Shown here: in pieces, positions 1 through 64,000 of the stretch | Layout: each line of letters starts with the position of its first letter | How positions within the stretch are numbered: position 1 is the first letter of the stretch | From: Rhodoferax sp. BLA1 | GTDB lineage: Bacteria > Pseudomonadota > Gammaproteobacteria > Burkholderiales > Burkholderiaceae_C | NCBI RefSeq assembly: GCF_013416775.1 | Contig: NZ_SZVI01000001.1 | Coordinates: 186,001-250,000 of the forward strand | Direction of reading: 5' to 3' | DNA: 64,000 nt | Notes under the pieces: model-generated | What the model saw: only the letters and a program-made list of their open reading frames with translations | The model's database searches: none | What the model was told of the DNA's origin: nothing | Position numbers and translations under genes: made by a program

Positions 1-1
1 G

Positions 2-253
2 GTGTTGCCACCGGCGCTGGCGCGCATCTGGCCGGCGCTGGTGAGCCAGATCATCATCGTCATGTTGGGTTCGGCGGTGTGTGGGCAGATCTCGGCCGAA
101 GAGTTGTCGCAGGCAGCCAACCTGATCTCCAGCCGCACCTTCCGCAGTTTTGAGTCCTACATCATCGTGACCGCCATCTACCTGCTGCTGGCGATCGCGC
201 TGCGCCAGTTGTTGTACTGGGTCGGGCCACGTTTCATTTTTGCCAGACGTTAA
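2..253 (+). CDS. Amino-acid ABC transporter permease, 3' end only (partial)
   Basis: Only the last 83 residues are in the window; the start lies upstream. The fragment has two hydrophobic stretches and ends in a polar tail (VGPRFIFARR), as in the His/Glu/Gln/opine family of inner-membrane permeases. A second permease of the same family and a matching ATPase follow directly, the usual layout of polar amino-acid uptake systems with a two-permease heterodimer. The substrate cannot be read from this fragment, and the periplasmic binding protein is presumably further upstream. Family assignment rests on the short C-terminal sequence plus its neighbours. Confidence 0.75.
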   Translation: MLPPALARIWPALVSQIIIVMLGSAVCGQISAEELSQAANLISSRTFRSFESYIIVTAIYLLLAIALRQLLYWVGPRFIFARR

Positions 254-266
254 CAAGCAGGCCACC

Positions 267-911
267 ATGGTTCAGTTTTCTCTCTGGGACATCTTCACCT
301 TTTTGCTGGGGGCCGCGCGCTGGACAGTGGCACTCTCGCTGATCGCCTTCATCGGCGGCGGCCTGGCCGGTCTGGGCCTGCTGATGCTGCGTTTCTCCAA
401 GCTGCCGGGTGTGTCCACGGCGGTGGTTTGGTATGTGCAGATTTTTCAAGGCACCCCCTTGCTGATGCAGCTGTTTTTGGTCTACTTTGGCCTGGCGCTG
501 CTGGGCATGGACACCTCGCCGCTGGTGTCTGCCGCCATCTGCCTGACTTTGTACGCCAGCGCCTACCTCACCGAAATCTGGCGCGGCTGTGTCAATGCGG
601 TGCCCAAGGGGCAATGGGAAGCCTCCACCAGCCTGGCGCTGACCTACACCGAGCAGATGCGCTATGTGATCTTGCCGCAGGCGATGCGGGTGGCGATTGC
701 ACCCACCGTGGGTTTTCTGGTGCAGATCATCAAGGGCACAGCGCTGGCATCCGTCATCGGTTTTGTCGAGCTGACCAAAGCCGGGCAGATGATCTCCAAC
801 GCCACCTACCAACCGTTTCTGGCCTACTGTTTTGTGGGCCTGTTGTACTTTGTCCTGTGCTACCCGCTCTCGTGGTGGAGTCAGCGCCTGGAAAACCGCC
901 GTCTGGCCTGA
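267..911 (+). CDS. Polar amino-acid ABC transporter permease
   Basis: This is an inner-membrane permease of about 214 residues with the typical pattern of several membrane helices. The EAA-type cytoplasmic loop that docks the ATPase lies around residues 105-130 (EASTSLALTYTEQMRYVILP). I chose the ATG at 267, which lies 13 nt after the stop of the preceding permease; a TTG at 240 would overlap that gene by 14 nt. The ATPase gene starts 3 nt after the stop, so all three genes are surely one operon. Family (His/Glu/Gln/Arg/opine permease) is clear; substrate is unknown. Confidence 0.88.
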   Translation: MVQFSLWDIFTFLLGAARWTVALSLIAFIGGGLAGLGLLMLRFSKLPGVSTAVVWYVQIFQGTPLLMQLFLVYFGLALLGMDTSPLVSAAICLTLYASAYLTEIWRGCVNAVPKGQWEASTSLALTYTEQMRYVILPQAMRVAIAPTVGFLVQIIKGTALASVIGFVELTKAGQMISNATYQPFLAYCFVGLLYFVLCYPLSWWSQRLENRRLA

Positions 912-914
912 TTT

Positions 915-1664
915 ATGACCTCATCCTCCGCTCCCCCCTTTGCCCTGGTCGACATTCGCGGCCTGCACAAAAGTTTTGGCGCCACCGAAGTGCTCAAGGG
1001 CATCGACCTGCAAGTGGGCCGCAAAGAAGTGGTCTGCATCATTGGCAAAAGTGGCTCAGGCAAAAGCACCTTGTTGCGTTGTATCAACGGGCTGGAAAGC
1101 TTCGAGCGCGGCAGCCTGTCGGTTGACGGCCAGGCGCTGAAACATGGCGACGCCAATGCCATGCGGGAACTGCGCCAACAGGTCGGCATGATTTTCCAGA
1201 GCTTCAACCTGTTTCCGCACCTGAGCGCCGGGCGCAATGTGATGCTGGCGCCAACCCTGGCCAAAAACATCCCCAAGGACGATGCACGTACCCGGGCCCT
1301 GGCCTTGCTGGAGCGTGTTGGCCTCGGGCAATTGTTTGACCGCATGCCCGACCAGCTTTCGGGCGGGCAGCAACAACGTGTGGCGATTGCGCGTGCGCTG
1401 GCGATGTCACCCACGGTGTTGTTGTGTGACGAGATCACCTCGGCGCTGGACCCGGAGCTGGTGGGCGAGGTGCTGCAAGTGGTGGAAATGCTCGCGGCCG
1501 ATGGCATGACGCTGATCCTGGTCACCCATGAGATGGCTTTTGCCCGCAAGGTCAGCGACCGCGTGGTCTTCATGCACCAGGGCCTGATCCACGAAGCGGG
1601 CACCCCCGACGAAATCTTCAACCACCCGAAAACCCCCGAGCTGCGGCAGTTTCTGTCGATGTAG
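915..1664 (+). CDS. Polar amino-acid ABC transporter ATP-binding protein
   Basis: This 249-residue ATPase belongs to the GlnQ/HisP type and energises the two permeases just upstream. Walker A is GKSGSGKST at residues 44-52, the ABC signature LSGGQQQR is near residue 149, and Walker B with the catalytic glutamate ([13 protein letters not shown]) is near 168. The switch histidine follows in VTHEM. The length equals that of the family. The start ATG at 915 lies 3 nt after the upstream stop, indicating translational coupling. A perfect palindrome lies about 80 nt downstream. The transported amino acid is not deducible here. Confidence 0.93.
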
Positions 1665-1730
1665 CCTGGCTGAACCAAGTGAACGATGGCGCTTTGTGCT
1701 GACCAGAACCAGCTGCAGCAGACATATCGC

Positions 1731-1783
1731 TATAGCTTAAATAGCTTCTAGCCCTTTTAACAAAAGGGCTAGAAGCACAAAAC
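1731..1783. repeat. Dispersed palindromic repeat (TAGC..CCC..AAGGG family), perfect copy
   Basis: Positions 1744-1758 and 1762-1776 form a perfect 15-bp inverted repeat around a 3-nt loop (arm GCTTCTAGCCCTTTT). It is the cleanest member of a short repeat family found at several other places in the chromosomal parts of the window. No T-run follows on either strand, so it is not a classical terminator, although a hairpin here could protect the 3' end of the transporter mRNA. Confidence 0.7.
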
Positions 1784-1892
1784 ACCTGAAAGTTTGACCT
1801 ACACAAAGTGTGGACCAACCTACGCCATCTGCCACGCCTGGCCACCCTCACCCTGCGTGCAAAGCCCCACACCAACAAGTCACTCGCCACGT

Positions 1893-3980
1893 CTAAGGAT
1901 GCTTCCGGCCTTCATGCTTGTGCCAATAGACCAAAAATGCCTTTGAATTGATGGCCGGGCTGTAGAGGTAGCCCTGAAACTCGTCACAGCCCAGTTGCGC
2001 GAGTTTGTCACGCTGCGCAGCGGTCTCCACAAACTCGGCCACCACCCGCACCCCCTGCTTCTTGCCCAGCATGCCAATGCTGCGAATGATGTCCGAGCAA
2101 ACGCTGTTGTTCATCACGTCCCGGGTCAGACTGCCGTCGATCTTGATCGCGCTGACCTCAAAACGCTGCATGTACAACAGCGAACTGCTGCCCATGCCGA
2201 AGTCATCCACAGACAAATGCACACCCAGAGCACACAACTTCCTGAGCGTGGCATCGGCCTGCGGTGTCGTGGCCAGGGTGCGGCCCTCGGTGACCTCCAG
2301 CTCAAGCTCTGAGGGGCTCAGGCCAAAACGCGCCAGACACTGCCCCACAAACGCGGCGAAGCTCGCGTCCTCCAGCTGCACTGGCGACAGGTTGACCGAC
2401 ATACAAATACCCCCAACACCCTGGCGCTTCCAGTCCTGCAGCGCCGCACAGGCTGTCTCCAGACTCCAGTTGCCAATCTGGTTGATGAGCCGCGTCTCTT
2501 CCGCCACATTGATGATCGCCGCAGGCATGATGGCGCCGTGCACAGGGTGGGTCCAACGTAACAAGGCCTCCACACCACAGACCCGTCCCTGCACATCATG
2601 TTTGGGCTGGTACATCTGAAACACCTGCGGCGTGCCCAGGGCGGCCTCAAAATCAGCATGTAACGCGCGCGCAAAATCGCCCAGCTCATCAAATCGGTGG
2701 AGAACCTGGCGTCGGGGAGCTTCCAGATGACATAGCTGCACCAGAGCCTGGGTCACCGTGTCCGCCTGGACGCGACTGCGCTCGGCTTGCAGCCGCTTGA
2801 CAAAAGGCCAATACAAGGCGGTGCTGACCAACACCCCTACCAGCTGTGTGAACACACCTGCAAGCCCACCGGAAACCACATAACCAGAAATGAAGATCGG
2901 CGTGCTCCATGTGACGGCATGCCCGGACAACACCAGCCACCCGGCGCCGTGCGCCAACAAGGCGATCGAGGCACAGACCAGTGGCGCCAAAAGAAAAGGC
3001 ATCAGCAGAATCGGGCTGAAGATGATGGGCAGGCCAAACACCAGAACTTCATTGACATTAAAAACCGCAGGCACCACCGAATATTTGCCAAGCCGCCGCA
3101 TCTGGGCGTCTTTGCACACCAGCCACATCGCCAACAGCAGGCCATAGGTGGCGCCAGAGCCGCCGAGGTAAGCAAAGGTGTTGACAAAATTCGCTGAGGC
3201 CAAGTGGGCATCAAACACCACATCGGCTGGGGCCAACAAATTGCCACCCACGGCCTCTACCAGAATGCCGCCATGCAAACCAAGCAACCACAGCAGCTGG
3301 TTGACAAAAACGATCAACAGATTGAGGGCATAGGCCCCACCCAGCCGAAGAGGGTCAAACACCACCAACATCTGCAACAGATGCGTGAGTCCAGTGCCCA
3401 ATAACGACAGCAATGCCATCACCAAGCTCGTCATGACACAGACCAATGCCGCCGGAACCAACTGGTGAAAAGAACGCCTGAAGAGCAGACTGCCGTCCAG
3501 CCCCACCGTGCGCATGGCGACAGGCTTGAGCCGAATGTAGACATGAAACACCTCAACAGTGAGGATGCCCGTCAGAATGCCCAACAGCAGTGATTGCCCG
3601 AGCGAGTTTTCCAGACCACCCACTAAAAACACCATGCCGACTGAAAAATTCACCAGACACAAGAGATTGACCAGCATCGGCGTCAGCCAACTGCTTTCCA
3701 CACGTTTCAAAGCCACATAGAGCCGGTTGCCAACACACAGCGCCATGCCCAGCCCCATGATGACGCCCAACGAGGCATCCAGCCGGGCGGCCACCAGCAG
3801 CCAGGACGCTGTTGACTGCATCCCCCATGCCTGGGGCCAATCGTTCCACGGAAAGTTCAAGGCGATCGTGATGACGACGCGGATGAATGTGAGGGGAAGC
3901 AGCATAACCAAACCATCCCGGCTGGCAGACAGCCACAACTGGGCGCGTGTTTTGGCCCGCTCAAGGTTCATGGTTTGCAT
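1893..3980 (-). CDS. Membrane EIIC-like sensor fused to EAL c-di-GMP phosphodiesterase
   Basis: This 695-residue protein has an N-terminal half (about 1-400) with many hydrophobic helices that resembles a PTS EIIC (lactose/cellobiose-type) permease domain, used here as a sensor or anchor. The C-terminal EAL domain (about 430-690) would hydrolyse c-di-GMP. Catalytic motifs are visible: EALLRW near 470, VNLSP, a DDFG box (DDFGMGSSS instead of the usual DDFGTGYSS), KIDGSL, VAEFVET and QGYLYSP. Most metal- and substrate-binding acids are kept, so activity is likely, though the loop-6 substitutions deserve a test. It stands alone, with no PTS EIIA or EIIB partners next to it. It could sense a sugar rather than transport it, but that is inference. 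Confidence 0.85.
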   Translation of the reverse strand: MQTMNLERAKTRAQLWLSASRDGLVMLLPLTFIRVVITIALNFPWNDWPQAWGMQSTASWLLVAARLDASLGVIMGLGMALCVGNRLYVALKRVESSWLTPMLVNLLCLVNFSVGMVFLVGGLENSLGQSLLLGILTGILTVEVFHVYIRLKPVAMRTVGLDGSLLFRRSFHQLVPAALVCVMTSLVMALLSLLGTGLTHLLQMLVVFDPLRLGGAYALNLLIVFVNQLLWLLGLHGGILVEAVGGNLLAPADVVFDAHLASANFVNTFAYLGGSGATYGLLLAMWLVCKDAQMRRLGKYSVVPAVFNVNEVLVFGLPIIFSPILLMPFLLAPLVCASIALLAHGAGWLVLSGHAVTWSTPIFISGYVVSGGLAGVFTQLVGVLVSTALYWPFVKRLQAERSRVQADTVTQALVQLCHLEAPRRQVLHRFDELGDFARALHADFEAALGTPQVFQMYQPKHDVQGRVCGVEALLRWTHPVHGAIMPAAIINVAEETRLINQIGNWSLETACAALQDWKRQGVGGICMSVNLSPVQLEDASFAAFVGQCLARFGLSPSELELEVTEGRTLATTPQADATLRKLCALGVHLSVDDFGMGSSSLLYMQRFEVSAIKIDGSLTRDVMNNSVCSDIIRSIGMLGKKQGVRVVAEFVETAAQRDKLAQLGCDEFQGYLYSPAINSKAFLVYWHKHEGRKHP

Positions 3981-4354
3981 AGAAAAAGAATGGCGTTCAA
4001 ACCGCCTGGACAGTTTTGTTGTTATGCCTGTTCAGGCCGCCGTGATGTGACTGGGTTTGGCCAATGCATCGCAGCGCGACGCCCTTCCCGCTGACTTGGC
4101 CACCTCCACTCAACCACCAAGAAAGACATTCATTTTAGATAGCAATACCCCCAGACAAAGCATGGGCTACAGGCTCATAACGTTAACAAAGTCACGCTAA
4201 GCTGCAATAGCTGGCACATCATGTTTCTGATCTCCGGCCAAGCGCCTGCGCGCACTCTGCGCGTTGCACCGGTCTGGCTGCCAGATACCGCCAGGTCGCT
4301 GTGTTACTTGGTATAAAGCACCATCTATAACCACCACACAAGGTCAGTCTTGCC
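3981..4354. other. Divergent intergenic region with a weak dispersed repeat
   Basis: This 374-bp spacer lies between two divergently transcribed genes and must hold their promoters, but I see no convincing promoter pair. Positions 4134-4180 (ATAGCAATACCCCC, then ATGGGCTACAGGCTC) look like a degenerate copy of the palindromic repeat family. No supported gene is present. Confidence 0.4.
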
Positions 4355-5353
4355 ATGAAAAAAGTTAACTGGGGCGTGCTCAGCACCGCCAAGATCGGCC
4401 GCGAAAAAGTCATTCCGGCCATGCAGAAAGGCCTGCACAGCCAGGTGAGCGCGATTGCCTCGCGTTCGCTCGATTCGGCACAAAAAGTGGCTACCGAACT
4501 GGGCATCCCCAAGGCCTATGGCTCGTATGAAGAACTGCTGGCCGACCCCGAGATTGAGGCCATCTACAACCCGCTGCCCAACGACCAGCATGTGGCCTGG
4601 ACACTGGCCGCCGCACGCGCTGGAAAACATGTGTTGTGTGAAAAACCCTTCTCGATGACCGCGCAGGAAGCCGAACAGCTGCGCGAGGTAGCGGGCCAGG
4701 TGCACATCATGGAGGCTTTCATGGTGCGGTTTCACCCGCAGTGGCAGCGTGCACGCGAGCTGGTGCGCAGCGGCGCTTTGGGGGAGCTGCGCACGGTGCA
4801 GGCCTTTTTTTCGTACTTCAACCGCCAGAGTGACAACATCCGCAACCGCGCCGATGTGGGCGGCGGCGCGCTCTACGACATTGGTTGTTACGCCATCGTG
4901 GCCGGGCGTTTTCTGTTTGAGGCAGAGCCACTGCGTGTGATCACGCTGATCGACCGCGACCCGGAGTTCCAGACCGACCGCACCACCAGCGCCATACTCG
5001 ACTTTGGCGGCGGGCGCCGCTTGGACTTCACCGTCTCCACCCAATCGGTGCCGTTCCAGCGTGTCCAGGCCGTTGGCACCAAACAGCGCCTGGAGCTGGT
5101 GATCCCGTTCAACGCGCCGCTGGGCGGCACGACCGACTTGTTGCTTGACGATGGCAGCCAGATCGGCGGGGTGTCGGCAGTGCGTGAGACGCTGCCTGCG
5201 TGTGACATGTACACCCTGCAAGGGGACGCGTTTTCACAAGCGGTGCGAGGTGAGATTCCCCTGCCCTATGGACTGGATGACGCGATCTGCAACATGCGCA
5301 TCATCGACGCCTTGTTCAAGTCAGACCAGAGCGGGCAGTGGGAACAGGTCTGA
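4355..5353 (+). CDS. Gfo/Idh/MocA family NAD(P)-dependent oxidoreductase
   Basis: This is a 332-residue sugar or polyol dehydrogenase-like enzyme. The N-terminal Rossmann fold begins at once (WGVLSTAKIG), and the family signature with the catalytic-type lysine is HVLCEKPFSM near residues 90-99. The C-terminal alpha/beta domain contains GGGALYDIGCYAI near 168-180, which carries the acid and substrate-binding residues of the family. The length is standard. It is followed convergently by a diguanylate cyclase, so the neighbours give no clue to the substrate. Confidence 0.87.
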   Translation: MKKVNWGVLSTAKIGREKVIPAMQKGLHSQVSAIASRSLDSAQKVATELGIPKAYGSYEELLADPEIEAIYNPLPNDQHVAWTLAAARAGKHVLCEKPFSMTAQEAEQLREVAGQVHIMEAFMVRFHPQWQRARELVRSGALGELRTVQAFFSYFNRQSDNIRNRADVGGGALYDIGCYAIVAGRFLFEAEPLRVITLIDRDPEFQTDRTTSAILDFGGGRRLDFTVSTQSVPFQRVQAVGTKQRLELVIPFNAPLGGTTDLLLDDGSQIGGVSAVRETLPACDMYTLQGDAFSQAVRGEIPLPYGLDDAICNMRIIDALFKSDQSGQWEQV

Positions 5354-5431
5354 ACACCTGAATGATCAGGCCGCTGGCCGCAGCGGCCCAAACACAGCCA
5401 AGCAAGACGTGCACGGCCACACCCAGCCGGG

Positions 5432-7168
5432 TCAGGTATCTTGCCGCCAGGCCCGTTTGCGCTCATACATCTCCTGGTCGGCCCGTTCAATCAGCAGCTC
5501 GGCGGTGTCACCGTCCAGCGGGAACATCGCCAAACCGACCGCCCCACCAAAACCGGCACCATCTGGCACCGCACCAAGGTCCACCTGCTGCACTGGTTCA
5601 AGCAAGGTGGCCTCCAACTTTTTGCGCACCTGATCCGCAACCTGCCGCGACGGGATGTCATTGATCAGCAGCACAAACTCATCACCCGCGTAACGAGCCA
5701 CCACATCCCCGGGGCGCACCGCCTTGCTCAGGCGCGTGGCGATCTCCATCAGCACCCGGTCACCGGCGTCGTGCCCCAGATGGTCGTTGATCAGTTTGAA
5801 GTTGTTCAGGTCCACAAACAACACCGCAAATGACAAGGCGTCGCGCTGGCGGCGTTTGTGTTCGATACGTTGGGTGATGCTGCGCAACAACATCTCCCGG
5901 TTGCTCAGCCCGGTCAGCACATCGGTGCGCAGCCGGTACTGCATTTTGCGGAAGGTGTTGGCCAGCACCCCAATTTCGTCACTGCGGTACACCTCCAGCG
6001 GCGCCTCCAGACGCCCCTCACCCACTTGCTTTGCCGCCTCGGTCAGGCGTTTGATGTCCCGGTCCACCCAGCCCACAATGCGCAAGCCCAAGACCACCGC
6101 CGCCATCACACCGAGCAGCCCGATCAAGGCGGTGCGAAAGATATTGTCAGTGATCCCTTCCATGAAATCGCTGCGCGGCACCGCCACCACAATCAGCCAG
6201 TCCAGGCCCGCCTGGTCCAGCACGCGGTCAAACGCCAGTTCAATCACCTCGCCGTCAGGTCCGTTGAACTCTAGCGTACGCGGGCCCACGCCCAGGCTGG
6301 CTGACTGAAGTCGGTCCCGCACCTGCTGGTAAGCGGCACGCTGCAAGGCGCTGACGCTGTCGATGGCCATCATGCGTTCACTGCCACCGTCAGGAAGGCG
6401 TTTGATATTGGGTCCACTGGACGAAGCAATCAGTTTGCCATCCGGCTCGATGATGAAGGCCACGCCGTGTTCACTGAGCATGAGGCTGCTGACAAACTGG
6501 TTCAGCCGCTGCAAGGAAATGTCGGTGGCCACCACCCCTCGCAAACCACCTTGTTCGTCCAGCACCCGCCGGGCACGGGTGGCCACCAGCTCCGCGGTGG
6601 TGAAGTCGATGTAGATGGCGGTCCAAGCCGACAACACACTGGTCTGCGCCGCCTTGTACCAGGGACGCTCGCGCGGATCAAAGTGTTTTGTCTCGAAAGT
6701 CTTTGGCCCCAACGCCCCGTTGATCCCGCTAAAACGGCTGAAACTGCGGAATTGATCGGCCCGCAACTTATAGCGCAGCTCAGCCTCGTCGGAACTCAAA
6801 CGCAGCAGACCAATGGCCTGGCCGTGCCGGTTGCCGTAATAGACAAAGTTGTTGGGGTCGGTGTGTAAAGAGGTGGCGATCCAGAGCCGGGTGCGTAAAG
6901 TGTCCAACTCGGCGTCGATGGTGTCGGGCACCTCCAAGCCTGTGGGGAAGGCCGCCTCCAGCACCGCAGCCGACCCCACCACATGCCTGTTAACAGCCTG
7001 GCCCACGCGGGCCACCATCTCCTGCAGCAGGTGCTGCGAGACCGTATTCACCGCCTGGCTGCCGGTGAAGTACGACAAGGCGCCCATCAGCACCACCACA
7101 CCGACCATCAAGACGGTGAATGGCACAGTCAGCCACTGACGCAGCGTCAACGACGACAACACGTTCAT
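5432..7168 (-). CDS. Diguanylate cyclase with Cache sensor, HAMP and GGDEF domains
   Basis: This 578-residue membrane protein has an N-terminal helix (about 12-32), a long periplasmic part of the double-Cache type (about 45-300, with FSGINGALGPKTF and RPWYKAA), a second membrane helix near 330-350, HAMP (about 355-410) and a C-terminal GGDEF domain (about 420-570). The signature reads AGDEF rather than GGDEF, a variant reported in some active cyclases, and the inhibitory I-site RxxD is present just upstream (RPGD). It probably makes c-di-GMP in response to a small extracellular ligand. A phosphodiesterase gene lies 1.5 kb away, but I see no evidence that the two are linked. Confidence 0.9.
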   Translation of the reverse strand: MNVLSSLTLRQWLTVPFTVLMVGVVVLMGALSYFTGSQAVNTVSQHLLQEMVARVGQAVNRHVVGSAAVLEAAFPTGLEVPDTIDAELDTLRTRLWIATSLHTDPNNFVYYGNRHGQAIGLLRLSSDEAELRYKLRADQFRSFSRFSGINGALGPKTFETKHFDPRERPWYKAAQTSVLSAWTAIYIDFTTAELVATRARRVLDEQGGLRGVVATDISLQRLNQFVSSLMLSEHGVAFIIEPDGKLIASSSGPNIKRLPDGGSERMMAIDSVSALQRAAYQQVRDRLQSASLGVGPRTLEFNGPDGEVIELAFDRVLDQAGLDWLIVVAVPRSDFMEGITDNIFRTALIGLLGVMAAVVLGLRIVGWVDRDIKRLTEAAKQVGEGRLEAPLEVYRSDEIGVLANTFRKMQYRLRTDVLTGLSNREMLLRSITQRIEHKRRQRDALSFAVLFVDLNNFKLINDHLGHDAGDRVLMEIATRLSKAVRPGDVVARYAGDEFVLLINDIPSRQVADQVRKKLEATLLEPVQQVDLGAVPDGAGFGGAVGLAMFPLDGDTAELLIERADQEMYERKRAWRQDT

Positions 7169-7432
7169 CCAACAAGCCTCTTAAAGTGAACACAGGTCCG
7201 GGTAAAACATCAACACACCACAACCACGGCTCAGGACAAGGACGGGCAATTTGGCAGGGCGCGCATCTTACCTGTCAACCCGCTTTGGGCGCCCTTTTTT
7301 GGCAGTTAGCCCCCATACCATGCGGTGGTTAGCAATGGTTCTTGCGGCTTCACACCCTGGTGGGCAACCCAAGCATGCGGGGTGGTGGATTCGGCCGCGA
7401 CACGTGGTGTGTGATGTGAAGGGGCGCCCCGC

Positions 7433-7438
7433 TAAAAT
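7433..7438 (+). promoter_or_regulatory. Probable -10 box of the metH promoter
   Basis: TAAAAT matches the sigma-70 -10 consensus at five of six positions. It would place the start of transcription near 7445, just before the first base of the riboswitch. The -35 region about 17 bp upstream (TGTGAT) is a poor match, so the assignment rests mainly on position. Confidence 0.45.
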
Positions 7439-7446
7439 CGGCGCCT

Positions 7447-7539
7447 TCCAAGGAGCGTTGCAGCGGGCCACACGACCCGTCAGGCTTGGATATACACAAC
7501 GACGCTCACCTGCCATTCTGAATTTCACAGGTGAGTTAC
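7447..7539 (+). promoter_or_regulatory. SAH riboswitch with RBS-sequestering expression platform
   Basis: The sequence fits the S-adenosylhomocysteine riboswitch known upstream of ahcY and metH genes. P1 pairs TCCAAG (7447-7452) with CTTGGA (7485-7490). P2 pairs CGGG (7464-7467) with CCCG (7476-7479). The long-range pairing joins GAGCG (7453-7457) to CGCTC (7503-7507), extended by GTTG with CAAC (7497-7500). A second, exclusive hairpin pairs CTCACCTG (7505-7512) with CAGGTGAG (7528-7535), which holds the Shine-Dalgarno sequence. The two structures share bases 7505-7507. SAH binding should therefore free the ribosome site and raise translation, matching an ON switch. No other gene lies between here and 7168. 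Confidence 0.88.
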
Positions 7540-10395
<2,856 letters not shown>

Positions 10396-10437
10396 ACCTC
10401 GCCTACAAAACCCTAGCCTTGTGAAGGACCGCGCAGA

Positions 10438-11619
10438 ATGACACTCGCCAAACTCGCTACCACCCTGGCCCTTGGCCTGGGTTTATGTGCCCCGGTGTTG
10501 GCGACCGACTGGCCCCAGACCCTGGCACAGGCCAAGGGACAGACGGTGTATTTCAACGCCTGGGGCGGTGGTGAGGCCATCAACAGCTACATCGACTGGG
10601 CGGCCAAAGAGGTACAGAGCCGTTATGGCGTCACCGTCAAACACGTCAAGATCGTTGATGCGGCCGAGGTGGTGAAGCGGATTCAGACCGAGGTAGCTGC
10701 GGGTCGCAACAGCAATGGTTCGGTCGACCTGATGTGGGTCAACGGTGAAAACTTCCGCAACCTCAAACACGGCATCCTGCTGTACGGCCCGTGGGCCGAG
10801 TCGCTGCCGAACTGGGGGCTGGTGGACCTCAATAAACCGGTGCGCAGTGATTTCTCGGTGCCGACCGACGGTTACGAAGCGCCCTGGGGCACAGCACAAC
10901 TGACGTTTATTGCCGACAAGGCGGTCACACCCACACCACCCCGTTCAGCGACCGAATGGCTGCGTTTTGCCAAGGCAAACCCGGGCCGGGTGACTTACCC
11001 CAAACCGCCGGACTTTCACGGCACCACTTTCATCAAACAGCTGCTGCTGGAGCTCACACCCAACCCGGCGTTACTGCAACAGCCCGTGACGTCCCAGGCC
11101 TTTGCCAGCGCCACACCGGCGTTGTGGGCCTATCTGGACGAGTTGCACACTGCGGCCTGGCGCGCTGGCAAAAGCTTCCCGGCCAGTGCGGCGGCCATGC
11201 ACCGCATGCTGGCCGATGGTGAACTCAAGCTGTCGCTGACCTTCAACCCCAACGAAGCCGCCAACCTGATCACCAGCCGCCAGTTGCCAAACACCGCCTA
11301 CAGCTTTGGCTTTACACGCGGCACGATTGGCAATGTGCATTTCCTGGCCATTCCGTCCAATGCCCGCGCCAAAGCCGGTGCCCAGGTGTTTGCCAATTTC
11401 TTGCTGTCTGCACAAGCCCAGGCCCACAAGGCCGACACCCGGGTCTGGGGTGATGGCAGCGTGTTGGACCTGGGCAAGTTGCCTGCTGACCTGCAGGCAC
11501 AGATGCGCAACAAGGCACCGGGCGTGCTGACTGAGAACGTGCCGACCCTGGCCGAACCCCACGCCAGTTGGGTCGAGGCACTGGAGGCCGAGTGGCTCAA
11601 GCGTTACGGCGCTCGCTGA
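10438..11619 (+). CDS. ynjB: ABC transporter substrate-binding protein, YnjB type
   Basis: This is a 393-residue periplasmic protein with a Sec signal peptide (hydrophobic residues about 5-22, likely cleavage after VLA). It resembles E. coli YnjB, a relative of thiamine and spermidine/iron binding proteins, with FNAWGGGEAINSYI near the N-terminus and DLMWVNGENFRNLK near 100. Downstream come a double-length permease, an ATPase and a CDP-alcohol phosphatidyltransferase, reproducing the E. coli ynjB-C-D-F set. The substrate of this system is not firmly known. The gap of 42 nt after metH leaves open read-through from that gene. Confidence 0.87.
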   Translation: MTLAKLATTLALGLGLCAPVLATDWPQTLAQAKGQTVYFNAWGGGEAINSYIDWAAKEVQSRYGVTVKHVKIVDAAEVVKRIQTEVAAGRNSNGSVDLMWVNGENFRNLKHGILLYGPWAESLPNWGLVDLNKPVRSDFSVPTDGYEAPWGTAQLTFIADKAVTPTPPRSATEWLRFAKANPGRVTYPKPPDFHGTTFIKQLLLELTPNPALLQQPVTSQAFASATPALWAYLDELHTAAWRAGKSFPASAAAMHRMLADGELKLSLTFNPNEAANLITSRQLPNTAYSFGFTRGTIGNVHFLAIPSNARAKAGAQVFANFLLSAQAQAHKADTRVWGDGSVLDLGKLPADLQAQMRNKAPGVLTENVPTLAEPHASWVEALEAEWLKRYGAR

Positions 11620-11696
11620 AAACCTGGGCCGGACCACAGAGCGCCAGACCGGGTTGGATTTCCCACCCAGCGTTTGAGTTCAACCAGTAAAGCCTC

Positions 11697-13346
11697 ATGA
11701 CCACCGCGCTGCGACAGGCCCCGGCACCGGAAAAACACCGACTACCACGATGCAATTGGGGTGCGGTGACGGCGCTGACCCTGGTCGGACTGGTGTTTGT
11801 GCCGCTGCTGCCGGGCCTGTATTGGGCGCTTGGCCCTAGTTTCAAACTGGACGTGTGGCAGGCTTTGCTGGTCGATCCGCAATGGCCGCAGGCGGTGTCT
11901 GCCACGCTGATGTCGGCACTGCTGGGCACCTTGCTGGCGGGGCTGATCACCGCCGGGTTGGCCACTCGCCTCTACCCCAGTCCCACCTGGCAGCGCCTGC
12001 AGCAGCGCCTGCCTGTGTTGCTGTCTGTGCCGCATGTGGCGTTTGCTGTGGGCCTGTTTTTTTTGATAGCACCTTCCGGTTGGTTGGCAAGGGTTACAGG
12101 CCATTTTTTATCATGGGCCAGCCCACCGGACTGGGTCACGGTGCAAGACCCGTACGGCCTGAGCCTGGCACTGGCCCTGGCGCTCAAGGAAAGCTGGTTT
12201 CTGCTGTGGGTGCTGGCGGCGCTGATGGGTGAGCAGGCGGTGACACGGCAACTCGCGGTGGCGCGTTCACTGGGTTACAGCCCGGCACAAACCTGGCGCC
12301 AGGTGTTGTGGCCGCTGCTGCTGCCGCGACTGCGCTGGCCCTTGGCAGCGGCCCTGGCTTACAGCTTATCGGTGGTGGACATGGCGCTGATTCTGGGGCC
12401 GGGCACTCCCCCCACCCTGGCGGTGCTGACCTGGCAGTGGCTCAGTGACCCAGATACCAACGTGCAAGCGCAAGGTGGTGCCGCAGCGTTAGCGCTGTTG
12501 CTGTTGTTTGGGGTCATCAGCGCACTGGCCTGTGGCGTATGGTGGCTGCTGCGGCGTTGGCGGGCTTACCCCAGCGGGCAGCGTCGGGCTGCTGTGCCAC
12601 ACCCTTGGCCGTGGCAGACACCGCTGCTGGCCATCAGTTATGCGGTGTTGGCTGTGTTGGTACTCTGGTCGGTGGCAGACAGCTGGTTTTTCCCGGCGCT
12701 GTGGCCGGATGGGCTGTCCTGGGATGCCTGGCGCAACGCCAACCTCGCGCCATTCTGGACCACCCTGTGGCTGGCGCTGGTAGTGAGCCTGCTGGCCATG
12801 CCGCTGGTGCTGATTTGGTTGGAGTGGGGGCCACAACGCTGGAACGCGGTGTTATATCTGCCGCTGATTGTTCCGACACTGCCACTGGTGGCGGCGCAAT
12901 ACGCGGCCCTGCTGCGTTTGCAGCTGGACGCCACCGCGCTGGCGCTGGTGTGGAGCCACCTGCTGTGGGTCTTGCCCTACATGTTGCTCACGCTGGTGGG
13001 TGCCTACCGGGCTTTTGACGCCCGGCTGATGACCAGCGCCCGTGCGCTGGGCTGCTCCTCGCTGCAAGCCTGTTTACGCATCAAGTGGCCGCTGCTGCTG
13101 CGCCCCATGTTGACAGCCTGGGCGGTCGGGTTCGCGGTGAGTGTGGCGCAATACCTGCCCACACTGTTTGTTGGCGGCGGGCGTTTTGATACGGTCACCA
13201 CCGAGGCGGTGGCCTTGAGTGCGGGAGGCAGCCGACAGGTGCTGGCGGTGCAAGCCCTGTTACAGGTGGCGCTGCCTTTGGCCGCTTTTGTGTTGGCGAC
13301 GGTATTGGCACGGGCCTGGGGCCGCCATCACCAAGGGGTGCGCTGA
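11697..13346 (+). CDS. ynjC: Fused ABC transporter permease, YnjC type
   Basis: This 549-residue permease has about 12 membrane helices and two EAA-type loops, one near 190-215 (ARSLGYSPAQTWRQVLWP) and one near 445-470 (ARALGCSSLQACLRIKWP). It is thus two permease units in one chain, as in YnjC and ThiP. It works with the binding protein upstream and the ATPase that starts 1 nt after its stop. The stretch coding for about residues 122-139 matches the dispersed repeat family, so part of a membrane loop appears to have been recruited from a repeat. Confidence 0.88.
   Translation: MTTALRQAPAPEKHRLPRCNWGAVTALTLVGLVFVPLLPGLYWALGPSFKLDVWQALLVDPQWPQAVSATLMSALLGTLLAGLITAGLATRLYPSPTWQRLQQRLPVLLSVPHVAFAVGLFFLIAPSGWLARVTGHFLSWASPPDWVTVQDPYGLSLALALALKESWFLLWVLAALMGEQAVTRQLAVARSLGYSPAQTWRQVLWPLLLPRLRWPLAAALAYSLSVVDMALILGPGTPPTLAVLTWQWLSDPDTNVQAQGGAAALALLLLFGVISALACGVWWLLRRWRAYPSGQRRAAVPHPWPWQTPLLAISYAVLAVLVLWSVADSWFFPALWPDGLSWDAWRNANLAPFWTTLWLALVVSLLAMPLVLIWLEWGPQRWNAVLYLPLIVPTLPLVAAQYAALLRLQLDATALALVWSHLLWVLPYMLLTLVGAYRAFDARLMTSARALGCSSLQACLRIKWPLLLRPMLTAWAVGFAVSVAQYLPTLFVGGGRFDTVTTEAVALSAGGSRQVLAVQALLQVALPLAAFVLATVLARAWGRHHQGVR
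12061..12113 (+). repeat. Dispersed palindromic repeat inside the ynjC reading frame
   Basis: GATAGCACCTTCCGG, then GGCAAGGGTTACAGGCC and an ATTTTTTATC tail, line up well with the intergenic copies. The open reading frame is kept, and the encoded residues (IAPSGWLARVTGHFL) sit at a membrane-loop boundary. Confidence 0.55.
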
Positions 13347-13347
13347 G

Positions 13348-13992
13348 ATGCTCAAGATCATTGACCTGAACCTGTTTCTGGGGCGCCAAGCGCTGCTCTC
13401 GAACTTACATCTGAGTATCCAGCCGGGCGAGATCGTGACCCTGGCCGGCGTCTCCGGCTCGGGCAAATCCACCCTGCTGAGTTGGCTGCTCGGGGATCTG
13501 GCACCGGCGTTTAGCGCCCAGGGTGAACTTTGGCTCAACAATCGCCCGCTGCACAACCTGCCAATCGAGGCGCGTGGCATCGGCATTCTGTTCCAGGACG
13601 ATTTGTTGTTTGCACATATGAGCGTCGGCCAGAACTTGGCCTTTGCCCTGCCCGCTGGTCAACGCGGCGCAGAACGCCGTGAGCGGGTCGAGCAGACATT
13701 GGCCGAGGTTGGCCTTGCGGGGTTCCACGACCGCGACCCGGCCACACTCTCAGGTGGCCAGCGCGCCCGCGTGAGCTTGATGCGGGCATTGCTGGCGCAA
13801 CCGCAGGCGCTGCTGCTGGACGAGCCGTTTTCGCGGCTGGACGCCGTGTTGCGGGAGCAGTTTCGCAGTCTGGTGTTTGAACAGATCACCCGTCTGGGCA
13901 TCCCGACCCTGTTGGTCACCCACGACGTGGCCGATGTGCCGCCGGGCGGGCGGGTGTTGGACATCAGCAATTGGCAAGCAGACCATGTTTGA
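13348..13992 (+). CDS. ynjD: ABC transporter ATPase, YnjD type
   Basis: This 214-residue ATPase of the YnjBCD importer has Walker A GVSGSGKST near residues 34-42, signature LSGGQRAR near 135 and Walker B LLLDEPFSRLD near 155, followed by a switch histidine (VTHDVAD). I chose the ATG at 13348, one base after the ynjC stop; upstream in-frame starts would lie inside ynjC. The 3' end overlaps the next gene by 8 nt. The short C-terminus without a regulatory domain is normal for YnjD. Confidence 0.9.
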   Translation: MLKIIDLNLFLGRQALLSNLHLSIQPGEIVTLAGVSGSGKSTLLSWLLGDLAPAFSAQGELWLNNRPLHNLPIEARGIGILFQDDLLFAHMSVGQNLAFALPAGQRGAERRERVEQTLAEVGLAGFHDRDPATLSGGQRARVSLMRALLAQPQALLLDEPFSRLDAVLREQFRSLVFEQITRLGIPTLLVTHDVADVPPGGRVLDISNWQADHV

Positions 13993-14596
13993 CCGCGCCC
14001 TGAACGCCCTGCTGAAACGCCCGTTGACAGCGGTGGCCACGCACTTGGTGCGCCAAGGCTGGTCGGCCAATCAACTCACCTGGATCGGATTTGCCCTGGG
14101 CCTGCTGGCGCTGCCGCTGATTGCCCTGGGCCACCCGCTGTGGGCGCTGGCGGCCATGGCGCTGAACCGGCTGGCGGACGGCCTGGACGGCACGGTGGCG
14201 CGCCTGACCCGACCGACCGACCGTGGTGCGTTTCTGGACATCACGCTCGATTTCCTGTTTTACGCGTCGATTCCCCTGGCCTTTGCGCTGGCAAACCCGG
14301 CGGCCAACGCCCTGCCAGCAGTTGTGCTGATCTACAGCTTTGTGGGCACAGCGGGCAGCTTTCTGGCGTTTGCGGTGCTGGCGGCCAAACGGCAGATCAG
14401 CAGCGAGGCCTACCCCAGCAAAGGTTTGTATTACCTGGGGGGCCTGACCGAAAGTGTCGAAACCATGGCCGTGTTCACGCTGATGTGCCTGGCACCCGGC
14501 TGGTTTGCACCACTGGCCTACGGTTTTGCGGCCTTGTGTGCGCTGACCACGGTGACCCGCATCGTTGCAGGCATCCGCACCTTCAGGCCAGATTGA
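13985..14596 (+). CDS. ynjF: CDP-alcohol phosphatidyltransferase family protein, YnjF type
   Basis: This 203-residue integral membrane enzyme has about six helices. The CDP-alcohol signature is visible near residues 63-85: DGLDGTVAR, then GAFLDITLD, giving the four metal-binding aspartates. The spacer before the glycine is seven residues, close to the usual eight. Such enzymes swap CMP for an alcohol on CDP-diacylglycerol or a similar donor; the alcohol used here is unknown. The start ATG at 13985 overlaps the end of ynjD by 8 nt, so the gene is coupled to the transporter operon, as in E. coli. Confidence 0.88.
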   Translation: MFDRALNALLKRPLTAVATHLVRQGWSANQLTWIGFALGLLALPLIALGHPLWALAAMALNRLADGLDGTVARLTRPTDRGAFLDITLDFLFYASIPLAFALANPAANALPAVVLIYSFVGTAGSFLAFAVLAAKRQISSEAYPSKGLYYLGGLTESVETMAVFTLMCLAPGWFAPLAYGFAALCALTTVTRIVAGIRTFRPD

Positions 14597-14626
14597 GTAT
14601 TCAAGCGGCAGGCATCTGGGGTGGCG

Positions 14627-15026
14627 TCAGGCTGACTTCAGTGTCCTGCGGTACTGCATGGCCTCGGCCACATGGGTCACCTGGGTGCTGTGTGCACCGG
14701 CCAGATCGGCAATGGTGCGAGCCACTTTGAGCGCCCGGTGGGTGCTGCGCGCTGACCAGCCCAGACGGGTGGCGGCCACGTTCAAAAACTTGGCGGCAGC
14801 CTCGTCCAACAGCACAAACTGGTCGATCTCCTGCCCCTGCAAGGCCTGGTTGGGCTTGCCCTGGCGGGCCATGGCGCGTTCACGTGCGGCCATACAACGG
14901 GCACGCACCACCGCGCTGGCCTCCCCCGGCGGCGCCTGCATCAGCTCGTTGGACGTCACGGCAGGCACCTCCACATGCAGGTCAATGCGGTCCACCAGCG
15001 GGCCACTGAGTTTGCCCTGGTAACGC
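14627..15026 (-). pseudogene. comM: comM 3' part, cut off by the transposon
   Basis: The C-terminal 130 or so residues of ComM/YifB (Mg-chelatase-like AAA+ helicase, branch migration during natural transformation) are encoded here: RYQGKLSGPLVDRIDLHVEVP through RTIADLAG and the stop at 14627. The conserved sequence begins exactly at the transposon edge; upstream residues (MYFENLQ) come from transposon sequence. The missing N-terminal part lies 24.6 kb away at 39656-40796. Joining the two at the shared AACGC gives QVAR-YQGK in frame and a protein of about 511 residues, the family's usual size. Confidence 0.93.
15022..15026. repeat. Target site duplication AACGC, left copy
   Basis: AACGC lies immediately outside the left transposon end and is repeated at 39656-39660 outside the right end. 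Five base pairs is the duplication length of Tn7-family elements, and this position in comM matches the known insertion site of AbaR/Tn6022 elements. Confidence 0.92.
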
Positions 15027-15037
15027 TGTAGGTTTTC
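15027..15037 (+). repeat. Transposon left terminal inverted repeat
   Basis: TGTAGGTTTTC is the outermost sequence of the element and pairs with the right end except at the fourth base. A possible inner transposase site, AAAGTTACTG at 15146-15155, resembles the GTTGCTGC repeats of the right end, but this is tentative. Confidence 0.88.
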
Positions 15038-15478
15038 AAAGTACATGAATTGGCATCCTTAACCAAATCAATGACTTACACAACAACGGTGAAACCCCAT
15101 AGTTTTAACAGTTCACAGTAATTGATGTAGAGCCATTTACTGGTCAAAGTTACTGATCTCATAGCCGAGAAACTCAAATAGCCTTTGGCTTATCGAACCT
15201 TTTCCGGAATTAACTTCTTAATTTCAGACTCTGCGCAGAGAGGATCACTTTCTCAGCCTGCTTAATAGCCGAGATCAAATCTAACACACGCTTTGGCGCG
15301 ACCTTGGAGGTGTAACAAAACGGACAAAATCACCGACGAGCATAGCCCAATTCCCCTGACGTTTCGCACTAACTGAGACCTTACCTTGAATGACCGGAAC
15401 CGGGGAAAATGTAGTTCGGATCTGCAGCGTTTGCAGACATACAAGTGCGTTCTCCACTGGGGATATAGTTCTTAGCAA
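15038..15478. other. Left-end region of the transposon, non-coding
   Basis: This is 441 bp of fairly AT-rich sequence between the terminal repeat and the first gene. It should contain the inner TnsB-binding sites. I see no supported gene; short frames on the minus strand have no credible start or family resemblance. Confidence 0.5.
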
Positions 15479-15775
15479 ATGAAACCAATGTCGAAGCTTG
15501 TCGGTTATCTTGCTGTAGGCACAATGACGGCGGTGAATGCCATTGTCTTTGGATTCTTCTCGTTGTTCGCGGTGCGCGGTGATGGCGGGCCTCAATTCAT
15601 TTCGACCGTCTGGATATTCGGATTCATTTGGGTGGCATTTTTTGCGGCGTGGGGATTTAGCCTAGTTGTGCGAGGCGAGCCACAGAAGGGGCTGAACGCA
15701 ACGGCGCGCGCCCTCCCTATCATTTTTGGTTTGGCCCTAGCTTGGGGCGTAATCGCTTCATTCGTTGGAAAGTAG
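15479..15775 (+). CDS. Small membrane protein with three predicted helices
   Basis: This 98-residue protein is not recognised by name. Hydrophobic segments lie near residues 8-30, 42-64 and 76-96, with a short polar loop between each. A second ATG at 15488 (MSKLVGYLAVG) would give a more usual start before the first helix; neither has a strong ribosome site. It is the only rightward gene in the left arm of the transposon. A coding role is supported by the clean alternation of helices and loops over the whole length. Confidence 0.55.
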   Translation: MKPMSKLVGYLAVGTMTAVNAIVFGFFSLFAVRGDGGPQFISTVWIFGFIWVAFFAAWGFSLVVRGEPQKGLNATARALPIIFGLALAWGVIASFVGK

Positions 15776-16159
15776 CGTCAAGCCCCTCTTTGAATATCCA
15801 ACTCGTTGGTTGGCACGACCGTCCAGGCGCGGACTGCTGCTGTGCGCAAGTGCGTGGACGTCGGTCAAATCGAACGCTGTGACCGCATTGAAGAACGCCT
15901 TATGTCCGCTTCCAGCCTATTGCAGTAGTAGAAACAGGTACTCCAATTCTCAGTCCGGGTGTCACCAACATCACTTTCTGTGACTGTTTCTGGGCTACAA
16001 CAATCTTTTTGCGGGTGCTCATCGACCATCTTCCAGAGGAATCGCCCCATGTCTGAAGATGGCATCTATAAAGCTGGGGCACATTACGAAATTCAATCCG
16101 GAGTGCCATTTGCACGAGAACGATCTTGAATGAGTCCATCAAGAGCGGCTTCATGGATC
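15776..16159. other. Spacer without a gene I can assign
   Basis: Minus-strand frames at 15900-16154 and 15865-16065 are open but give low-complexity or cysteine-rich peptides with no recognisable family, and they overlap each other. They may be remnants of a gene downstream of the HAD phosphatase. I make no call. Confidence 0.35.
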
Positions 16160-16603
16160 TCAAAATCGCTTTACCAGCATGTCGCGCAGCGGCCCCGTTT
16201 GCGTCGTCTGGAAGCCCTGCACGGTGTCAGTTAAAAACAAGTTCGGGCAATTGGGTTGAAACCACGATGGGCGGTCGTCTATGGCGAGCCATGGCGTACC
16301 TGGTGGGCGATTGGTCGCCAGCCAGGCCATGCACTCACGCTCTCGCACGAATGCAGGCGCTAGTGCCTGGTCCCAAAGGTTGGGCGTGACACCGATCACG
16401 CGGCTTTGCATGTCTTGGGAGAAAAACTCCCGCATATCCTCAAGCCCATGATATTCCCGCCAACTGCTGCTGATGACGATATGGACGCCTTGCAGTTCGC
16501 GCTCGCGCAAAACCGCCTCGATCAGATGCAACTGGCAAAAGACGTTTTCATCACCACAGGGTTGCGGGTGCGTGACACCATCGAAGTCAAGAAACAGGAT
16601 CAT
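16160..16603 (-). CDS. HAD-like phosphatase, first of two in the left cargo operon
   Basis: This 147-residue protein starts with the HAD motif I box (MILFLDFDGVTHP), giving the nucleophile and acid/base aspartates. Motif II is likely ISSSWRE near residue 45, and a late AIDDRPSW supplies motif III/IV acids. It resembles the small HAD domain found attached to RNA-repair proteins. I chose the ATG at 16603, directly before motif I, because the longer reading frame would run into the preceding small gene. It is the last gene of a leftward operon containing a second HAD protein, a DEDD exonuclease and a metallophosphoesterase. The substrate is unknown; a phosphorylated nucleotide or RNA end is a guess from the neighbours. 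Confidence 0.75.
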   Translation of the reverse strand: MILFLDFDGVTHPQPCGDENVFCQLHLIEAVLRERELQGVHIVISSSWREYHGLEDMREFFSQDMQSRVIGVTPNLWDQALAPAFVRERECMAWLATNRPPGTPWLAIDDRPSWFQPNCPNLFLTDTVQGFQTTQTGPLRDMLVKRF

Positions 16604-16640
16604 CGCCGGGCAGTCCAATGGGTCGAGCTGGTCGCCTGCC

Positions 16641-16850
16641 TCAAAAAACACCACGTAGCTTTAATTGCAATCGGGTCCATTCATCAAAGAGATCACACCA
16701 TTGCCAGGTGCTTTGTCCTGTCTCTGTATCTAGTGACTCGATCCACGAGTGGCCTTCATCCCGGTCGGGCTTCTCTGGGCTTCGGGACGCCAGCAATGCT
16801 TTGGTGACATTTGCCAGAAGTTCCGAATCTGTCAATGCACGCATGGTCAT
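16641..16850 (-). CDS. Small hypothetical protein in the HAD/exonuclease operon
   Basis: This 69-residue acidic, tryptophan-containing protein has no family that I recognise. The ATG overlaps the exonuclease stop codon as ATGA, and a strong ribosome site (AGGAGG on the minus strand, around 16855-16862) lies at the right distance, which argues for real translation. A second ATG two codons later is possible. The next gene starts 37 nt downstream. It could be an accessory subunit of the operon's enzymes; nothing in the sequence proves this. Confidence 0.55.
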   Translation of the reverse strand: MTMRALTDSELLANVTKALLASRSPEKPDRDEGHSWIESLDTETGQSTWQWCDLFDEWTRLQLKLRGVF

Positions 16851-17356
16851 TGAATCCTCCTGATTGGTGCCATAAACTGATCCCAGGCTTGGTAGCCTGC
16901 CCTAAGTGCCCGTGCGTCGGCCAGCGCATGGTGTGGGGGCCAGTCCTGGGTGTAGGTGAAATTTAGCGCCTTCTCAAAAACAGGGTGCGTGATGGTGTGG
17001 CTGTCCAGGTGGCGTTTGTCGCCAATGTTGGGCGGCGGTTTCTGGTGAGCCGCGTCCAGCAGGGCGGACGCCAAGAGCAACCAGTCACCGCCAAAATCAT
17101 AAACAAGCGTGACCGGTTCCGGCAAGTCGTTAAACCATGCGTGCAGCCGGTTGGTGAGCTGTCTGCGGTCGCAAGCTGCGCCAGGTACACGGTGCAGCAC
17201 TGGCAAGACTTCTTTGCGCACAAATTCGCTGCACGCGTCCCGGTGATAGTCAGTGCGTTCGGCGTAAAACTCGCGGCCATCCTCACCCACAAGTGCAATG
17301 CTGATGAGGTCGGGGCGGTCGAATTGGGTGAATTCGGTATCGAGAAAAATTAGCAT
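16847..17356 (-). CDS. 3'-5' exonuclease-like protein, DEDDh type
   Basis: This is a 169-residue protein. The first motif LDTEFTQF near residue 5 supplies the paired metal-binding acids (D and E). A middle VYDFGGDW near residue 85 gives the third, and HHALADARALRAGY near residue 140 matches the Hx4D last motif of DEDDh exonucleases. The short size fits small 3'-exoribonuclease-like proteins. The start overlaps the metallophosphoesterase stop by 7 nt and the end overlaps the next gene by 4 nt, so translation is coupled. RNA or DNA as substrate cannot be told from sequence. Confidence 0.8.
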   Translation of the reverse strand: MLIFLDTEFTQFDRPDLISIALVGEDGREFYAERTDYHRDACSEFVRKEVLPVLHRVPGAACDRRQLTNRLHAWFNDLPEPVTLVYDFGGDWLLLASALLDAAHQKPPPNIGDKRHLDSHTITHPVFEKALNFTYTQDWPPHHALADARALRAGYQAWDQFMAPIRRIQ

Positions 17357-18057
17357 GGCGGTTCCGGCACAGTATCGAGTTCGCGAGCACGAACCACCTG
17401 CCCGGTCATGTCGGCAATCCCGCGCAGGCCGACGCCAACGGCGTCGAAACCAAGCCGGGCGCGTTCTGTGCTGTAGTCAAGCTGCTCGTGGTGGTGACCG
17501 TGGAATGTTGTTCTCACGCCCAAGCGGCGGGCCAGCTCGTCAATGGCGGCAAAACCATGTGGGTGTGCGCTGGGGGCCTCGTGCGTGACCAGGATGTCGG
17601 CACGCTGCTTTTTCAAGTCCTCGTAATCGACCGGGAAGATGGTGCTACGGTGCTTGAGTGGCAAACCGCCGCGCCAAAGGTTGCCCTTACCGCATTGGGC
17701 CAGATACTGTTGCGGGGTGTCAAAACGTGCCGGTGCCGGGGGGGTCCACACTTTGCCGCGAAACACGCCACCCAATCCTGCAACGCGCAGGCCAGCAATT
17801 TCGACCACTCGGCCATGCAAGTTCCGGTCGGCAAGGTCAGACCCAAACAGGTGATCGTGGTCGGCTTCGGAATCGGTGTCATGGTTGCCGTGGATGAACC
17901 AGAGTTCGGTCATGGCCAGGATCGGTGCCAGCTCAATCTCCAGGGGCCTTTGCGGTTGCAGGTCGCCCAAAAGGATGACGGCAGCAGGCCGGTACTCCTG
18001 CACCGCCGCGATGATGTGCTCGAATTGGCCATGCGGGTCGCCGCAGAAGAGGATCAT
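17350..18057 (-). CDS. Calcineurin-like metallophosphoesterase
   Basis: This 235-residue protein carries the ordered metal-binding motifs of the family: GDPHG near residue 6 (D-x-H), GDLQPQ near 31, GNHD near 57, THEAP near 155 and GHHHE near 187. It could hydrolyse a phosphodiester in a nucleotide or nucleic acid. The ATG overlaps the upstream gene's stop (ATGA), and its own end overlaps the exonuclease start. This places two HAD phosphatases, one phosphodiesterase and one exonuclease under a single control. Confidence 0.85.
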   Translation of the reverse strand: MILFCGDPHGQFEHIIAAVQEYRPAAVILLGDLQPQRPLEIELAPILAMTELWFIHGNHDTDSEADHDHLFGSDLADRNLHGRVVEIAGLRVAGLGGVFRGKVWTPPAPARFDTPQQYLAQCGKGNLWRGGLPLKHRSTIFPVDYEDLKKQRADILVTHEAPSAHPHGFAAIDELARRLGVRTTFHGHHHEQLDYSTERARLGFDAVGVGLRGIADMTGQVVRARELDTVPEPPC

Positions 18058-18488
18058 GGCACCCGCCGTCGAAGGCTTAAAACTCGGGCCTCCGCTTGGG
18101 CGACGGCATCACGCACTGCTTGAGTTTGGGTGGTAGGCGCGGCCTTGCCTGCCCGCCAGTAAAGTCGCAACCCGCCAAATTTCTCTTTGATCTGAAAGCA
18201 CCCCGGCAGATCATCAATAGCTACGCCACCGGTTACCATTTCATTGAGTGCCGATTCAATAGCGGTGACCGCATCTAGCACGATTTCAAGCCAGACATCC
18301 GGGCACTCTATGCCCCAAGTGTGGATGGGCGGATACCGGCGTTCTTGCACATACTCGGGGAGGCCGAGTTCGGCTCTGAGGGCGTGATCATCCTCCGTGA
18401 ATACATCATCCGGGTCAAAATAGCCCTCTGTTTTGTGCCTGAAGAACAGTGGCGCGGCGTTGAAAATGGTATGGTCTGAGATAGCCAT
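18054..18488 (-). CDS. Hypothetical protein of the left cargo operon
   Basis: This 144-residue soluble protein is not assigned to a family. A conserved-looking core is GIECPDVWLEIVLDAVTAIE near the middle and FQIKEKFGGLRLYW near residue 110. The latter pattern recurs in small uncharacterised bacterial proteins. I chose the ATG at 18488 (MAISDHTIF), 2 nt after the HAD gene's stop region; a longer frame would overlap that gene. The 3' end overlaps the metallophosphoesterase start by 4 nt. Confidence 0.65.
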   Translation of the reverse strand: MAISDHTIFNAAPLFFRHKTEGYFDPDDVFTEDDHALRAELGLPEYVQERRYPPIHTWGIECPDVWLEIVLDAVTAIESALNEMVTGGVAIDDLPGCFQIKEKFGGLRLYWRAGKAAPTTQTQAVRDAVAQAEARVLSLRRRVP

Positions 18489-18490
18489 GC

Positions 18491-19057
18491 CTACCTCCGA
18501 GGGAAAGCTAACATTTGGACGCCAGTGTCGCCTGCAAACTGGCATACTTCTGACTTTCTAAGGACTTCCAAGCGTGCCTCCAGCAGTGCCAGCACGACAG
18601 GATCCGAAAGCCCAGTCTCGCTACGGGTGTGAACCAGCTTGTCCAGGTCGTCGGCGCTCCAGCTTTCCGGCTGATCGTCGATGGCAACCCAATCAGTTAG
18701 CCCAGCGCGGCTCGCGTATCGCTTTATTTGCTGGTAGCGCGTCGCCTCGTCCCACCAGGTGGAGAGACTGCGAAAGCCGTCGTGCTTAAACGACATGGCA
18801 CTGTGCCAGGTAGATCCAACGACACGGGTACGCAATGCCTCTGGCAACCAGCGACGGGCACGCGAAAACGACAACTCCCTTACCCAACTCGTTGATAGTA
18901 CGATTTGCACCTCTGGGAAGTCGGCCAGCGCCTCCACCAGAAGCGGTGCCCACATGAACAACTCACCTTCTGCTTTGAGCGTGGGTCTCCCCTTGACCAA
19001 AAAAGCTGAGTCCGGGTGCAGCACCCCGTCGTAGTCAAGAAATAGGATCACAGCCAT
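18491..19057 (-). CDS. HAD-like phosphatase, second of two in the left cargo operon
   Basis: This 188-residue protein begins MAVILFLDYDGVLHPD, a HAD motif I with both aspartates. LSTSWVREL near residue 60 is a good motif II, and WVAIDDQPESW near 145 provides the late acids. It is related in layout to the phosphatase at 16160-16603 but clearly different in sequence, so the operon has two distinct HAD enzymes. I chose the ATG at 19057 because the open frame upstream lacks homologous sequence and overlaps another small gene by 10 nt. Confidence 0.75.
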   Translation of the reverse strand: MAVILFLDYDGVLHPDSAFLVKGRPTLKAEGELFMWAPLLVEALADFPEVQIVLSTSWVRELSFSRARRWLPEALRTRVVGSTWHSAMSFKHDGFRSLSTWWDEATRYQQIKRYASRAGLTDWVAIDDQPESWSADDLDKLVHTRSETGLSDPVVLALLEARLEVLRKSEVCQFAGDTGVQMLAFPRR

Positions 19058-19239
19058 TTTTCGGCAGACAAGTTGCTCGCCAGTGAGCCCTTGGACATCC
19101 CATCGGCCAGACCACCAGCACGCGTTCGAATTGTGCTCAACAGGATGTCCACCAGCAGAGCGGTCCCACGTCTTGCCGTACACCACCACGCAATCGAGTA
19201 GCCGCCATCGCAGTCCAAAATCATGAGAAATTTGCTCAT
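19048..19239 (-). CDS. Small hypothetical protein upstream of the HAD gene
   Basis: This is a 63-residue frame starting MSKFLMILDCDGG and ending 10 nt inside the HAD gene. It has no recognised family. Interestingly, the start FLMILDCDGG looks like another HAD motif I, so it could be a decayed or truncated HAD copy. Coding is plausible because of the overlap with the next gene, but the evidence is thin. Confidence 0.35.
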   Translation of the reverse strand: MSKFLMILDCDGGYSIAWWCTARRGTALLVDILLSTIRTRAGGLADGMSKGSLASNLSAEKWL

Positions 19240-19337
19240 TTAACGAGCAGGGCCTTTCCGCAAATAGCACTTTCGCCGCCCACGCGATCGTTTGCGCATG
19301 GCTGGAGAATTGGAAACAATACCAACATATTTTGAAT

Positions 19338-20162
19338 TCATCGTAGAACCCACTCGCCGTGCGCTTTGATTTCGTCATACATCGCATCAGGTGCCAGGTC
19401 CAGCTCTCCCGGCCACGTCACAACACCAGTATCCAAACGCACCTGATTGAAGAACGCCGGGTCGTTCAAGACCTCGAAAACGCCGGTCAGGTGGGTAGGT
19501 TCAAACCTAACCATGCCTTGCACCCCGTCGGCAAAGCGTACCTGCAAGCTCAAGTTCCCTATCACCTGAACCTCCACCACGCGCCAAGCTTCCCTCAGGT
19601 GACTTTCCAGGGGCGCAATGCGCAAGTTGCTTTCATTGACGAATTCAATTGCTTCGTCAATCGAGGCGATTGAGCCATCAGTGGCACTTTTGGCTTCATC
19701 CGCCAACAAGTCTATTGCCGTGACATTGGTTTTTGACTTGCCCCGGTGTTTATGCATTTTTGCTCTAGCAAGGTTCCTGTGGAACTCTGCGCTCGCGGCA
19801 TCGGCGACGGCTTTGTTCATGTCGTCATTACTGACGGTCCGGCAGACTTGTTGCGCAAAAAGGCCTTGGAGAACTGGCTCGACACCCGGAACGGGGATTG
19901 CAATCTCTGCATCCAGCATTTGCGCATGCAAAGCGTCAAGGGTGCCGAGTCCAAGTAGCAGCAGTGCTTGGCTACTGCTGATAACACCATAAGAATATAG
20001 ATCCAGAACTTCAAGGCGTTCGTAGTCCGGACTTCCAAACTCCCTTCCAACCGGGGTCACATTCAACCATTCGCAATCCTCAGCGGACCGCCAAATAAAT
20101 GCTGAGTGAAATCGTCCGTGAAAAAGATTCAGGACGCGCCGCTTGTTTGATCTTGAACTCAT
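19338..20162 (-). CDS. DUF2442-containing protein with an unknown N-terminal part
   Basis: This is a 274-residue protein. The C-terminal 80 residues (LQVRFADGVQGMVRF to DAMYDEIKAHGEWVL) have the pattern of DUF2442: a small beta-rich domain with a late W-x-G-x-x-D-L-A-P-D motif. The first 190 residues are not recognised and include an acidic, serine-rich middle. DUF2442 proteins are often small and stand alone beside DUF4160 genes in toxin-antitoxin-like pairs, so this long fused form is unusual. The start overlaps the stop of the small gene upstream by 4 nt. Confidence 0.65.
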   Translation of the reverse strand: MSSRSNKRRVLNLFHGRFHSAFIWRSAEDCEWLNVTPVGREFGSPDYERLEVLDLYSYGVISSSQALLLLGLGTLDALHAQMLDAEIAIPVPGVEPVLQGLFAQQVCRTVSNDDMNKAVADAASAEFHRNLARAKMHKHRGKSKTNVTAIDLLADEAKSATDGSIASIDEAIEFVNESNLRIAPLESHLREAWRVVEVQVIGNLSLQVRFADGVQGMVRFEPTHLTGVFEVLNDPAFFNQVRLDTGVVTWPGELDLAPDAMYDEIKAHGEWVLR

Positions 20163-20344
20163 GATGCGGCCCTGGCTCTGAGCGCGTCCAACTCAGCTTT
20201 TGAAACAGCACGAAGTTCATCCTGAGTTGGAAAGTCGTCATCCGTGAATAGGCGTTCAAGAATAGCGCCACGCGCGTCCATGGTGGCGATGGCGTAATCA
20301 AGCCAGGAGTTGAATCCTGTCGGCAGAGGTATTGGTTTCTTCAT
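20159..20344 (-). CDS. Small hypothetical protein paired with the DUF2442 gene
   Basis: This 61-residue frame starts MKKPIPLPTGFNSWLDYAIA. The ATG at 20344 is preceded on the minus strand by GAGGAG-like sequence about 8 nt upstream, a good ribosome site. Its stop overlaps the start of the next gene by 4 nt. The helical C-terminus, rich in Ala, Asp and Arg, would suit an antitoxin or partner protein, but this is inference from size and placement. It lies 60 nt after the last TniQ gene and may be read from the same transcript. Confidence 0.55.
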   Translation of the reverse strand: MKKPIPLPTGFNSWLDYAIATMDARGAILERLFTDDDFPTQDELRAVSKAELDALRARAAS

Positions 20345-20404
20345 GTTCGAGTCTCCTCTATCAAGTTCATGTCGACAGTCGCTTGCAGTGCAGATCAAGG
20401 CAGG

Positions 20405-22168
20405 TTACTCGTCGACATTCCCTGCATCTGAATTGAAAGACTGCATTTCGTTGAAGAGGGACATGCTCTGTGGGCATTTCTCAAGTTGTGAGGTAAGACC
20501 TCCATCTTTGACAAGCAGCCGTACCCCGGCCCCCCAGTCATTTACACCTGCCCGGCGCAAAAGGTCTGCAAATCGAGCAGCCAATCCATTTCCACCACTA
20601 GGGCGACCAAAGCGAGTAATAAAATACCGATTGGTCTTCTGCTGGTATAGACAAAATCTGTGCCTCACGCCATTTGCATAGAGGTCTCCCCACCGGCAAA
20701 AAATCTGTGCCAATCGAATTTCATGGGTGCTGATAAGTTGTCTGCTGGTTTCGTCTCGTACTACAAGCGCCTGCCATGTTCGATTCAGCGCAAGGCCATC
20801 ACTCAAAGTCAATTCACAAACTTTAGTGAAACTCAAGCCCAGCCATGTCGCCGCCGCGATACAACAGGCATCTCGTATCGCACTGGCTTTTGCCTCCCTG
20901 GCAGAGGTTGTAGTCTGAATATCCACTTCCAGCATGCCCATAATCGTGTAGATGGTGTCGTGGGACAGCGCCTTCAGACGTGCTGGCAGCAACGCATCCA
21001 ATGCCTTACCTTCCGTCACGCCCAGCTGGCGTTTCAACGCGATTTTAGAAATCGGCTTTGTTGATTTGGACATCGCGGCTTTTGCTGCCCGGACCTCCTC
21101 TTGATTAACCTGGTATCGCTTGCCGTAGAGTGATTCGTTGACTACCGCATATAGCCAGTAAGGCAACCCGAACTCCATGGCGCTAAAGTCGCAGGCTGTG
21201 ATGCCCGCCGCTTTCACTGTCCCAACGAAATTTGCGGGCCAGTCACGGGTTAACCAGGCAGCCATACGCAAGAGGTCATGCCGGACGGAAAGCGAATGCC
21301 GCGCGAAATCGACTCGTGGGGACTGTGCAATCATCCGCAAAGTGGGAAGATATGTCGATGGTACTTTCGACACGGCAAAACGCGTCGCGCGACGAGGGAT
21401 GCAGAGTACGAAAAACAGCGCACGTAAGCCCGCCCACCACAGCCGGGGGTCAATCACTTTCAGCGGCAGGTGTTCTTGAAGAACAGCCAACGGCGCCATT
21501 TCAATCCATTCGGATCGGGAATGGCGATAGGTTCTTTCCCTGCGTTCAGCATAGGCCGTGCCGCAGGATTCGCATTGGTCCAACGGTGTCTTGCGTTGAT
21601 GTGCCAAAACGATTGGTTCCCCACACACGGGGCACCGGTCGATCAACGCATGGTGGTGTACTGGGCAACGCACCGCCGTCGCCAATCGCCAAAATTGGCG
21701 CCAATAAGGGACTGCGTCTTCGCGAAGGCAGGTAGTACAGATGGCGTGGCGTGCACCCTTGCGTTTACTGGCTGGTGGGACGTAATTGAGAACCCATGGA
21801 TGCCCCATCAGACTTTCTTCTACACCAAGATACTGGAGGTTTTTCGTTAAGGTGAGGCTTGCCACTTCCTGCCGTGGCAACAGCGTCAAGTTGGAGAGCA
21901 CGGCGGTAGCAATATGGCAAGTGGGTCCAAGATCAAGGCGTGAGAAATCCTGCAGCTTCGTCCCTCCACTGCGAAGCAAATTCCATGCATCCAAGTACCC
22001 GTTGGCCTGGGCCAGTCGCCATACCCAGGATGCCATGGATTCGCATAAAGTGGGGTCATTGCCCTCAATGGGATCGACGCAGAAGAGTAGTGATGAAAGA
22101 CCCAAGCCAGTCTCGAAAGGCAAACCAGCATCGTCCAGTTCAGCGGCAAGGATATTGACAGGCATCAT
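20405..22168 (-). CDS. tniE: TniQ/TnsD-like target-selection protein, second copy
   Basis: This 587-residue protein is of the TniQ family. The zinc-binding core is visible near residues 140-195: CTTCLREDAVPYW, CPVHHHALIDRC, then CPVCGEPI, followed by CESC. The long C-terminal extension is typical of TnsD, which reads a fixed chromosomal sequence, here presumably comM. It starts with an ATGA overlap to the first TniQ gene and corresponds in position to tniE of AbaR/Tn6022. Which of the two TniQ proteins binds comM cannot be decided from sequence. Confidence 0.85.
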   Translation of the reverse strand: MMPVNILAAELDDAGLPFETGLGLSSLLFCVDPIEGNDPTLCESMASWVWRLAQANGYLDAWNLLRSGGTKLQDFSRLDLGPTCHIATAVLSNLTLLPRQEVASLTLTKNLQYLGVEESLMGHPWVLNYVPPASKRKGARHAICTTCLREDAVPYWRQFWRLATAVRCPVHHHALIDRCPVCGEPIVLAHQRKTPLDQCESCGTAYAERRERTYRHSRSEWIEMAPLAVLQEHLPLKVIDPRLWWAGLRALFFVLCIPRRATRFAVSKVPSTYLPTLRMIAQSPRVDFARHSLSVRHDLLRMAAWLTRDWPANFVGTVKAAGITACDFSAMEFGLPYWLYAVVNESLYGKRYQVNQEEVRAAKAAMSKSTKPISKIALKRQLGVTEGKALDALLPARLKALSHDTIYTIMGMLEVDIQTTTSAREAKASAIRDACCIAAATWLGLSFTKVCELTLSDGLALNRTWQALVVRDETSRQLISTHEIRLAQIFCRWGDLYANGVRHRFCLYQQKTNRYFITRFGRPSGGNGLAARFADLLRRAGVNDWGAGVRLLVKDGGLTSQLEKCPQSMSLFNEMQSFNSDAGNVDE

Positions 22169-23724
22169 TGCCTCGCAAATGTTTGATTACTCGTCTGCTG
22201 TTCTGTCCACTGAAACAATGGAACTTGCGCATGAAGTAACTCACAACCCAGCCATTTAGTTAAATGCCTATTGTTTAGGCGCATTGCTAACCTCTGCAGA
22301 GGGATTGAGCTCTTCCTTTCAACCGTGGCATGGAGATGTTGCACGCAAGATGTCCACGCGTTTATCGTTTGCAAGGCTTGTTTCAGCGGGTCGTCCTGAG
22401 CGACGCCTGGATTGCCGTCTATGCAGGGGCCTAACGCACCCCGTTTCAAAATTATGGCTTTAGCACCGAGGATGAACCTTAACTTTGATTCCACCGAGCC
22501 TGACATTGCCAACACCCTTGCATTGAGCGCCCTGACAACGCGAACCGTGTAATCTGGTGTCCATCGATGTGCAAGCGGGTTGTTCTGCCCTTTGGGAACG
22601 GTTCTTTTCCGATGTTTAAATACTGGCACGGAAATGCATGCGACTGGCTGGGAAAGCAAGGGACGTTGGCGCTGTCGGGAAGGTATGTTAGAGGCTCTTG
22701 TACGCAATTCCAGCTGCGACAGCGCTTCTTTAATCCACTGCGGCTCAGCCTTGGTTAAACACATTGCTAACTTGTAACTATCCCCCGCACATGCCAACAG
22801 GTTTACGAAATTATTGGGCCAATTTTTTGTCAACCAATCCATGCATCGCAGAGCGGTATGCCGGTTCCGGACTGACCATTCCTCGAAACAACGCCTGGTG
22901 TTCTGACTGATATGGAGAAACAGGCCTCGAAACTCAACTGGAAGCTCACCATGCACTAGCGAGCCTGCTCTTCTAGGATCCTCAAAGTAGGTCAGTATGT
23001 GCCGGACCCCGGACCACCAGTGGTGCTCGCTGCTTTGAGCGACGGGTAGCGTGGAGGGCTGATTGTGCCCAGCCTTTCGCGCAAATGTCGGAGCCGCGTT
23101 TGTAGTATTGCATGCTTCGACAGGCATCTCGCTGAAATGCAAATTGCAACATTCACAGCGGTCGAGCGGTTGGGTTCGCTTTCCGTGTATTACGAAGTGC
23201 GCATCGCAATTGGAGCAACTATCCAGGAGCAATATATTGTGAAGATGACACTCTGTGGTCGTCGACAGGCGCCAGGATTGCAACCAAAATGGATCTGCGG
23301 CGTCCAGGACACACAGTGGACAAATGACATGGCGCATGCAAGGCCCAATTCGTTCGATCTTTCCAGACCTCAACATCCACTGACCTTTCTTATTCTTGGG
23401 CTTACCTTGGAACGCAAGTAAAGCTTGACTAAGCATGAGCCTTTCTACCTGTTCAAATGAGACGTTCGCTACAGCTGCGATCAGTTGAATATTGGCCTGC
23501 AATTTGTAGGGCGCATCCGTCGAGGCTCCCATAGTCAATGCACGGGGTCCAAATTCCGTAGAAAAGAGGCTGTTGATACCTGGATAGCCATTGGCATGGC
23601 AAAAGCGAAACAACCATGACCCGAGCGATTCCTGAAGTGGCACTGGACTATCTGGTCTGGTTTGCGGCGTCACCGGAAAAAGCGGCGCACTGAAAGTGTG
23701 ATATTCACCGGCACAGAACGTCAT
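22165..23724 (-). CDS. tniD: TniQ/TnsD-like target-selection protein, first copy
   Basis: This is a 519-residue TniQ-family protein. The N-terminal segment PLQESLGSWLFRFCHANGY is the usual TniQ opening. The zinc motifs lie near residues 135-190: CPLCVLDAADPFW, CHLHNILLLDSCSNC and CECC. It starts by ATGA overlap with tnsC and ends by ATGA overlap with the next TniQ gene, so the three are translated as a coupled series. TniQ proteins link the target DNA to the TnsC ATPase. The gene name follows the AbaR naming by position only. Confidence 0.85.
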   Translation of the reverse strand: MTFCAGEYHTFSAPLFPVTPQTRPDSPVPLQESLGSWLFRFCHANGYPGINSLFSTEFGPRALTMGASTDAPYKLQANIQLIAAVANVSFEQVERLMLSQALLAFQGKPKNKKGQWMLRSGKIERIGPCMRHVICPLCVLDAADPFWLQSWRLSTTTECHLHNILLLDSCSNCDAHFVIHGKRTQPLDRCECCNLHFSEMPVEACNTTNAAPTFARKAGHNQPSTLPVAQSSEHHWWSGVRHILTYFEDPRRAGSLVHGELPVEFRGLFLHISQNTRRCFEEWSVRNRHTALRCMDWLTKNWPNNFVNLLACAGDSYKLAMCLTKAEPQWIKEALSQLELRTRASNIPSRQRQRPLLSQPVACISVPVFKHRKRTVPKGQNNPLAHRWTPDYTVRVVRALNARVLAMSGSVESKLRFILGAKAIILKRGALGPCIDGNPGVAQDDPLKQALQTINAWTSCVQHLHATVERKSSIPLQRLAMRLNNRHLTKWLGCELLHAQVPLFQWTEQQTSNQTFARQ

Positions 23725-24668
23725 GCTTCGTTCCTTCGCATGTAGTCATTGGCCCCTTTGGCGTGGTTGTCACCGTCTAATGCCGTTGCCGAGTAAGGCT
23801 CTCCGGGTTCACACAGGCGACGCAATGGAAAAGTGTCGCCGAATGGGTTGAGCCCAGGCTGAACACCCTCCCAAAAGTAATCCTTAAAAACTCGTGTCAA
23901 AAGGGTGAAGTTCAAGGAGCCTGATCCATTGCGTATTGCGACCCCGACCTGAGCCACAAAGCGGGCAATTCCACGGTGTATGCCGTCGGTGGCGAAGAAG
24001 ATGCGACTTGCAACCTCTGGGCTGGCCAGCCAGTTTGCGGTTTCTTCATCTTGATCTATTTCTGACAATGCGAATATGAATCCGCGCAGGTCCTCGAATC
24101 GTTCCTCCAGATTGAATGCACGCAAGGTCAACGAGGCCATAACTCGAGAGCGCAATTGCATGTTGGTATCAAATAGGACGTGAGACCTGGATGCACCGGA
24201 AAAGACCGTGGGTAAGTTCAAGGACTCCAGCATTTCTTTGAGCGCGTCCCCAACGGCCTCCCTGGTGCGAATTTGCCCACGATCCGTCAGGTGATTGAGT
24301 TCATCCACCAGAAAGAGCTCAACTCGGCAAGCGCTGCACAGTACCCGCGCACGGTGTCGAAGGGCTTCAACGGTGCCATTGGCGCCGTGTAGACCCAGAC
24401 TTTCTAGGAACGCAATATAGATACCCTTCACGGTTGGCGCTGACGGGATCGTTAACAACGCAACCGGCACGTGCGTTCCCCTCGTATTTCTAACTGCAGG
24501 GAAAGCATCGCGGTACTCTTTCAGGAGAAACGTTTTGCCGAGACCGGACTGCCCAAGCAAACGCAAATGCACTGGCCCAGAATCACGCTTGCCACTTTCG
24601 TGGCACTCCTGAATGCGCGCCCATGCTCGCTGAAAATCAGGGATTTCAATGCGAGTGGGCATCTGCAT
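23721..24668 (-). CDS. tnsC: TnsC/TniB-like AAA+ transposition regulator
   Basis: This 315-residue ATPase has Walker A GQSGLGKT near residues 39-46, Walker B FLVDELNHL near 118, and a likely sensor in FSGASRSH near 158. TnsC passes the target signal from TnsD/TniQ to the TnsAB transposase. The size is shorter than Tn7 TnsC (about 555) and closer to TniB of Tn5053/Tn6022-like elements. The ATG at 24668 overlaps the end of the TnsB C-terminal piece by 23 nt; a second ATG lies 6 nt later. Confidence 0.88.
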   Translation of the reverse strand: MQMPTRIEIPDFQRAWARIQECHESGKRDSGPVHLRLLGQSGLGKTFLLKEYRDAFPAVRNTRGTHVPVALLTIPSAPTVKGIYIAFLESLGLHGANGTVEALRHRARVLCSACRVELFLVDELNHLTDRGQIRTREAVGDALKEMLESLNLPTVFSGASRSHVLFDTNMQLRSRVMASLTLRAFNLEERFEDLRGFIFALSEIDQDEETANWLASPEVASRIFFATDGIHRGIARFVAQVGVAIRNGSGSLNFTLLTRVFKDYFWEGVQPGLNPFGDTFPLRRLCEPGEPYSATALDGDNHAKGANDYMRRNEA

Positions 24669-25386
24669 TCTTTCCTGAGCTTGAAGGGGGCTGGTTTCGT
24701 GTTGATCCTTGCCGTACGACTTTGAATTTTGGTGGGGATGATGCCGGAGTGCTCTTTTTCGGAGGCATCTCGATATCTGCGGCCACGGCGTCTACTTTTT
24801 CCTCTTGAACCGCGTTAGCAGCGCCGTTTCCGGAAGCCTTCACTTTTGACGTTGCTTTGGGCGCATTCACTTTTGTTTTTTCTGGCGTGATGTCGTTGGC
24901 GATCAAACCCAGAATTTTGAGTGCACGTCGGCGTTCCAGCATGGTCTTCGCGCGCACCAAAGGGCTGTAAATATCTTCCATTCGCTTGCGCGCCTGTGCG
25001 CGCGTGATAACCGTTCCGATGGGTTGGGACTTGTGGCGGATGGACTCCAATATGGCGACCTGTTTGGCGCTTAAATCCTTGGTGGCTGGATCATGATTTA
25101 AGACTTCAAACCGATGCAGTGTTACAGGGTCCTGCACCCAGATGCGATCCATCCGAGCGGTGTTGTACCTGAGCTGAACCATCGTCTGACCGCCAGGGGC
25201 AACGCGCCGACGCAATTGTTGTAGCTCCGAATTGTTAAAAGTACAGTTTCCCAACTCGATGCCGGTGTGCGACACCCTTCTTGTGTCGGACTCACAGCAG
25301 GTCACGGAGAGTTCATCGATGTCTCCGGGCAGGCGCACCTGCTCCAAAGTACAGCGTTCTTTCCAGGCGTCAAGAGAACTTGTCAT
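24646..25386 (-). CDS. tnsB: TnsB C-terminal piece (Mu-type beta-barrel and TnsC-contact tail)
   Basis: This 246-residue frame continues the transposase of 25383-26741. It starts MTSSLDAWKER, where the family has the T-P-L-x-A-W box that follows the catalytic domain, then the Mu-type C-terminal beta-barrel (GIELGNCTFNNSELQQL, VQLRYNTARMDRIWVQDP), and ends in a long Lys/Ala/Pro/Ser-rich tail likely to contact TnsC. Together the pieces give about 700 residues, the length of Tn7 TnsB. The ATG overlaps the first piece's stop as ATGA. This could be a frameshift mutation, a programmed -1 shift, or two chains made from coupled starts. Confidence 0.8.
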   Translation of the reverse strand: MTSSLDAWKERCTLEQVRLPGDIDELSVTCCESDTRRVSHTGIELGNCTFNNSELQQLRRRVAPGGQTMVQLRYNTARMDRIWVQDPVTLHRFEVLNHDPATKDLSAKQVAILESIRHKSQPIGTVITRAQARKRMEDIYSPLVRAKTMLERRRALKILGLIANDITPEKTKVNAPKATSKVKASGNGAANAVQEEKVDAVAADIEMPPKKSTPASSPPKFKVVRQGSTRNQPPSSSGKNADAHSH

Positions 25387-26741
25387 ACGCGCCCCTTTCT
25401 TGGCATGGTCATGTACACATCGACGATCCAGATGTGCAAGATGCGCTGCAATGAGTCGAGATCAAGGACTGGCAAGTTGGCGTCCTCAACATCTTTCCTA
25501 CGCTGGAGGTTGATACCTGTGGCACCAGGAAGGGAGTTCAGCAGGCTCTCATTCAGTGTTCGGAAGAACCGCTCAATTCGCCCCTTGAACCAAGGCTGAG
25601 CAACTGGACAGAACTGCAATTCGATACCAAGTTCAAAGCATGCGTCTTTCAGTGACTTTGAATGGAACTCGACGCCGTTGTCCATTTTCAGAACCATGGG
25701 CACACCATGGCACGGCCATTCACCTTGCACTTCAGGGAATCGCTCTTTCAGGTATGTTTTTGGAGTGATGGCATGCTTCAAACAATTCAAAACGGCTTGT
25801 GCTGAGGCACCTGAGAAATCAATGTCGAATCCCATCAATGACCCCGTTGAGTATTCAGCTACAGCAGTAACGCGGGGACGACCCAGAACCAATTTTGTTT
25901 TAGGGTCGACCACCATGAGATCAAGTACGGTGTGGTCAATCTCCCAACATTCGTTGAACGAATAAATCTCTGAAGATCTGTTGGTGCTGCGGAACATGCG
26001 TTCTGCTGCCTTGGCACCATTTCGTGATGCTGCAACTTCAAATTTGTTTCTGGCGAGGATGGCGCGTCTGAAGGTGCTGTAGGAAGGAATCTTTGTCTTG
26101 TTGAATTGGGATGACGCATTTAACTTTTCTTCAACTCGGCGAACAAGGTCCTCATACGCGGCCAATATCGTGTGACCTTCAGTGGTTAGATACATGTTGT
26201 CAATGACAGCATTCATTTCATTCTGAACGTCCGGCGGCATGCGCGATTTATTTCGCCCACCACGCAGGTCGTAACGAGGCATGACTGCGGCAACATCGCC
26301 ACCGCTACGGTAAGCCTTGGCTTGCCAGCGCTTCAAACTGCTGATGGAGGGATTACGCTGGCGTCCGGTGCTCTTCGTCACCTCGCCTAACAACTCTGTC
26401 AGGGCCGGTCCGGCTTTCAGTGGTATGTGTTCAGATGCAAGAGCACGAAGGTATTCATAGCATGCAAAACCCTCGCTCTGGGATTTTGGGCTCATGTCCG
26501 AGACGAATCGCCGCGTCACGCGGCGGACGACCGCTTTTTCACCTAACCCGCGTGGTCTCGGATGGAAGGCCTTGAGGTTTCCAGCCGTGTAGTGCTTGAG
26601 TAATGTTTCAATTTCGAGCGTGCGTGTGGCGCCTGTGTCCGAACGAAGTGTCAGCAGTTGGTCGTTCTCAACGCCTTGAACCACATAGGACTCACTGAAC
26701 AGTCTAATTGGTTGATTTGCGATAAATGAAATTTGCAGCAT
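25383..26741 (-). CDS. tnsB: TnsB/TniA-like DDE transposase, N-terminal and catalytic piece
   Basis: This is a 452-residue protein with an N-terminal DNA-binding part, then the retroviral-integrase-fold catalytic core. The three catalytic acids are visible: D in EIDHTVLDL, D in KMDNGVEFHS and E in GRIERFFRTLNE. The frame ends at VYMTMPRKGRV, just before the expected C-terminal barrel. I chose the ATG at 26741, with AGGAG 8 nt upstream, rather than the TTG at 26744. The start lies inside the end of tnsA, so the genes overlap by about 38 nt. The broken end is near AAAGGGG at 25398-25392. Confidence 0.88.
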   Translation of the reverse strand: MLQISFIANQPIRLFSESYVVQGVENDQLLTLRSDTGATRTLEIETLLKHYTAGNLKAFHPRPRGLGEKAVVRRVTRRFVSDMSPKSQSEGFACYEYLRALASEHIPLKAGPALTELLGEVTKSTGRQRNPSISSLKRWQAKAYRSGGDVAAVMPRYDLRGGRNKSRMPPDVQNEMNAVIDNMYLTTEGHTILAAYEDLVRRVEEKLNASSQFNKTKIPSYSTFRRAILARNKFEVAASRNGAKAAERMFRSTNRSSEIYSFNECWEIDHTVLDLMVVDPKTKLVLGRPRVTAVAEYSTGSLMGFDIDFSGASAQAVLNCLKHAITPKTYLKERFPEVQGEWPCHGVPMVLKMDNGVEFHSKSLKDACFELGIELQFCPVAQPWFKGRIERFFRTLNESLLNSLPGATGINLQRRKDVEDANLPVLDLDSLQRILHIWIVDVYMTMPRKGRV

Positions 26742-27421
26742 CAAAATTCTCCTGAAAGGGTTGCAGCGCGGTGGTTCTGGTCAGGCGCTGGTGGGTATCA
26801 AAATAGGACATGCCTCGGGCCAATGCAACAAGCGCATAGTCATGGCCAACAAGGTCGGCCAGTTCACCAAAAGCCATTGGTTGAATTTCCGAGATTCGGC
26901 GATTCAGCGTCGCTTTCGCACTCGCAGTTATGAGTGTGCGGATGCCACGCACCAGATCCCTCGAATTGAGCCGGCTAACCTCACACGCGAGGTCGTTGTC
27001 CGTAACAACGACAAACCTAATGCCGACTTGTGCTAGCCACAACTTGACGGCGGCGTGTTTGGCTTGAATGTCTGGCTCATCGGCAAAGCATTGGGATTTG
27101 CATTCGCCGCATACCAGGTGATCGTGCCAATCTATGAGTGCAAAGTCTGGGGTGTAGTCGAAAGGAGTGCCCATCCGCTGCCAATGAAGGTATGCGCATC
27201 GTGAGTGGCTGCATCGCTGCCTCAGCGATCCGCCAGGAGGCTTCCAGCCGATTGATCAGTTCGCGTTCGATGGCGGATTCCCAGTGCATCTCACAATCGA
27301 AACGTCTGGACGGGAAAATGCCGCGAACGCGCACCCCAGATCGGGTGACGACTCGGCGTGGCCGCAAATTGGGATTCAGGTCAAGTAAGTAGGCGAGTTT
27401 TTTGACTATTGATGAGGTCAT
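26704..27421 (-). pseudogene. tnsA: TnsA/TniC-like endonuclease, frameshifted
   Basis: Two overlapping frames together make one TnsA of about 239 residues. The first, from ATG 27421, holds RPRRVVTRSGVRVRGIFPS and the first catalytic acid in HWESAIERELI. After QPLTMR the frame goes off. The second continues with (Y)LHWQRMGTPFDYTPDF and ECKSQ, giving the remaining D and K of the restriction-like active site (E63, D114, K132 in Tn7). A one-base shift between about 27175 and 27200 separates them. TnsA cuts the 5' ends so that the element moves by cut-and-paste; without it, Tn7-type elements form cointegrates. A ribosome site (GGAG) precedes the first ATG. A sequencing error cannot be excluded. 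Confidence 0.78.
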
Positions 27422-27496
27422 TCACAGCTCCGTTGCATTTTGGGCAAAGAAAATCCATCGCGAAGCAAAAAACTTCGCTAAAGGTCATGGGAGGGC

Positions 27497-27526
27497 TTGA
27501 CTTTGCTTGCAGCAAAGATGGATACT
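27497..27526 (+). promoter_or_regulatory. Sigma-70 promoter for a short transcript beside tnsA
   Basis: TTGACT (27497-27502) is five of six with the -35 consensus, and GATACT (27521-27526) is four of six with -10, at 18-bp spacing. It points rightwards, away from tnsA. Transcription would start near 27533. Confidence 0.5.
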
Positions 27527-27532
27527 GTGAGT

Positions 27533-27602
27533 GTCGAAGTCGACAGATTCATCTTGTCGCTGAGAAGCGCCGTATTGCCCTTGGGTAATGCGGCGTTTTT
27601 TT
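27533..27602 (+). ncRNA. Candidate small RNA of about 70 nt upstream of tnsA
   Basis: Between a fair promoter and a strong terminator lies about 70 nt with no useful reading frame. A first hairpin pairs CGACAGAT (27541-27548) with ATCTTGTCG (27551-27559) around a bulge. The second is the terminator hairpin. The RNA is divergent from tnsA and upstream of the whole transposition operon, so it could regulate transposition or a cargo gene. That function is a guess. Confidence 0.4.
27568..27602 (+). terminator. Rho-independent terminator
   Basis: CGCCGTATTGCCC (27568-27580) pairs with GGGTAATGCGGCG (27583-27595) over 13 positions with two G-T wobbles, a 2-nt gap as the loop, and seven T follow (27596-27602). 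It has no protein-coding gene directly upstream on this strand. Confidence 0.8.
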
Positions 27603-27735
27603 ATGGGCTTTTCATATCTTTCCCTTTCTTGTATTGGGCCGGTGTGGGTTGCACGAGCTCAATGACACATTGGACCAAACGAAGGACTTGCCTCCAAGAT
27701 AGACGGCATGGGTATTTTCGCCATGTGACTGTGGT

Positions 27736-28014
27736 TCACTGGTTGCTCAATTCAAAAGTAGACCGATTTTCCTGAGTAGGGGCCGCGCCACTGTGTGCAT
27801 TGAAGGCAGATTCCATGTAGGCGGCAATCTGCTCGGTCAGTCCAAAGTAGCCTCGGCGTCCTTCTAATTCAGCCAACTTAAATGTGACACGTCCACGCGC
27901 CTTGGCAGCCAGAAGCGCTGCAACACTTGGATAGCGCAGCACTTTGCACATGTCCTTCGAGTCCATCATCGGCCCATAGGTGGCCAACATCATTTCTCTT
28001 AAATTTGCGCTCAT
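27736..28014 (-). CDS. Small hypothetical protein, possibly DNA-binding
   Basis: This 92-residue protein is not firmly assigned. The pattern MLATYGPMMDSKDMCKVLRYPSVAALLAAKARG, then EGRRGYFGLTEQIAAYME, has the look of a winged-helix or excisionase/AlpA-like fold, where a target-facing helix is followed by a basic turn. It lies upstream of tnsA in the same direction, 314 nt away, with the small RNA unit between them. It could be a regulator of the element; a helix-turn-helix role is inference only. Confidence 0.6.
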   Translation of the reverse strand: MSANLREMMLATYGPMMDSKDMCKVLRYPSVAALLAAKARGRVTFKLAELEGRRGYFGLTEQIAAYMESAFNAHSGAAPTQENRSTFELSNQ

Positions 28015-28585
28015 TTGTGAGTATTCGTTGGCGAACGTAATTGAATTTTGTTTGAGGATCTATCCATTGATCACAACCAAATCGTATTGGAAATGGATAA
28101 GTATTGCAAGTAAAAGATCGCCTATTTGAGTTGTATTTATATTAAACAGTTGTCAGCATATTTTAAAATATACATACTACATTTATTAATACAACTTTTG
28201 CAGCAAAAGATGGCTTTATTTCTATGCAATATATTAGTATGTATACAGAAAATAATAGGGGTAGCTAATGTGACAAATCTAGAGATTTAAGCTTCCCACA
28301 GATTGCTGAAGTCAAATTGTGGCTTTGTATGAGTCAGAATCAGCATGGGGATCTATTGCCGAGGTGGTTCGATGCAGGAGGGCATGCCTGTGTGTTAGAA
28401 ATGACCGAACCGGGCGCGGTACGTGTCGGATTGCCATCGACAGGACCCGACCCAAAGCGGAATCCGGTTGGCCCAGACTCATTGCCTGATAGCAGACATC
28501 CAGGACTTGCCCTCCAAGGAGGTACGATGAACAGCCGAACAGGACTGATTGGCTTCTTCCAGTCTGTATACGCCTCGGCAAAGAA
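28015..28585. other. AT-rich intergenic region
   Basis: From about 28020 to 28310 the sequence is the most AT-rich of the window. It holds an 8-bp inverted repeat GTTGTATT (28130-28137) and AATACAAC (28188-28195) flanking a TATTTTAAAATATA palindrome, a plausible binding or replication-like site. From 28311 to 28585 frames are open on both strands, but neither gives a recognisable protein. I annotate no gene here. Confidence 0.4.
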
Positions 28586-28624
28586 CCCTAACCGGTAGTT
28601 CGCGGTTCAGCTTAAACATTAGGT
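28586..28624 (+). other. Weak attC-like element before a cassette-like gene
   Basis: CCCTAAC (28586-28592) and ATTAGGT (28618-28624) resemble the two simple core sites of an integron attC, and CAGCTTAAAC between them resembles the usual L-box. At 39 bp it is shorter than known attC sites (about 57 bp or more), and both cores are off consensus. It lies 3 nt before the next gene. Confidence 0.25.
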
Positions 28625-28627
28625 CGC

Positions 28628-29029
28628 ATGAAACCACCAATCCTCCACTTCCCGTTTACTGCGTCCGATGGAATTCACGAGTGCCGAATAGAACTCGATT
28701 GGCTAGGATCGGAGCGCTACTACGTAGATGATTCACTAGTCCTAGATCAGTGGTCACTTCTTGGCAAAACCGCAACTTTCACCGCCCACGGTGTAAAAAT
28801 TCAAGTGCGTACTCGAATTGAGATGCGCCATGGCGTCATGGAAGTACTTCTAGACGAGCAAGTGGTCATTAACAATCTGCTTGCGGACTACAACACCGAA
28901 TTCAGTGCAAGTTTGAAGAAGTTTTGGGTGGCGGAAAAACCCATGGTGCTTGGCTCTTTGCGTGCAGAAGTGGGCATATGGATAGTCTTATTCGTCGCGT
29001 TCTTCATTTTCTTCAAGTGGTTGAAGTGA
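28628..29029 (+). CDS. Hypothetical protein with a C-terminal membrane anchor
   Basis: This 133-residue protein has an N-terminal soluble part of about 105 residues, rich in beta-strand-like alternation (RIELDWLGSERYYVDDSLVL), and one C-terminal helix (about 113-131, WIVLFVAFFIFFKWL). The topology suggests a tail-anchored inner-membrane protein. No family is recognised. The ATG follows an attC-like sequence at once, as in integron gene cassettes, where genes of exactly this kind are common. It is flanked by the SRAP gene on the opposite strand. Confidence 0.6.
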   Translation: MKPPILHFPFTASDGIHECRIELDWLGSERYYVDDSLVLDQWSLLGKTATFTAHGVKIQVRTRIEMRHGVMEVLLDEQVVINNLLADYNTEFSASLKKFWVAEKPMVLGSLRAEVGIWIVLFVAFFIFFKWLK

Positions 29030-29123
29030 CCTGCCCCCTATAAGGAAAAGCCTTTGCCAACGAATGAGACGCCCAAAGCAGTTATTGACCGATGACTCCA
29101 ACTGGCCGCAAAGAGTCATTCGC

Positions 29124-29795
29124 TCACGGAATAAACGAGTCTTGTGCCGGTACATCGGCACCAGCCAATAGTTGGCCTGTTGGATACTGCCGCATAAAGT
29201 CCATGCTCTGCTCAGGTTTGGCTTTAAGCCAGGCGTCATAACTGTCCGTTGGCAGGATCACCACCATGCGTTTTTCGTCAACTGGCTTGTGAAACCGGCC
29301 CATCAGTTCATGACCATCGGCGTTGATGGTCAACATGGTGAAACTGTGCAACACGCCTTTGGCTGACTTCCATGACGACCACAAACCGGCAATGCCCAAC
29401 GGCTCACCGTTCTCACTGGCGATCCGTGTCGCAACAGCCTTGCCATTGCGCCAGTCGGGCTCATAAAAGGCATCCACCGGAATGATGCAGTGTTGGGCAT
29501 GATTCCAGGCATCCCGGAAACTGGGTTTGCTTGCCACCGTCTCGGATCTGGCATTGAAGGTCTGGCGGCCAATCTTGGTATCGGTGGCCCAGTGCGGGAT
29601 CAGGCCAAAGACACCAGAGAGCGCTTCCCGCTCAGGTACAGCCTCATCACCCAAATCGGCTTCTCTGGGCCTGTGAATGAAAGAAGCGGCATATCCCGGC
29701 CAGACATCGAACTTGCCCGGCTCGGCAGGTGGCTCCACACCAAAATGGCGGATGTAACGCTCACGCTCCTTGACGGCTTGATAGTGGCTGCACAT
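29124..29795 (-). CDS. yedK: SRAP family protein (YedK/HMCES-like abasic-site crosslinker)
   Basis: This 223-residue protein begins MCSHY; in the family the initiator Met is removed and Cys2 bonds to abasic sites in single-stranded DNA. Other active-site residues are present: N in FNARSET near residue 80, E in DAFYEPDW near 110 and H in GRFHKPVDEKRM near 170. It shields abasic lesions during replication. It is grouped with umuDC, so the cargo has a DNA-damage theme. The flavin-reductase-like gene lies 15 nt upstream on the same strand. Confidence 0.88.
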   Translation of the reverse strand: MCSHYQAVKERERYIRHFGVEPPAEPGKFDVWPGYAASFIHRPREADLGDEAVPEREALSGVFGLIPHWATDTKIGRQTFNARSETVASKPSFRDAWNHAQHCIIPVDAFYEPDWRNGKAVATRIASENGEPLGIAGLWSSWKSAKGVLHSFTMLTINADGHELMGRFHKPVDEKRMVVILPTDSYDAWLKAKPEQSMDFMRQYPTGQLLAGADVPAQDSFIP

Positions 29796-29810
29796 TTGTT
29801 TGACCTTGAG

Positions 29811-30386
29811 CTAGCCCTGCACGGATTCACCAGTGGCATAAAACTGCCCACCAGCAACATGGTGAATGGTTCGCAGCTCATCCGGCGCCGCCTCGAAATG
29901 CCAGCGGCCACCCTGAAACACCCGCTCATCGGCCCATGCCGAGACAACTTCCCCGATGAACAGATCAAAGGTTTGCTCGTTGTGGGGTTCCGGCACCCGC
30001 TTGCACACCAACCATCCGACGCAACCGGCCACCAGGGGGACATTGGAGCCAGTTGCGGTAAACAGCTCAACGCCATGCTTGCTCAGTTTGTCTGGCACCT
30101 CTTTGGCGCTATCGCTGCCGACACCCACTGTCAGGCTGACCATGGCCTTGGTTGGCAGTTGCAGTGCAAACTCACCGCTGGCCATCAGCAACTCGCGTGT
30201 GTAGGTGGCCTTGTCCAGCACCACTGTGACCTTGGGCGACTGACCGAAGTCGAGCACACAGGCCCAGGCAGCAGCCATTACGTTTGAAATGCCACCATAG
30301 GCGGCAGACACCAGCACCGTTGGCCCATGGTTGAGCAGCCGGTAGGATTTGTCGAGAGGGACGGCAGTGAAGTGTTCTGGTTGCAT
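29811..30386 (-). CDS. Flavin reductase-like FMN-binding protein
   Basis: This 191-residue protein belongs to the DIM6/NTAB-type flavin-binding fold. It opens with GPTVLVSAAYGGISNVMAAAW (the substrate-loop region) and continues with VVLDKATYTRELLMASGEFALQLP, the usual pattern for FMN contacts. It probably reduces flavin or carries it; no partner oxygenase is nearby. It lies immediately upstream of the SRAP gene and is divergent from umuD. Confidence 0.8.
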   Translation of the reverse strand: MQPEHFTAVPLDKSYRLLNHGPTVLVSAAYGGISNVMAAAWACVLDFGQSPKVTVVLDKATYTRELLMASGEFALQLPTKAMVSLTVGVGSDSAKEVPDKLSKHGVELFTATGSNVPLVAGCVGWLVCKRVPEPHNEQTFDLFIGEVVSAWADERVFQGGRWHFEAAPDELRTIHHVAGGQFYATGESVQG

Positions 30387-30553
30387 GGCAGTCCGGGCTC
30401 ATCGTTTCAAAGTAATGGACATCGTATCTCAGCCCTTGTCCCCAATAAGCGGGACCAAGCCTGTGGACAAGAGCATGAACAAGTCGGCAAACCCAGGCCA
30501 GCTCTGGCCTGGCGAAGGTGTGCTTAAACAATAAGCAAAATACTCATGGAAAC

Positions 30554-30597
30554 TTGTCTTCAAGCAGGGCAGTGAAATATACTGGTTAAATGTACAG
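30554..30597 (+). promoter_or_regulatory. LexA-controlled umuD promoter, probably leaderless
   Basis: The -35 TTGTCT (30554-30559) and -10 TATACT (30578-30583) are 18 bp apart. A LexA box CTGG-N8-ACAG (30582-30597), one base off CTGT-N8-ACAG, overlaps the -10 and the start codon. Seven bases after the -10, the expected transcription start falls on the A of the ATG at 30590, so the mRNA would have no leader. Confidence 0.72.
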
Positions 30598-31030
30598 TTA
30601 TATTTCTGCCCTGCAGCCGGTGCCCACCTCCGAGGCACCGCTGCAGGTGCTGCTTCTCAACAATCGGGTCCATGCCGGTTTCCCGTCACCCGCTGAAGAC
30701 CTCGGTGGCCAGCGCATTGATCTGACCCAGGTCCTGATCACCCATCCCCAGGCGACGTACTTTCTGCGGGCCAGCGGCCACTCCATGGTGGAGGTTGGTA
30801 TCTTCGACAAAGACATCCTAGTGGTGGACCGCGCCATCAAGGCCCGGCACAACCACATCGTGGTGGCCATTGTGGATGGTGACTTCACGGTCAAGCAGTA
30901 TTACCAGCGAGCCGGGCGCATCAAGCTCAAAGCCGCCAACCCCACTTTTGCCGACATCGTCCCCAGAGAAGGTCAGACCCTCGAAGTCTGGGGTGTCGTC
31001 ACCAGCAGCATCAAGCAGTTCCCGGTTTAA
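30590..31030 (+). CDS. umuD: UmuD, SOS mutagenesis protein (S24 peptidase)
   Basis: This is a 146-residue UmuD. The self-cleavage site is in VHAGFPSP near residue 29 (Ala-Gly). The catalytic pair are Ser in ASGHSMVE near 64 and Lys in DFTVKQYY near 101. After RecA-driven cleavage, UmuD' joins UmuC to form polymerase V. The umuC gene starts 38 nt downstream. The ATG at 30590 lies inside the LexA box; no ribosome site precedes it, in keeping with a leaderless message. A later GTG start is possible but would have no better context. Confidence 0.92.
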
Positions 31031-31068
31031 CCCCCCGACCGGCCCACATTCAAATTCAAAGCATAGTC

Positions 31069-32385
31069 ATGTACGCCCTGATTGATGGCAACAACTTCTT
31101 TGTGAGTTGTGAGCGGGTATTCCGTCCCAGTCTCAACGGCCTGCCGGTGGTGGTGCTGTCCAACAACGATGGCTGTGCCATTGCCAGATCCAACGAAGCC
31201 AAGGCCCTGGGTATCGCCATGGGTGCCCCCTGGTTCCAGATCAAACACCTGTCAGAAGAGGCAGGGCTGGTCGCCCTGTCCGCCAACTTCGCCCTCTATG
31301 GTGACCTCAGTGACCGGATGATGAGCCTGGCCGCCGGTCTTGGCCCGCATCAGGAGGTGTACTCGATTGATGAAAGCTTTATTGACCTCAGCGGGGTTCG
31401 CGGTGACCTGGTGGCACGCAGCCACAAGATCCGTTCACGCATCCTGCAGTGGGTCGGCATTCCCTGCGGCATTGGCATCGGGGTCACCAAGACCCTGGCC
31501 AAGCTGGCCAACCATGTTGCCAAGACGGCAGAGCGTAAACCCGGCAGCTATCCAGCGCATCTGGCACAGGTGTGTGACCTGTCAGCACTGAAGCCGTCAG
31601 AACTGGAAGCGGTGTTGGCAGCCACCCCGGTCAATGAAGTCTGGGGTGTGGGCCGGCAAATCTCGAAGCAACTGACGGCAGCCGGTGTCAACACCGTGTT
31701 GGACCTGATTCGTCTTGATCCGGTGATGGTCAAAAGCCGCTGGTCGGTGGTGCTGGAGCGCACCCTGCGTGAATTGCAAGGCACCCCCTGCATTGACCTG
31801 GACCATGCACCGGCCCCAAAAAAGGAAATCGCCTGCACCCGTTCCTTTGGCCATCCGGTTACCGAACTGTCCGACCTGGCTCAGGCGGTGACAGAGTTTG
31901 CCAGCCGAGCTGCAGAGAAGGTGCGCAAGCAGCACAGCCTGGCTACTCAGGTCATGGTCTTCATCCGCACTAGTCCCTTTCGCAAGGATGCCCAGTACAG
32001 CCAATCGGTGATCGTGCCGTTGGTGCGGCCCAGTGCCGATACCGCTGTCATCCTCTCTGCAGCCTTGTCTGGCCTGAAGACCATCTACCAACCCGGGTTC
32101 CAACTGGCCAAGGCTGGAGTCATGCTGCTGGACCTGCAGTCCGACACCGTGGTTCAAGGTGAACTGGACCTGCAAGACGACGCGGATCATCATCAGGGGC
32201 AAGACTGTGACAAGACCCAGCTCATGTCGGCCATGGATGGGTTGAACCGGCGTTATGGCCGTGGCACGCTGAAGATGGCCAGTGCCGGTCTGGCCGGAGA
32301 CAAAAGGATCTGGTCGATGAAGCAGCAACGCCGCACCCCGGGCTACACCACCTGTTTTGACGACATGCCGGTGGCCAGGGCCTGA
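31069..32385 (+). CDS. umuC: UmuC, catalytic subunit of DNA polymerase V
   Basis: This 438-residue Y-family translesion polymerase opens with [18 protein letters not shown] (metal-binding Asp and steric-gate region). It continues with [17 protein letters not shown], and [12 protein letters not shown] near residue 100 carries the second acidic pair. The C-terminal little-finger part is complete, so the length is normal. It forms an operon with umuD under LexA control. Carriage on mobile elements is common and raises mutation rates after DNA damage. Confidence 0.93.
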
Positions 32386-32403
32386 GAGGAGGGCGGGCTG
32401 GAG

Positions 32404-32526
32404 CACGCCCAACGTCAACGGTCACGACCTGGTGCGGGTCACCGATGCCAGTATTGCCCATCAGGCCCAAGCCACCCAGGTCAACCACCAGGCCCGCTCG
32501 AACCACGAAAACCTGAAATCTAGCTG
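32404..32526 (+). pseudogene. Possible 3' remnant of a gene downstream of umuC
   Basis: An open frame without a start codon runs to a stop at 32524-32526 and encodes NVNGHDLVRVTDASIAHQAQ and a short tail. The even amino-acid use suggests a genuine C-terminal fragment whose 5' part has been lost. I do not recognise the family. Confidence 0.25.
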
Positions 32527-32656
32527 AAACGGAAATCACTGGGCAGGCTGATCTGACGGCTGATGACTTGACAACGTGGGCAGGTCTATTCACCCAAATG
32601 CGTCTTCAGGCCACTTGGCGCTAATTACCATTAACGTTTTCCAACTGATTCACCTC

Positions 32657-33400
32657 GTGCCACATTTGCTTCGCTTTGTCATTACCCTTTTGCTGTGGGT
32701 GTCCGTGTCCACCGGCCACGCCGCTGAAAACTTTGCAGCCTGCCCACAGTTTTTTGCCAATGGCAAGCCACCGGTACTGAAACTACACCCCACAGATCGG
32801 GCTTTGTGTTACGACTCTTTTGCGATTCTGCATTCCAGTCAAAGTAAAACGCCGGTGTATGTTGCCGAGAAACTGAACCGGGCGGTGATGGCTGAGCCAC
32901 CGCAGCAACGTTCGGACCACTTTTTTGAAGAGGCCAGGTTACGAGAGGCAGAGCGAGCCACGCTTGATGATTACAAAGGCAGTGGTTATGACCGGGGTCA
33001 CATGGCCCCTGCTGGAGACATGAGAACGGCAGAGGCGATGGCACAAAGTTTCTCGCTGGCTAACATGGTTCCGCAGGCACCTGAACACAACCGGGGGGCA
33101 TGGGCAAAGTCTGTTGAGACACCCACTCGAAAATACGCATCCAGAGCCACTGGCGATGTGTTTGTCATCACCGGTCCGGTGTTTGTGCCCAATATTGCTC
33201 AAAGTCCGAGCATTGGGGCAGGACGGGTGCATGTTCCCAAATACCTGTTCAAGTTGGTTTATGACCAGAGCAAAAACAGGGCCTGGGCTTACTGGCATTT
33301 GAATGACGACGCCACCCGTGGCTCGAAGCCGATCAGCTATGGTGAATTGGTCAGGCGAACTGGGATTGAATTCTTGCCGGGAATGAGCCCTGGGGAGTGA
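32657..33400 (+). CDS. Secreted DNA/RNA non-specific endonuclease (NUC1/EndA family)
   Basis: This is a nuclease with a signal peptide: from GTG 32657 the sequence starts MPHLLRF, then a hydrophobic run, then GHAA before the mature ENFAA. The catalytic box YDRGHMAPAGD near residue 110 holds the general-base His, and NMVPQAPEHNRG near 135 supplies the Mg-binding Asn. An earlier in-frame GTG at 32576 would add 27 residues in front of the signal peptide; neither start has a strong ribosome site. It likely degrades extracellular or periplasmic DNA and RNA. Confidence 0.82.
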   Translation: MPHLLRFVITLLLWVSVSTGHAAENFAACPQFFANGKPPVLKLHPTDRALCYDSFAILHSSQSKTPVYVAEKLNRAVMAEPPQQRSDHFFEEARLREAERATLDDYKGSGYDRGHMAPAGDMRTAEAMAQSFSLANMVPQAPEHNRGAWAKSVETPTRKYASRATGDVFVITGPVFVPNIAQSPSIGAGRVHVPKYLFKLVYDQSKNRAWAYWHLNDDATRGSKPISYGELVRRTGIEFLPGMSPGE

Positions 33401-33554
33401 GAGGCTGGTGGAATCAGCATGTTGTTCGCTATCGCCCTCATTACGGGCTTCGCAGCGGAAGCGGGCATTCAGTGACATCCCCCAATTGGGGGGTGTTCAG
33501 GTCACACACACAGACAGTCACAATGCAGCGAAGGCAGTTTTTTATTTTTCCCGA

Positions 33555-33722
33555 ATGAAATTTGCAACTTTGAAGTCGGTTGGTCATAGCATTGCGGATT
33601 CCCTTGCAAATGGAATCTGCTTACTGATTGGGTACACGAAGTTGACATTTTTAGCGAAGCTGCTGATTCCGACTCGGGCAATATCGAGATTGATTTTGGT
33701 TTCGTCATTTTTGTTCATATAA
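33555..33722 (+). pseudogene. Frameshifted fragment of a small conserved protein
   Basis: From ATG 33555 the frame reads MKFATLKSVGHSIADSLANG and then, near 33632, continues in another frame as VHEVDIFSEAADSDSGNIEIDF. The two parts joined match the pattern of a family of short uncharacterised proteins (SVGHNIADSLASG, then a D-I/V-F-x-E-A-A box and a V/I-D-F end). The C-terminal part is missing. The upstream reading frame from 33408 is not related. Confidence 0.4.
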
Positions 33723-33739
33723 GAGAAAAACAAAGCGCA

Positions 33740-34231
33740 TCAAAACCGCGGTTCCTGCGCCGGATTTCGCCAATCAGACTTGGAATTGAATTTCACGAGC
33801 TCCACGCCACCAGGACGAACCACGACAGAGTTGGCCATCTTGTCGTGCCAGCCTTGCTTACGGCGATCAAAAGCGACCCAGATGAACCCTACGCCCAGCG
33901 GGATCATGGAAACGAAGTAGCCCACGTATCGGATGACCGATTGCATCGTCGTCAACGGCGCTCCGGTATCGGCATCAACAATGCGCGCTGACAAAGCCAT
34001 CTTTCCGGGGGTTGCGCTCTTGTAGACCCAGAACGCAATGACCGCGGCGGCGGGCAAAAGCAGGTTGATAAACATATCCCCGACGCCCATGAACGTCCGG
34101 CCTGGATCGGAAAGTCGACCATAGACTGCGTAGGTCAGCGGCAGCATGATGGCGAGCTGCAGCAGCATGTCGATGACAGATGCGCCGACACGAGGCCAGA
34201 AGCCCACGTACTCAAGATCATTTTGTTGCAT
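33740..34231 (-). CDS. RDD family membrane protein
   Basis: This 163-residue protein opens the RDD domain with GFWPRVGASVIDMLL (Arg and Asp of the name-giving motif) and has three membrane segments near residues 20-40, 52-70 and 105-125. A late GWHDKMANSVVV carries the second conserved Asp region. The role is unknown in general; transport or membrane stress has been proposed for some members. It is the only gene in its surroundings on this strand. Confidence 0.83.
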   Translation of the reverse strand: MQQNDLEYVGFWPRVGASVIDMLLQLAIMLPLTYAVYGRLSDPGRTFMGVGDMFINLLLPAAAVIAFWVYKSATPGKMALSARIVDADTGAPLTTMQSVIRYVGYFVSMIPLGVGFIWVAFDRRKQGWHDKMANSVVVRPGGVELVKFNSKSDWRNPAQEPRF

Positions 34232-34559
34232 TGAATTTTTGCCTGGTTGTTTTGGTTGGGATCATCATAATTTAGCGGTCGCCGCCAAAATAGCCAAATT
34301 TCGTCGCCGCCGCCAAATCTCGCCATTTTTTGGCGCTTGGTCAACCCAGGTAAGTAACCCTTACGAAATGCTGAGATGCCCTGCGTTATCGGCGAGCCTT
34401 TAAAGTCGTAAACACAACAACTTTTTGTCTTGTGCAGCAGGTGGCTGTGGTGCCTGCTGTGGGCCAGTTGCTGTCAGTGGTGAGTGACAGCTTTGGGGAA
34501 GCAAATTTAGTGGTTCCGCGTACACTGGTTGTTGCGACTAAGTTTCCATAGTAGGCTGA
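34232..34559. other. Intergenic region with CGCCGCCAAA repeats
   Basis: CGCCGCCAAA occurs twice (around 34271 and 34308), and a hairpin CGCCATTTTTTGGCG follows (around 34319). These could be binding sites or a promoter region for the kinase operon. An open frame from about 34375 to 34551 lacks a start and a family. No gene is called. Confidence 0.35.
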
Positions 34560-34850
34560 TTGCGGGCCATCGCCCAAAACGCGGCGATGACCGCTGCTGT
34601 TGCAGTTCGTCATTGGCCTACTCAGTTTAATCTATGCCGCATTGCTGGCTGGCTGACAAGGGCCCTTTTGATGCAACCCGGACGGCTCGCAAAGAAAATG
34701 CTACGGTTAGGTCTCCGATTGGCATGCGCGCGCGGAGATACGAAGGCATTGCGCGATACTGTGGCCTATGGTTGCCGACTATGGTCAAGAACATTGCGCA
34801 AAAGCGCGTCGGATGGCAGGGCCATTGACCAGATTGTTGCCGGTGAGTAA
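34560..34850 (+). CDS. Small hypothetical protein ahead of the kinase operon
   Basis: This is a 96-residue basic protein with a hydrophobic middle (NLCRIAGWLTRALLMQPGRLA) and a helical end (DTKALRDTVAYGCRLWSR). Its stop lies 3 nt before the kinase GTG, and GGTGAG across its last codons could serve as the kinase's ribosome site. That placement suggests coupled translation, but the frame has no recognised family and overlapping frames are also open. I treat it as a possible first gene of the operon. Confidence 0.4.
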   Translation: MRAIAQNAAMTAAVAVRHWPTQFNLCRIAGWLTRALLMQPGRLAKKMLRLGLRLACARGDTKALRDTVAYGCRLWSRTLRKSASDGRAIDQIVAGE

Positions 34851-34853
34851 ACC

Positions 34854-36257
34854 GTGAGTTCGCGCAGATATCGCTGGCTAAAGCGGGTCATCGTGAAGGC
34901 GGTACGCAGGTTCCTATCGTGGATTGAGGAGCAGAATGTGGCGGTGATTGACGTGAGAAGCTTGGTTGGCCAAGAGGTGCAGGGTTGGGCCTTGTGGGAA
35001 GTCTTGGGAAAAGGCGCAGACGGGATCGTATACGTGGGCGAGCGCGCCGGCGAGCAGGCAGCTGTGAAAGTGTTTTTTCCTGAGCAATTGGAGCGGTATG
35101 GTTTTGAGCAACAGCAGCAACGACTCGAACTCCAGCTTCAACTCAAAGGTAGGAAGCATCACCCCAGCCTTGTAGAGATATTTGATGGTGGTGTTGATGC
35201 AGAACTACAGACACTTTATTTGGTAATGGAGTACGTTCCCGGTCAGTCTCTTGACAAAATACTGGACAAACTGCCCTACGAAGCCATAGCACCTCTAGTC
35301 AATCAACTTGCCGGTGCGGCGCAGTTTCTGGAGGAGCGAGATCTGGTTCATCGCGATATCAAGCCAGCGAACATAGTGATTAGTGATGACTTCAAGACGC
35401 TAACGCTGCTTGACCTTGGAGTTGTACTGCGTCCACCAGATGCCATGGATGACCGCATATCAGGCGACGAGTTTGTTGCATCGGTTCGCTACAGCCCCCG
35501 TGAGTTTGTGTGGCGGGACGAACTGGGAACGGACCGAGACGCGTGGCGCGCGGTCACTTTCTACCAAATCGGCGCAACGCTACATGACATGATCATGCGT
35601 TATCCGATCTTTCGTGGCCGTGACACGCCGCCGGCCAAGCTTTATGAGGCGGTCAAACTTCACACGCCGGAGATTTCTTCGTCGGATTGCGAACCGTGGC
35701 TGGTGAAGTTGGCGGAGGCGTGCCTAATCAAGAGTTGGCGCGAACGCCTGAAGCATCTAGACTGGGCAAGCTTCTCAGGGCCAGCTCCAGCGGGAGACAG
35801 GTCTCAACTGCGCGATGTTCGGCTGAAGCAGATTCAGGCGGATGAACGGCGACTCCAGGTACAGGAGACGCTAAGCGCAATGCCGCCTAGGGCTTCTCGT
35901 GCACAGGAGCTTTGGAAGCTTCAGAACGGCGTCTTCCTTGAACTGCGTCAGTTCTTAATGAGCGACCCCGTTTTCCCAACCTTCAGTGGAAGCCATTCCG
36001 CCTCCGGTGGTGTCTACGAGCTTCTGTTTTCTTTTGATAAAAACGCTGATTTGCTGTTTTACAAGGTTGTCACAGTCAGCATCGTTCTCCGCATTGCTAG
36101 CGACACCGAGGCGGCCACGGATATTGGCTTTACTGGCAAGATGGATTCACAGGAATTATTCGCGGCGAGTTGGCGTGAGATGTTCTCTGTCGAAAGGGCG
36201 GCAGAGCTTTGTGAGCAGGCGTTTGCTCAAACAGTGGCAAAGGCACTTGAAAACTGA
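34854..36257 (+). CDS. Serine/threonine protein kinase-like protein
   Basis: This is a 467-residue cytosolic protein. The kinase domain (about 45-315) has a glycine loop LGKGADGIVYVG, the ATP lysine in AAVKVFF near residue 70, the catalytic loop LVHRDIKPAN at about 163-172, and a metal-binding LLDLGVV in place of DFG. An activation-segment SVRYSPREFV precedes the substrate lobe. The last 150 residues are unique and may sense or bind a partner. A GTG start is used. The helicase gene begins 20 nt after the stop, and the four genes to 39234 form one operon at the right end of the transposon. Kinases of this size are a recurrent part of phage-defence loci. Confidence 0.82.
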   Translation: MSSRRYRWLKRVIVKAVRRFLSWIEEQNVAVIDVRSLVGQEVQGWALWEVLGKGADGIVYVGERAGEQAAVKVFFPEQLERYGFEQQQQRLELQLQLKGRKHHPSLVEIFDGGVDAELQTLYLVMEYVPGQSLDKILDKLPYEAIAPLVNQLAGAAQFLEERDLVHRDIKPANIVISDDFKTLTLLDLGVVLRPPDAMDDRISGDEFVASVRYSPREFVWRDELGTDRDAWRAVTFYQIGATLHDMIMRYPIFRGRDTPPAKLYEAVKLHTPEISSSDCEPWLVKLAEACLIKSWRERLKHLDWASFSGPAPAGDRSQLRDVRLKQIQADERRLQVQETLSAMPPRASRAQELWKLQNGVFLELRQFLMSDPVFPTFSGSHSASGGVYELLFSFDKNADLLFYKVVTVSIVLRIASDTEAATDIGFTGKMDSQELFAASWREMFSVERAAELCEQAFAQTVAKALEN

Positions 36258-36277
36258 GAACCCCAAGGATCGCGCTC

Positions 36278-37387
36278 ATGAATCACACGTTCTGGATTAA
36301 CGATAAAGACCTCGACAAAGAGCAGGGGCGAGCCGTTCAAAATATCGGCATTGACGAGAGTTTTCTCATCCGTGGCCCAGCTGGGTCTGGGAAGACCAAT
36401 ATTCTTTTGTTGCGCGCCAAGAGGCTGGTCTTGAAGAAGCTGAGCAACCTCAAGGTGATAGTCTTCACATCGAGCCTAAGAGACTTTGTAAGGCTGGGAT
36501 GCGCGCAATATGGAGTACCACCGGAAATTGCGACGACGGGAATTCGCTTGTTTCGAGATTTGCTTGATGAATATGGTGTCTCATACTCGCTAACAAAAGA
36601 TTTTGAAGTAGATCGCAACCTATTGGCTGGCAAGGCCAAAGCATTGCTGGACTCACACGGCATCGAGAACACTTTTGATTCTTTGCTTGTCGATGAAGCG
36701 CAGGACTATACCGATACAGAGTTGCTGGTACTTCGAAAATTGACTAAGAGGTTGGTTCTGGTTGCAGACACGCGACAGTCAATTTACAAGATGACACACA
36801 CGCCCGGCGTACTGGAACAACTGGTTGGCGATAACGTTGTGAACTTGAAGTATCACTACAGGAGTGGTCTGCATATCTGCAAAGTTGCCGACGGGATATT
36901 GAAGGACTCGAAGAACTTTCCAGCAATTGCTGCTGAGTCAAAGTACGACGAAAAATCGAAACCTTCATCTGTCGTTATTGTTCGATGTGATGGCTTTGAT
37001 GAGCAAATCGCAGCGATCCTCAAGAAGTTGGGTCCGCAACTTAACCTTTACCCCACGGAACACATTGGAGTGCTCTTTCCGAAGAAGGAGCAGTGCGTGG
37101 CCTTCGAGAAGTTTCTAGCTGACTCCTCACTGGTTGACAAAGGGCGTATATGGTCGGACACGTTGCATGGGGGGAAGGGGTGGGAGTTTCGCGCTGTACA
37201 CATTGGCGGATGTGAAGCGCTTTACAGGATGGGCGCGACACAGAAGAGATTGGTCTATACAGGGGTCCTTCGGGCGAAAACATCGGTAAGCCTCTACTAC
37301 ACGGGGAGTGTTCCAGGCTACCTAGACTCCGCAGTTGCATTGTTGTCGCCGCCCCCTGACGACACCGAACTTAGTGATCTATTTTAA
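36278..37387 (+). CDS. Compact UvrD-like superfamily 1 helicase
   Basis: This is a 369-residue ATPase/helicase. The motifs run in order: Walker A GPAGSGKT near residues 33-40, Ia VIVFTSSLRDF, Walker B LLVDEAQD near 137, III LVLVADTRQSIY, IV LKYHYRSG, V DTLHGGKGWEFRAVHI and VI VYTGVLRAKTSV. At this length it must lack the large 1B/2B insertions of UvrD and Rep, so it resembles the short helicases found in defence operons such as Gabija and others. It lies 20 nt after the kinase and 15 nt before the next gene. Confidence 0.85.
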   Translation: MNHTFWINDKDLDKEQGRAVQNIGIDESFLIRGPAGSGKTNILLLRAKRLVLKKLSNLKVIVFTSSLRDFVRLGCAQYGVPPEIATTGIRLFRDLLDEYGVSYSLTKDFEVDRNLLAGKAKALLDSHGIENTFDSLLVDEAQDYTDTELLVLRKLTKRLVLVADTRQSIYKMTHTPGVLEQLVGDNVVNLKYHYRSGLHICKVADGILKDSKNFPAIAAESKYDEKSKPSSVVIVRCDGFDEQIAAILKKLGPQLNLYPTEHIGVLFPKKEQCVAFEKFLADSSLVDKGRIWSDTLHGGKGWEFRAVHIGGCEALYRMGATQKRLVYTGVLRAKTSVSLYYTGSVPGYLDSAVALLSPPPDDTELSDLF

Positions 37388-37402
37388 CGAGTTGGCAATT
37401 TG

Positions 37403-38728
37403 ATGCGTATAACCAAGCTCACCACCTCAGCGATCTTCGGCGCTGACCTAAAGTCTGCTCAAATTCCCGAAGATCTATTTTCTAAGAAGGGCCGACAAGC
37501 GCTTCACGAGTGTTTTTGGTCTGAATATGGAGATGGGCTGGAGCTGCCCGTGGCGCTTCGGCCAGCATTAGGTGATGCTGAATCGCTTTTTGCGGACGCG
37601 GCGACGTACTTTTCCGCGTTTGTTCCGATCACAGCGTACCTTCGTGTTTTGGACAATGATTCATTAAAGGAACCATTGCACCGATTTAAAGAGATATCTC
37701 CCGATCTAAGTACTCACCAACTTAGATCAGCGATTGGATTGGCCATAGGCGAGCTTTTGACAGCCTCACTGAGGAACTCCAAGTCGCCCACTGAGAGTGC
37801 CAGCTATGGAGCGTCAAGATGGACACTTTCCTTCGCGGTATATCGATCGGCAGCATTGCACGGAGACTTGTCGTCCGATGTAGTTGTAGAGCGGTGGTTG
37901 CGCATTCGGGAAATTATGAAAATGGACTCCCCAATGGAGCACGCCGCTTCGATCTCGTGGATAAGAACTCTGCAGGGTAAAGGCGCTTCACCGCAATTGG
38001 GAGACGGGCCGCAGGCTGCTATAGCGGAGACAGTCTCCGGGCGTCAATCTCTAAGCTGGCTTGGAGGCAAGTTGGCGGAGTCACTCGGGGGTATCCGTCG
38101 CGAGGTTGAAGCTATGCGCGGTCCCTTCGATGACAGGTCGGTGGCATTCAGCCAGTTGGTGCAAGCCGTGACAACCAAGCTCCCAAACGGGGAGCTTGGC
38201 GCAATTTGCATTGCATTCTTCTGCAATGAAATACTTCCGGGTTCTCTGTCCCACTTCAGGTTGTTGGCGCCCTTGATTTCCGCCTATCCCACTGTGGTGA
38301 TTTGGTATGGCATGTTTGCAAGCCTATCGGAAGGATTTGACTGGCGGGAGGCATTCTCTGGATTCGGCCTCAAGATGGCTCGTGATCTACTTCAGCCTTT
38401 CTCGCCGGGGCGACGGCCAACCTGCGATATCGCATTTGCGGAGTTAGAAGTTCTATCTCGCCTGCCGCTGAAGGCAGATGTCATGAAGCCGACGCACCCC
38501 AGGGCCTGTTCGGTAGAGCTGTTCCCGGGAGTGGATGTTTTCTTCAGGTTCGGCAATGATGACGATTCGAGAGCGCAGGCAGGCGATGAGAGACAGCTAA
38601 TGGAGGACCATGCGAGGCGGGATGGACTATTGAGACGTCTGCTGCACGAAGCACTGGAATTGGTGCCAGAGCGGAAGTTGCCAACGCCATCTCCCGCACT
38701 GAACCGCTCTAAACGTTTGCGTGGTTAA
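37403..38728 (+). CDS. Hypothetical protein of the kinase-helicase operon
   Basis: This 441-residue, largely helical protein is not recognised. It has no membrane segment, no signal peptide and no obvious nucleotide-binding loop. Conserved-looking parts are SASYGASRWTLSFAVYRSAA near the middle, a segment LAPLISAYPTVVIWYGMFA near residue 300, and a polar, charged C-terminus. I chose the ATG at 37403; a TTG directly before it is less likely. Tight spacing (15 and 14 nt) makes it part of the same operon. It could be the sensor or scaffold of the system. Confidence 0.7.
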   Translation: MRITKLTTSAIFGADLKSAQIPEDLFSKKGRQALHECFWSEYGDGLELPVALRPALGDAESLFADAATYFSAFVPITAYLRVLDNDSLKEPLHRFKEISPDLSTHQLRSAIGLAIGELLTASLRNSKSPTESASYGASRWTLSFAVYRSAALHGDLSSDVVVERWLRIREIMKMDSPMEHAASISWIRTLQGKGASPQLGDGPQAAIAETVSGRQSLSWLGGKLAESLGGIRREVEAMRGPFDDRSVAFSQLVQAVTTKLPNGELGAICIAFFCNEILPGSLSHFRLLAPLISAYPTVVIWYGMFASLSEGFDWREAFSGFGLKMARDLLQPFSPGRRPTCDIAFAELEVLSRLPLKADVMKPTHPRACSVELFPGVDVFFRFGNDDDSRAQAGDERQLMEDHARRDGLLRRLLHEALELVPERKLPTPSPALNRSKRLRG

Positions 38729-38742
38729 TTGGACCGGTATAT

Positions 38743-39234
38743 ATGGAGTCCTTTGAAACGCTCACGTTCTTGCGAGGAATCGCCACTGTTATCTCTCATC
38801 CTTTCGTTGCGCCGACACGCAAGGACCGCAGGCCGAGGGATCTAGCATTAGATTTGCATGAAGCTGCGGACGATTGGTTCCTCAAGCGCTTCGGAGTCAG
38901 ATTCCGAAGTCAGTCGATATTTGTTACGAGCCTGCGTGTCGTCGCATCAGGTTATGGCCAGCAGACGGTCCGCATCCTACCGCTGGGCAACTACCGATAC
39001 TGCTGGTCAAGGTCCACCTCGGACTTGCTCTATATTCTGAAAGGCGCAACCGTGGGACAGGTTCAAGGACTATTAGATGCTGCACAGTATGTGGATGTGG
39101 ATTTGGCAGCCGCTCACCGCGAGGGGCACGAGGTGATGTTGCATTGCGACGACTACGTCGCGATTCCGTTCGAGAACTGTCCCGATCCGGTTTCGGTAAC
39201 TACAGCCAATGGAGCCAAATTGATCATCTTTTAG
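38743..39234 (+). CDS. Hypothetical protein, possible ADP-ribosyltransferase-like effector
   Basis: This is a 163-residue protein and the last gene of the operon. The stretch RFGVRFRSQSIFVTSLRVVA, followed by GYGQQTVRILPLGNYRYCWS, recalls the beta-strand order of small ADP-ribosyltransferase-like toxins: an Arg strand, a Ser/Thr-Ser strand, then an aromatic YG box. I cannot identify the catalytic Glu with certainty, and the resemblance is by eye only. If correct it would be the toxic arm of a defence module; otherwise it is an uncharacterised protein. The ATG lies 14 nt after the preceding stop. Confidence 0.6.
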   Translation: MESFETLTFLRGIATVISHPFVAPTRKDRRPRDLALDLHEAADDWFLKRFGVRFRSQSIFVTSLRVVASGYGQQTVRILPLGNYRYCWSRSTSDLLYILKGATVGQVQGLLDAAQYVDVDLAAAHREGHEVMLHCDDYVAIPFENCPDPVSVTTANGAKLIIF

Positions 39235-39644
39235 AGGCTGGCTTGTACTGTTGATTTGCGGGCAATGTGATTTGTTGCCCCCCCAAAATACTTCGCCTGA
39301 ATAGATGAATGTTTGCTTACGCTCGATTAGATTGAATGAGGGCCTCAGCTATGGGTAGGTCAGCACCAGTGAGTTAAGAGACACCGAGAGACCCGGATCC
39401 GCCACTGGCGAGTGGCAGCTTTCATGCATTGAAACTGATCGTTCGGAATTCCACTTTCGGTCGGTAGCTGAGGTATCCAGAACGCTGAGATTCTGTTGGC
39501 TTTGGTTGAATATTTGGTGCCCAGGCCACTTGCTCATTAGCACATTGAATACTTGCCACCATTTTTTTCAGGATTTCGTAGCGGAAACTGGCAGCAACTT
39601 CGAATGAACCAGCGCAGCAACTCTGAACAGATGTCACTAATTAC
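39235..39644. other. Right-end region of the transposon with short direct repeats
   Basis: This 410-bp non-coding stretch ends at the terminal repeat. GCAGCAAC occurs at 39591-39598 and 39614-39621, 23 bp apart, a spacing like that of adjacent TnsB-binding sites in Tn7 ends. I see no gene. The minus-strand frame that continues comM into this region is accidental. Confidence 0.55.
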
Positions 39645-39655
39645 GAAAACCAACA
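39645..39655 (-). repeat. Transposon right terminal inverted repeat
   Basis: On the minus strand the end reads TGTTGGTTTTC, equal to the left end TGTAGGTTTTC at 10 of 11 positions. It is directly followed by the AACGC duplication. Confidence 0.88.
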
Positions 39656-39660
39656 AACGC
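39656..39660. repeat. Target site duplication AACGC, right copy
   Basis: This is the second copy of the five bases found at 15022-15026. It forms part of the comM codons for Ala-Arg just before the break. Confidence 0.92.
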
Positions 39661-40796
39661 GCCACCTGGTCAGGGGTGCAACGGCAGGCCTTCTGGTTGG
39701 AGCCCAGGTAACCACAGGGGCAGGGGTTCATCGCACCAATCAGCTGGAAACGCGCCGGAAACTCGCTGCGCCGCGCTGCGCGCGAGATGGTGATGGTGCC
39801 GGTCTCCAGCGGCTCACGCAGGGCCTCCAAAGCGGCTCGTGGAAACTCCGGAAATTCGTCCAGGAACAAGACGCCATGATGCGCCAGCGAGATTTCGCCG
39901 GGGCGCGGTGGTGATCCGCCACCCACCAGCGCCACTGCGCTGGCCGTGTGATGTGGCTGGCAGGTAGGCCGACGCGCCCAGTTGGCCAGCGAAAAGCTCC
40001 CACCCAGGCTGGCGACGGCGGCACTTTGCAGCGCTTCATCGGTGCTCATGGGTGGCAGCAGGCCCACAAAACGCTGCGCCAACATCGATTTGCCCGCGCC
40101 CGGAGGCCCCATCAGCAGCAGGCTGTGGCCACCTGCGGCGGCAATCTCCAGCGCCCGTTTGGCGCCCAACTGGCCTCTGACATCGGCCAGATCGGGGTAA
40201 TCGACCACTTTTACAAAAGGCTCAGAATCGACCCTGACCCAACCATCACCTGGCTCGGCCGCTCTGTTTTCTGAAGCAGCTGGCAAGAAGTTCTGTACCA
40301 CATCGAGCAGATGCCGGGCACGGTACACCTGGGCACTGGGCACCAGCGCGGCCTCTTCGGCGCTGTCTGGCGGCAACACCAGCTGGGTGACAACACCGCT
40401 GCCATGCAAGGCCAGGCTCATGGCCAGCGCACCCCGCACCGGGCGCAATTCGCCCGACAAGGACAACTCACCGGCAAATTCCCAGCCCGTCAAAGCAGCT
40501 GCATCAATCTGGCCACTGGCGCCCAGAATACCCAGCGCAATCGGTAAATCAAACCGGCCCGAGTCTTTGGGCAAGTCGGCCGGCGCCAGGTTGACCACAA
40601 TTTTCTTGTTGTTGGGAAACTCCAGGCCCGAGTTCTGGATGGCCGAGCGCACCCGCTCACGCGCTTCTTTCACCTCGACATCGGCCAAACCCACCAAAGT
40701 GAAACTTGGTAAACCGTTGGCCAGGTGGACTTCGACGGTGACAGCCGCCGCATCCAGGCCCAGCAGGGCCCGGCTTTGCACCAAAGACAGACTCAT
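39656..40796 (-). pseudogene. comM: comM 5' part, cut off by the transposon
   Basis: The first 380 residues of ComM/YifB lie here: [17 protein letters not shown], the Lon-protease-like S5 fold, Walker [11 protein letters not shown] near residue 222, Walker [11 protein letters not shown], and the [10 protein letters not shown] zinc-like region up to CTPDQVAR, where the transposon begins. Downstream codons read from transposon sequence add about 40 unrelated residues before a stop. ComM is a hexameric helicase that extends recombination during natural transformation; the cell should be deficient in it unless the element leaves. The ATG at 40796 has CAGGAGG just upstream. Confidence 0.94.
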
Positions 40797-40848
40797 GAAA
40801 CCTCCTGACTAAAACGGTGCACGACCAACAGGCAGCGCCTCCGATTGA

Positions 40849-40865
40849 TGCACCACGATGGTGCT
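40849..40865 (+). promoter_or_regulatory. NtrC-binding site upstream of glnK
   Basis: TGCACC-ACGAT-GGTGCT matches the NtrC consensus TGCACC-N5-GGTGCA at 11 of 12 positions. It lies about 80 bp upstream of the sigma-54 promoter, the usual enhancer distance. Confidence 0.8.
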
Positions 40866-40911
40866 TACTGGTTATTTATACAGATATCTTAACCCACAGT
40901 TTTCATGCTGA

Positions 40912-41388
<477 letters not shown>

Positions 41389-41421
41389 CGCCCACTTCTC
41401 ACTTCACACGAGATTCACAAC

Positions 41422-42993
41422 ATGAAAAAACTACTTGCATCCTTTGCGCTGGGCATGAGCTTGTTGCTTGGCGGCACCGTTGCCTTGGCGCAGGCCCCCG
41501 CCCCAACCACGTCTGAAGCTGCGGCAACCACCGCTGCACCCGCAGCCCCTGACGCCGCTGCTCCGGCGGCCGCTGCGCCTGCCGAGGCACCTGCTGCAGC
41601 CGCTGCTGCTGCCCCAGCCGCCGCCGAAGCGGCTGCGCCCGCTGCCGCGCCCGCACCTGTTCCAAACAAGGGCGACACCGCCTGGATGATGGTCTCCACC
41701 CTGCTGGTGATTTTGATGACGGTGCCTGGTCTGGCGCTGTTCTACGGCGGCCTGGTCCGCTCCAAGAACATGCTGTCAGTGCTGATGCAGGTCATGGTCA
41801 CCTTCTCGATGATCGTGGTGTTGTGGTTCGTTTATGGCTACAGCCTGGCGTTCACCGAGGGCAACGCGTTCTTTGGCGGCTTTGACCGACTCTTCATGGC
41901 GGGCGTCTGGGACAACGTTGCAGGCACCTTTGCCAACGGCGCGACCTTCAGCAAGGGCGTGGTGATTCCTGAAATCGTGTTCGCCGCCTTCCAGGCCACC
42001 TTTGCCGGTATCACCGGTACCCTGATCGTGGGCGCTTTTGCCGAACGTATGAAGTTCTCTGCGGTGCTGGCTTTCATGGTGCTGTGGTTCACCTTTGCTT
42101 ACGCACCGATTGCCCACATGGTCTGGTTCTGGATGGGCCCCGATGCCTACAGCGCTGCGTCCGTGGCTGAAGAAATGACCAGCAAGGCCGGCATGATCTG
42201 GCAGTGGGGTGCGCTGGACTTCGCGGGTGGTACGGTGGTGCACATCAACGCCGCTGTGGCCGGTCTGGTGGGTTCCTACATGGTTGGCAAACGTATTGGC
42301 TACGGCAAAGAGTCGATGGCGCCTCACAGCCTGACTTTGACCATGGTCGGCGCCTCCCTGCTGTGGGTGGGCTGGTTTGGTTTCAACGCTGGCTCCGCTC
42401 TGGAAGCCAACGGTTTTGCGGCTCTGGCCTTCATCAACACCTTTGGTGCCACCGCTGCGGCCATCCTGGCCTGGTGTATCGGTGAAACCCTGATGCGCGG
42501 CAAAGCCTCCATGCTGGGTGCAGCTTCCGGTTGTGTGGCGGGCTTGGTTGCCATCACACCCGCCGCTGGCAACGTCGGTATCGGTGGTGCGCTGGTGATT
42601 GGTTTCCTGTCTGGTTTTGCTGGCCTGTGGGGTGTGAATGGCCTGAAGAAACTGCTGGGCGCTGACGACTCGCTGGACGTGTTCGGTGTGCACGGTGTCT
42701 GCGGTATCTTGGGTGCCATCCTGACCGGTGTCTTCAACAGCCCCGCCCTCGGCGGCCCCGGCTACGTGGCGGACTGGGTCACAGCCACCATGGTGACATC
42801 GGCCGACTACTCCATCGCAGCCCAAGTCTGGGTGCAAACCAAGGCGGTGTTGACCACCGTGATCTGGTCGGGTGTGGTGTCGTTCGTGGCCTACAAGATT
42901 GTGGACATGACCATTGGTCTGCGTGTCAGCGAAGAAAGCGAACGCGAAGGTCTGGACATCACCTCCCACGGTGAAACTGCCTACGGCCGTTAA
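41422..42993 (+). CDS. amtB: Ammonium transporter AmtB with an Ala/Pro-rich N-terminal extension
   Basis: This is a 523-residue inner-membrane ammonium channel. A signal peptide (MKKLLASFALGMSLLLGG to ALA) is followed by a low-complexity Ala/Pro stretch of about 60 residues, then 11 membrane helices. The twin pore histidines are in GGTVVHINAAVAG near 275 and FGVHGVCGILG near 430, and the external FYGGLVRSKNML loop is typical. The long Ala/Pro linker is an addition seen in several betaproteobacterial AmtB proteins. The gene is co-transcribed with glnK and ends at a strong terminator. Confidence 0.93.
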   Translation: MKKLLASFALGMSLLLGGTVALAQAPAPTTSEAAATTAAPAAPDAAAPAAAAPAEAPAAAAAAAPAAAEAAAPAAAPAPVPNKGDTAWMMVSTLLVILMTVPGLALFYGGLVRSKNMLSVLMQVMVTFSMIVVLWFVYGYSLAFTEGNAFFGGFDRLFMAGVWDNVAGTFANGATFSKGVVIPEIVFAAFQATFAGITGTLIVGAFAERMKFSAVLAFMVLWFTFAYAPIAHMVWFWMGPDAYSAASVAEEMTSKAGMIWQWGALDFAGGTVVHINAAVAGLVGSYMVGKRIGYGKESMAPHSLTLTMVGASLLWVGWFGFNAGSALEANGFAALAFINTFGATAAAILAWCIGETLMRGKASMLGAASGCVAGLVAITPAAGNVGIGGALVIGFLSGFAGLWGVNGLKKLLGADDSLDVFGVHGVCGILGAILTGVFNSPALGGPGYVADWVTATMVTSADYSIAAQVWVQTKAVLTTVIWSGVVSFVAYKIVDMTIGLRVSEESEREGLDITSHGETAYGR

Positions 42994-43060
42994 GGTCTGG
43001 CGGGTTGCAGGCCCCGTGCCTGCAACAGGTATTTTTTTTGAGTGCTTCCTAGAGAGTTGG

Positions 43061-43096
43061 CCCACCGGGTGTTTGCGACCCCGGTGGGTTTTTTTT
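43061..43096 (+). terminator. Rho-independent terminator after amtB
   Basis: CCCACCGGG (43061-43069) pairs perfectly with CCCGGTGGG (43080-43088), and eight T follow. Confidence 0.9.
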
Positions 43097-43212
43097 GGTC
43101 AAGTCGGTGGCCAAACTGGGCCAAGCACTTTGGCCAACACCCTCTTCATGCCATGTTGAGATCACGCCACAAGCACATCGCGGCGTTTCAGAGGGCATAG
43201 GTCCTCAGGGCT

Positions 43213-44898
43213 TCAGAAACTCTCCCAATTGGCATCCGTCGTGCTGCGGTCCTGTGCCAATGATGTGACTGAAGCGGGGGCAGCCAAAGACACTTGAACT
43301 GGCTTGCGCGCCTGGACACCCACAGCAGGCGTCGACAAAAGGGAGGCTCGGCCGTGGTCGTTAACACCCAGCTTGAACACCGCCACCGTTTGCACCAGGT
43401 CATGTGCTTGTGAGCGCAGGCTGCTGGCCGCTGCGGCCATTTCTTCGACCAAAGCCGCGTTCTGCTGCGTGGCTTGGTCCATCTGTGTGACTGCTTCACC
43501 GACCTGGCTGACGCCTTGGCTTTGTTCGTTGCTGGCGGCACTGATCTCGCCCATGATGTCGGTCACCCGTTTGATCGAGGTCACCACCTCGGTCATCGTG
43601 CTGCCAGCCTTGTCCACCAGGGCCGTGCCTTGTTCGACCCGTTCCACACTGTTGTTGATCAGCAGTTTGATTTCCTTGGCGGCTTCGGCGCTGCGCCCGG
43701 CCAGGCTGCGCACTTCTGAGGCGACGACTGCAAAACCTCGGCCTTGTTCACCGGCGCGGGCTGCTTCAACAGCCGCATTCAGGGCCAGGATATTGGTCTG
43801 GAATGCGATACCGTCGATGACGCTGATGATGTCCGATATTTTGCGAGACGCTTCGTTGATACCCTTCATGGTGTCCACCACCTGCGCGACGACTTCACCA
43901 CCTTGCGCCGCCACTGTCGAGGCACTCAGGGCCAACTGGTTGGCCTGGCGCGCGTTATCCGCGTTTTGTTTGACGGTGGAAGACAGCTCTTCCATGGACG
44001 CGGCGGTTTCCTCCAAAGCGCTGGCTTGGGATTCGGTACGCGAAGACAAGTCGTGGTTGCCCTGCGCGATCTCGGAACTGGCGGTGGCCACAGACTCGGA
44101 GCCTTGGCGCACACGTTGAACCACCCCAACCAGATTGGCTTGCATTTTGGAGAGGGCTTGTAACAGATGGGCGATTTCGTCTTGGCCGTCCTGCGGCAGG
44201 GTCTGGCTCAAGTCGCCTTCGCCAAAACGCTCGGCGGCGCTGCTGGCCAGCGTGATACCTTTGGCAATACCGCGTGAGATGCTCCAGCTGGCAAACACTG
44301 CGATGCCCACACACAGGGCCAGCAGCGCACCACCCACCAAGTAGAGCTGGTTGAAAATGGCCTCAATGTCATCCTGTGTTTTGGCGATGCTGACCAGCTG
44401 GCCGTTCACCAAAGCCTGGGTGGCCCGCACGTACTCGGCGGCGGCCGGGGCGAACTTGCTGCGCACCAGTTCCTGGGCACCCGCGCCATCACCCGAGTCC
44501 TTCAGCGTGATCGCTTCTTCACGCGCCTCCAGATAGGCCTTGCTCGCCTGATCCACAACGCCTACCTGCTGGAGGATACTGTCGTCCTTGGCCAGTTCCA
44601 GGAACTTCTTCTGTGTGGCAACCGTCTGCGCGGTAGTGGCATCCACGTCAGCCTTGAAAAATGCCAACATCACCGTCCCCGGGCCATAAGCCATGGCCAG
44701 CGCGCGTGCCGAATTTTCGCGAATGTCGGCCTGCCATTTTTCGGCCAGATCCAGCAACTGGGTCTCCGACTCCATACGCTCTGTTGCCAGAGACACTTGG
44801 TGTATCCGCCATGCAGCAAACGCAGACAACACCAAAAAAGCGAGTGTGATGACCGCGAAGCCTAGGGACAGCCGCGTGGAGATTTTCAGCTTGTTCAT
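43213..44898 (-). CDS. Methyl-accepting chemotaxis protein with NWESF tail
   Basis: This is a 561-residue chemoreceptor. A membrane helix at about 8-30, a four-helix periplasmic ligand domain (about 32-185), a second helix at about 190-210, HAMP and then the signalling domain follow. The hairpin tip [20 protein letters not shown] is near residue 380. The very last residues NWESF match the pentapeptide that tethers the CheR/CheB adaptation enzymes. I chose the ATG at 44898 ([11 protein letters not shown]); a longer frame adds ten residues without a signal. It is unlinked to che genes here. The attractant is not deducible. Confidence 0.92.
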
Positions 44899-45091
44899 GG
44901 GATATCTCTCGAAAGGCGCTGACGCCATCAGGCGTTCAGGCCAATTGAAGCCGAGCTTGTCGGCGAACTGATCAGAAAGCCAAGCTGCAGCGCTGCTGTG
45001 CAGCGAACAGACTTGGCAGCCAGGGTCTCCCTTTGCCCATCTTGGGTATGGACAAAACCTTGATGCAGATGCTCAGGGCAAAAAGCACCGT

Positions 45092-46435
45092 TCAGCGCAC
45101 CAGGCTCGGGCGTTTGTTGTCAAACTTCCAGCCGGGAATCAGGTACTGCATGGCAATGGCATCATCCCGCGCCCCCAGGCCATGCTGCAGGTACAGCTGG
45201 TGCGCTTTTTCAACCTCCACCATGTCCAGCTCAATGCCCAGCCCCGGCTTGACCGGCACGGTGATGTTGCCGTCCACAATCTGCAGCGGCGCCTTGGTCA
45301 GGCGCTGGCCGTCCTGCCAGATCCAGTGGGTGTCGATCGCGGTGACCTTGCCGGGCGCTGCGGCAGCCACATGGGTGAACATCGCCAGCGAGATGTCAAA
45401 GTGGTTGTTGGAATGTGAGCCCCAGGTCAACCCGTTCATCTGGCACAACTGCGCCACCCGTACCGAGCCCTGCATGGTCCAGAAGTGGGGATCGGCCAGC
45501 GGGATGTCCACGCTGTGCAAGGCCACCGAGTGCGCCATTTCGCGCCAGTCGGTGGCGATCATGTTGGTGGCGGTCAACAGACCGGTTTCGCGCCGGAACT
45601 CGGCCATCACTTCACGTCCCGAGAACACACCCTCGGCACCACATGGGTCTTCGGCATAGGCCAATGCATCGCGGTGGTCACGGCACAGGCGGATCGCGTC
45701 TTTGAGCAGCCAGCCACCGTTCGGGTCAAGTGTGATGCGCGCGTCAGGAAAACGTGCATGCAGCGCCTCGACCGCTTCCATTTCCTCCTCACCGCGCAGC
45801 ACGCCGCCTTTGAGCTTGAAATCCTTGAAGCCATAACGGGCATAAGCCGCTTCGGCCAGCCGGACCACCGCTTGGGCATCCAGGGCTTTTTCGTGGCGCA
45901 GGCGCAGCCAGTCGTCGGCCTGGTCGGGCTCACTGCGGTAGGGCAAATCGGTTTGCTGGCGGTCAGCCACATAAAACAGATAGCCGAGTACGGCCACGCT
46001 GGTCCGTTGCTGCCCCTCACCCAGCAAGGCAGCCACCGGCACCCCCAGGTGTTGGCCCAGCAGATCCAATAAGGCACTTTCGACTGCGGTGACCGCATGG
46101 ATGGCGATACGCAAGTCAAAGGTCTGTTGCCCACGGCCACCACTGTCGCGGTCAGCAAAAGCGACACGCAGGCTGTTGAGCACCTGGTTCCAGTGGCCAA
46201 TCGACTGGCCAACAATCATGTCTTGCGCCGCTTCCAGCGTCTGACGGATTTTTTCACCACCAGGCACCTCGCCCACGCCGGTGTGGCCCGAGCTGTCGGT
46301 CAGGATGACCAGGTTGCGGGTGAAAAATGGCCCGTGTGCCCCGCTCAGGTTGAGCAGCATGCCGTCATGTCCGGCAACCGGGACAACACGCATGTGGGTA
46401 ACAACGGGGGTGTGATGGGGGGCAACTGCTGGCAT
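45092..46435 (-). CDS. gudD: Glucarate dehydratase (enolase superfamily)
   Basis: This 447-residue enzyme dehydrates D-glucarate (and L-idarate) to 5-keto-4-deoxyglucarate. The catalytic residues are all visible: Lys-x-Lys in DFKLKGGV near 205, metal ligands D in LDPNGGW, E in AEDPCG and N in ATNMIATDW, then D in ADPHFW and the His in WGSHSNNHF near 335. The ATG at 46435 has GAGAAAGAG upstream; a TTG at 46453 is less likely. A GntR operator lies 50-65 bp upstream. It is transcribed away from the rest of the gar locus. Confidence 0.93.
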
Positions 46436-46484
46436 GACGACGCTCTTTCTCAATGGATGAAGGTTGATGGAAGGATCTACTTAG

Positions 46485-46500
46485 CAGACATCGTACAACT
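46485..46500. promoter_or_regulatory. GntR operator upstream of gudD
   Basis: CAGACATCGTACAACT shares 14 of 16 bases with a second site at 47536-47551, upstream of the regulator gene. The FadR subfamily of GntR regulators binds such TTGTA..TGTC palindromes. The gap 46501-46737 between gudD and the regulator shows nothing else. Confidence 0.65.
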
Positions 46501-46737
46501 AAAGAGCTGTAATTGACAAGAGGACCAACCCTCACCCACGCGCCGCAGCCGCCAGCATGCACTCAGGCTCAAGCGCCCCTGGACCCAACACCATCACAGC
46601 TTGTGGACAAGCCGTTCACATATGAAAAAGGGGAAATTGGGTCGCGCCACCCCCATGGGCCACCATTCAGAAAAGTGGCTGTTTTTTGCCCGCAGCCCTT
46701 ACACCAAAAGGGAAACATGCTATGGATACGATGGCAA

Positions 46738-47487
46738 TCACTGCACTTGGCTGAGTTGCGCCCGGCGCAGGCGTTCGCGGCTGTTGCTCAGATGCGTGCG
46801 CATCGCGGCGCGCGCGCCATCCGAATCACGGTTGCGGATCGCGTTAAAAATGTTTTCGTGGTCACCATGTGCCTGCTGCAAATACTTCAGCCGCCCTTCT
46901 GGCGCACTGTTCGAGGTGTTGATCCGGGTGCGCGGGATGATCATGGTGCCCAGATAGGTCATCAGGTCGGCAAAGTGGCGGTTGCCCGTGGCGCGCGAAA
47001 CCTCCATATGGAACGCAAAGTCTGAGGGCACAGCCTCGGAGTCGTGCTCAATGGCATCCGAAAACGCCTTGAGGGCCAGCTCCATGGCGGCCAGATTGGC
47101 ATCGGTGCGGCGCTGAGCAGCCAGGCCAGCGGCCTCGGTCTCCAGGCTGATGCGCAGCTCCAGCAAGGCAATCACATCGGCCAGCGTCGAAAAATCGCAG
47201 CCGGTGATTCTGAAGTTACTGGTATCGGGCAGCGCCAGAGCAAAAGTGCCAATGCCGTGGCGGGTTTCCACCAAACCCGAGGCCTGCAAATTGGACAAGG
47301 CTTCACGCACCACCGTGCGGCTGACCTCAAACCGGGCCATGATTTCCGACTCCGTGGGCAGTTTGTCGCCCGGTTTGATGGCACCTTCGCGGATGCTGGC
47401 AGCCAGGCTGTTGACGATTTCTTGCACCAGCCCACGCGGCCGCCGTTGACGGCTCGCCGGGGTACTAGGGGTTTTCCATGATTCCAT
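46738..47487 (-). CDS. GntR/FadR-family transcriptional regulator of sugar-acid genes
   Basis: This is a 249-residue regulator. The N-terminal winged helix (about 15-80) contains GDKLPTESEIMARFEVSRTVVREAL, and the C-terminal FCD domain (about 95-235) carries metal/ligand histidines in FHMEVSRATGN and AHGDHENIFNAI. It is probably a repressor released by glucarate, galactarate or a breakdown product. I chose the ATG at 47487 (MESWKTPST). It lies between gudD and the lactonase-Tct operon, and matching operators sit before both, so it likely controls both directions and itself. Confidence 0.87.
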   Translation of the reverse strand: MESWKTPSTPASRQRRPRGLVQEIVNSLAASIREGAIKPGDKLPTESEIMARFEVSRTVVREALSNLQASGLVETRHGIGTFALALPDTSNFRITGCDFSTLADVIALLELRISLETEAAGLAAQRRTDANLAAMELALKAFSDAIEHDSEAVPSDFAFHMEVSRATGNRHFADLMTYLGTMIIPRTRINTSNSAPEGRLKYLQQAHGDHENIFNAIRNRDSDGARAAMRTHLSNSRERLRRAQLSQVQ

Positions 47488-47528
47488 AAAAAAACGATTG
47501 ACTCCCTGATTTCTGCGGATCACAATTT

Positions 47529-47559
47529 AACTCGTCAGACAACATACAACTGACAAGTT
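47529..47559. promoter_or_regulatory. GntR operator between regulator and lactonase operon
   Basis: AACTCGTCAG (47529-47538) and CTGACAAGTT (47550-47559) form an inverted repeat with one mismatch. Across its centre lies CAGACAACATACAACT (47536-47551), the sequence shared with the gudD operator. It can serve both divergent genes. Confidence 0.68.
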
Positions 47560-47699
47560 AAGCCGATATCGAACTGTAAAGCGTTAAACCATTTCCGTCC
47601 AGTGACCTGATGAATAACCTGCCACAAGAGGGCGATAGCCCCACACAGAGCAACACACCAGCGTCCATCTTCCAACCGAGCCATGCCAGGAGACAACCC

Positions 47700-48818
47700 A
47701 TGCAAGAGACCTCGATCAACCCGCGCCGCCGCTTTTTGAAGCTGGCCGCCAGCACCAGTCTGGCAGCTGCCAGCACAAGCGCTTTGGCGCAAGCCTTCAG
47801 CTTCAGCCCCAACCAGCGCTACCCAGACCCCTCGGTGTTGATCCTGGACCCCAGCTTTGCCAAATACCGGCTCTACAGCAGCACGGTGGAGCAGGTTGGC
47901 ACCGGCATGCGTTGGGCCGAAGGTCCTGCCTACTTCCCCAATGTGGTGGCGGGCCAACCAGGCTACTTGCTGTGCAGTGACATTCCCAACAACCGGCTGA
48001 TGAAGTTTGATGAAGCCACCGGCAAATTTTCCGTGTACCAGCAAAACGTCAACTATGCCAATGGCAACACGCGGGACCGCCAAGGCCGTCTGATCACGTG
48101 TGAACACTCCGTCACACGGCGCGTGGTTCGTACCGAGAAAAACGGCAAGAAAACAGTGCTGGCCGACCGTTTTGAAGGCAAACGCCTCAACGCGCCCAAC
48201 GATGTGGTGGTCAAGTCAGACGACAGCGTCTGGTTCACCGACCCACTGTTTGGCATCAACGGTGAATGGGAAGGCTCACGTGCCAAACCGGAGCAGGCGA
48301 CCACCAATGTCTACCGCATCGCCAAAGGCGGCCAGATCACGGCGGTGATCACCGACCTGGTCAACCCCAATGGTCTGGCCTTCTCACCCGACGAGAGCAA
48401 GCTGTATGTGGTCGAGTGGAAAGGCACCCCCAACCGCAGCATCTGGAGCTTTGATGTCAATGCGGATGGCACGGTGAGCAACAAAACCAAACTGATCGAC
48501 GCCAACGGCACCGGTTCCCTGGACGGCTTCCGGGTAGACCGCGACGGCAATCTGTGGTGTGGCTGGGGCCACAGCGGCGCGTTTGCTGCCGAAGCCACCG
48601 ATGTCGGTGGTGGCCTGAAAGCCCATTTGCCCACCGGCAACTCCGAAGAAATGGATGGCGTGAAAGTCTTCAGCGCCCAAGGCAAAGCCATCGGCTTCAT
48701 CAAGCTGCCCGAACGCTGTGCCAACCTCGAATTTGGCGGCCCCGAGCGCAACCGCTTGTACATGGCCAGCAGCCATTCTCTGTATGCGTTGTATGTGGAA
48801 ACACACGGCGCTGTTTAG
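47700..48818 (+). CDS. Exported SMP-30/gluconolactonase-like protein (Tat signal)
   Basis: This is a 372-residue six-bladed beta-propeller lactonase. The N-terminus INPRRRFLKLAA followed by an Ala-rich run to ALA is a twin-arginine signal, so the folded protein is exported. Metal-binding residues are in RWAEGPAYF (Glu), LNAPNDVVV (Asn) and SLDGFRVD (Asp). It may open aldaric-acid lactones in the periplasm before uptake by the TctCBA system coded downstream. I chose the ATG at 47700 because AGGAG lies 8 nt upstream; an earlier ATG at 47610 would bury the Tat signal. Confidence 0.85.
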   Translation: MQETSINPRRRFLKLAASTSLAAASTSALAQAFSFSPNQRYPDPSVLILDPSFAKYRLYSSTVEQVGTGMRWAEGPAYFPNVVAGQPGYLLCSDIPNNRLMKFDEATGKFSVYQQNVNYANGNTRDRQGRLITCEHSVTRRVVRTEKNGKKTVLADRFEGKRLNAPNDVVVKSDDSVWFTDPLFGINGEWEGSRAKPEQATTNVYRIAKGGQITAVITDLVNPNGLAFSPDESKLYVVEWKGTPNRSIWSFDVNADGTVSNKTKLIDANGTGSLDGFRVDRDGNLWCGWGHSGAFAAEATDVGGGLKAHLPTGNSEEMDGVKVFSAQGKAIGFIKLPERCANLEFGGPERNRLYMASSHSLYALYVETHGAV

Positions 48819-48858
48819 TCCAGTCACTTTCTTTTTTCTCACCTACCAACCGGAGATC

Positions 48859-49845
48859 ATGATGACGTTTCGTAGAACTTTTCTGGCTGCAGCCGTGGCG
48901 GCTGTCGGCATCACAACCGCGCTCAGCAGCGCCTTTGCCGCTGACGCGACCAAATGGCCGACCCGCCCCGTGCAGGTGATCGTGCCCGCTGGCGCGGGTG
49001 GTGACACCGACTTCAACGCCCGCCAGATGGCGCGTTTTTTCGAGAAGATCACAGGCAAACCGATGGTCGTCACCAACGTCAACGGCGGTGGTGGCACGAT
49101 TGGCATGTCCCAAGTGGAAAGCGCTGCACCCGATGGCAACACGCTGTTTTTTGCCCACACCGGCATGATGATCATCAACGAGGTGTCGGGCATGAGTGAC
49201 CACAAGTTTGACACCAAGCTTGATGTGGCCTGCATTCCCGCCATCGACAAAGGGGTGGTTTTGATCGGCAGCAAAAAGTCCGGTTTGAAGACCGTGAAGG
49301 ATGTGGTGGACAAAGCCAAGGCTGCGCCGGGCACGGTGATTTATGGCACAGAAATGGGCGGTTACTCACACCTACAAGGCCTGATCTTCCAGAAAAAGGC
49401 GGGGATTCAGTTGAAATTTGTCGATGTCGGTTCAGCTTCCGACAAGATCACCTCCCTGCTCGGCGGGCGCATTGATCTGTCCTCGATCTCTTTTGGTCCG
49501 GTCAAAGACTACGCAACCACCGGCGACATGACCATGCTTGCGCAATACAACGATGCGCCCAACCCGCTGTTGGGCAACATCAAAACCTTCAAAGACCAGG
49601 GTACGCCTTTGGATATGAGCAAGCCTTACATCATTGCCTTTCCGAAGGGAACCGACCCGGCCATCATCAAAAAAATGGCTGACGTGATGCAACAGATCAC
49701 CAAAGACCCGGCCTACGCCAAGGCACTGGAAGATGGGTTCAAACAACCGGTGTCTTTCCTGCACACCAAGGAAGCCAACGACATGCTCAACAGGGTGCGT
49801 GACGACTTCCTGCAGTACAAAGACGTGCTGCGTCAGAAGAAGTAA
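48859..49845 (+). CDS. tctC: Tripartite tricarboxylate transporter binding protein (TctC family)
   Basis: This 328-residue periplasmic solute receptor has a Sec signal peptide (MMTFRRTFLAAAVAAVG to AFA). The TctC-type fold opens with WPTRPVQVIVPAGAGGDTDFNAR, and VTNVNGGGGTIGM near residue 70 is the usual ligand loop. It works with the TctB and TctA membrane subunits directly downstream. Given the surrounding enzymes, its ligand is probably glucarate, galactarate or a lactone, but this is inferred. Two adjacent ATGs (48859, 48862) follow GGAG. Confidence 0.88.
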   Translation: MMTFRRTFLAAAVAAVGITTALSSAFAADATKWPTRPVQVIVPAGAGGDTDFNARQMARFFEKITGKPMVVTNVNGGGGTIGMSQVESAAPDGNTLFFAHTGMMIINEVSGMSDHKFDTKLDVACIPAIDKGVVLIGSKKSGLKTVKDVVDKAKAAPGTVIYGTEMGGYSHLQGLIFQKKAGIQLKFVDVGSASDKITSLLGGRIDLSSISFGPVKDYATTGDMTMLAQYNDAPNPLLGNIKTFKDQGTPLDMSKPYIIAFPKGTDPAIIKKMADVMQQITKDPAYAKALEDGFKQPVSFLHTKEANDMLNRVRDDFLQYKDVLRQKK

Positions 49846-49926
49846 GCCACGCAGACTCACTATCAGGGTGCAAGCGCGCAACAGCGCGCTTCACGCACCT
49901 GTCCTTTCTTCTCTCAAGGCTTCACC

Positions 49927-50403
49927 ATGGACAACATCAAAAAACGGGAAATCGCCGTTGGGGCGATATTCCTCCTGGTTGGTATCGGTTATCTGTATCT
50001 GACAAGCGCCATTCCGCGCAAACAATTCATCGACGCAGCCTTCGTTCCCTATGTGCTGGCCATCACGATGTGCCTGCTGGGCGTTCTGCAAATCAGGGAA
50101 GCCTACAAGCTGGCGGGTGCCAAGCAGTCCGGCAAACAGGACGTGGCGGACTACCGCACGGTCTGGAAAACCCTGGGGCTGATCGTGGCCTACGCCGCTC
50201 TGCTGGAGTCTGTTGGTTTCCCCCTCATGACGGTGGTTTACCTGTTCGCGCAGTTCATTGTGCTGACCCCGGGTGACAAAAAGGTCAGCTACCCCCTGTA
50301 CGGGGCCATCGCGGTGACAACGTCCATCGTTGTGTACCTGACCTTTCGCCATGCCTTCGACATGCTCTTGCCTGTCGGGCTGCTGAGCGCGTTCATCGAG
50401 TAA
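49927..50403 (+). CDS. tctB: Tripartite tricarboxylate transporter small subunit (TctB family)
   Basis: This 158-residue membrane protein has four helices (about 12-30, 38-55, 82-115 and 125-145), the layout of TctB. It pairs with the large TctA subunit, whose gene begins 13 nt after its stop. AAGGCTTCACC precedes the ATG as a weak ribosome site. Sequence identity among TctB proteins is low, so the call rests on topology and place in the operon. Confidence 0.85.
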   Translation: MDNIKKREIAVGAIFLLVGIGYLYLTSAIPRKQFIDAAFVPYVLAITMCLLGVLQIREAYKLAGAKQSGKQDVADYRTVWKTLGLIVAYAALLESVGFPLMTVVYLFAQFIVLTPGDKKVSYPLYGAIAVTTSIVVYLTFRHAFDMLLPVGLLSAFIE

Positions 50404-50416
50404 CAGGAGCCATTGC

Positions 50417-51922
50417 ATGTTTGACTTATTCCTTCAGGGTGCAGAAGCAGTCTTCACCTTCCAGATGCTCGGCCTGCTGTTCTTCGGCACCGTCGTGGGC
50501 ATCATCTTCGGCGCCATTCCGGGCCTGACGGCCACCATGGCGGTGGCGCTGTTTCTGCCCATCACCTATTCCTTGAGCGCCAGCGCCGGCATTGCGCTGC
50601 TGGTCGGGCTGTACATCGGCGGCGTTTCGGGTGGTCTCATTTCAGCCATTTTGCTCAAAATTCCGGGGACACCGGCCTCTGTGGCCACGGTGTTTGACGG
50701 TGGCCCCATGATGGAACGGGGCGAAGGCGCCAAGGCGCTGGGTGTCGGCATCTTCTACTCGTTCATCGGCACACTGCTGAGCATTTTTGCGTTGATGTTC
50801 ATTGCGCCATCGCTGGCCAAGATTGCCCTGGCGTTTGGACCGCATGAGTATTTTGCGATTGCAGTCTTCTCCCTCACGCTGATCGTCACCCTGTCCACCG
50901 GTTCGATGGTCAAGGGCCTGTTCTCCGGCTTGCTGGGTTTTGCGTTCTCGACCGTTGGTATTGCACCGGTGGACGCCACCACACGCTTCACCCTGGGTCT
51001 GACCGAACTCAATGGTGGCTTTGACATTCTGCCGGTGCTGATTGGTCTGTTTGCGATCTCCGAAATCATCAAGGTCGCAGAAGACGTCAAAACCGAGACC
51101 CATGCCAGCGTCACCGTCGTCAAGCTCAAGGGCTTCGGGTTTTCGGTGAAGGAGTTTTTTGAGCAGGGCTGGAACATGATCCGCTCCACCCTGATCGGCA
51201 CCGGCATCGGCATCTTGCCCGGCATCGGCTCAGGCACCTCCAACATCGTGTCTTACATGGTGGCCAAGAAGCAGTCGAAATACCCCGAAAAATTCGGTAC
51301 AGGTGTGATCGACGGCATTGTGGCCTCCGAGACAGCGGCCTGTTCTGCAGTGGGCGGTGCCATGATTCCGCTGCTGACCCTGGGCATCCCGGGTGACACC
51401 GTGACGGCCATGCTGCTGGGTGGCTTCATGATCCACGGTATCCAGCCTGGGCCGCTGCTGTTCGTCTCGCAAGGACCGCTGGTGTACACCATCTTTATCG
51501 CCATGATGGTGTCGGCCGTGATGATGTTATTTGCCGAGTTGTTTGGTGTACGCGTTTTTGTCAAGCTGCTGGCGATTCCAAAACACATCCTGCTGCCGAT
51601 CATTCTGGTGCTGTGTTTTGTGGGCGCCTTCGGTCTGGGCAACCGGATCTTTGACGTAGGTGTCATCGTGTTCTTTGGCCTGATCGGTTATGGCTTTGTG
51701 AAGTTTGGCATCCCACAGACGCCCTTCATCATCGGCCTGATCCTCGGCCCCATGGCCGAGACCAACCTGCGCCGTGGCCTGATGCTGTCAGACAACAACT
51801 TCATGGACTTCCTGACCTCACCGATCTCAGGCAGTTTCATCGGCCTGGCGGCAGCCTCTGTGGTCTGGCATGTCTACAAGACACACAGCAGCAAAGCCAC
51901 AAAAACCGTTGCAAGCACCTGA
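50417..51922 (+). CDS. tctA: Tripartite tricarboxylate transporter large subunit (TctA family)
   Basis: This is a 501-residue integral membrane protein with about 11-12 helices. Family signatures are GIIFGAIPGLTATMAVALFLP near residue 30, GLYIGGVSGGLISAILLKIPG near 65, and the repeated half GIGILPGIGSGTSNIV near 260 followed by GGAMIPLLTLGIPGD near 315. These two G/P-rich loops are the substrate sites of an inverted-repeat transporter. It completes the uptake system for the aldarate locus. A GC-rich hairpin follows the stop. Confidence 0.92.
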   Translation: MFDLFLQGAEAVFTFQMLGLLFFGTVVGIIFGAIPGLTATMAVALFLPITYSLSASAGIALLVGLYIGGVSGGLISAILLKIPGTPASVATVFDGGPMMERGEGAKALGVGIFYSFIGTLLSIFALMFIAPSLAKIALAFGPHEYFAIAVFSLTLIVTLSTGSMVKGLFSGLLGFAFSTVGIAPVDATTRFTLGLTELNGGFDILPVLIGLFAISEIIKVAEDVKTETHASVTVVKLKGFGFSVKEFFEQGWNMIRSTLIGTGIGILPGIGSGTSNIVSYMVAKKQSKYPEKFGTGVIDGIVASETAACSAVGGAMIPLLTLGIPGDTVTAMLLGGFMIHGIQPGPLLFVSQGPLVYTIFIAMMVSAVMMLFAELFGVRVFVKLLAIPKHILLPIILVLCFVGAFGLGNRIFDVGVIVFFGLIGYGFVKFGIPQTPFIIGLILGPMAETNLRRGLMLSDNNFMDFLTSPISGSFIGLAAASVVWHVYKTHSSKATKTVAST

Positions 51923-51934
51923 GTCGGCAACACA

Positions 51935-51961
51935 CCGCCCCCAGTCCTCGAGCGGGGGCGG
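51935..51961 (+). other. GC-rich hairpin between tctA and the dehydratase gene
   Basis: CCGCCCCC (51935-51942) pairs with GGGGGCGG (51954-51961). No T-run follows, so it is more likely an mRNA-stabilising or attenuating element than a terminator. Confidence 0.5.
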
Positions 51962-52007
51962 CCTGCACAAGCCCTGTTTCTCCCTTATTTTTATCTGAGT
52001 CATCGTC

Positions 52008-53273
52008 ATGAAAATCACCGCCGTCCGTGTGACCCCGATTGCCATCAAAGACCCCGCCCTGCTCAATGCGGCGGGTGTACACGAGCCCTTTGGCCTGCGC
52101 TCCATCATCGAGGTGGTGGGTGCCAACGGTCTAGTGGGCCTGGGCGAAACCTATGGCGATGCGCCGGTGCTCGACCTGCTGACACGCAGCGCGCCCACCC
52201 TGGTCGGCCTGTCGGCCTTTGACCTCAATGGCATGCTGGCCCGTGTGGCCGCACTCGCGCCCAAAACCAACACCGGCCATGTCGAGATGGAACTGGCCCC
52301 GGGCTCGCTCGCCAGCAACCTGGTCACCAGCGCGTTCTCGGCGTTTGAGGTGGCCTTCATGGACCTGCAGGCGCGCACCATCGGTATCCCGCTGGTGGAG
52401 CTGCTGGGCGGTGCGGTGCGCGACAAGGTGTCGTACTCGGCCTACCTGTTCTACAAATGGGATGCGTCGGTCGACTCCGAATACGCACCCGACGTGTATG
52501 GCGAGGCGGTCAACGCCGAGCAGATCGTCAAACAGGCCAAACAGATGATCGACCAATACGGTTTTGAGAGCATCAAACTCAAGGCCGGTGTGTTCGAGCC
52601 TGATGAAGAAGCCGATGCCATCCTGGCCTTGCGCGCGGCTTTCCCGAAGCACCAGTTACGCATCGACCCCAACAGCAACTGGTCGATGGCGGCCAGCCTG
52701 CGGGTGGCCAAAAAGCTCGATGGTGTGCTGGAATATTACGAAGACCCAACCCCCACATTGGAGGGCATGGCCGAGCTGCACAAGCTGACCAATCTGCCCC
52801 TGGCCACCAACATGGTGGTGACCAACTGGGCTGAGTTGAAGCGTGCGATTGAGCTCAATTCGGTACAGATTCTGTTGTCTGACCACCATTTCTGGGGCGG
52901 TCTGCGCGCCACGCAAGCGCTGGCGCGCACCTGCCAGACCTTTGGTTTGGGGCTGTCGATGCACTCCAACTCGCATCTGGGCATCAGCCTGATGGCGATG
53001 ACCCATCTGGCCGCCTCGGTGCACCACCTGAGTTACGCCTGCGACACCCATTACCCGTGGCAGCAGGACGAGGTGCTGGTCGGTGGCCGCGTGCCGATCG
53101 TCGGCGGCTGTGTGCACCTGAGCGACAAACCCGGCCTGGGTGTCGAGCTGGACCAGGACAAGCTGGCCGAGTTGCATGAAGCCTTCAAGGTCTGCCGCAT
53201 TCGCACCCGCAACGACGTGGTGCAGATGCAGCGTTTCCGGCCCGACTGGACACAGATCAAACCACGCTTTTAA
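52008..53273 (+). CDS. Glucarate dehydratase-related enolase-superfamily enzyme
   Basis: This 421-residue protein is homologous to, but clearly different from, the gudD product at 45092. The catalytic pattern is kept: KLKAGV (Lys-x-Lys) near 190, RIDPNSNW (Asp), YYEDPTP (Glu), ATNMVVTNW (Asn), LSDHHFW (Asp) and LSMHSNSHLG (His). It may act on another aldarate or sugar acid, or be a second glucarate dehydratase, like the GudX-type paralogues of other bacteria. It lies in the operon between the transporter and garD. Confidence 0.85.
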   Translation: MKITAVRVTPIAIKDPALLNAAGVHEPFGLRSIIEVVGANGLVGLGETYGDAPVLDLLTRSAPTLVGLSAFDLNGMLARVAALAPKTNTGHVEMELAPGSLASNLVTSAFSAFEVAFMDLQARTIGIPLVELLGGAVRDKVSYSAYLFYKWDASVDSEYAPDVYGEAVNAEQIVKQAKQMIDQYGFESIKLKAGVFEPDEEADAILALRAAFPKHQLRIDPNSNWSMAASLRVAKKLDGVLEYYEDPTPTLEGMAELHKLTNLPLATNMVVTNWAELKRAIELNSVQILLSDHHFWGGLRATQALARTCQTFGLGLSMHSNSHLGISLMAMTHLAASVHHLSYACDTHYPWQQDEVLVGGRVPIVGGCVHLSDKPGLGVELDQDKLAELHEAFKVCRIRTRNDVVQMQRFRPDWTQIKPRF

Positions 53274-53304
53274 GTGCCAAATCACCTTCTAGCCCTTGAA
53301 TACT

Positions 53305-54918
53305 ATGCTTAAGCCGCTCTACATTTTGATGCACCCAAGCGACAATGTGGCCATCGTTGTGAATGACGGTGGCCTGCCTGCCGGTGCCACATTCGACAAC
53401 GGCCTGCGCCTGGTGCAAGCCGTGCCACAAGGCCACAAGGTGGCGCTGGTTGACTTGCCCCAGGGCAGCACGGTGCGGCGTTACAACGTGAGCATTGGTC
53501 AGACGCTCAAAGACCTGCCCGCAGGCAGCTGGGTCAACGAGTCGGTGTTGCTGATGCCCGATGCACGTTCGCTCGACAACTTGCCGCTGGCCACCCAAGC
53601 CGCGCCAAACTTGCCGCTGCTAGAGGGTTATACCTTTGAGGGTTATCGCAATGCCGACGGCTCGGTCGGCACGCGCAACATTCTGGCCATCACCACCACC
53701 GTGCAATGTGTCTCGGGCGTGGTTGCGATGGCGGTGAAACGCATCAAGGCCGAGCTGTTGCCCAAGTACCCCAATGTGGACGATGTCGTGGGGCTGGAAC
53801 ATACCTACGGTTGTGGGGTGGCGATTGACGCGCCCGACGCCATCATCCCGATCCGCACGCTGCGCAACATTTCGCTCAACCCCAACTTTGGGGGTGAGCT
53901 GATGGTGGTCAGCCTGGGCTGCGAAAAACTGCAGCCCGAACGGCTGTTGCCAGCGGATGCCATTGCTATCAATAACGTATCTGTCAGCCCTTTGGAAACA
54001 AGGGCTAACGGTAGTTTTGATGCAAAAGCGAGCGAACCTGAGTCGCTGGATGTGGTCTGCCTGCAATCCGAGCAGCATGTGGGTTTGATGTCGATGATCG
54101 ACGCGATCCTGCAAAGTGCCGACAAACACCTGGCCCGCCTGAACGTCCGCCAGCGCGAAACCGTGCCCGCCAGTGAACTGGTGGTGGGTGTGCAGTGTGG
54201 CGGCAGCGACGCCTTCTCGGGTGTCACCGCCAACCCCGCCGTTGGCTTTTGTGCCGACCTGCTGGTGCGCGCCGGAGCCACCGTGATGTTTTCCGAGGTG
54301 ACCGAGGTGCGTGACGGCATCGACCAGCTCACCGCCCGCGCCAGCACGCCAGAGGTGGCGCAAGCCATGGTCCGCGAGATGGCCTGGTACGACGCCTACC
54401 TGGCCAAAGGCAGCGCCGACCGCAGTGCCAACACCACACCGGGCAATAAAAAAGGCGGCCTATCCAACATCGTGGAGAAAGCCATGGGCTCAATCATCAA
54501 GAGTGGCAGCGCGGCCATCAGTGGTGTGTTGTCACCGGGTGAGAGCCTGCGAAACAACGGCATCACCAGCGGCCTGGTGTATGCCGCCACCCCGGCCAGC
54601 GACTTTGTCTGCGGCACCTTACAACTGGCTGCGGGCATGAACATGCATGTGTTCACCACCGGGCGCGGCACGCCGTATGGCCTGGCCGAATGCCCGGTGA
54701 TCAAGGTCGCCACCCGCTCCGACCTGGCGCGGCGCTGGCACGACCTGATGGACGTGAACGCCGGTCGTATTGCCGAGGGCAGCGCCAGCATCGAAGACGT
54801 GGGCTGGGAGCTGTTCCACCTGATGCTCGATGTGGCCAGCGGTCGCAAACAGACCTGGGCCGAGCAGTGGCAGCTGCACAACGCTTTGACCTTGTTCAAC
54901 CCGGCCCCCATCACCTGA
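53305..54918 (+). CDS. garD: Galactarate/altronate dehydratase family enzyme (GarD-like)
   Basis: This 537-residue UxaA-family dehydratase has an N-terminal SAF-like domain (about 1-95) and a large catalytic part. That part has [17 protein letters not shown] near 110, [13 protein letters not shown] near 165 and [12 protein letters not shown] near 300, where Cys and His residues of the family's metal site lie. It converts galactarate to 5-keto-4-deoxyglucarate. I chose the ATG at 53305; a TTG at 53296 is less likely. A dispersed repeat adds an extra in-frame stretch near residues 220-240. It starts 31 nt after the enolase-type gene. Confidence 0.88.
53963..54021 (+). repeat. Dispersed palindromic repeat inside the garD reading frame
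   Basis: GCTATCAATAACG, then CAGCCCTTTGG and ACAAGGGCTAACGG match the repeat family. It keeps the frame and encodes a polar segment between QPERLLP and DVVCLQSE, which are closer together in relatives as I recall them. Confidence 0.6.
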
Positions 54919-54967
54919 GCCTCGACCCTCGAGCGCTCAGCCCCCATTCAACCAACCAAGTATTGCC

Positions 54968-55750
54968 ATGACCCAAGCCACCCCCTACCAACCGTTTCCC
55001 AACAGTTTCAAACGCGACCTGCTGGCCGGCAAAAAACTCATCGGCTGCTGGTCGGCGCTGGCCAGTGCTATCACCACCGAGGCACTCGGCGTTGCCGGAT
55101 TTGACTGGATCCTGCTCGACGGCGAACACGCGCCCAACGACATGGGCACCCTCATCCCGCAGCTGATGGCGCTCAAGGACAGCCCCAGTGCGCCGGTGGT
55201 ACGCCCCTCCTGGAACAACCCGGTGGAGATCAAACGCCTGCTCGACGCCGGGTTTTACAACTTCCTGATCCCGTTTGTGGAGAACATCGACGAAGCCCGC
55301 AAAGCGGTGGCCGCCACCCGTTACCCACCCCAAGGCATGCGTGGTGTGTCGGTGTCCCAACGCAGCAACCGCTACGGCACCGTGCCCGACTACTTCAAAG
55401 GCGCCAACGAGCAGATGTGTGTGATGGTGCAGATTGAAGGCCCGGCCGGTGTCGCCGCCGCACCCGAGATTGCCGCGTTGGACGGTATCGACTGTCTGTT
55501 TGTTGGCCCGTCCGACCTGGCCGCAGGCATGGGCCATTTGGGCAACGCCAACCATCCAGAGGTGCAAGCGGCCATCACCAGTGTGTTTGCCGCCGCCAAG
55601 GCAGCGGGCAAACCCTGCGGCATCCTGGCCCCGGTGGAGGCGGACGCCCGCCGCTACATGGCCATGGGCGCCACTTTTGTCGCCGTGGGCAGTGACCTGG
55701 GCGTGTTCCGTGCCGCCACCCAGGCGCTGCGCGACAAATACCGGGACTGA
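54968..55750 (+). CDS. garL: 2-dehydro-3-deoxyglucarate aldolase (GarL/HpcH family)
   Basis: This 260-residue class II aldolase splits 5-keto-4-deoxyglucarate into pyruvate and tartronate semialdehyde. It shows the catalytic His in [10 protein letters not shown] near residue 50, the metal ligand Glu in VQIEGPAGV near 155 and Asp in [10 protein letters not shown] near 180, all as in GarL. The barrel length is normal. It follows garD by 49 nt, and its products feed the reductase and kinase coded next. Confidence 0.92.
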
Positions 55751-55805
55751 GCCGCCCCCTGGCTCACCCCTTTTTTAATTCGTCAATCTGTATTGGAGTT
55801 TCACA

Positions 55806-56696
55806 ATGAGCAAATTAGGATTTATCGGCTTGGGCATCATGGGCACCCCCATGGCAGCGCACCTGATCAAGGCTGGCCACACGTTATTTGTCACCACGCT
55901 GGGCCCGGTGCCCGCCGAGCTGACTGCTGCCGGAGCCACCGCATGCGCCAGCGCGCAGGAAGTCACCCAACACGCCGACATCATCTTCCTGATGTTGCCC
56001 GACACCCCCGATGTCAACAAGGTGCTGTTTGGTGAGAACGGCGTGGCCTCTGGCCTGACTGCTGGCAAAACCGTGGTCGACATGAGCAGCATCTCGCCGA
56101 TGGAAACCAAGGTGTTTGCACAAAAGATCAACGCCCTGGGCTGTGAGTACCTCGACGCACCGGTGTCCGGTGGTGAAGTCGGCGCCAAAGCCGCCAGCTT
56201 GACGATCATGGTCGGGGGTTCACAAGCCGCGTTTGACCTGGTCAAACCATTGTTTGAGCTGATGGGCAAAAACATCACCCTGGTCGGTGGCAACGGCGAC
56301 GGCCAGACCACCAAGGTGGCCAACCAGATCATCGTGGCGCTCAACATCGCTGCGGTCGGTGAAGCCCTGCTGTTTGCCAGCAAGGCCGGTGCCGACCCGG
56401 CCAAGGTGCGCGCCGCACTGATGGGTGGGTTTGCCTCCAGCCGGATTCTCGAAGTGCATGGTGAACGCATGATCAACCGCACCTTCAACCCCGGCTTTCG
56501 CATCAAGCTGCACCAGAAGGACTTGGGCCTGGCGATGCAAGGCGCCCGTGAACTCGGCTTGGCCTTGCCCCAAACCGCCGGTGCGGTACAGCTGATGCAA
56601 GTGTGTGCCGCCAACGGCATGGCTGACCTGGACCACTCGGCACTCGTGAAGGCCCTCGAACTCATGGGCAACCATGAGGTCGCCAGCGCCAAATAA
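55806..56696 (+). CDS. garR: Tartronate semialdehyde reductase
   Basis: This 296-residue beta-hydroxyacid dehydrogenase reduces tartronate semialdehyde to D-glycerate with NAD(P)H. The Rossmann start GFIGLGIMGTPMAAHL, the substrate loop DAPVSGGEVGAKAASL near residue 120 and the catalytic Lys in GDGQTTKVANQI near 170 are all present. It belongs between the aldolase and the glycerate kinase in the pathway and in the gene order. A strong terminator lies 8 nt after the stop. Confidence 0.93.
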   Translation: MSKLGFIGLGIMGTPMAAHLIKAGHTLFVTTLGPVPAELTAAGATACASAQEVTQHADIIFLMLPDTPDVNKVLFGENGVASGLTAGKTVVDMSSISPMETKVFAQKINALGCEYLDAPVSGGEVGAKAASLTIMVGGSQAAFDLVKPLFELMGKNITLVGGNGDGQTTKVANQIIVALNIAAVGEALLFASKAGADPAKVRAALMGGFASSRILEVHGERMINRTFNPGFRIKLHQKDLGLAMQGARELGLALPQTAGAVQLMQVCAANGMADLDHSALVKALELMGNHEVASAK

Positions 56697-56704
56697 ACCA
56701 AAGA

Positions 56705-56737
56705 GCCGGGCCACACAGCTGTTGGCCCGGCCTTTTT
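56705..56737 (+). terminator. Rho-independent terminator after garR
   Basis: GCCGGGCC (56705-56712) pairs perfectly with GGCCCGGC (56724-56731), and a short T-run follows. It should end most transcripts of the operon before the glycerate kinase. Confidence 0.85.
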
Positions 56738-56740
56738 GCA

Positions 56741-56796
56741 CTACTATTTCAATAGCTTTCTACCCTTGATGAATAAGGGTCACAAGCCATTTTGAC
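56741..56796 (+). repeat. Dispersed palindromic repeat, intergenic copy
   Basis: ATAGCTTTCTACCC, then ATAAGGGTCACAAGCC and ATTTTGACG give a near-complete copy of the repeat family between the terminator and the kinase gene. Confidence 0.68.
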
Positions 56797-56838
56797 GTAT
56801 AAACGCAGTTTTTCTGCCAAAGCCCACCCCAACCGCCC

Positions 56839-58125
56839 ATGACGCCAAGCCCAGTCACCCAGCAGCGCGCCCTGCTGCGCCAGATGTTCGATGCAGCCGT
56901 TGCCGCCGCGCAGCCCGCGTTGTGCCTGCCACCGCATCTGCCGCCGCCACCCAAGGGCCGCACCATCGTGATCGGTGCGGGCAAGGCCTCGGCTGCCATG
57001 GCGCGTGCGCTGGAGGACCATTGGCCTGGCCCCCTCGAGGGCCTGGTCATCACTCGCTACGGCTATGAGGTGCCCTGCCAGCGCATCGAGATTGTGCAGG
57101 CCGCCCACCCGGTGCCCGACGCTGCCGGACTGCAAGCCACACAACGTCTGCGCGGCCTCGTCACCGGCCTGAGCGCCGACGATCTGGTCATTGCCTTGAT
57201 CTCGGGCGGTGGCTCGTCCCTGCTGGTGGCACCAGGCGCTGACCTCACGCTGCAGGACAAACAGGCGGTCAATGCCGCCCTGTTGGCCAGCGGCGCCAGC
57301 ATTTCAGAGATGAACTGTGTGCGCCGCCACCTCTCAGACATCAAGGGTGGCCGCCTGGGCGCAGCCTGCCACCCGGCGCAGCTGCTCACGCTGCTGATCT
57401 CTGATGTGCCGGGCGACAACCCGATGGACATCGCCTCTGGCCCCACCGTGGGCGACACCACCAGCTGTGCCGACGCGCTGGCCATCATCACGCGTTACCA
57501 GATCAAGCTCCCCCCGGCCGCACGTGCATTGCTCGAGAGTGGCGCGGGTGAAACCGTCAAGCCGGGTGACCCGCGTCTGGCCCACAGTGTGGTCAAGCTG
57601 ATCACTGCACCGCAGATCGCCCTGCAGTCGGCAGCCCAGGTGGCCCAGGCCGCCGGGTTCAGACCCCACATCCTGAGCGACAGCCTGGAGGGCGAGTCGC
57701 GCGATGTGGCCAAGGTGCTGGCGGGCATGACCCACCAAGTGGTCCGCCAGGGCCAGCCGTTCCCCGCGCCCTGTGTGTTGCTCAGCGGCGGCGAGACCAC
57801 GGTGACCCTGCGCGGCACCGGACGGGGCGGGCGCAATGTGGAGTTTTTGCTGGCGCTGGGCATCGCACTGGCAGGCACCCCGGGGGTCTACGCGCTTGCG
57901 GCAGACACCGATGGCGTCGACGGTGCCGAGGAGATTGCCGGTGCCCTGCTCACCCCCGACACCCTGGCGCGTGCTTGGGCGCTGGGCATGAACCCGCGCA
58001 GCTATCTGGACAACAACGACGCCCACAGCTTTTTCCAGGCGCTGGGCGACTCGGTGGTCTGCGGGCCGACACTGACCAATGTGAACGATTTCCGCGCGAT
58101 TCTGATCAACCCGCCCACGGCCTGA
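56839..58125 (+). CDS. ttuD: Glycerate 2-kinase (MOFRL/TtuD type)
   Basis: This 428-residue enzyme phosphorylates D-glycerate to 2-phosphoglycerate, linking the pathway to glycolysis. The N-terminal glycerate-kinase domain has GKASAAMA near residue 50 and ALISGGGSSLLVAPG near 118. The C-terminal MOFRL part has LLSGGETTVTLRGTGRGGRNVEF near 313 and the acidic ATDTDGVDG near 355. The size is standard for the TtuD type. It lies after a terminator and so may have its own promoter. Confidence 0.92.
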   Translation: MTPSPVTQQRALLRQMFDAAVAAAQPALCLPPHLPPPPKGRTIVIGAGKASAAMARALEDHWPGPLEGLVITRYGYEVPCQRIEIVQAAHPVPDAAGLQATQRLRGLVTGLSADDLVIALISGGGSSLLVAPGADLTLQDKQAVNAALLASGASISEMNCVRRHLSDIKGGRLGAACHPAQLLTLLISDVPGDNPMDIASGPTVGDTTSCADALAIITRYQIKLPPAARALLESGAGETVKPGDPRLAHSVVKLITAPQIALQSAAQVAQAAGFRPHILSDSLEGESRDVAKVLAGMTHQVVRQGQPFPAPCVLLSGGETTVTLRGTGRGGRNVEFLLALGIALAGTPGVYALAADTDGVDGAEEIAGALLTPDTLARAWALGMNPRSYLDNNDAHSFFQALGDSVVCGPTLTNVNDFRAILINPPTA

Positions 58126-58188
58126 GCCGCTACAGGCCACGGTTTGCCGGGCACAATGGCACCTCCCTTTGATGCCACTTTGCCCCAC

Positions 58189-59157
58189 ATGAATCCTTCC
58201 GTCCCCGAGCACCAAGCCACTTGGCAAACCGTCGCCCCCCACCGCTGCCAATTGGGTGAATCCCCCTTCTGGCACCCGCAAGAGCAGATGTTGTATTGGC
58301 TCGACATCCCGGGCCGCCAGGTGTTACGCGCAAACACCTACATGGGTACGGTCGAGACCTGGGACTTGCCGAGTGATCCCGGCTGTATCGCCCCGGCAAG
58401 CAGCGGCGGGCTGGTGATCGCCCTGCGCCACGGCGTGTTCCGCGCCCGCGAGTGGGGCGGTGAGTTACAACTGCTGGCCACGCTGGACTACGACCCCACC
58501 CAGATGCGCGCCAACGACGGCAAATGTGACGCCCAGGGGCGCCTCTGGATCGGCACGCTTGACGAGACGCGCCAGCTCAAAAACGTGGGCCTTTACTGCC
58601 TGGACACCCAGCACCCCGAGCACCCGGGCCAGGTCCATATCAGTTGCAAGATCGCCCCCAACGGCAGCTTTACCACCGCCAACGCCCTGGCGTGGAGCCC
58701 CGACAACCGCACCCTGTACTGGGCCAACTCCCCCAGCCACACGGTCTGGGCCTGGGACTTTGAGACCAGCAGCGGCGCCATGTCAGCACAGCGGGTGTTT
58801 GCCAGCTTTGAGCCCAAACCCGAGGGCTGGCCAGGCACAGCCGCCGCACCCCTGGTCTACGGTGGCCGCCCGGATGGCGCCGCCGTCGACGTGGCGGGCA
58901 ACTACTGGGTCGCCATGTATGAAGGCCAGCGCGTCTGCCAGTTTGCCCCGGACGGCCGCCTGCTGGCCGACATCCCGACCCCGCTGGTCTGCCCCACCAT
59001 GCCCTGTTTTGGTGGCGAAGACCTCAAAACCCTGTACCTCACCAGCGCCAGCAAAAACCGCCCGGCCGACGAACTGGCCACCTACCCGCTCTCGGGCCAG
59101 GTGCTGTCGATGCGGGTGGACGTGGCCGGGCTGCCGGTGCAGTTTTTCCGCGACTGA
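58189..59157 (+). CDS. Cytosolic SMP-30/gluconolactonase-like protein
   Basis: This 322-residue beta-propeller lactonase has no signal peptide. Metal ligands are in QLGESPFWHP (Glu), TTANALAWSPDNRTLYW (Asn) and GGRPDGAAVD (Asp), as in SMP-30. It is the second such protein in the locus; the other has a Tat signal, so lactones could be opened both outside and inside the cytoplasm. I chose the ATG at 58189 because CACAAT at about 58152 looks like a -10 box; starts at 58144 or 58156 are alternatives. Confidence 0.83.
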   Translation: MNPSVPEHQATWQTVAPHRCQLGESPFWHPQEQMLYWLDIPGRQVLRANTYMGTVETWDLPSDPGCIAPASSGGLVIALRHGVFRAREWGGELQLLATLDYDPTQMRANDGKCDAQGRLWIGTLDETRQLKNVGLYCLDTQHPEHPGQVHISCKIAPNGSFTTANALAWSPDNRTLYWANSPSHTVWAWDFETSSGAMSAQRVFASFEPKPEGWPGTAAAPLVYGGRPDGAAVDVAGNYWVAMYEGQRVCQFAPDGRLLADIPTPLVCPTMPCFGGEDLKTLYLTSASKNRPADELATYPLSGQVLSMRVDVAGLPVQFFRD

Positions 59158-59286
59158 GTCGGCTCGCCCGCACCAGCGGGCGGGGTGCCGGGCCGACAAT
59201 TTTTCGAACACAGACGTTTCAAAAAATTCAAGCCTGCCGTCAGGACTTGGCCCTAACATGGGCCACCTTTTCCTGCCCGCACTGCC

Positions 59287-60414
59287 ATGACCGACACCCT
59301 GCCCGCCCTGATCGACACCATCCGCGCCGCCGCCGCAGCCCACACACGACTGCGCATCCGGGGCCACGGCAGCAAGGACTTTTATGGCGAACTGCTGCAG
59401 GGTGAGTTGCTTGACACCAGCCTGCACACCGGCATCGTCAGTTACGAACCCACCGAACTGGTGGTCACCGCCCGCGCAGGCACCCCGCTGACAGAGCTGG
59501 AGGCCACGCTGGCACAGCAGGGCCAGAGCCTGGCGTTTGAGCCACCACGTTTTGGCGGGCGTGGCACTGTCGGTGGCATGGTGGCAACCGGGCTGAGTGG
59601 CCCGTCGCGCGCCAGCGTAGGCGGTGTGCGCGACTATGTGCTGGGTCTGCAAATGGTCAACGGCCGGGCTGAACACCTGATTTTTGGTGGCCAGGTCATG
59701 AAAAACGTGGCCGGTTACGACCTGAGCCGCCTGATGGTGGGCAGCCTGGGCATCCTGGGCCTGCTGACCGAGGTGTCGCTCAAGGTGATGCCGCTGCCTG
59801 CGGCCGAAGCCACCCTGGTGTTCGAGGTTGACCAGGCCCGTGCGCTGGAACAGCTGCACCGCTGGGGCGCGCAGCCGCTGCCACTCAACGCCAGCCGCTG
59901 GGAACAAGGTGATCACGAACCCGGCGAGGTCGGCCAACTCTTTGTGCGCCTGCGCGGCGCGGGCGCGGCGGTGGACTCGGCCATCACCAAAATGACGCAG
60001 GATCTGCCCGGCCAAACCGTGGACCCCGCCCAAGCCAGCGCCGACTGGACTGCCTGCCGCGACCAGACCCTGCCGTTTTTTGACGCCGCCGCCCACCCGG
60101 GCCTGGCCCTGTGGCGCCTGAGCCTGCCGCAGACCGCCCCGGGGCTGAACCTGCTCTGGCCGCAGCTGGTGGAATGGCACGGCGGCCTGCGCTGGGTCTG
60201 GGCACCCGAGTCGGCCGCCGCCAAGTTGCGCGACCTGAGCCAAGCCGTGGGCGGAACAACTATGCTTTTCAGAGCAAATGGCCCAGATACAACAAGGGCC
60301 AGCGACCGATTTGAACCATTGGAGCGGCCACTCGACCAGATCCACACGCGCCTCAAGGCCGAGTTTGACCCGGCCAACATCTTCAACCCCGGGCGCATGT
60401 TCCGTTCGCTCTGA
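59287..60414 (+). CDS. glcE: Glycolate oxidase FAD-binding subunit GlcE
   Basis: This 375-residue FAD-linked subunit of the GlcDEF glycolate oxidase has FAD-binding (PCMH-type) features: LRIRGHGSKDFYG near 20, PPRFGGRGTVGGMVATGLSG near 85 and VMKNVAGYDLSRLMVGSLG near 140. The C-terminus ends FDPANIFNPGRMF as in GlcE. GlcF follows 15 nt later. The catalytic GlcD is not in the window, and the usual glcD-E-F order is broken upstream by the lactonase gene. A repeat-like stretch codes for residues near 325-340. Confidence 0.92.
   Translation: MTDTLPALIDTIRAAAAAHTRLRIRGHGSKDFYGELLQGELLDTSLHTGIVSYEPTELVVTARAGTPLTELEATLAQQGQSLAFEPPRFGGRGTVGGMVATGLSGPSRASVGGVRDYVLGLQMVNGRAEHLIFGGQVMKNVAGYDLSRLMVGSLGILGLLTEVSLKVMPLPAAEATLVFEVDQARALEQLHRWGAQPLPLNASRWEQGDHEPGEVGQLFVRLRGAGAAVDSAITKMTQDLPGQTVDPAQASADWTACRDQTLPFFDAAAHPGLALWRLSLPQTAPGLNLLWPQLVEWHGGLRWVWAPESAAAKLRDLSQAVGGTTMLFRANGPDTTRASDRFEPLERPLDQIHTRLKAEFDPANIFNPGRMFRSL
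60256..60310 (+). repeat. Possible dispersed repeat inside the glcE reading frame
   Basis: CAGAGCAAATGGCCCAG and CAACAAGGGCCAGCGACC resemble the repeat family. The match is weaker than in metH or garD. Confidence 0.4.
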
Positions 60415-60429
60415 GCCGCCGTATCCGCC

Positions 60430-61686
60430 ATGCAAACCCAACTCAGCCCCCAATACCAAGGCACGCCCGACGGCTTGACCGCCGAGGCCATTTTGCGCAA
60501 CTGTGTGCACTGCGGTTTTTGCACCGCCACCTGCCCGACCTACCAGCTGCTTGGTGACGAACTCGACAGCCCGCGTGGCCGCATTTACCTGATCAAACAG
60601 GTGCTCGAAGGCGCCAAACCCACACGAAAAACCCAGCTGCACCTGGACCGCTGCCTGACCTGCCGCAACTGCGAAACCACCTGCCCCAGCGGTGTGCAAT
60701 ACGGCCACCTGCTCGACATTGGCCGCAAACTGGTGGACGCACAGGTGCCGCGCCCGGCCAACGAAAAGGCGATGCGCTGGACACTCAAGGAAGGCCTCTC
60801 GTCCCCGCTGTTTGCACCGGCCATGGCTATGGGCCAACTGGCACGTGGCCTGCTGCCCCAGGCACTGCAGAAAAAAGTGCCTGCCAAACAAGCTGGCGGC
60901 ACCTGGCCCACACGCCAGCACCCACGCCAGGTGCTGATGCTGGCTGGCTGTGTCCAACCCAGCATGAGCCCCAACATCAACAGCGCCACCGCCCGTGTGC
61001 TGGACGCCGCAGGCATCCAGACGGTGATCGCGCCCAAAGCGGGTTGCTGCGGTGCCCTCAAATTCCACCTGAACGACCAGGACGGTGGCAAGGCCGAAAT
61101 GCGCGCCAACATCGACGCCTGGTGGCCCTACATCAACGGTGTGGCGGGCCGCCCCGGGGTCGAGGCCCTTGTGATGAACGCCTCAGGCTGCGGCGCCACC
61201 GTCAAAGACTACGGCCACATCCTGCGCGACGACCCGGCCTACGCGGCCAAGGCGCAACGCATCAGCGAGCTCACCCACGACATCAGCGAATGGCTGCCCG
61301 AACTGACCGAGAAGCTGCGCGAGCGCGTCAAACCACGCGCCAGCACCATCGTCTGGCACCCGCCGTGTTCACTGCAACACGGCATGAAATTGCGTGGCGG
61401 GGTGGACAAATACATGGCTGAGCTGGGTTTCAAACTCAAGATCACCGGCTGTGAGTCGCACCTGTGCTGCGGCTCGGCAGGCACCTACAGCGTGCTGCAG
61501 CCCGAGATCGCCACCCAGCTGCGCGACCGCAAACTGGGCCACATCAACCACACCTTCGAGAGCGGCCCACCTGACAGCATTGCCTCAGCCAACATCGGCT
61601 GCATCAACCATTTGCAAAGCGGTACCAAAACGCCGGTGCGGCATTGGATTGAGCTGCTGGATGAGGCGCTGCAGGCTGGGGGGTGA
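60430..61686 (+). CDS. glcF: Glycolate oxidase iron-sulfur subunit GlcF
   Basis: This is a 418-residue electron-transfer subunit. Two 4Fe-4S motifs lie near the N-terminus: CVHCGFCTATCPTY near residue 22 and CLTCRNCETTCPSG near 75. Two cysteine-rich CCG-type domains follow (AGCCGALKFH near 205, and GCESHLCCGSAGTY near 342), which may bind a further cluster or quinone. It passes electrons from glycolate oxidation to the respiratory chain. The start is 15 nt after glcE. Confidence 0.93.
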   Translation: MQTQLSPQYQGTPDGLTAEAILRNCVHCGFCTATCPTYQLLGDELDSPRGRIYLIKQVLEGAKPTRKTQLHLDRCLTCRNCETTCPSGVQYGHLLDIGRKLVDAQVPRPANEKAMRWTLKEGLSSPLFAPAMAMGQLARGLLPQALQKKVPAKQAGGTWPTRQHPRQVLMLAGCVQPSMSPNINSATARVLDAAGIQTVIAPKAGCCGALKFHLNDQDGGKAEMRANIDAWWPYINGVAGRPGVEALVMNASGCGATVKDYGHILRDDPAYAAKAQRISELTHDISEWLPELTEKLRERVKPRASTIVWHPPCSLQHGMKLRGGVDKYMAELGFKLKITGCESHLCCGSAGTYSVLQPEIATQLRDRKLGHINHTFESGPPDSIASANIGCINHLQSGTKTPVRHWIELLDEALQAGG

Positions 61687-61713
61687 GGGCTGATTTGCGA
61701 CGGGAGCCGAGAC

Positions 61714-62155
61714 TCAACTCAATCCATCGGCCAATCGCATGCCATACAGCAGAAGAGCCAAAGTGCCTTCAATACCATCCATCAGCCCGAGCACCGACCG
61801 CACCCCTGCCATCGTCAGAACAACAGGAAAACGCGTGCGCTCGGGTGGTCGCCCAATGACTGCATCAATGTCAGATCCTGTCCGAGGACCTGCATTTGGA
61901 GATATAGCAAGGCGTTCAGCGCCTGACGATGGGTGGCAGGAGAGACAGGCCTTGCATTTGCCAGAGTCGTGAAAGAAGACTCAACCTCCGGCTTCCCCAC
62001 ATCCTTAAGGTATCGCATGATGCCGTTGCATCCATGCCAACGGATGAAAACCAAGCTCAATAGAGGTAGTCCTTCTCAGTTTGAAGGCTATAGTGCAGAT
62101 AGCGAATGCGCTCGTGGAGCTGGGCAAGGAGGCGAACAATGCGCAAAGCGGGAGT
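61714..62155 (-). pseudogene. Decayed integron-type integrase (IntI-like)
   Basis: Three minus-strand frames, read in turn, rebuild the first half of an integron integrase. The pieces are LLAQLHERIRYLHYSLQTEK (to 62057), then VFIRWHG and VSPATHRQALNALLYLQMQV (61815-62060), then GRPPERTRFPVVLTMAGVRS and ALLLYGMRLADGL to a stop at 61714. The order and spacing match the SAM-like N-terminal domain and the start of the tyrosine-recombinase catalytic domain, including the Arg of the LLYGxGMR box. At least two frameshifts and loss of the C-terminal half mean it is inactive. Confidence 0.72.
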
Positions 62156-62272
62156 GGCAACTTTGTCAGAAGCAAATTGCCTGTAAATAAAACAGCACAT
62201 TGCTGTAAGCCTATGAAAAAAGGAGATTCTTTTGTGGCACATGAAATGGGCTATCTGACTGGCTGCCTTCTT

Positions 62273-62312
62273 ATCCCGCAAGACTGCGGGATACATCAAA
62301 GTTAGCCCTAAC
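62273..62312 (+). other. Possible integron core site and hairpin before a cassette-like gene
   Basis: ATCCCGCA (62273-62280) and TGCGGGAT (62285-62292) form a perfect hairpin. GTTAGCCCTAAC (62301-62312), itself an inverted repeat, ends one base before the GTG of the next gene and resembles joined attI/attC cores (GTTRRRY and RYYYAAC), though not exactly. Confidence 0.35.
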
Positions 62313-63128
62313 GTGTCCTCCAAACCACAACACGAACCCTCCACTGAGACGCCCAGCCTTCTCAGGTCGGAAAGCTTGATGCTCGCGTTGATCCCTTTTC
62401 TCGGCTCTCTGCTTGCGCTGACCTACGAGGCGGGCTATCTATCCTTCTACGATGTTCCCATCACACTGGTGCAGCTGGACTTCGTTCGCATCGTCAGAGC
62501 GTCGGCGGTAGTTGGTTTCTTTGCACTGCTGTACCTCCTTTCTTTTGTACTCGTTGGGCTCTTCGTTCAGGGCAAACACCCTGTGCGCCGTGCGTTCGGA
62601 CTGCCGTTCGCACAGGCTCTACTACTCGTTCCAATCTTCCTCGTCATCCCGGGACCAGTGACCCGTTGGTGGGTCTTGGCTGGTTTGATGATCTTGAGCG
62701 CGGCGGTTAATCTTGTCCCACCTCTGTTCCGCGGCATCCCAGGCACCACATATACCCAACGCTTGTCGTCCATGCTTGCAAAGGAGCGCGTCGCTAGCGA
62801 TACCTACAAACAAGAACGCCCGATCGCCTATGCCGTTAACAATCGGCTTTTGGTGCCTCTTGGGGTTCTCTTCTTCGCGACGCTAATCGTCTTCGCCATG
62901 GGCCGTAACTCGGCAAGCGAAAAGACTGTGCACTGGCTAACAAAAGAGCAACCCCGATGGCTTCTTGTTGCCAACTACGGGGACACATTGGTTCTGCGCT
63001 CTTATGACGTCACCACACGTCAGGTGGGGCCAGAATTGCGTCTGGCAAAGGCAACTGAGGTACCTTCAATCGTTCTGGTTCGCGAGCGCACTGGTATCGT
63101 CCGGCCGCACACGGTGGAGCAGAGGTGA
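62313..63128 (+). CDS. Membrane protein of unknown function, cassette-like
   Basis: This 271-residue protein has about five helices (near 24-42, 62-90, 98-116, 122-137 and 178-196) and a C-terminal soluble domain of about 70 residues. The topology suggests an inner-membrane protein with a cytosolic or periplasmic end domain. No family is recognised. It begins at a GTG directly behind a core-site-like sequence and points away from the integrase remnant, the classical place of a first integron cassette gene. I find no clear attC after the stop. Confidence 0.62.
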   Translation: MSSKPQHEPSTETPSLLRSESLMLALIPFLGSLLALTYEAGYLSFYDVPITLVQLDFVRIVRASAVVGFFALLYLLSFVLVGLFVQGKHPVRRAFGLPFAQALLLVPIFLVIPGPVTRWWVLAGLMILSAAVNLVPPLFRGIPGTTYTQRLSSMLAKERVASDTYKQERPIAYAVNNRLLVPLGVLFFATLIVFAMGRNSASEKTVHWLTKEQPRWLLVANYGDTLVLRSYDVTTRQVGPELRLAKATEVPSIVLVRERTGIVRPHTVEQR

Positions 63129-63320
63129 GGGCAAACTCCAACGCTGACTGACTGCTGTCTGAAAGTTTGACTTTCAACCTTAGACTGCCTTCGGCCGTAT
63201 GGCAAAAGTGACGCTCATAGTCAGCCCAGCATCAGCCTGCTCAATCGCTCAATTGGGCAGTAAATGACAGAACGGGTGTTTGAGCGCACCGGTACACGTC
63301 AAGCCTCTGCCACCCCGCCA

Positions 63321-63380
63321 CAACTACAGCATCTGTAGCTGCCACCCCTTGCGAAATAAGGGCCATTGTCAGTTTTGACA
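63321..63380 (+). repeat. Dispersed palindromic repeat, intergenic copy
   Basis: TAGCTGCCACCCC, then ATAAGGGCCATTGTC and GTTTTGACAC match the repeat family. The rest of 63129-63427 shows no gene. Confidence 0.62.
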
Positions 63381-63427
63381 CAAACCCCAGCAAACACCAC
63401 ACGCGGCATGGCCCGCAGACAACCCGC

Positions 63428-64000
63428 CTACGCCCGGTCCGGCGCGGTTGAGTGCTCGCGCTCCCAGTAGCTCGGGCGTTCGTAGTGGTGATAAAGCGCC
63501 TGCTCTTGCTCACGGGTCAGTGGGGTTGATCCATCAAAACGCGGGCTGGTCTGGATGGCCTGGCGGCTCAGGTTGACGCTGACGCGGGAATCGGCCCAGC
63601 GGATGTCGCTGACCCAGTCTGGCGGGATCAGCACCTGGTGCCCCAGCCACCAATTGCTGGTGTCGGCCACCAGGTAACGGATGGTCCAGCTGTCTTCATC
63701 CACCAGCATGCCTTGCACATGGCCGATGTCGCCGTCGCTGGCTTCCAAGTGATCCCCCAGCACCGCCTGGCAACTGCGCAGGTGCGGGTCGTCGTTCTGG
63801 CGCAGGGTCTGCTCGGCGCGGGCGTAGACACCAGCCACCTCGGACCGCACTTGGGCCAGCGCCTCAGGGTTCAGCCCAGCCGGTGGTGCCAGCACCGGGT
63901 TGTACAGGCCGTTGCCCCACAGGTCGTCGCTGCCCCAGTAGTAGGGGTAACCGTAGTAGTCGGCGTATTGCACCTCGTGCTGGCGTGACACCGGCTGGTT
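63428..64000 (-). CDS. PRC-barrel domain protein, C-terminal part (partial)
   Basis: The gene runs off the right edge of the window; the first codons seen encode NQPVSRQHEVQYADYYGYP, which is the middle of tandem PRC-barrel proteins. A complete second PRC-barrel follows (LEASDGDIGHVQGMLVDED to IPPDWVSDIRWADSRVSVNL), then a tail with YHHYERPSYWE. Such proteins of about 300 residues are common and poorly understood in betaproteobacteria; a stress role is possible. The apparent start (GTG at 63991) lies inside the frame, and the true start must be upstream, outside the window. Confidence 0.85.
   Translation of the reverse strand, partial: NQPVSRQHEVQYADYYGYPYYWGSDDLWGNGLYNPVLAPPAGLNPEALAQVRSEVAGVYARAEQTLRQNDDPHLRSCQAVLGDHLEASDGDIGHVQGMLVDEDSWTIRYLVADTSNWWLGHQVLIPPDWVSDIRWADSRVSVNLSRQAIQTSPRFDGSTPLTREQEQALYHHYERPSYWEREHSTAPDRA

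What the first reader, a model, noticed from the sequence alone, without database searches (positions are those of the whole stretch)
14627..40796. comM is split by a 24.6-kb Tn7-like island with exact borders
Seen directly: comM pieces at 14627-15026 and 39656-40796 join in frame (QVAR-YQGK) when 15027-39655 plus one AACGC is removed. The ends TGTAGGTTTTC and TGTTGGTTTTC are inverted repeats. Known: AbaR/Tn6022-type elements target comM with a 5-bp duplication. The same target used in a betaproteobacterium, with a variant duplication and unrelated cargo, is notable.
Basis: partly seen in the sequence, partly recalled or inferred. Interest (0 to 1): 0.82.

Follow-up and report, generated by a model that had tools for sequence, protein, structure and literature searches.

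The report
Tn7-like island at second comM site
A jumping DNA island has cut a bacterium's DNA-uptake gene comM in two at a spot different from the one such islands are known to use, and a relative of the same island sits at almost the same spot in another genus, which suggests that one of its proteins homes in on this second spot.

Summary
In detail: a 24,629-bp Tn7-like island (15027-39655) with imperfect terminal repeats and a 5-bp duplication (AACGC) splits an otherwise undamaged comM. The reading needs correction. comM insertions by Tn7-like elements are common in this order, so the host is not the news. The position is: the duplication ends at comM nt 1141, 259 bp downstream of a Tn6022-type insertion in a same-genus relative (nt 882, GCGGT = ACCGC) and about 180 bp past the Walker B motif that TnsF reads. 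No TnsF gene was found. The island carries two tniQ genes; its TnsB and TnsC are nearest to elements outside comM, whereas TniQ-2 resembles long TniQs of comM elements, tail included; that family's tail resembles XerD. In Pelomonas sp. Root1217 a TniQ-2 homologue (37%) lies in a 27.4-kb island at comM nt 1144, with its own duplication, the same orientation and the same spacing of R-end sites. I propose TniQ-2 as a one-protein selector for a second comM region (inferred, not tested). tnsA and tnsB are each split between two frames; two flank genes of this assembly show the same fault. New variant of a known kind.

The parts
14627..15026 (-). 3' part of comM (ends with one copy of the duplication)
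15022..15026 (.). target-site duplication AACGC, left copy
15027..15037 (.). left terminal repeat TGTAGGTTTTC (L end)
15035..15155 (.). three TnsB-like sites of the L end, at offsets 8, 85 and 116 (15035-15047, 15112-15124, 15143-15155); sparse
   Evidence: motif read off these ends, so partly circular; three or more such sites also occur in 10 of 220 interior 200-bp windows
15900..20162 (-). left cargo: two HAD_SAK_2 proteins (16160-16654, 18491-19387), Rv2179c-like exonuclease (below cut-off), metallophosphoesterase, unknown 163-aa protein, DUF2442 protein
20405..22168 (-). tniQ-2, 587 aa: TniQ domain (aa 43-175) plus a C-terminal part homologous to that of long TniQ proteins of other comM elements; proposed target selector
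22165..23724 (-). tniQ-1, 519 aa: TniQ domain (aa 31-166), C-terminal part without recognised relative
23721..24668 (-). tnsC (TniB/AAA+), 315 aa
24646..26744 (-). tnsB in two overlapping frames: 25383-26744 (rve-type core, Pfam below cut-off; matches TnsB of many elements) and 24646-25386 (Mu-transpos_C)
26704..27421 (-). tnsA in two overlapping frames: 27077-27421 and 26704-27174 (Pfam TnsA-like E 0.065, below cut-off); both match stretches just upstream of tnsB in related elements
27736..39234 (.). right cargo: SRAP, flavin reductase, S24 peptidase (UmuD-like) and UmuC-like polymerase, NUC-type endonuclease, RDD protein, and a 34854-39234 row of protein kinase, UvrD/GajB-like helicase, unknown 442-aa protein and a 163-aa protein
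39592..39647 (.). three TnsB-like sites of the R end, at offsets 8, 28 and 51 from 39655; dense
39645..39655 (.). right terminal repeat TGTTGGTTTTC (R end, read inwards)
39656..39660 (.). target-site duplication AACGC, right copy
39656..40796 (-). 5' part of comM, nt 1-1141

Best explanation
A Tn7-like transposon (TnsA, TnsB, TnsC, two TniQ proteins) inserted into comM at nt 1137-1141, a second target region distinct from the Walker-B-adjacent Tn6022 site. The most likely mechanism is that TniQ-2, a long TnsD-like TniQ, binds comM DNA upstream of the insertion point (the dense R end faces the comM 5' half) and passes the site to TnsC and the TnsA/TnsB transposase; no separate TnsF or guide RNA is used. 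The C-terminal part of TniQ-2 belongs to a family whose other members resemble the first half of the XerD catalytic domain, so the selector looks like TniQ fused to a remnant of a tyrosine recombinase. Shown: borders, duplication, genes, position, the second instance in Pelomonas with shared R-end structure and orientation, homology of the TniQ-2 tail. Inferred: that TniQ-2 binds DNA and chooses the site, and that the tail is a recombinase remnant.
For: Borders and genes. Position: TSD end nt 1141 against nt 882 for a Tn6022-type element in the same genus. Pelomonas sp. Root1217: TniQ-2 homologue, 37% identity, E 2e-84, inside a 27,434-bp island splitting comM at nt 1144 with its own duplication GGTAG; its R end has TnsB-like sites at offsets 8, 28 and 51 as in the window, the only one of 54,866 positions in that island with all three. 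Tail homology of TniQ-2/Pelomonas to seven long TniQ proteins of other comM elements: hhalign score 53.5, E 1.1e-7, best of 20 column shuffles 17.6; TniQ-1 tail 11.3. XerD is the top PDB match of the joint tail profile, E 1.6e-5. Near the site the best 32-base match of the island has 10 mismatches, as in a reversed control.
Against: Only two instances of this clade were found. The Pelomonas copy has an N-terminally truncated TniQ, and no tnsC match was found in its genome nor tnsB or tnsC in its island, so it is a remnant. The XerD match comes from the other comM proteins: their profile alone gives E 9.1e-6, the TniQ-2/Pelomonas profile alone gives no XerD match, and Foldseek finds nothing significant for either model. 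A related long TniQ sits in an element next to what I read as metH, so the family is not bound to comM. The TnsB-site motif was read off these ends, and three such sites in 200 bp also occur in 10 of 220 interior windows. TniQ-1 could be the selector or share the task. No binding was measured.
Confidence: 0.7

Rival explanations
1. It is a divergent Tn6022/AbaR-family element using the known comM target through a TnsF protein, with a merely shifted insertion point.
For: Same gene, 5-bp duplication, TGT ends, and TniQ-2 scores better against 17 comM elements (53-99 bits) than against 16 elements outside comM (0-52 bits).
Against: 259 bp from the Tn6022-type site; no TnsF match among 259 stop-to-stop frames of the island with a two-sequence TnsF-type profile (that profile found only its own two seeds among the ORFs of the other loci, so its reach is short); TnsC lies outside the clade with the Tn6022-type elements, branch support 97/89.
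Confidence: 0.1
2. TniQ-1, not TniQ-2, selects the comM site, and TniQ-2 serves another route (for example plasmids).
For: Dual TniQ/TnsD loci may divide two routes (PMC10293859, section 11 read); both proteins exceed 500 aa.
Against: The orthologue kept at the same site in Pelomonas is that of TniQ-2 (99/85 support), and only the TniQ-2 tail is homologous to tails of long TniQ proteins of other comM elements.
Confidence: 0.15
3. Chance insertion by an untargeted Tn7-like element that happened to hit comM; the Pelomonas coincidence is unrelated.
For: Two cases only.
Against: Two insertions with different duplications 3 bp apart in two genera, same orientation, homologous TniQ-2, same R-end spacing.
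Confidence: 0.03
4. RNA-guided insertion, as reported for I-B1 CRISPR-associated transposons that also use comM (PMC11406308, passages seen).
For: comM is a reported guide-directed site. Short exact matches between island and comM are a little more frequent than in a reversed control (13-mers 1 against 0, 12-mers 9 against 2), none of those printed lying near the site.
Against: No cas gene among the island proteins searched; no 14-base match between island and comM, and best 32-mers near the site (10 mismatches) equal the reversed control; no repeat array.
Confidence: 0.02

Closest known systems
Tn6022 / AbaR elements with TnsF (PMC10293859: sections 11, 14, 15 and passages read)
   Same: Tn7-like, 5-bp duplication, comM disrupted, dedicated selector of recombinase origin
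   Different: Insertion 259 bp away, no TnsF found, two long TniQ proteins instead of short TniQ plus TnsF, TnsC from another clade
Long-TniQ elements at comM nt ~882 (L070, L071, L072, L074, L075, L120, L122, L137; found here)
   Same: Long TniQ with homologous C-terminal part; comM target
   Different: Other site, opposite facing of the tnsA-side end, one tniQ in the stretches read; TnsB of the window scores 68-129 bits against 17 comM elements and 130-204 against 16 outside comM
Pelomonas sp. Root1217 comM island (NZ_LMDC01000012.1, found here)
   Same: TniQ-2 homologue, site 3 bp away, orientation, R-end site spacing
   Different: TniQ truncated, no tnsB or tnsC found, other cargo
TniQ-TnsF fusion reported as a single case (SCZ64694; PMC10293859 section 11)
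   Same: TniQ fused to a recombinase-derived part
   Different: That fusion is said to lack the catalytic domain; here the resemblance is to the first half of the catalytic domain. Its sequence was not compared
Tsy transposons (PMC10293859, passages)
   Same: comM target
   Different: Tyrosine-recombinase transposition without Tn7 components

Membership tests
Tn7-like transposons | TnsB DDE transposase, TnsC AAA+ and TniQ in one operon | tested here: met
   Pfam above cut-off for TniQ twice, TniB and Mu-transpos_C, below cut-off for rve; all on one strand, 20405-26744
Tn7-like transposons | TnsA endonuclease | tested here: inconclusive
   Pieces match stretches just upstream of tnsB in related elements over 42-146 aa; Pfam below cut-off; gene lies in two frames
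Tn7-like transposons | 5-bp target duplication | tested here: met
Tn7-like transposons | asymmetric ends with several TnsB sites | tested here: inconclusive
   sites at 8/85/116 and 8/28/51, motif read off the ends; R-end spacing repeated in Pelomonas
Tn6022/AbaR | insertion at the Walker-B-adjacent comM site (nt ~882) | tested here: not met
   nt 1141
Tn6022/AbaR | TnsF target selector next to tniQ | tested here: not met
   no match in the island with a profile of two TnsF-type proteins from the same genus; these were taken for TnsF by place, length and cysteine motifs, and the profile's reach is short
Tn6022/AbaR | tnsE on the opposite strand | tested here: inconclusive
   no Pfam TnsE match among the island proteins searched; TnsE is very divergent
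Tn6022/AbaR | common ancestry of TnsC | tested here: not met
   tree of 45 TnsC proteins, separating branch 97/89; long branch for the window protein, and one comM element (L190) falls on its side
Dual TniQ-TnsD elements with TnsD-type homing | two TniQ-domain proteins | tested here: met
   both in one clade with Pelomonas, 100/97
Dual TniQ-TnsD elements with TnsD-type homing | direct binding of the long TniQ to the target | not testable with these tools
   needs a binding assay

The most novel reading that the evidence does not exclude
comM is not one attachment site but a gene attacked at three or more separate places (nt 232, 882-898, 1116-1144) by Tn7-like lineages, and some of them, this element included, use a single protein in which TniQ is fused to a remnant of a tyrosine recombinase. 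If so, what is selected is the loss of ComM (poorer removal of the island by natural transformation) rather than one conserved DNA anchor.
Probability: 0.4. Interest if true: 0.75.

Novelty: new variant of a known kind. Interest (0 to 1): 0.58.

Why it matters
It makes testable whether comM is a convenient conserved DNA anchor or a gene worth breaking, because one gene is seen to be hit at different places by different Tn7-like lineages. It also offers a candidate for the fused TniQ-recombinase selector that PMC10293859 (section 15) drew as a late step of selector domestication.

Tried and rejected
Close relatives of TniQ-2 by single sequence: none in genome contigs or viral contigs; with the two-row profile none in viral contigs; in plasmids 220 records matched, none over 80% of the query. 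The profile of TniQ-2 and Pelomonas gave no match near its own score outside the window: best others E 8.4e-26 (G896) among 399 family genomes and 7.6e-25 (G1288) among 369 class genomes, window genome counted in both; G1288 was not followed up. Pfam finds nothing in the TniQ C-terminal parts, E up to 10. hhalign between the TniQ-2 tail and TnsF-type proteins: nothing. Structure: the whole model is poor (pLDDT 55), the tail model fair (pLDDT 70); Foldseek finds TniQ structures only weakly (best E 0.024) and nothing significant for the tail (best E 1.3; XerD domain 5dcf at rank 26, E 6).

Programmed frameshifting of tnsA and tnsB was considered and not pursued: of 25 ORFs of relative G004 that match the window, 3 fall into two frames here, comM (by the island) and two flank genes (59718-61359, 58005-58638), so faults of the assembly are a simpler cause. 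Decay of the element is not excluded.

Composite island: no internal copy of the ends without mismatch. Junction finding failed for G010 and G066.

In notes and the Pelomonas duplication is printed one base too high; correct are 836304-836308 and 863743-863747. For the same reason the Pelomonas L end is shifted by one base and its identity count (23 of 65) is not used.
Full report
WHAT IS THERE. The window holds a comM gene on the minus strand, split at 15026/39656. AACGC stands on both sides (15022-15026, 39656-39660), the island 15027-39655 begins and ends with TGTAGGTTTTC and TGTTGGTTTTC in inverted orientation, and the flanks without the island and one AACGC read as one frame of 511 codons. 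The genome (15 contigs, 4.46 Mb) has no other comM. Of 20 same-genus comM loci looked at, 16 show the site uninterrupted. No tool named the host; a contig of a genome labelled 'same order' (G179:C9) has the length of a Vogesella margarita contig found separately (L164), which fits a betaproteobacterium.

THE ELEMENT. On the minus strand between 27421 and 20405 lie tnsA, tnsB, tnsC, tniQ-1 and tniQ-2. tnsA and tnsB each occupy two overlapping frames. Whether that is decay or assembly is open: of 25 ORFs of the relative G004 that match the window, three are found in two frames, comM itself (the island) and two flank genes. Cargo lies on both sides of the operon: DNA-damage genes (SRAP, UmuD- and UmuC-like), two HAD_SAK_2 proteins, a nuclease and a kinase-helicase row with defence-like matches in PADLOC. 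No resistance gene was seen among the proteins searched.

THE SITE IS NOT THE TN6022 SITE. Mapped on the comM of G004, the duplication ends at nt 1141 in the window and at nt 882 (GCGGT, ends TGTCATTTTC/TGTGACTTTT) in the same-genus genome G006. G006 and G010 carry a TniQ of 363 and 310 aa followed by a 486-aa protein that I take for TnsF by place, length and cysteine motifs (Pfam zinc-ribbon matches below cut-off); it was not compared with the published TnsF. TnsF of Tn6022 needs a 10-bp piece of the Walker B motif (PMC10293859, section 14); the Walker B stretch LFLDEFPEF is nt 928-954 here, about 45 bp from the Tn6022-type site and about 180 bp from this one.

comM IS HIT OFTEN AND AT SEVERAL PLACES. 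Of 12 TniQ-bearing regions fetched from the same order, 9 lie in or against comM (the 12 were chosen from 37 other genomes with a TniQ-2 match among 399). Of the 46 other loci found with the TniQ alignment, 10 show comM pieces, two of them (L121, L164) on contigs of the same length as those of L071 and L075, so probably the same. Junctions with a duplication were mapped for seven elements: Undibacterium sp. TS12 and G894 at nt 232 (CAAGG, 11 of 12 end bases alike; CTTTG, 7 of 12), G006 at 882, G896 at 898 (GCCGG, 10 of 12, ends TAGG), Psychrobacter vallis at 1116 (GTCGC, 12 of 12; the two junctions lie on two contigs), the window at 1141, Pelomonas at 1144. For G010 and G066 my script found none. 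In the 10 elements split near nt 882 the tnsA-side end faces the 3' half of comM, and so it does in Psychrobacter; in the window the dense R end, on the tnsA side, faces the 5' half. An element in G1006 with a 499-aa TniQ (TniQ-2 match over aa 39-550) adjoins what I read, without a family search, as metH, so this TniQ family is not bound to comM.

THE PELOMONAS ISLAND. The only close relative of TniQ-2 found lies in Pelomonas sp. Root1217 (37% identity over aa 81-553, E 2e-84). That genome's comM is split at the same place: island 836309-863742 of NZ_LMDC01000012.1, 27,434 bp, duplication GGTAG, ends TGTGGTGAGCCA and TGTGGGGATCCA (coordinates there are one too high). The duplications differ and lie 3 bp apart, so I take the insertions as independent. 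Its R end carries TnsB-like sites (7 of 10 defined bases each) at offsets 8, 28 and 51, as in the window (motif taken from the window ends), the only one of 54,866 positions with all three, and matches the window's R end at 35 of 65 bases, more than any of 54,526 other placements (at most 31). Three sites within 200 bp are in themselves not rare: 10 of 220 interior windows of the island have three or more; the shared spacing is the point. The Pelomonas TniQ lacks the N-terminal part, no tnsC match was found in the genome and no tnsB or tnsC match in the island. It is thus a remnant of the same kind of element at the same site.

WHO SELECTS THE SITE. TniQ-1, TniQ-2 and the Pelomonas protein form one clade (100/97), TniQ-2 and Pelomonas within it (99/85; bootstrap not fully settled). 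The TniQ-2/Pelomonas tail is homologous to the tails of long TniQ proteins from seven other comM elements (score 53.5 against at most 17.6 in 20 column shuffles); the TniQ-1 tail is not (11.3). The joint tail profile has XerD as its top match among PDB sequences (E 1.6e-5, XerD 129-225), that is, the part with the first catalytic arginine, which is not conserved here, and without the later catalytic residues (residue roles recalled). This rests on the other comM proteins: their profile alone gives E 9.1e-6, the TniQ-2/Pelomonas profile alone gives no XerD match, and Foldseek gives nothing significant. I hold the recombinase origin for likely in the family and transferred to TniQ-2 by homology.

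A MIXED PEDIGREE. The window's TnsB core scores 68-129 bits against 17 comM elements and 130-204 against 16 elements outside comM; TnsC 0-57 against 0-126; TniQ-2 53-99 against 0-52. Five rows of that table are outside these counts: L171 (Pelomonas), L190 (G896, comM nt 898), L191 and L194 (comM near nt 232) and L193 (metH). The two sets were gathered with TniQ-2 and with TnsB as queries, which favours this pattern; but G072, among the best for TnsB, gave no TniQ-2 match. The TnsC tree puts the window outside the clade that holds 17 of the 18 comM rows (97/89); the eighteenth, the dual-TniQ element L190, falls on the window's side; both have long branches. This fits exchange of the selector between elements but does not prove it.

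LITERATURE. Seen: PMC10293859 (sections 11, 14, 15 and passages); passages only of PMC11406308, PMC8649781, PMC11472951, PMC3384475, PMC7253598, PMC8767349 and PMC10322971; PMC7508600 (term search, no match). In print are comM as target of Tn6022 through TnsF and of Tsy (PMC10293859) and of I-B1 CRISPR-associated transposons (PMC11406308), comM interrupted by other kinds of insert (PMC8767349, PMC10322971, PMC11472951; positions within comM not looked up), and lower transformation in strains with inactive comM (PMC11472951). In the searches (listings) I saw no report of a Tn7-like insertion at the 3' comM region or of several comM positions; subscription journals are mostly not held. That the AbaR duplication is ACCGC is recalled; I found it in no paper, only in the G006 element.

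VERDICT. Real, correctly bordered, wrongly equated with the AbaR site. A new variant: a dual-TniQ Tn7-like element at a second comM region, with one independent relative there. The selector role of TniQ-2 is inferred.

Noticed in passing
G000:C12:555621-558304 (L110): A second Tn7-like element in the window's genome (TnsB 31%, TnsC 25% identity), no comM match in the fetched stretch.
   Followed up: partly
window 58005-58638 and 59718-61359: Two ordinary flank genes fall into two frames compared with relative G004, pointing to base-level faults in this assembly.
   Followed up: partly
window 34854-39234: Row of protein kinase (PD-T4-6/MAD6-like), UvrD/GajB-like helicase, unknown 442-aa protein and 163-aa protein at the right end of the island: a possible defence system without a named match.
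   Followed up: partly
L211/L212 (Undibacterium sp. TS12) and L213/L214 (G894): Two elements in different genomes with insertions at exactly comM nt 232, another recurring comM position.
   Followed up: partly
L190, L215, L216 (G896): Another dual-TniQ element (533 and 513 aa) in comM, nt 898, with an island of about 45 kb.
   Followed up: partly
L193 (G1006) about 5900: Element with a 499-aa TniQ related to TniQ-2 next to what looks like a metH gene (read from sequence, no family search).
   Followed up: no
L133 10992-15135 (Psychrobacter vallis): Cargo of the comM element looks like patatin, nucleotidyltransferase and E1-type genes (read from sequence, not searched).
   Followed up: no
G1288:C1:213100-213876 (L217): 690-aa frame with a match to the TniQ-2 profile (E 7.6e-25); its site was not looked at.
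   Followed up: no
G005:C353:12049-13184: comM of a same-genus relative matches in two overlapping pieces; looks like a frame break, not an insertion.
   Followed up: no
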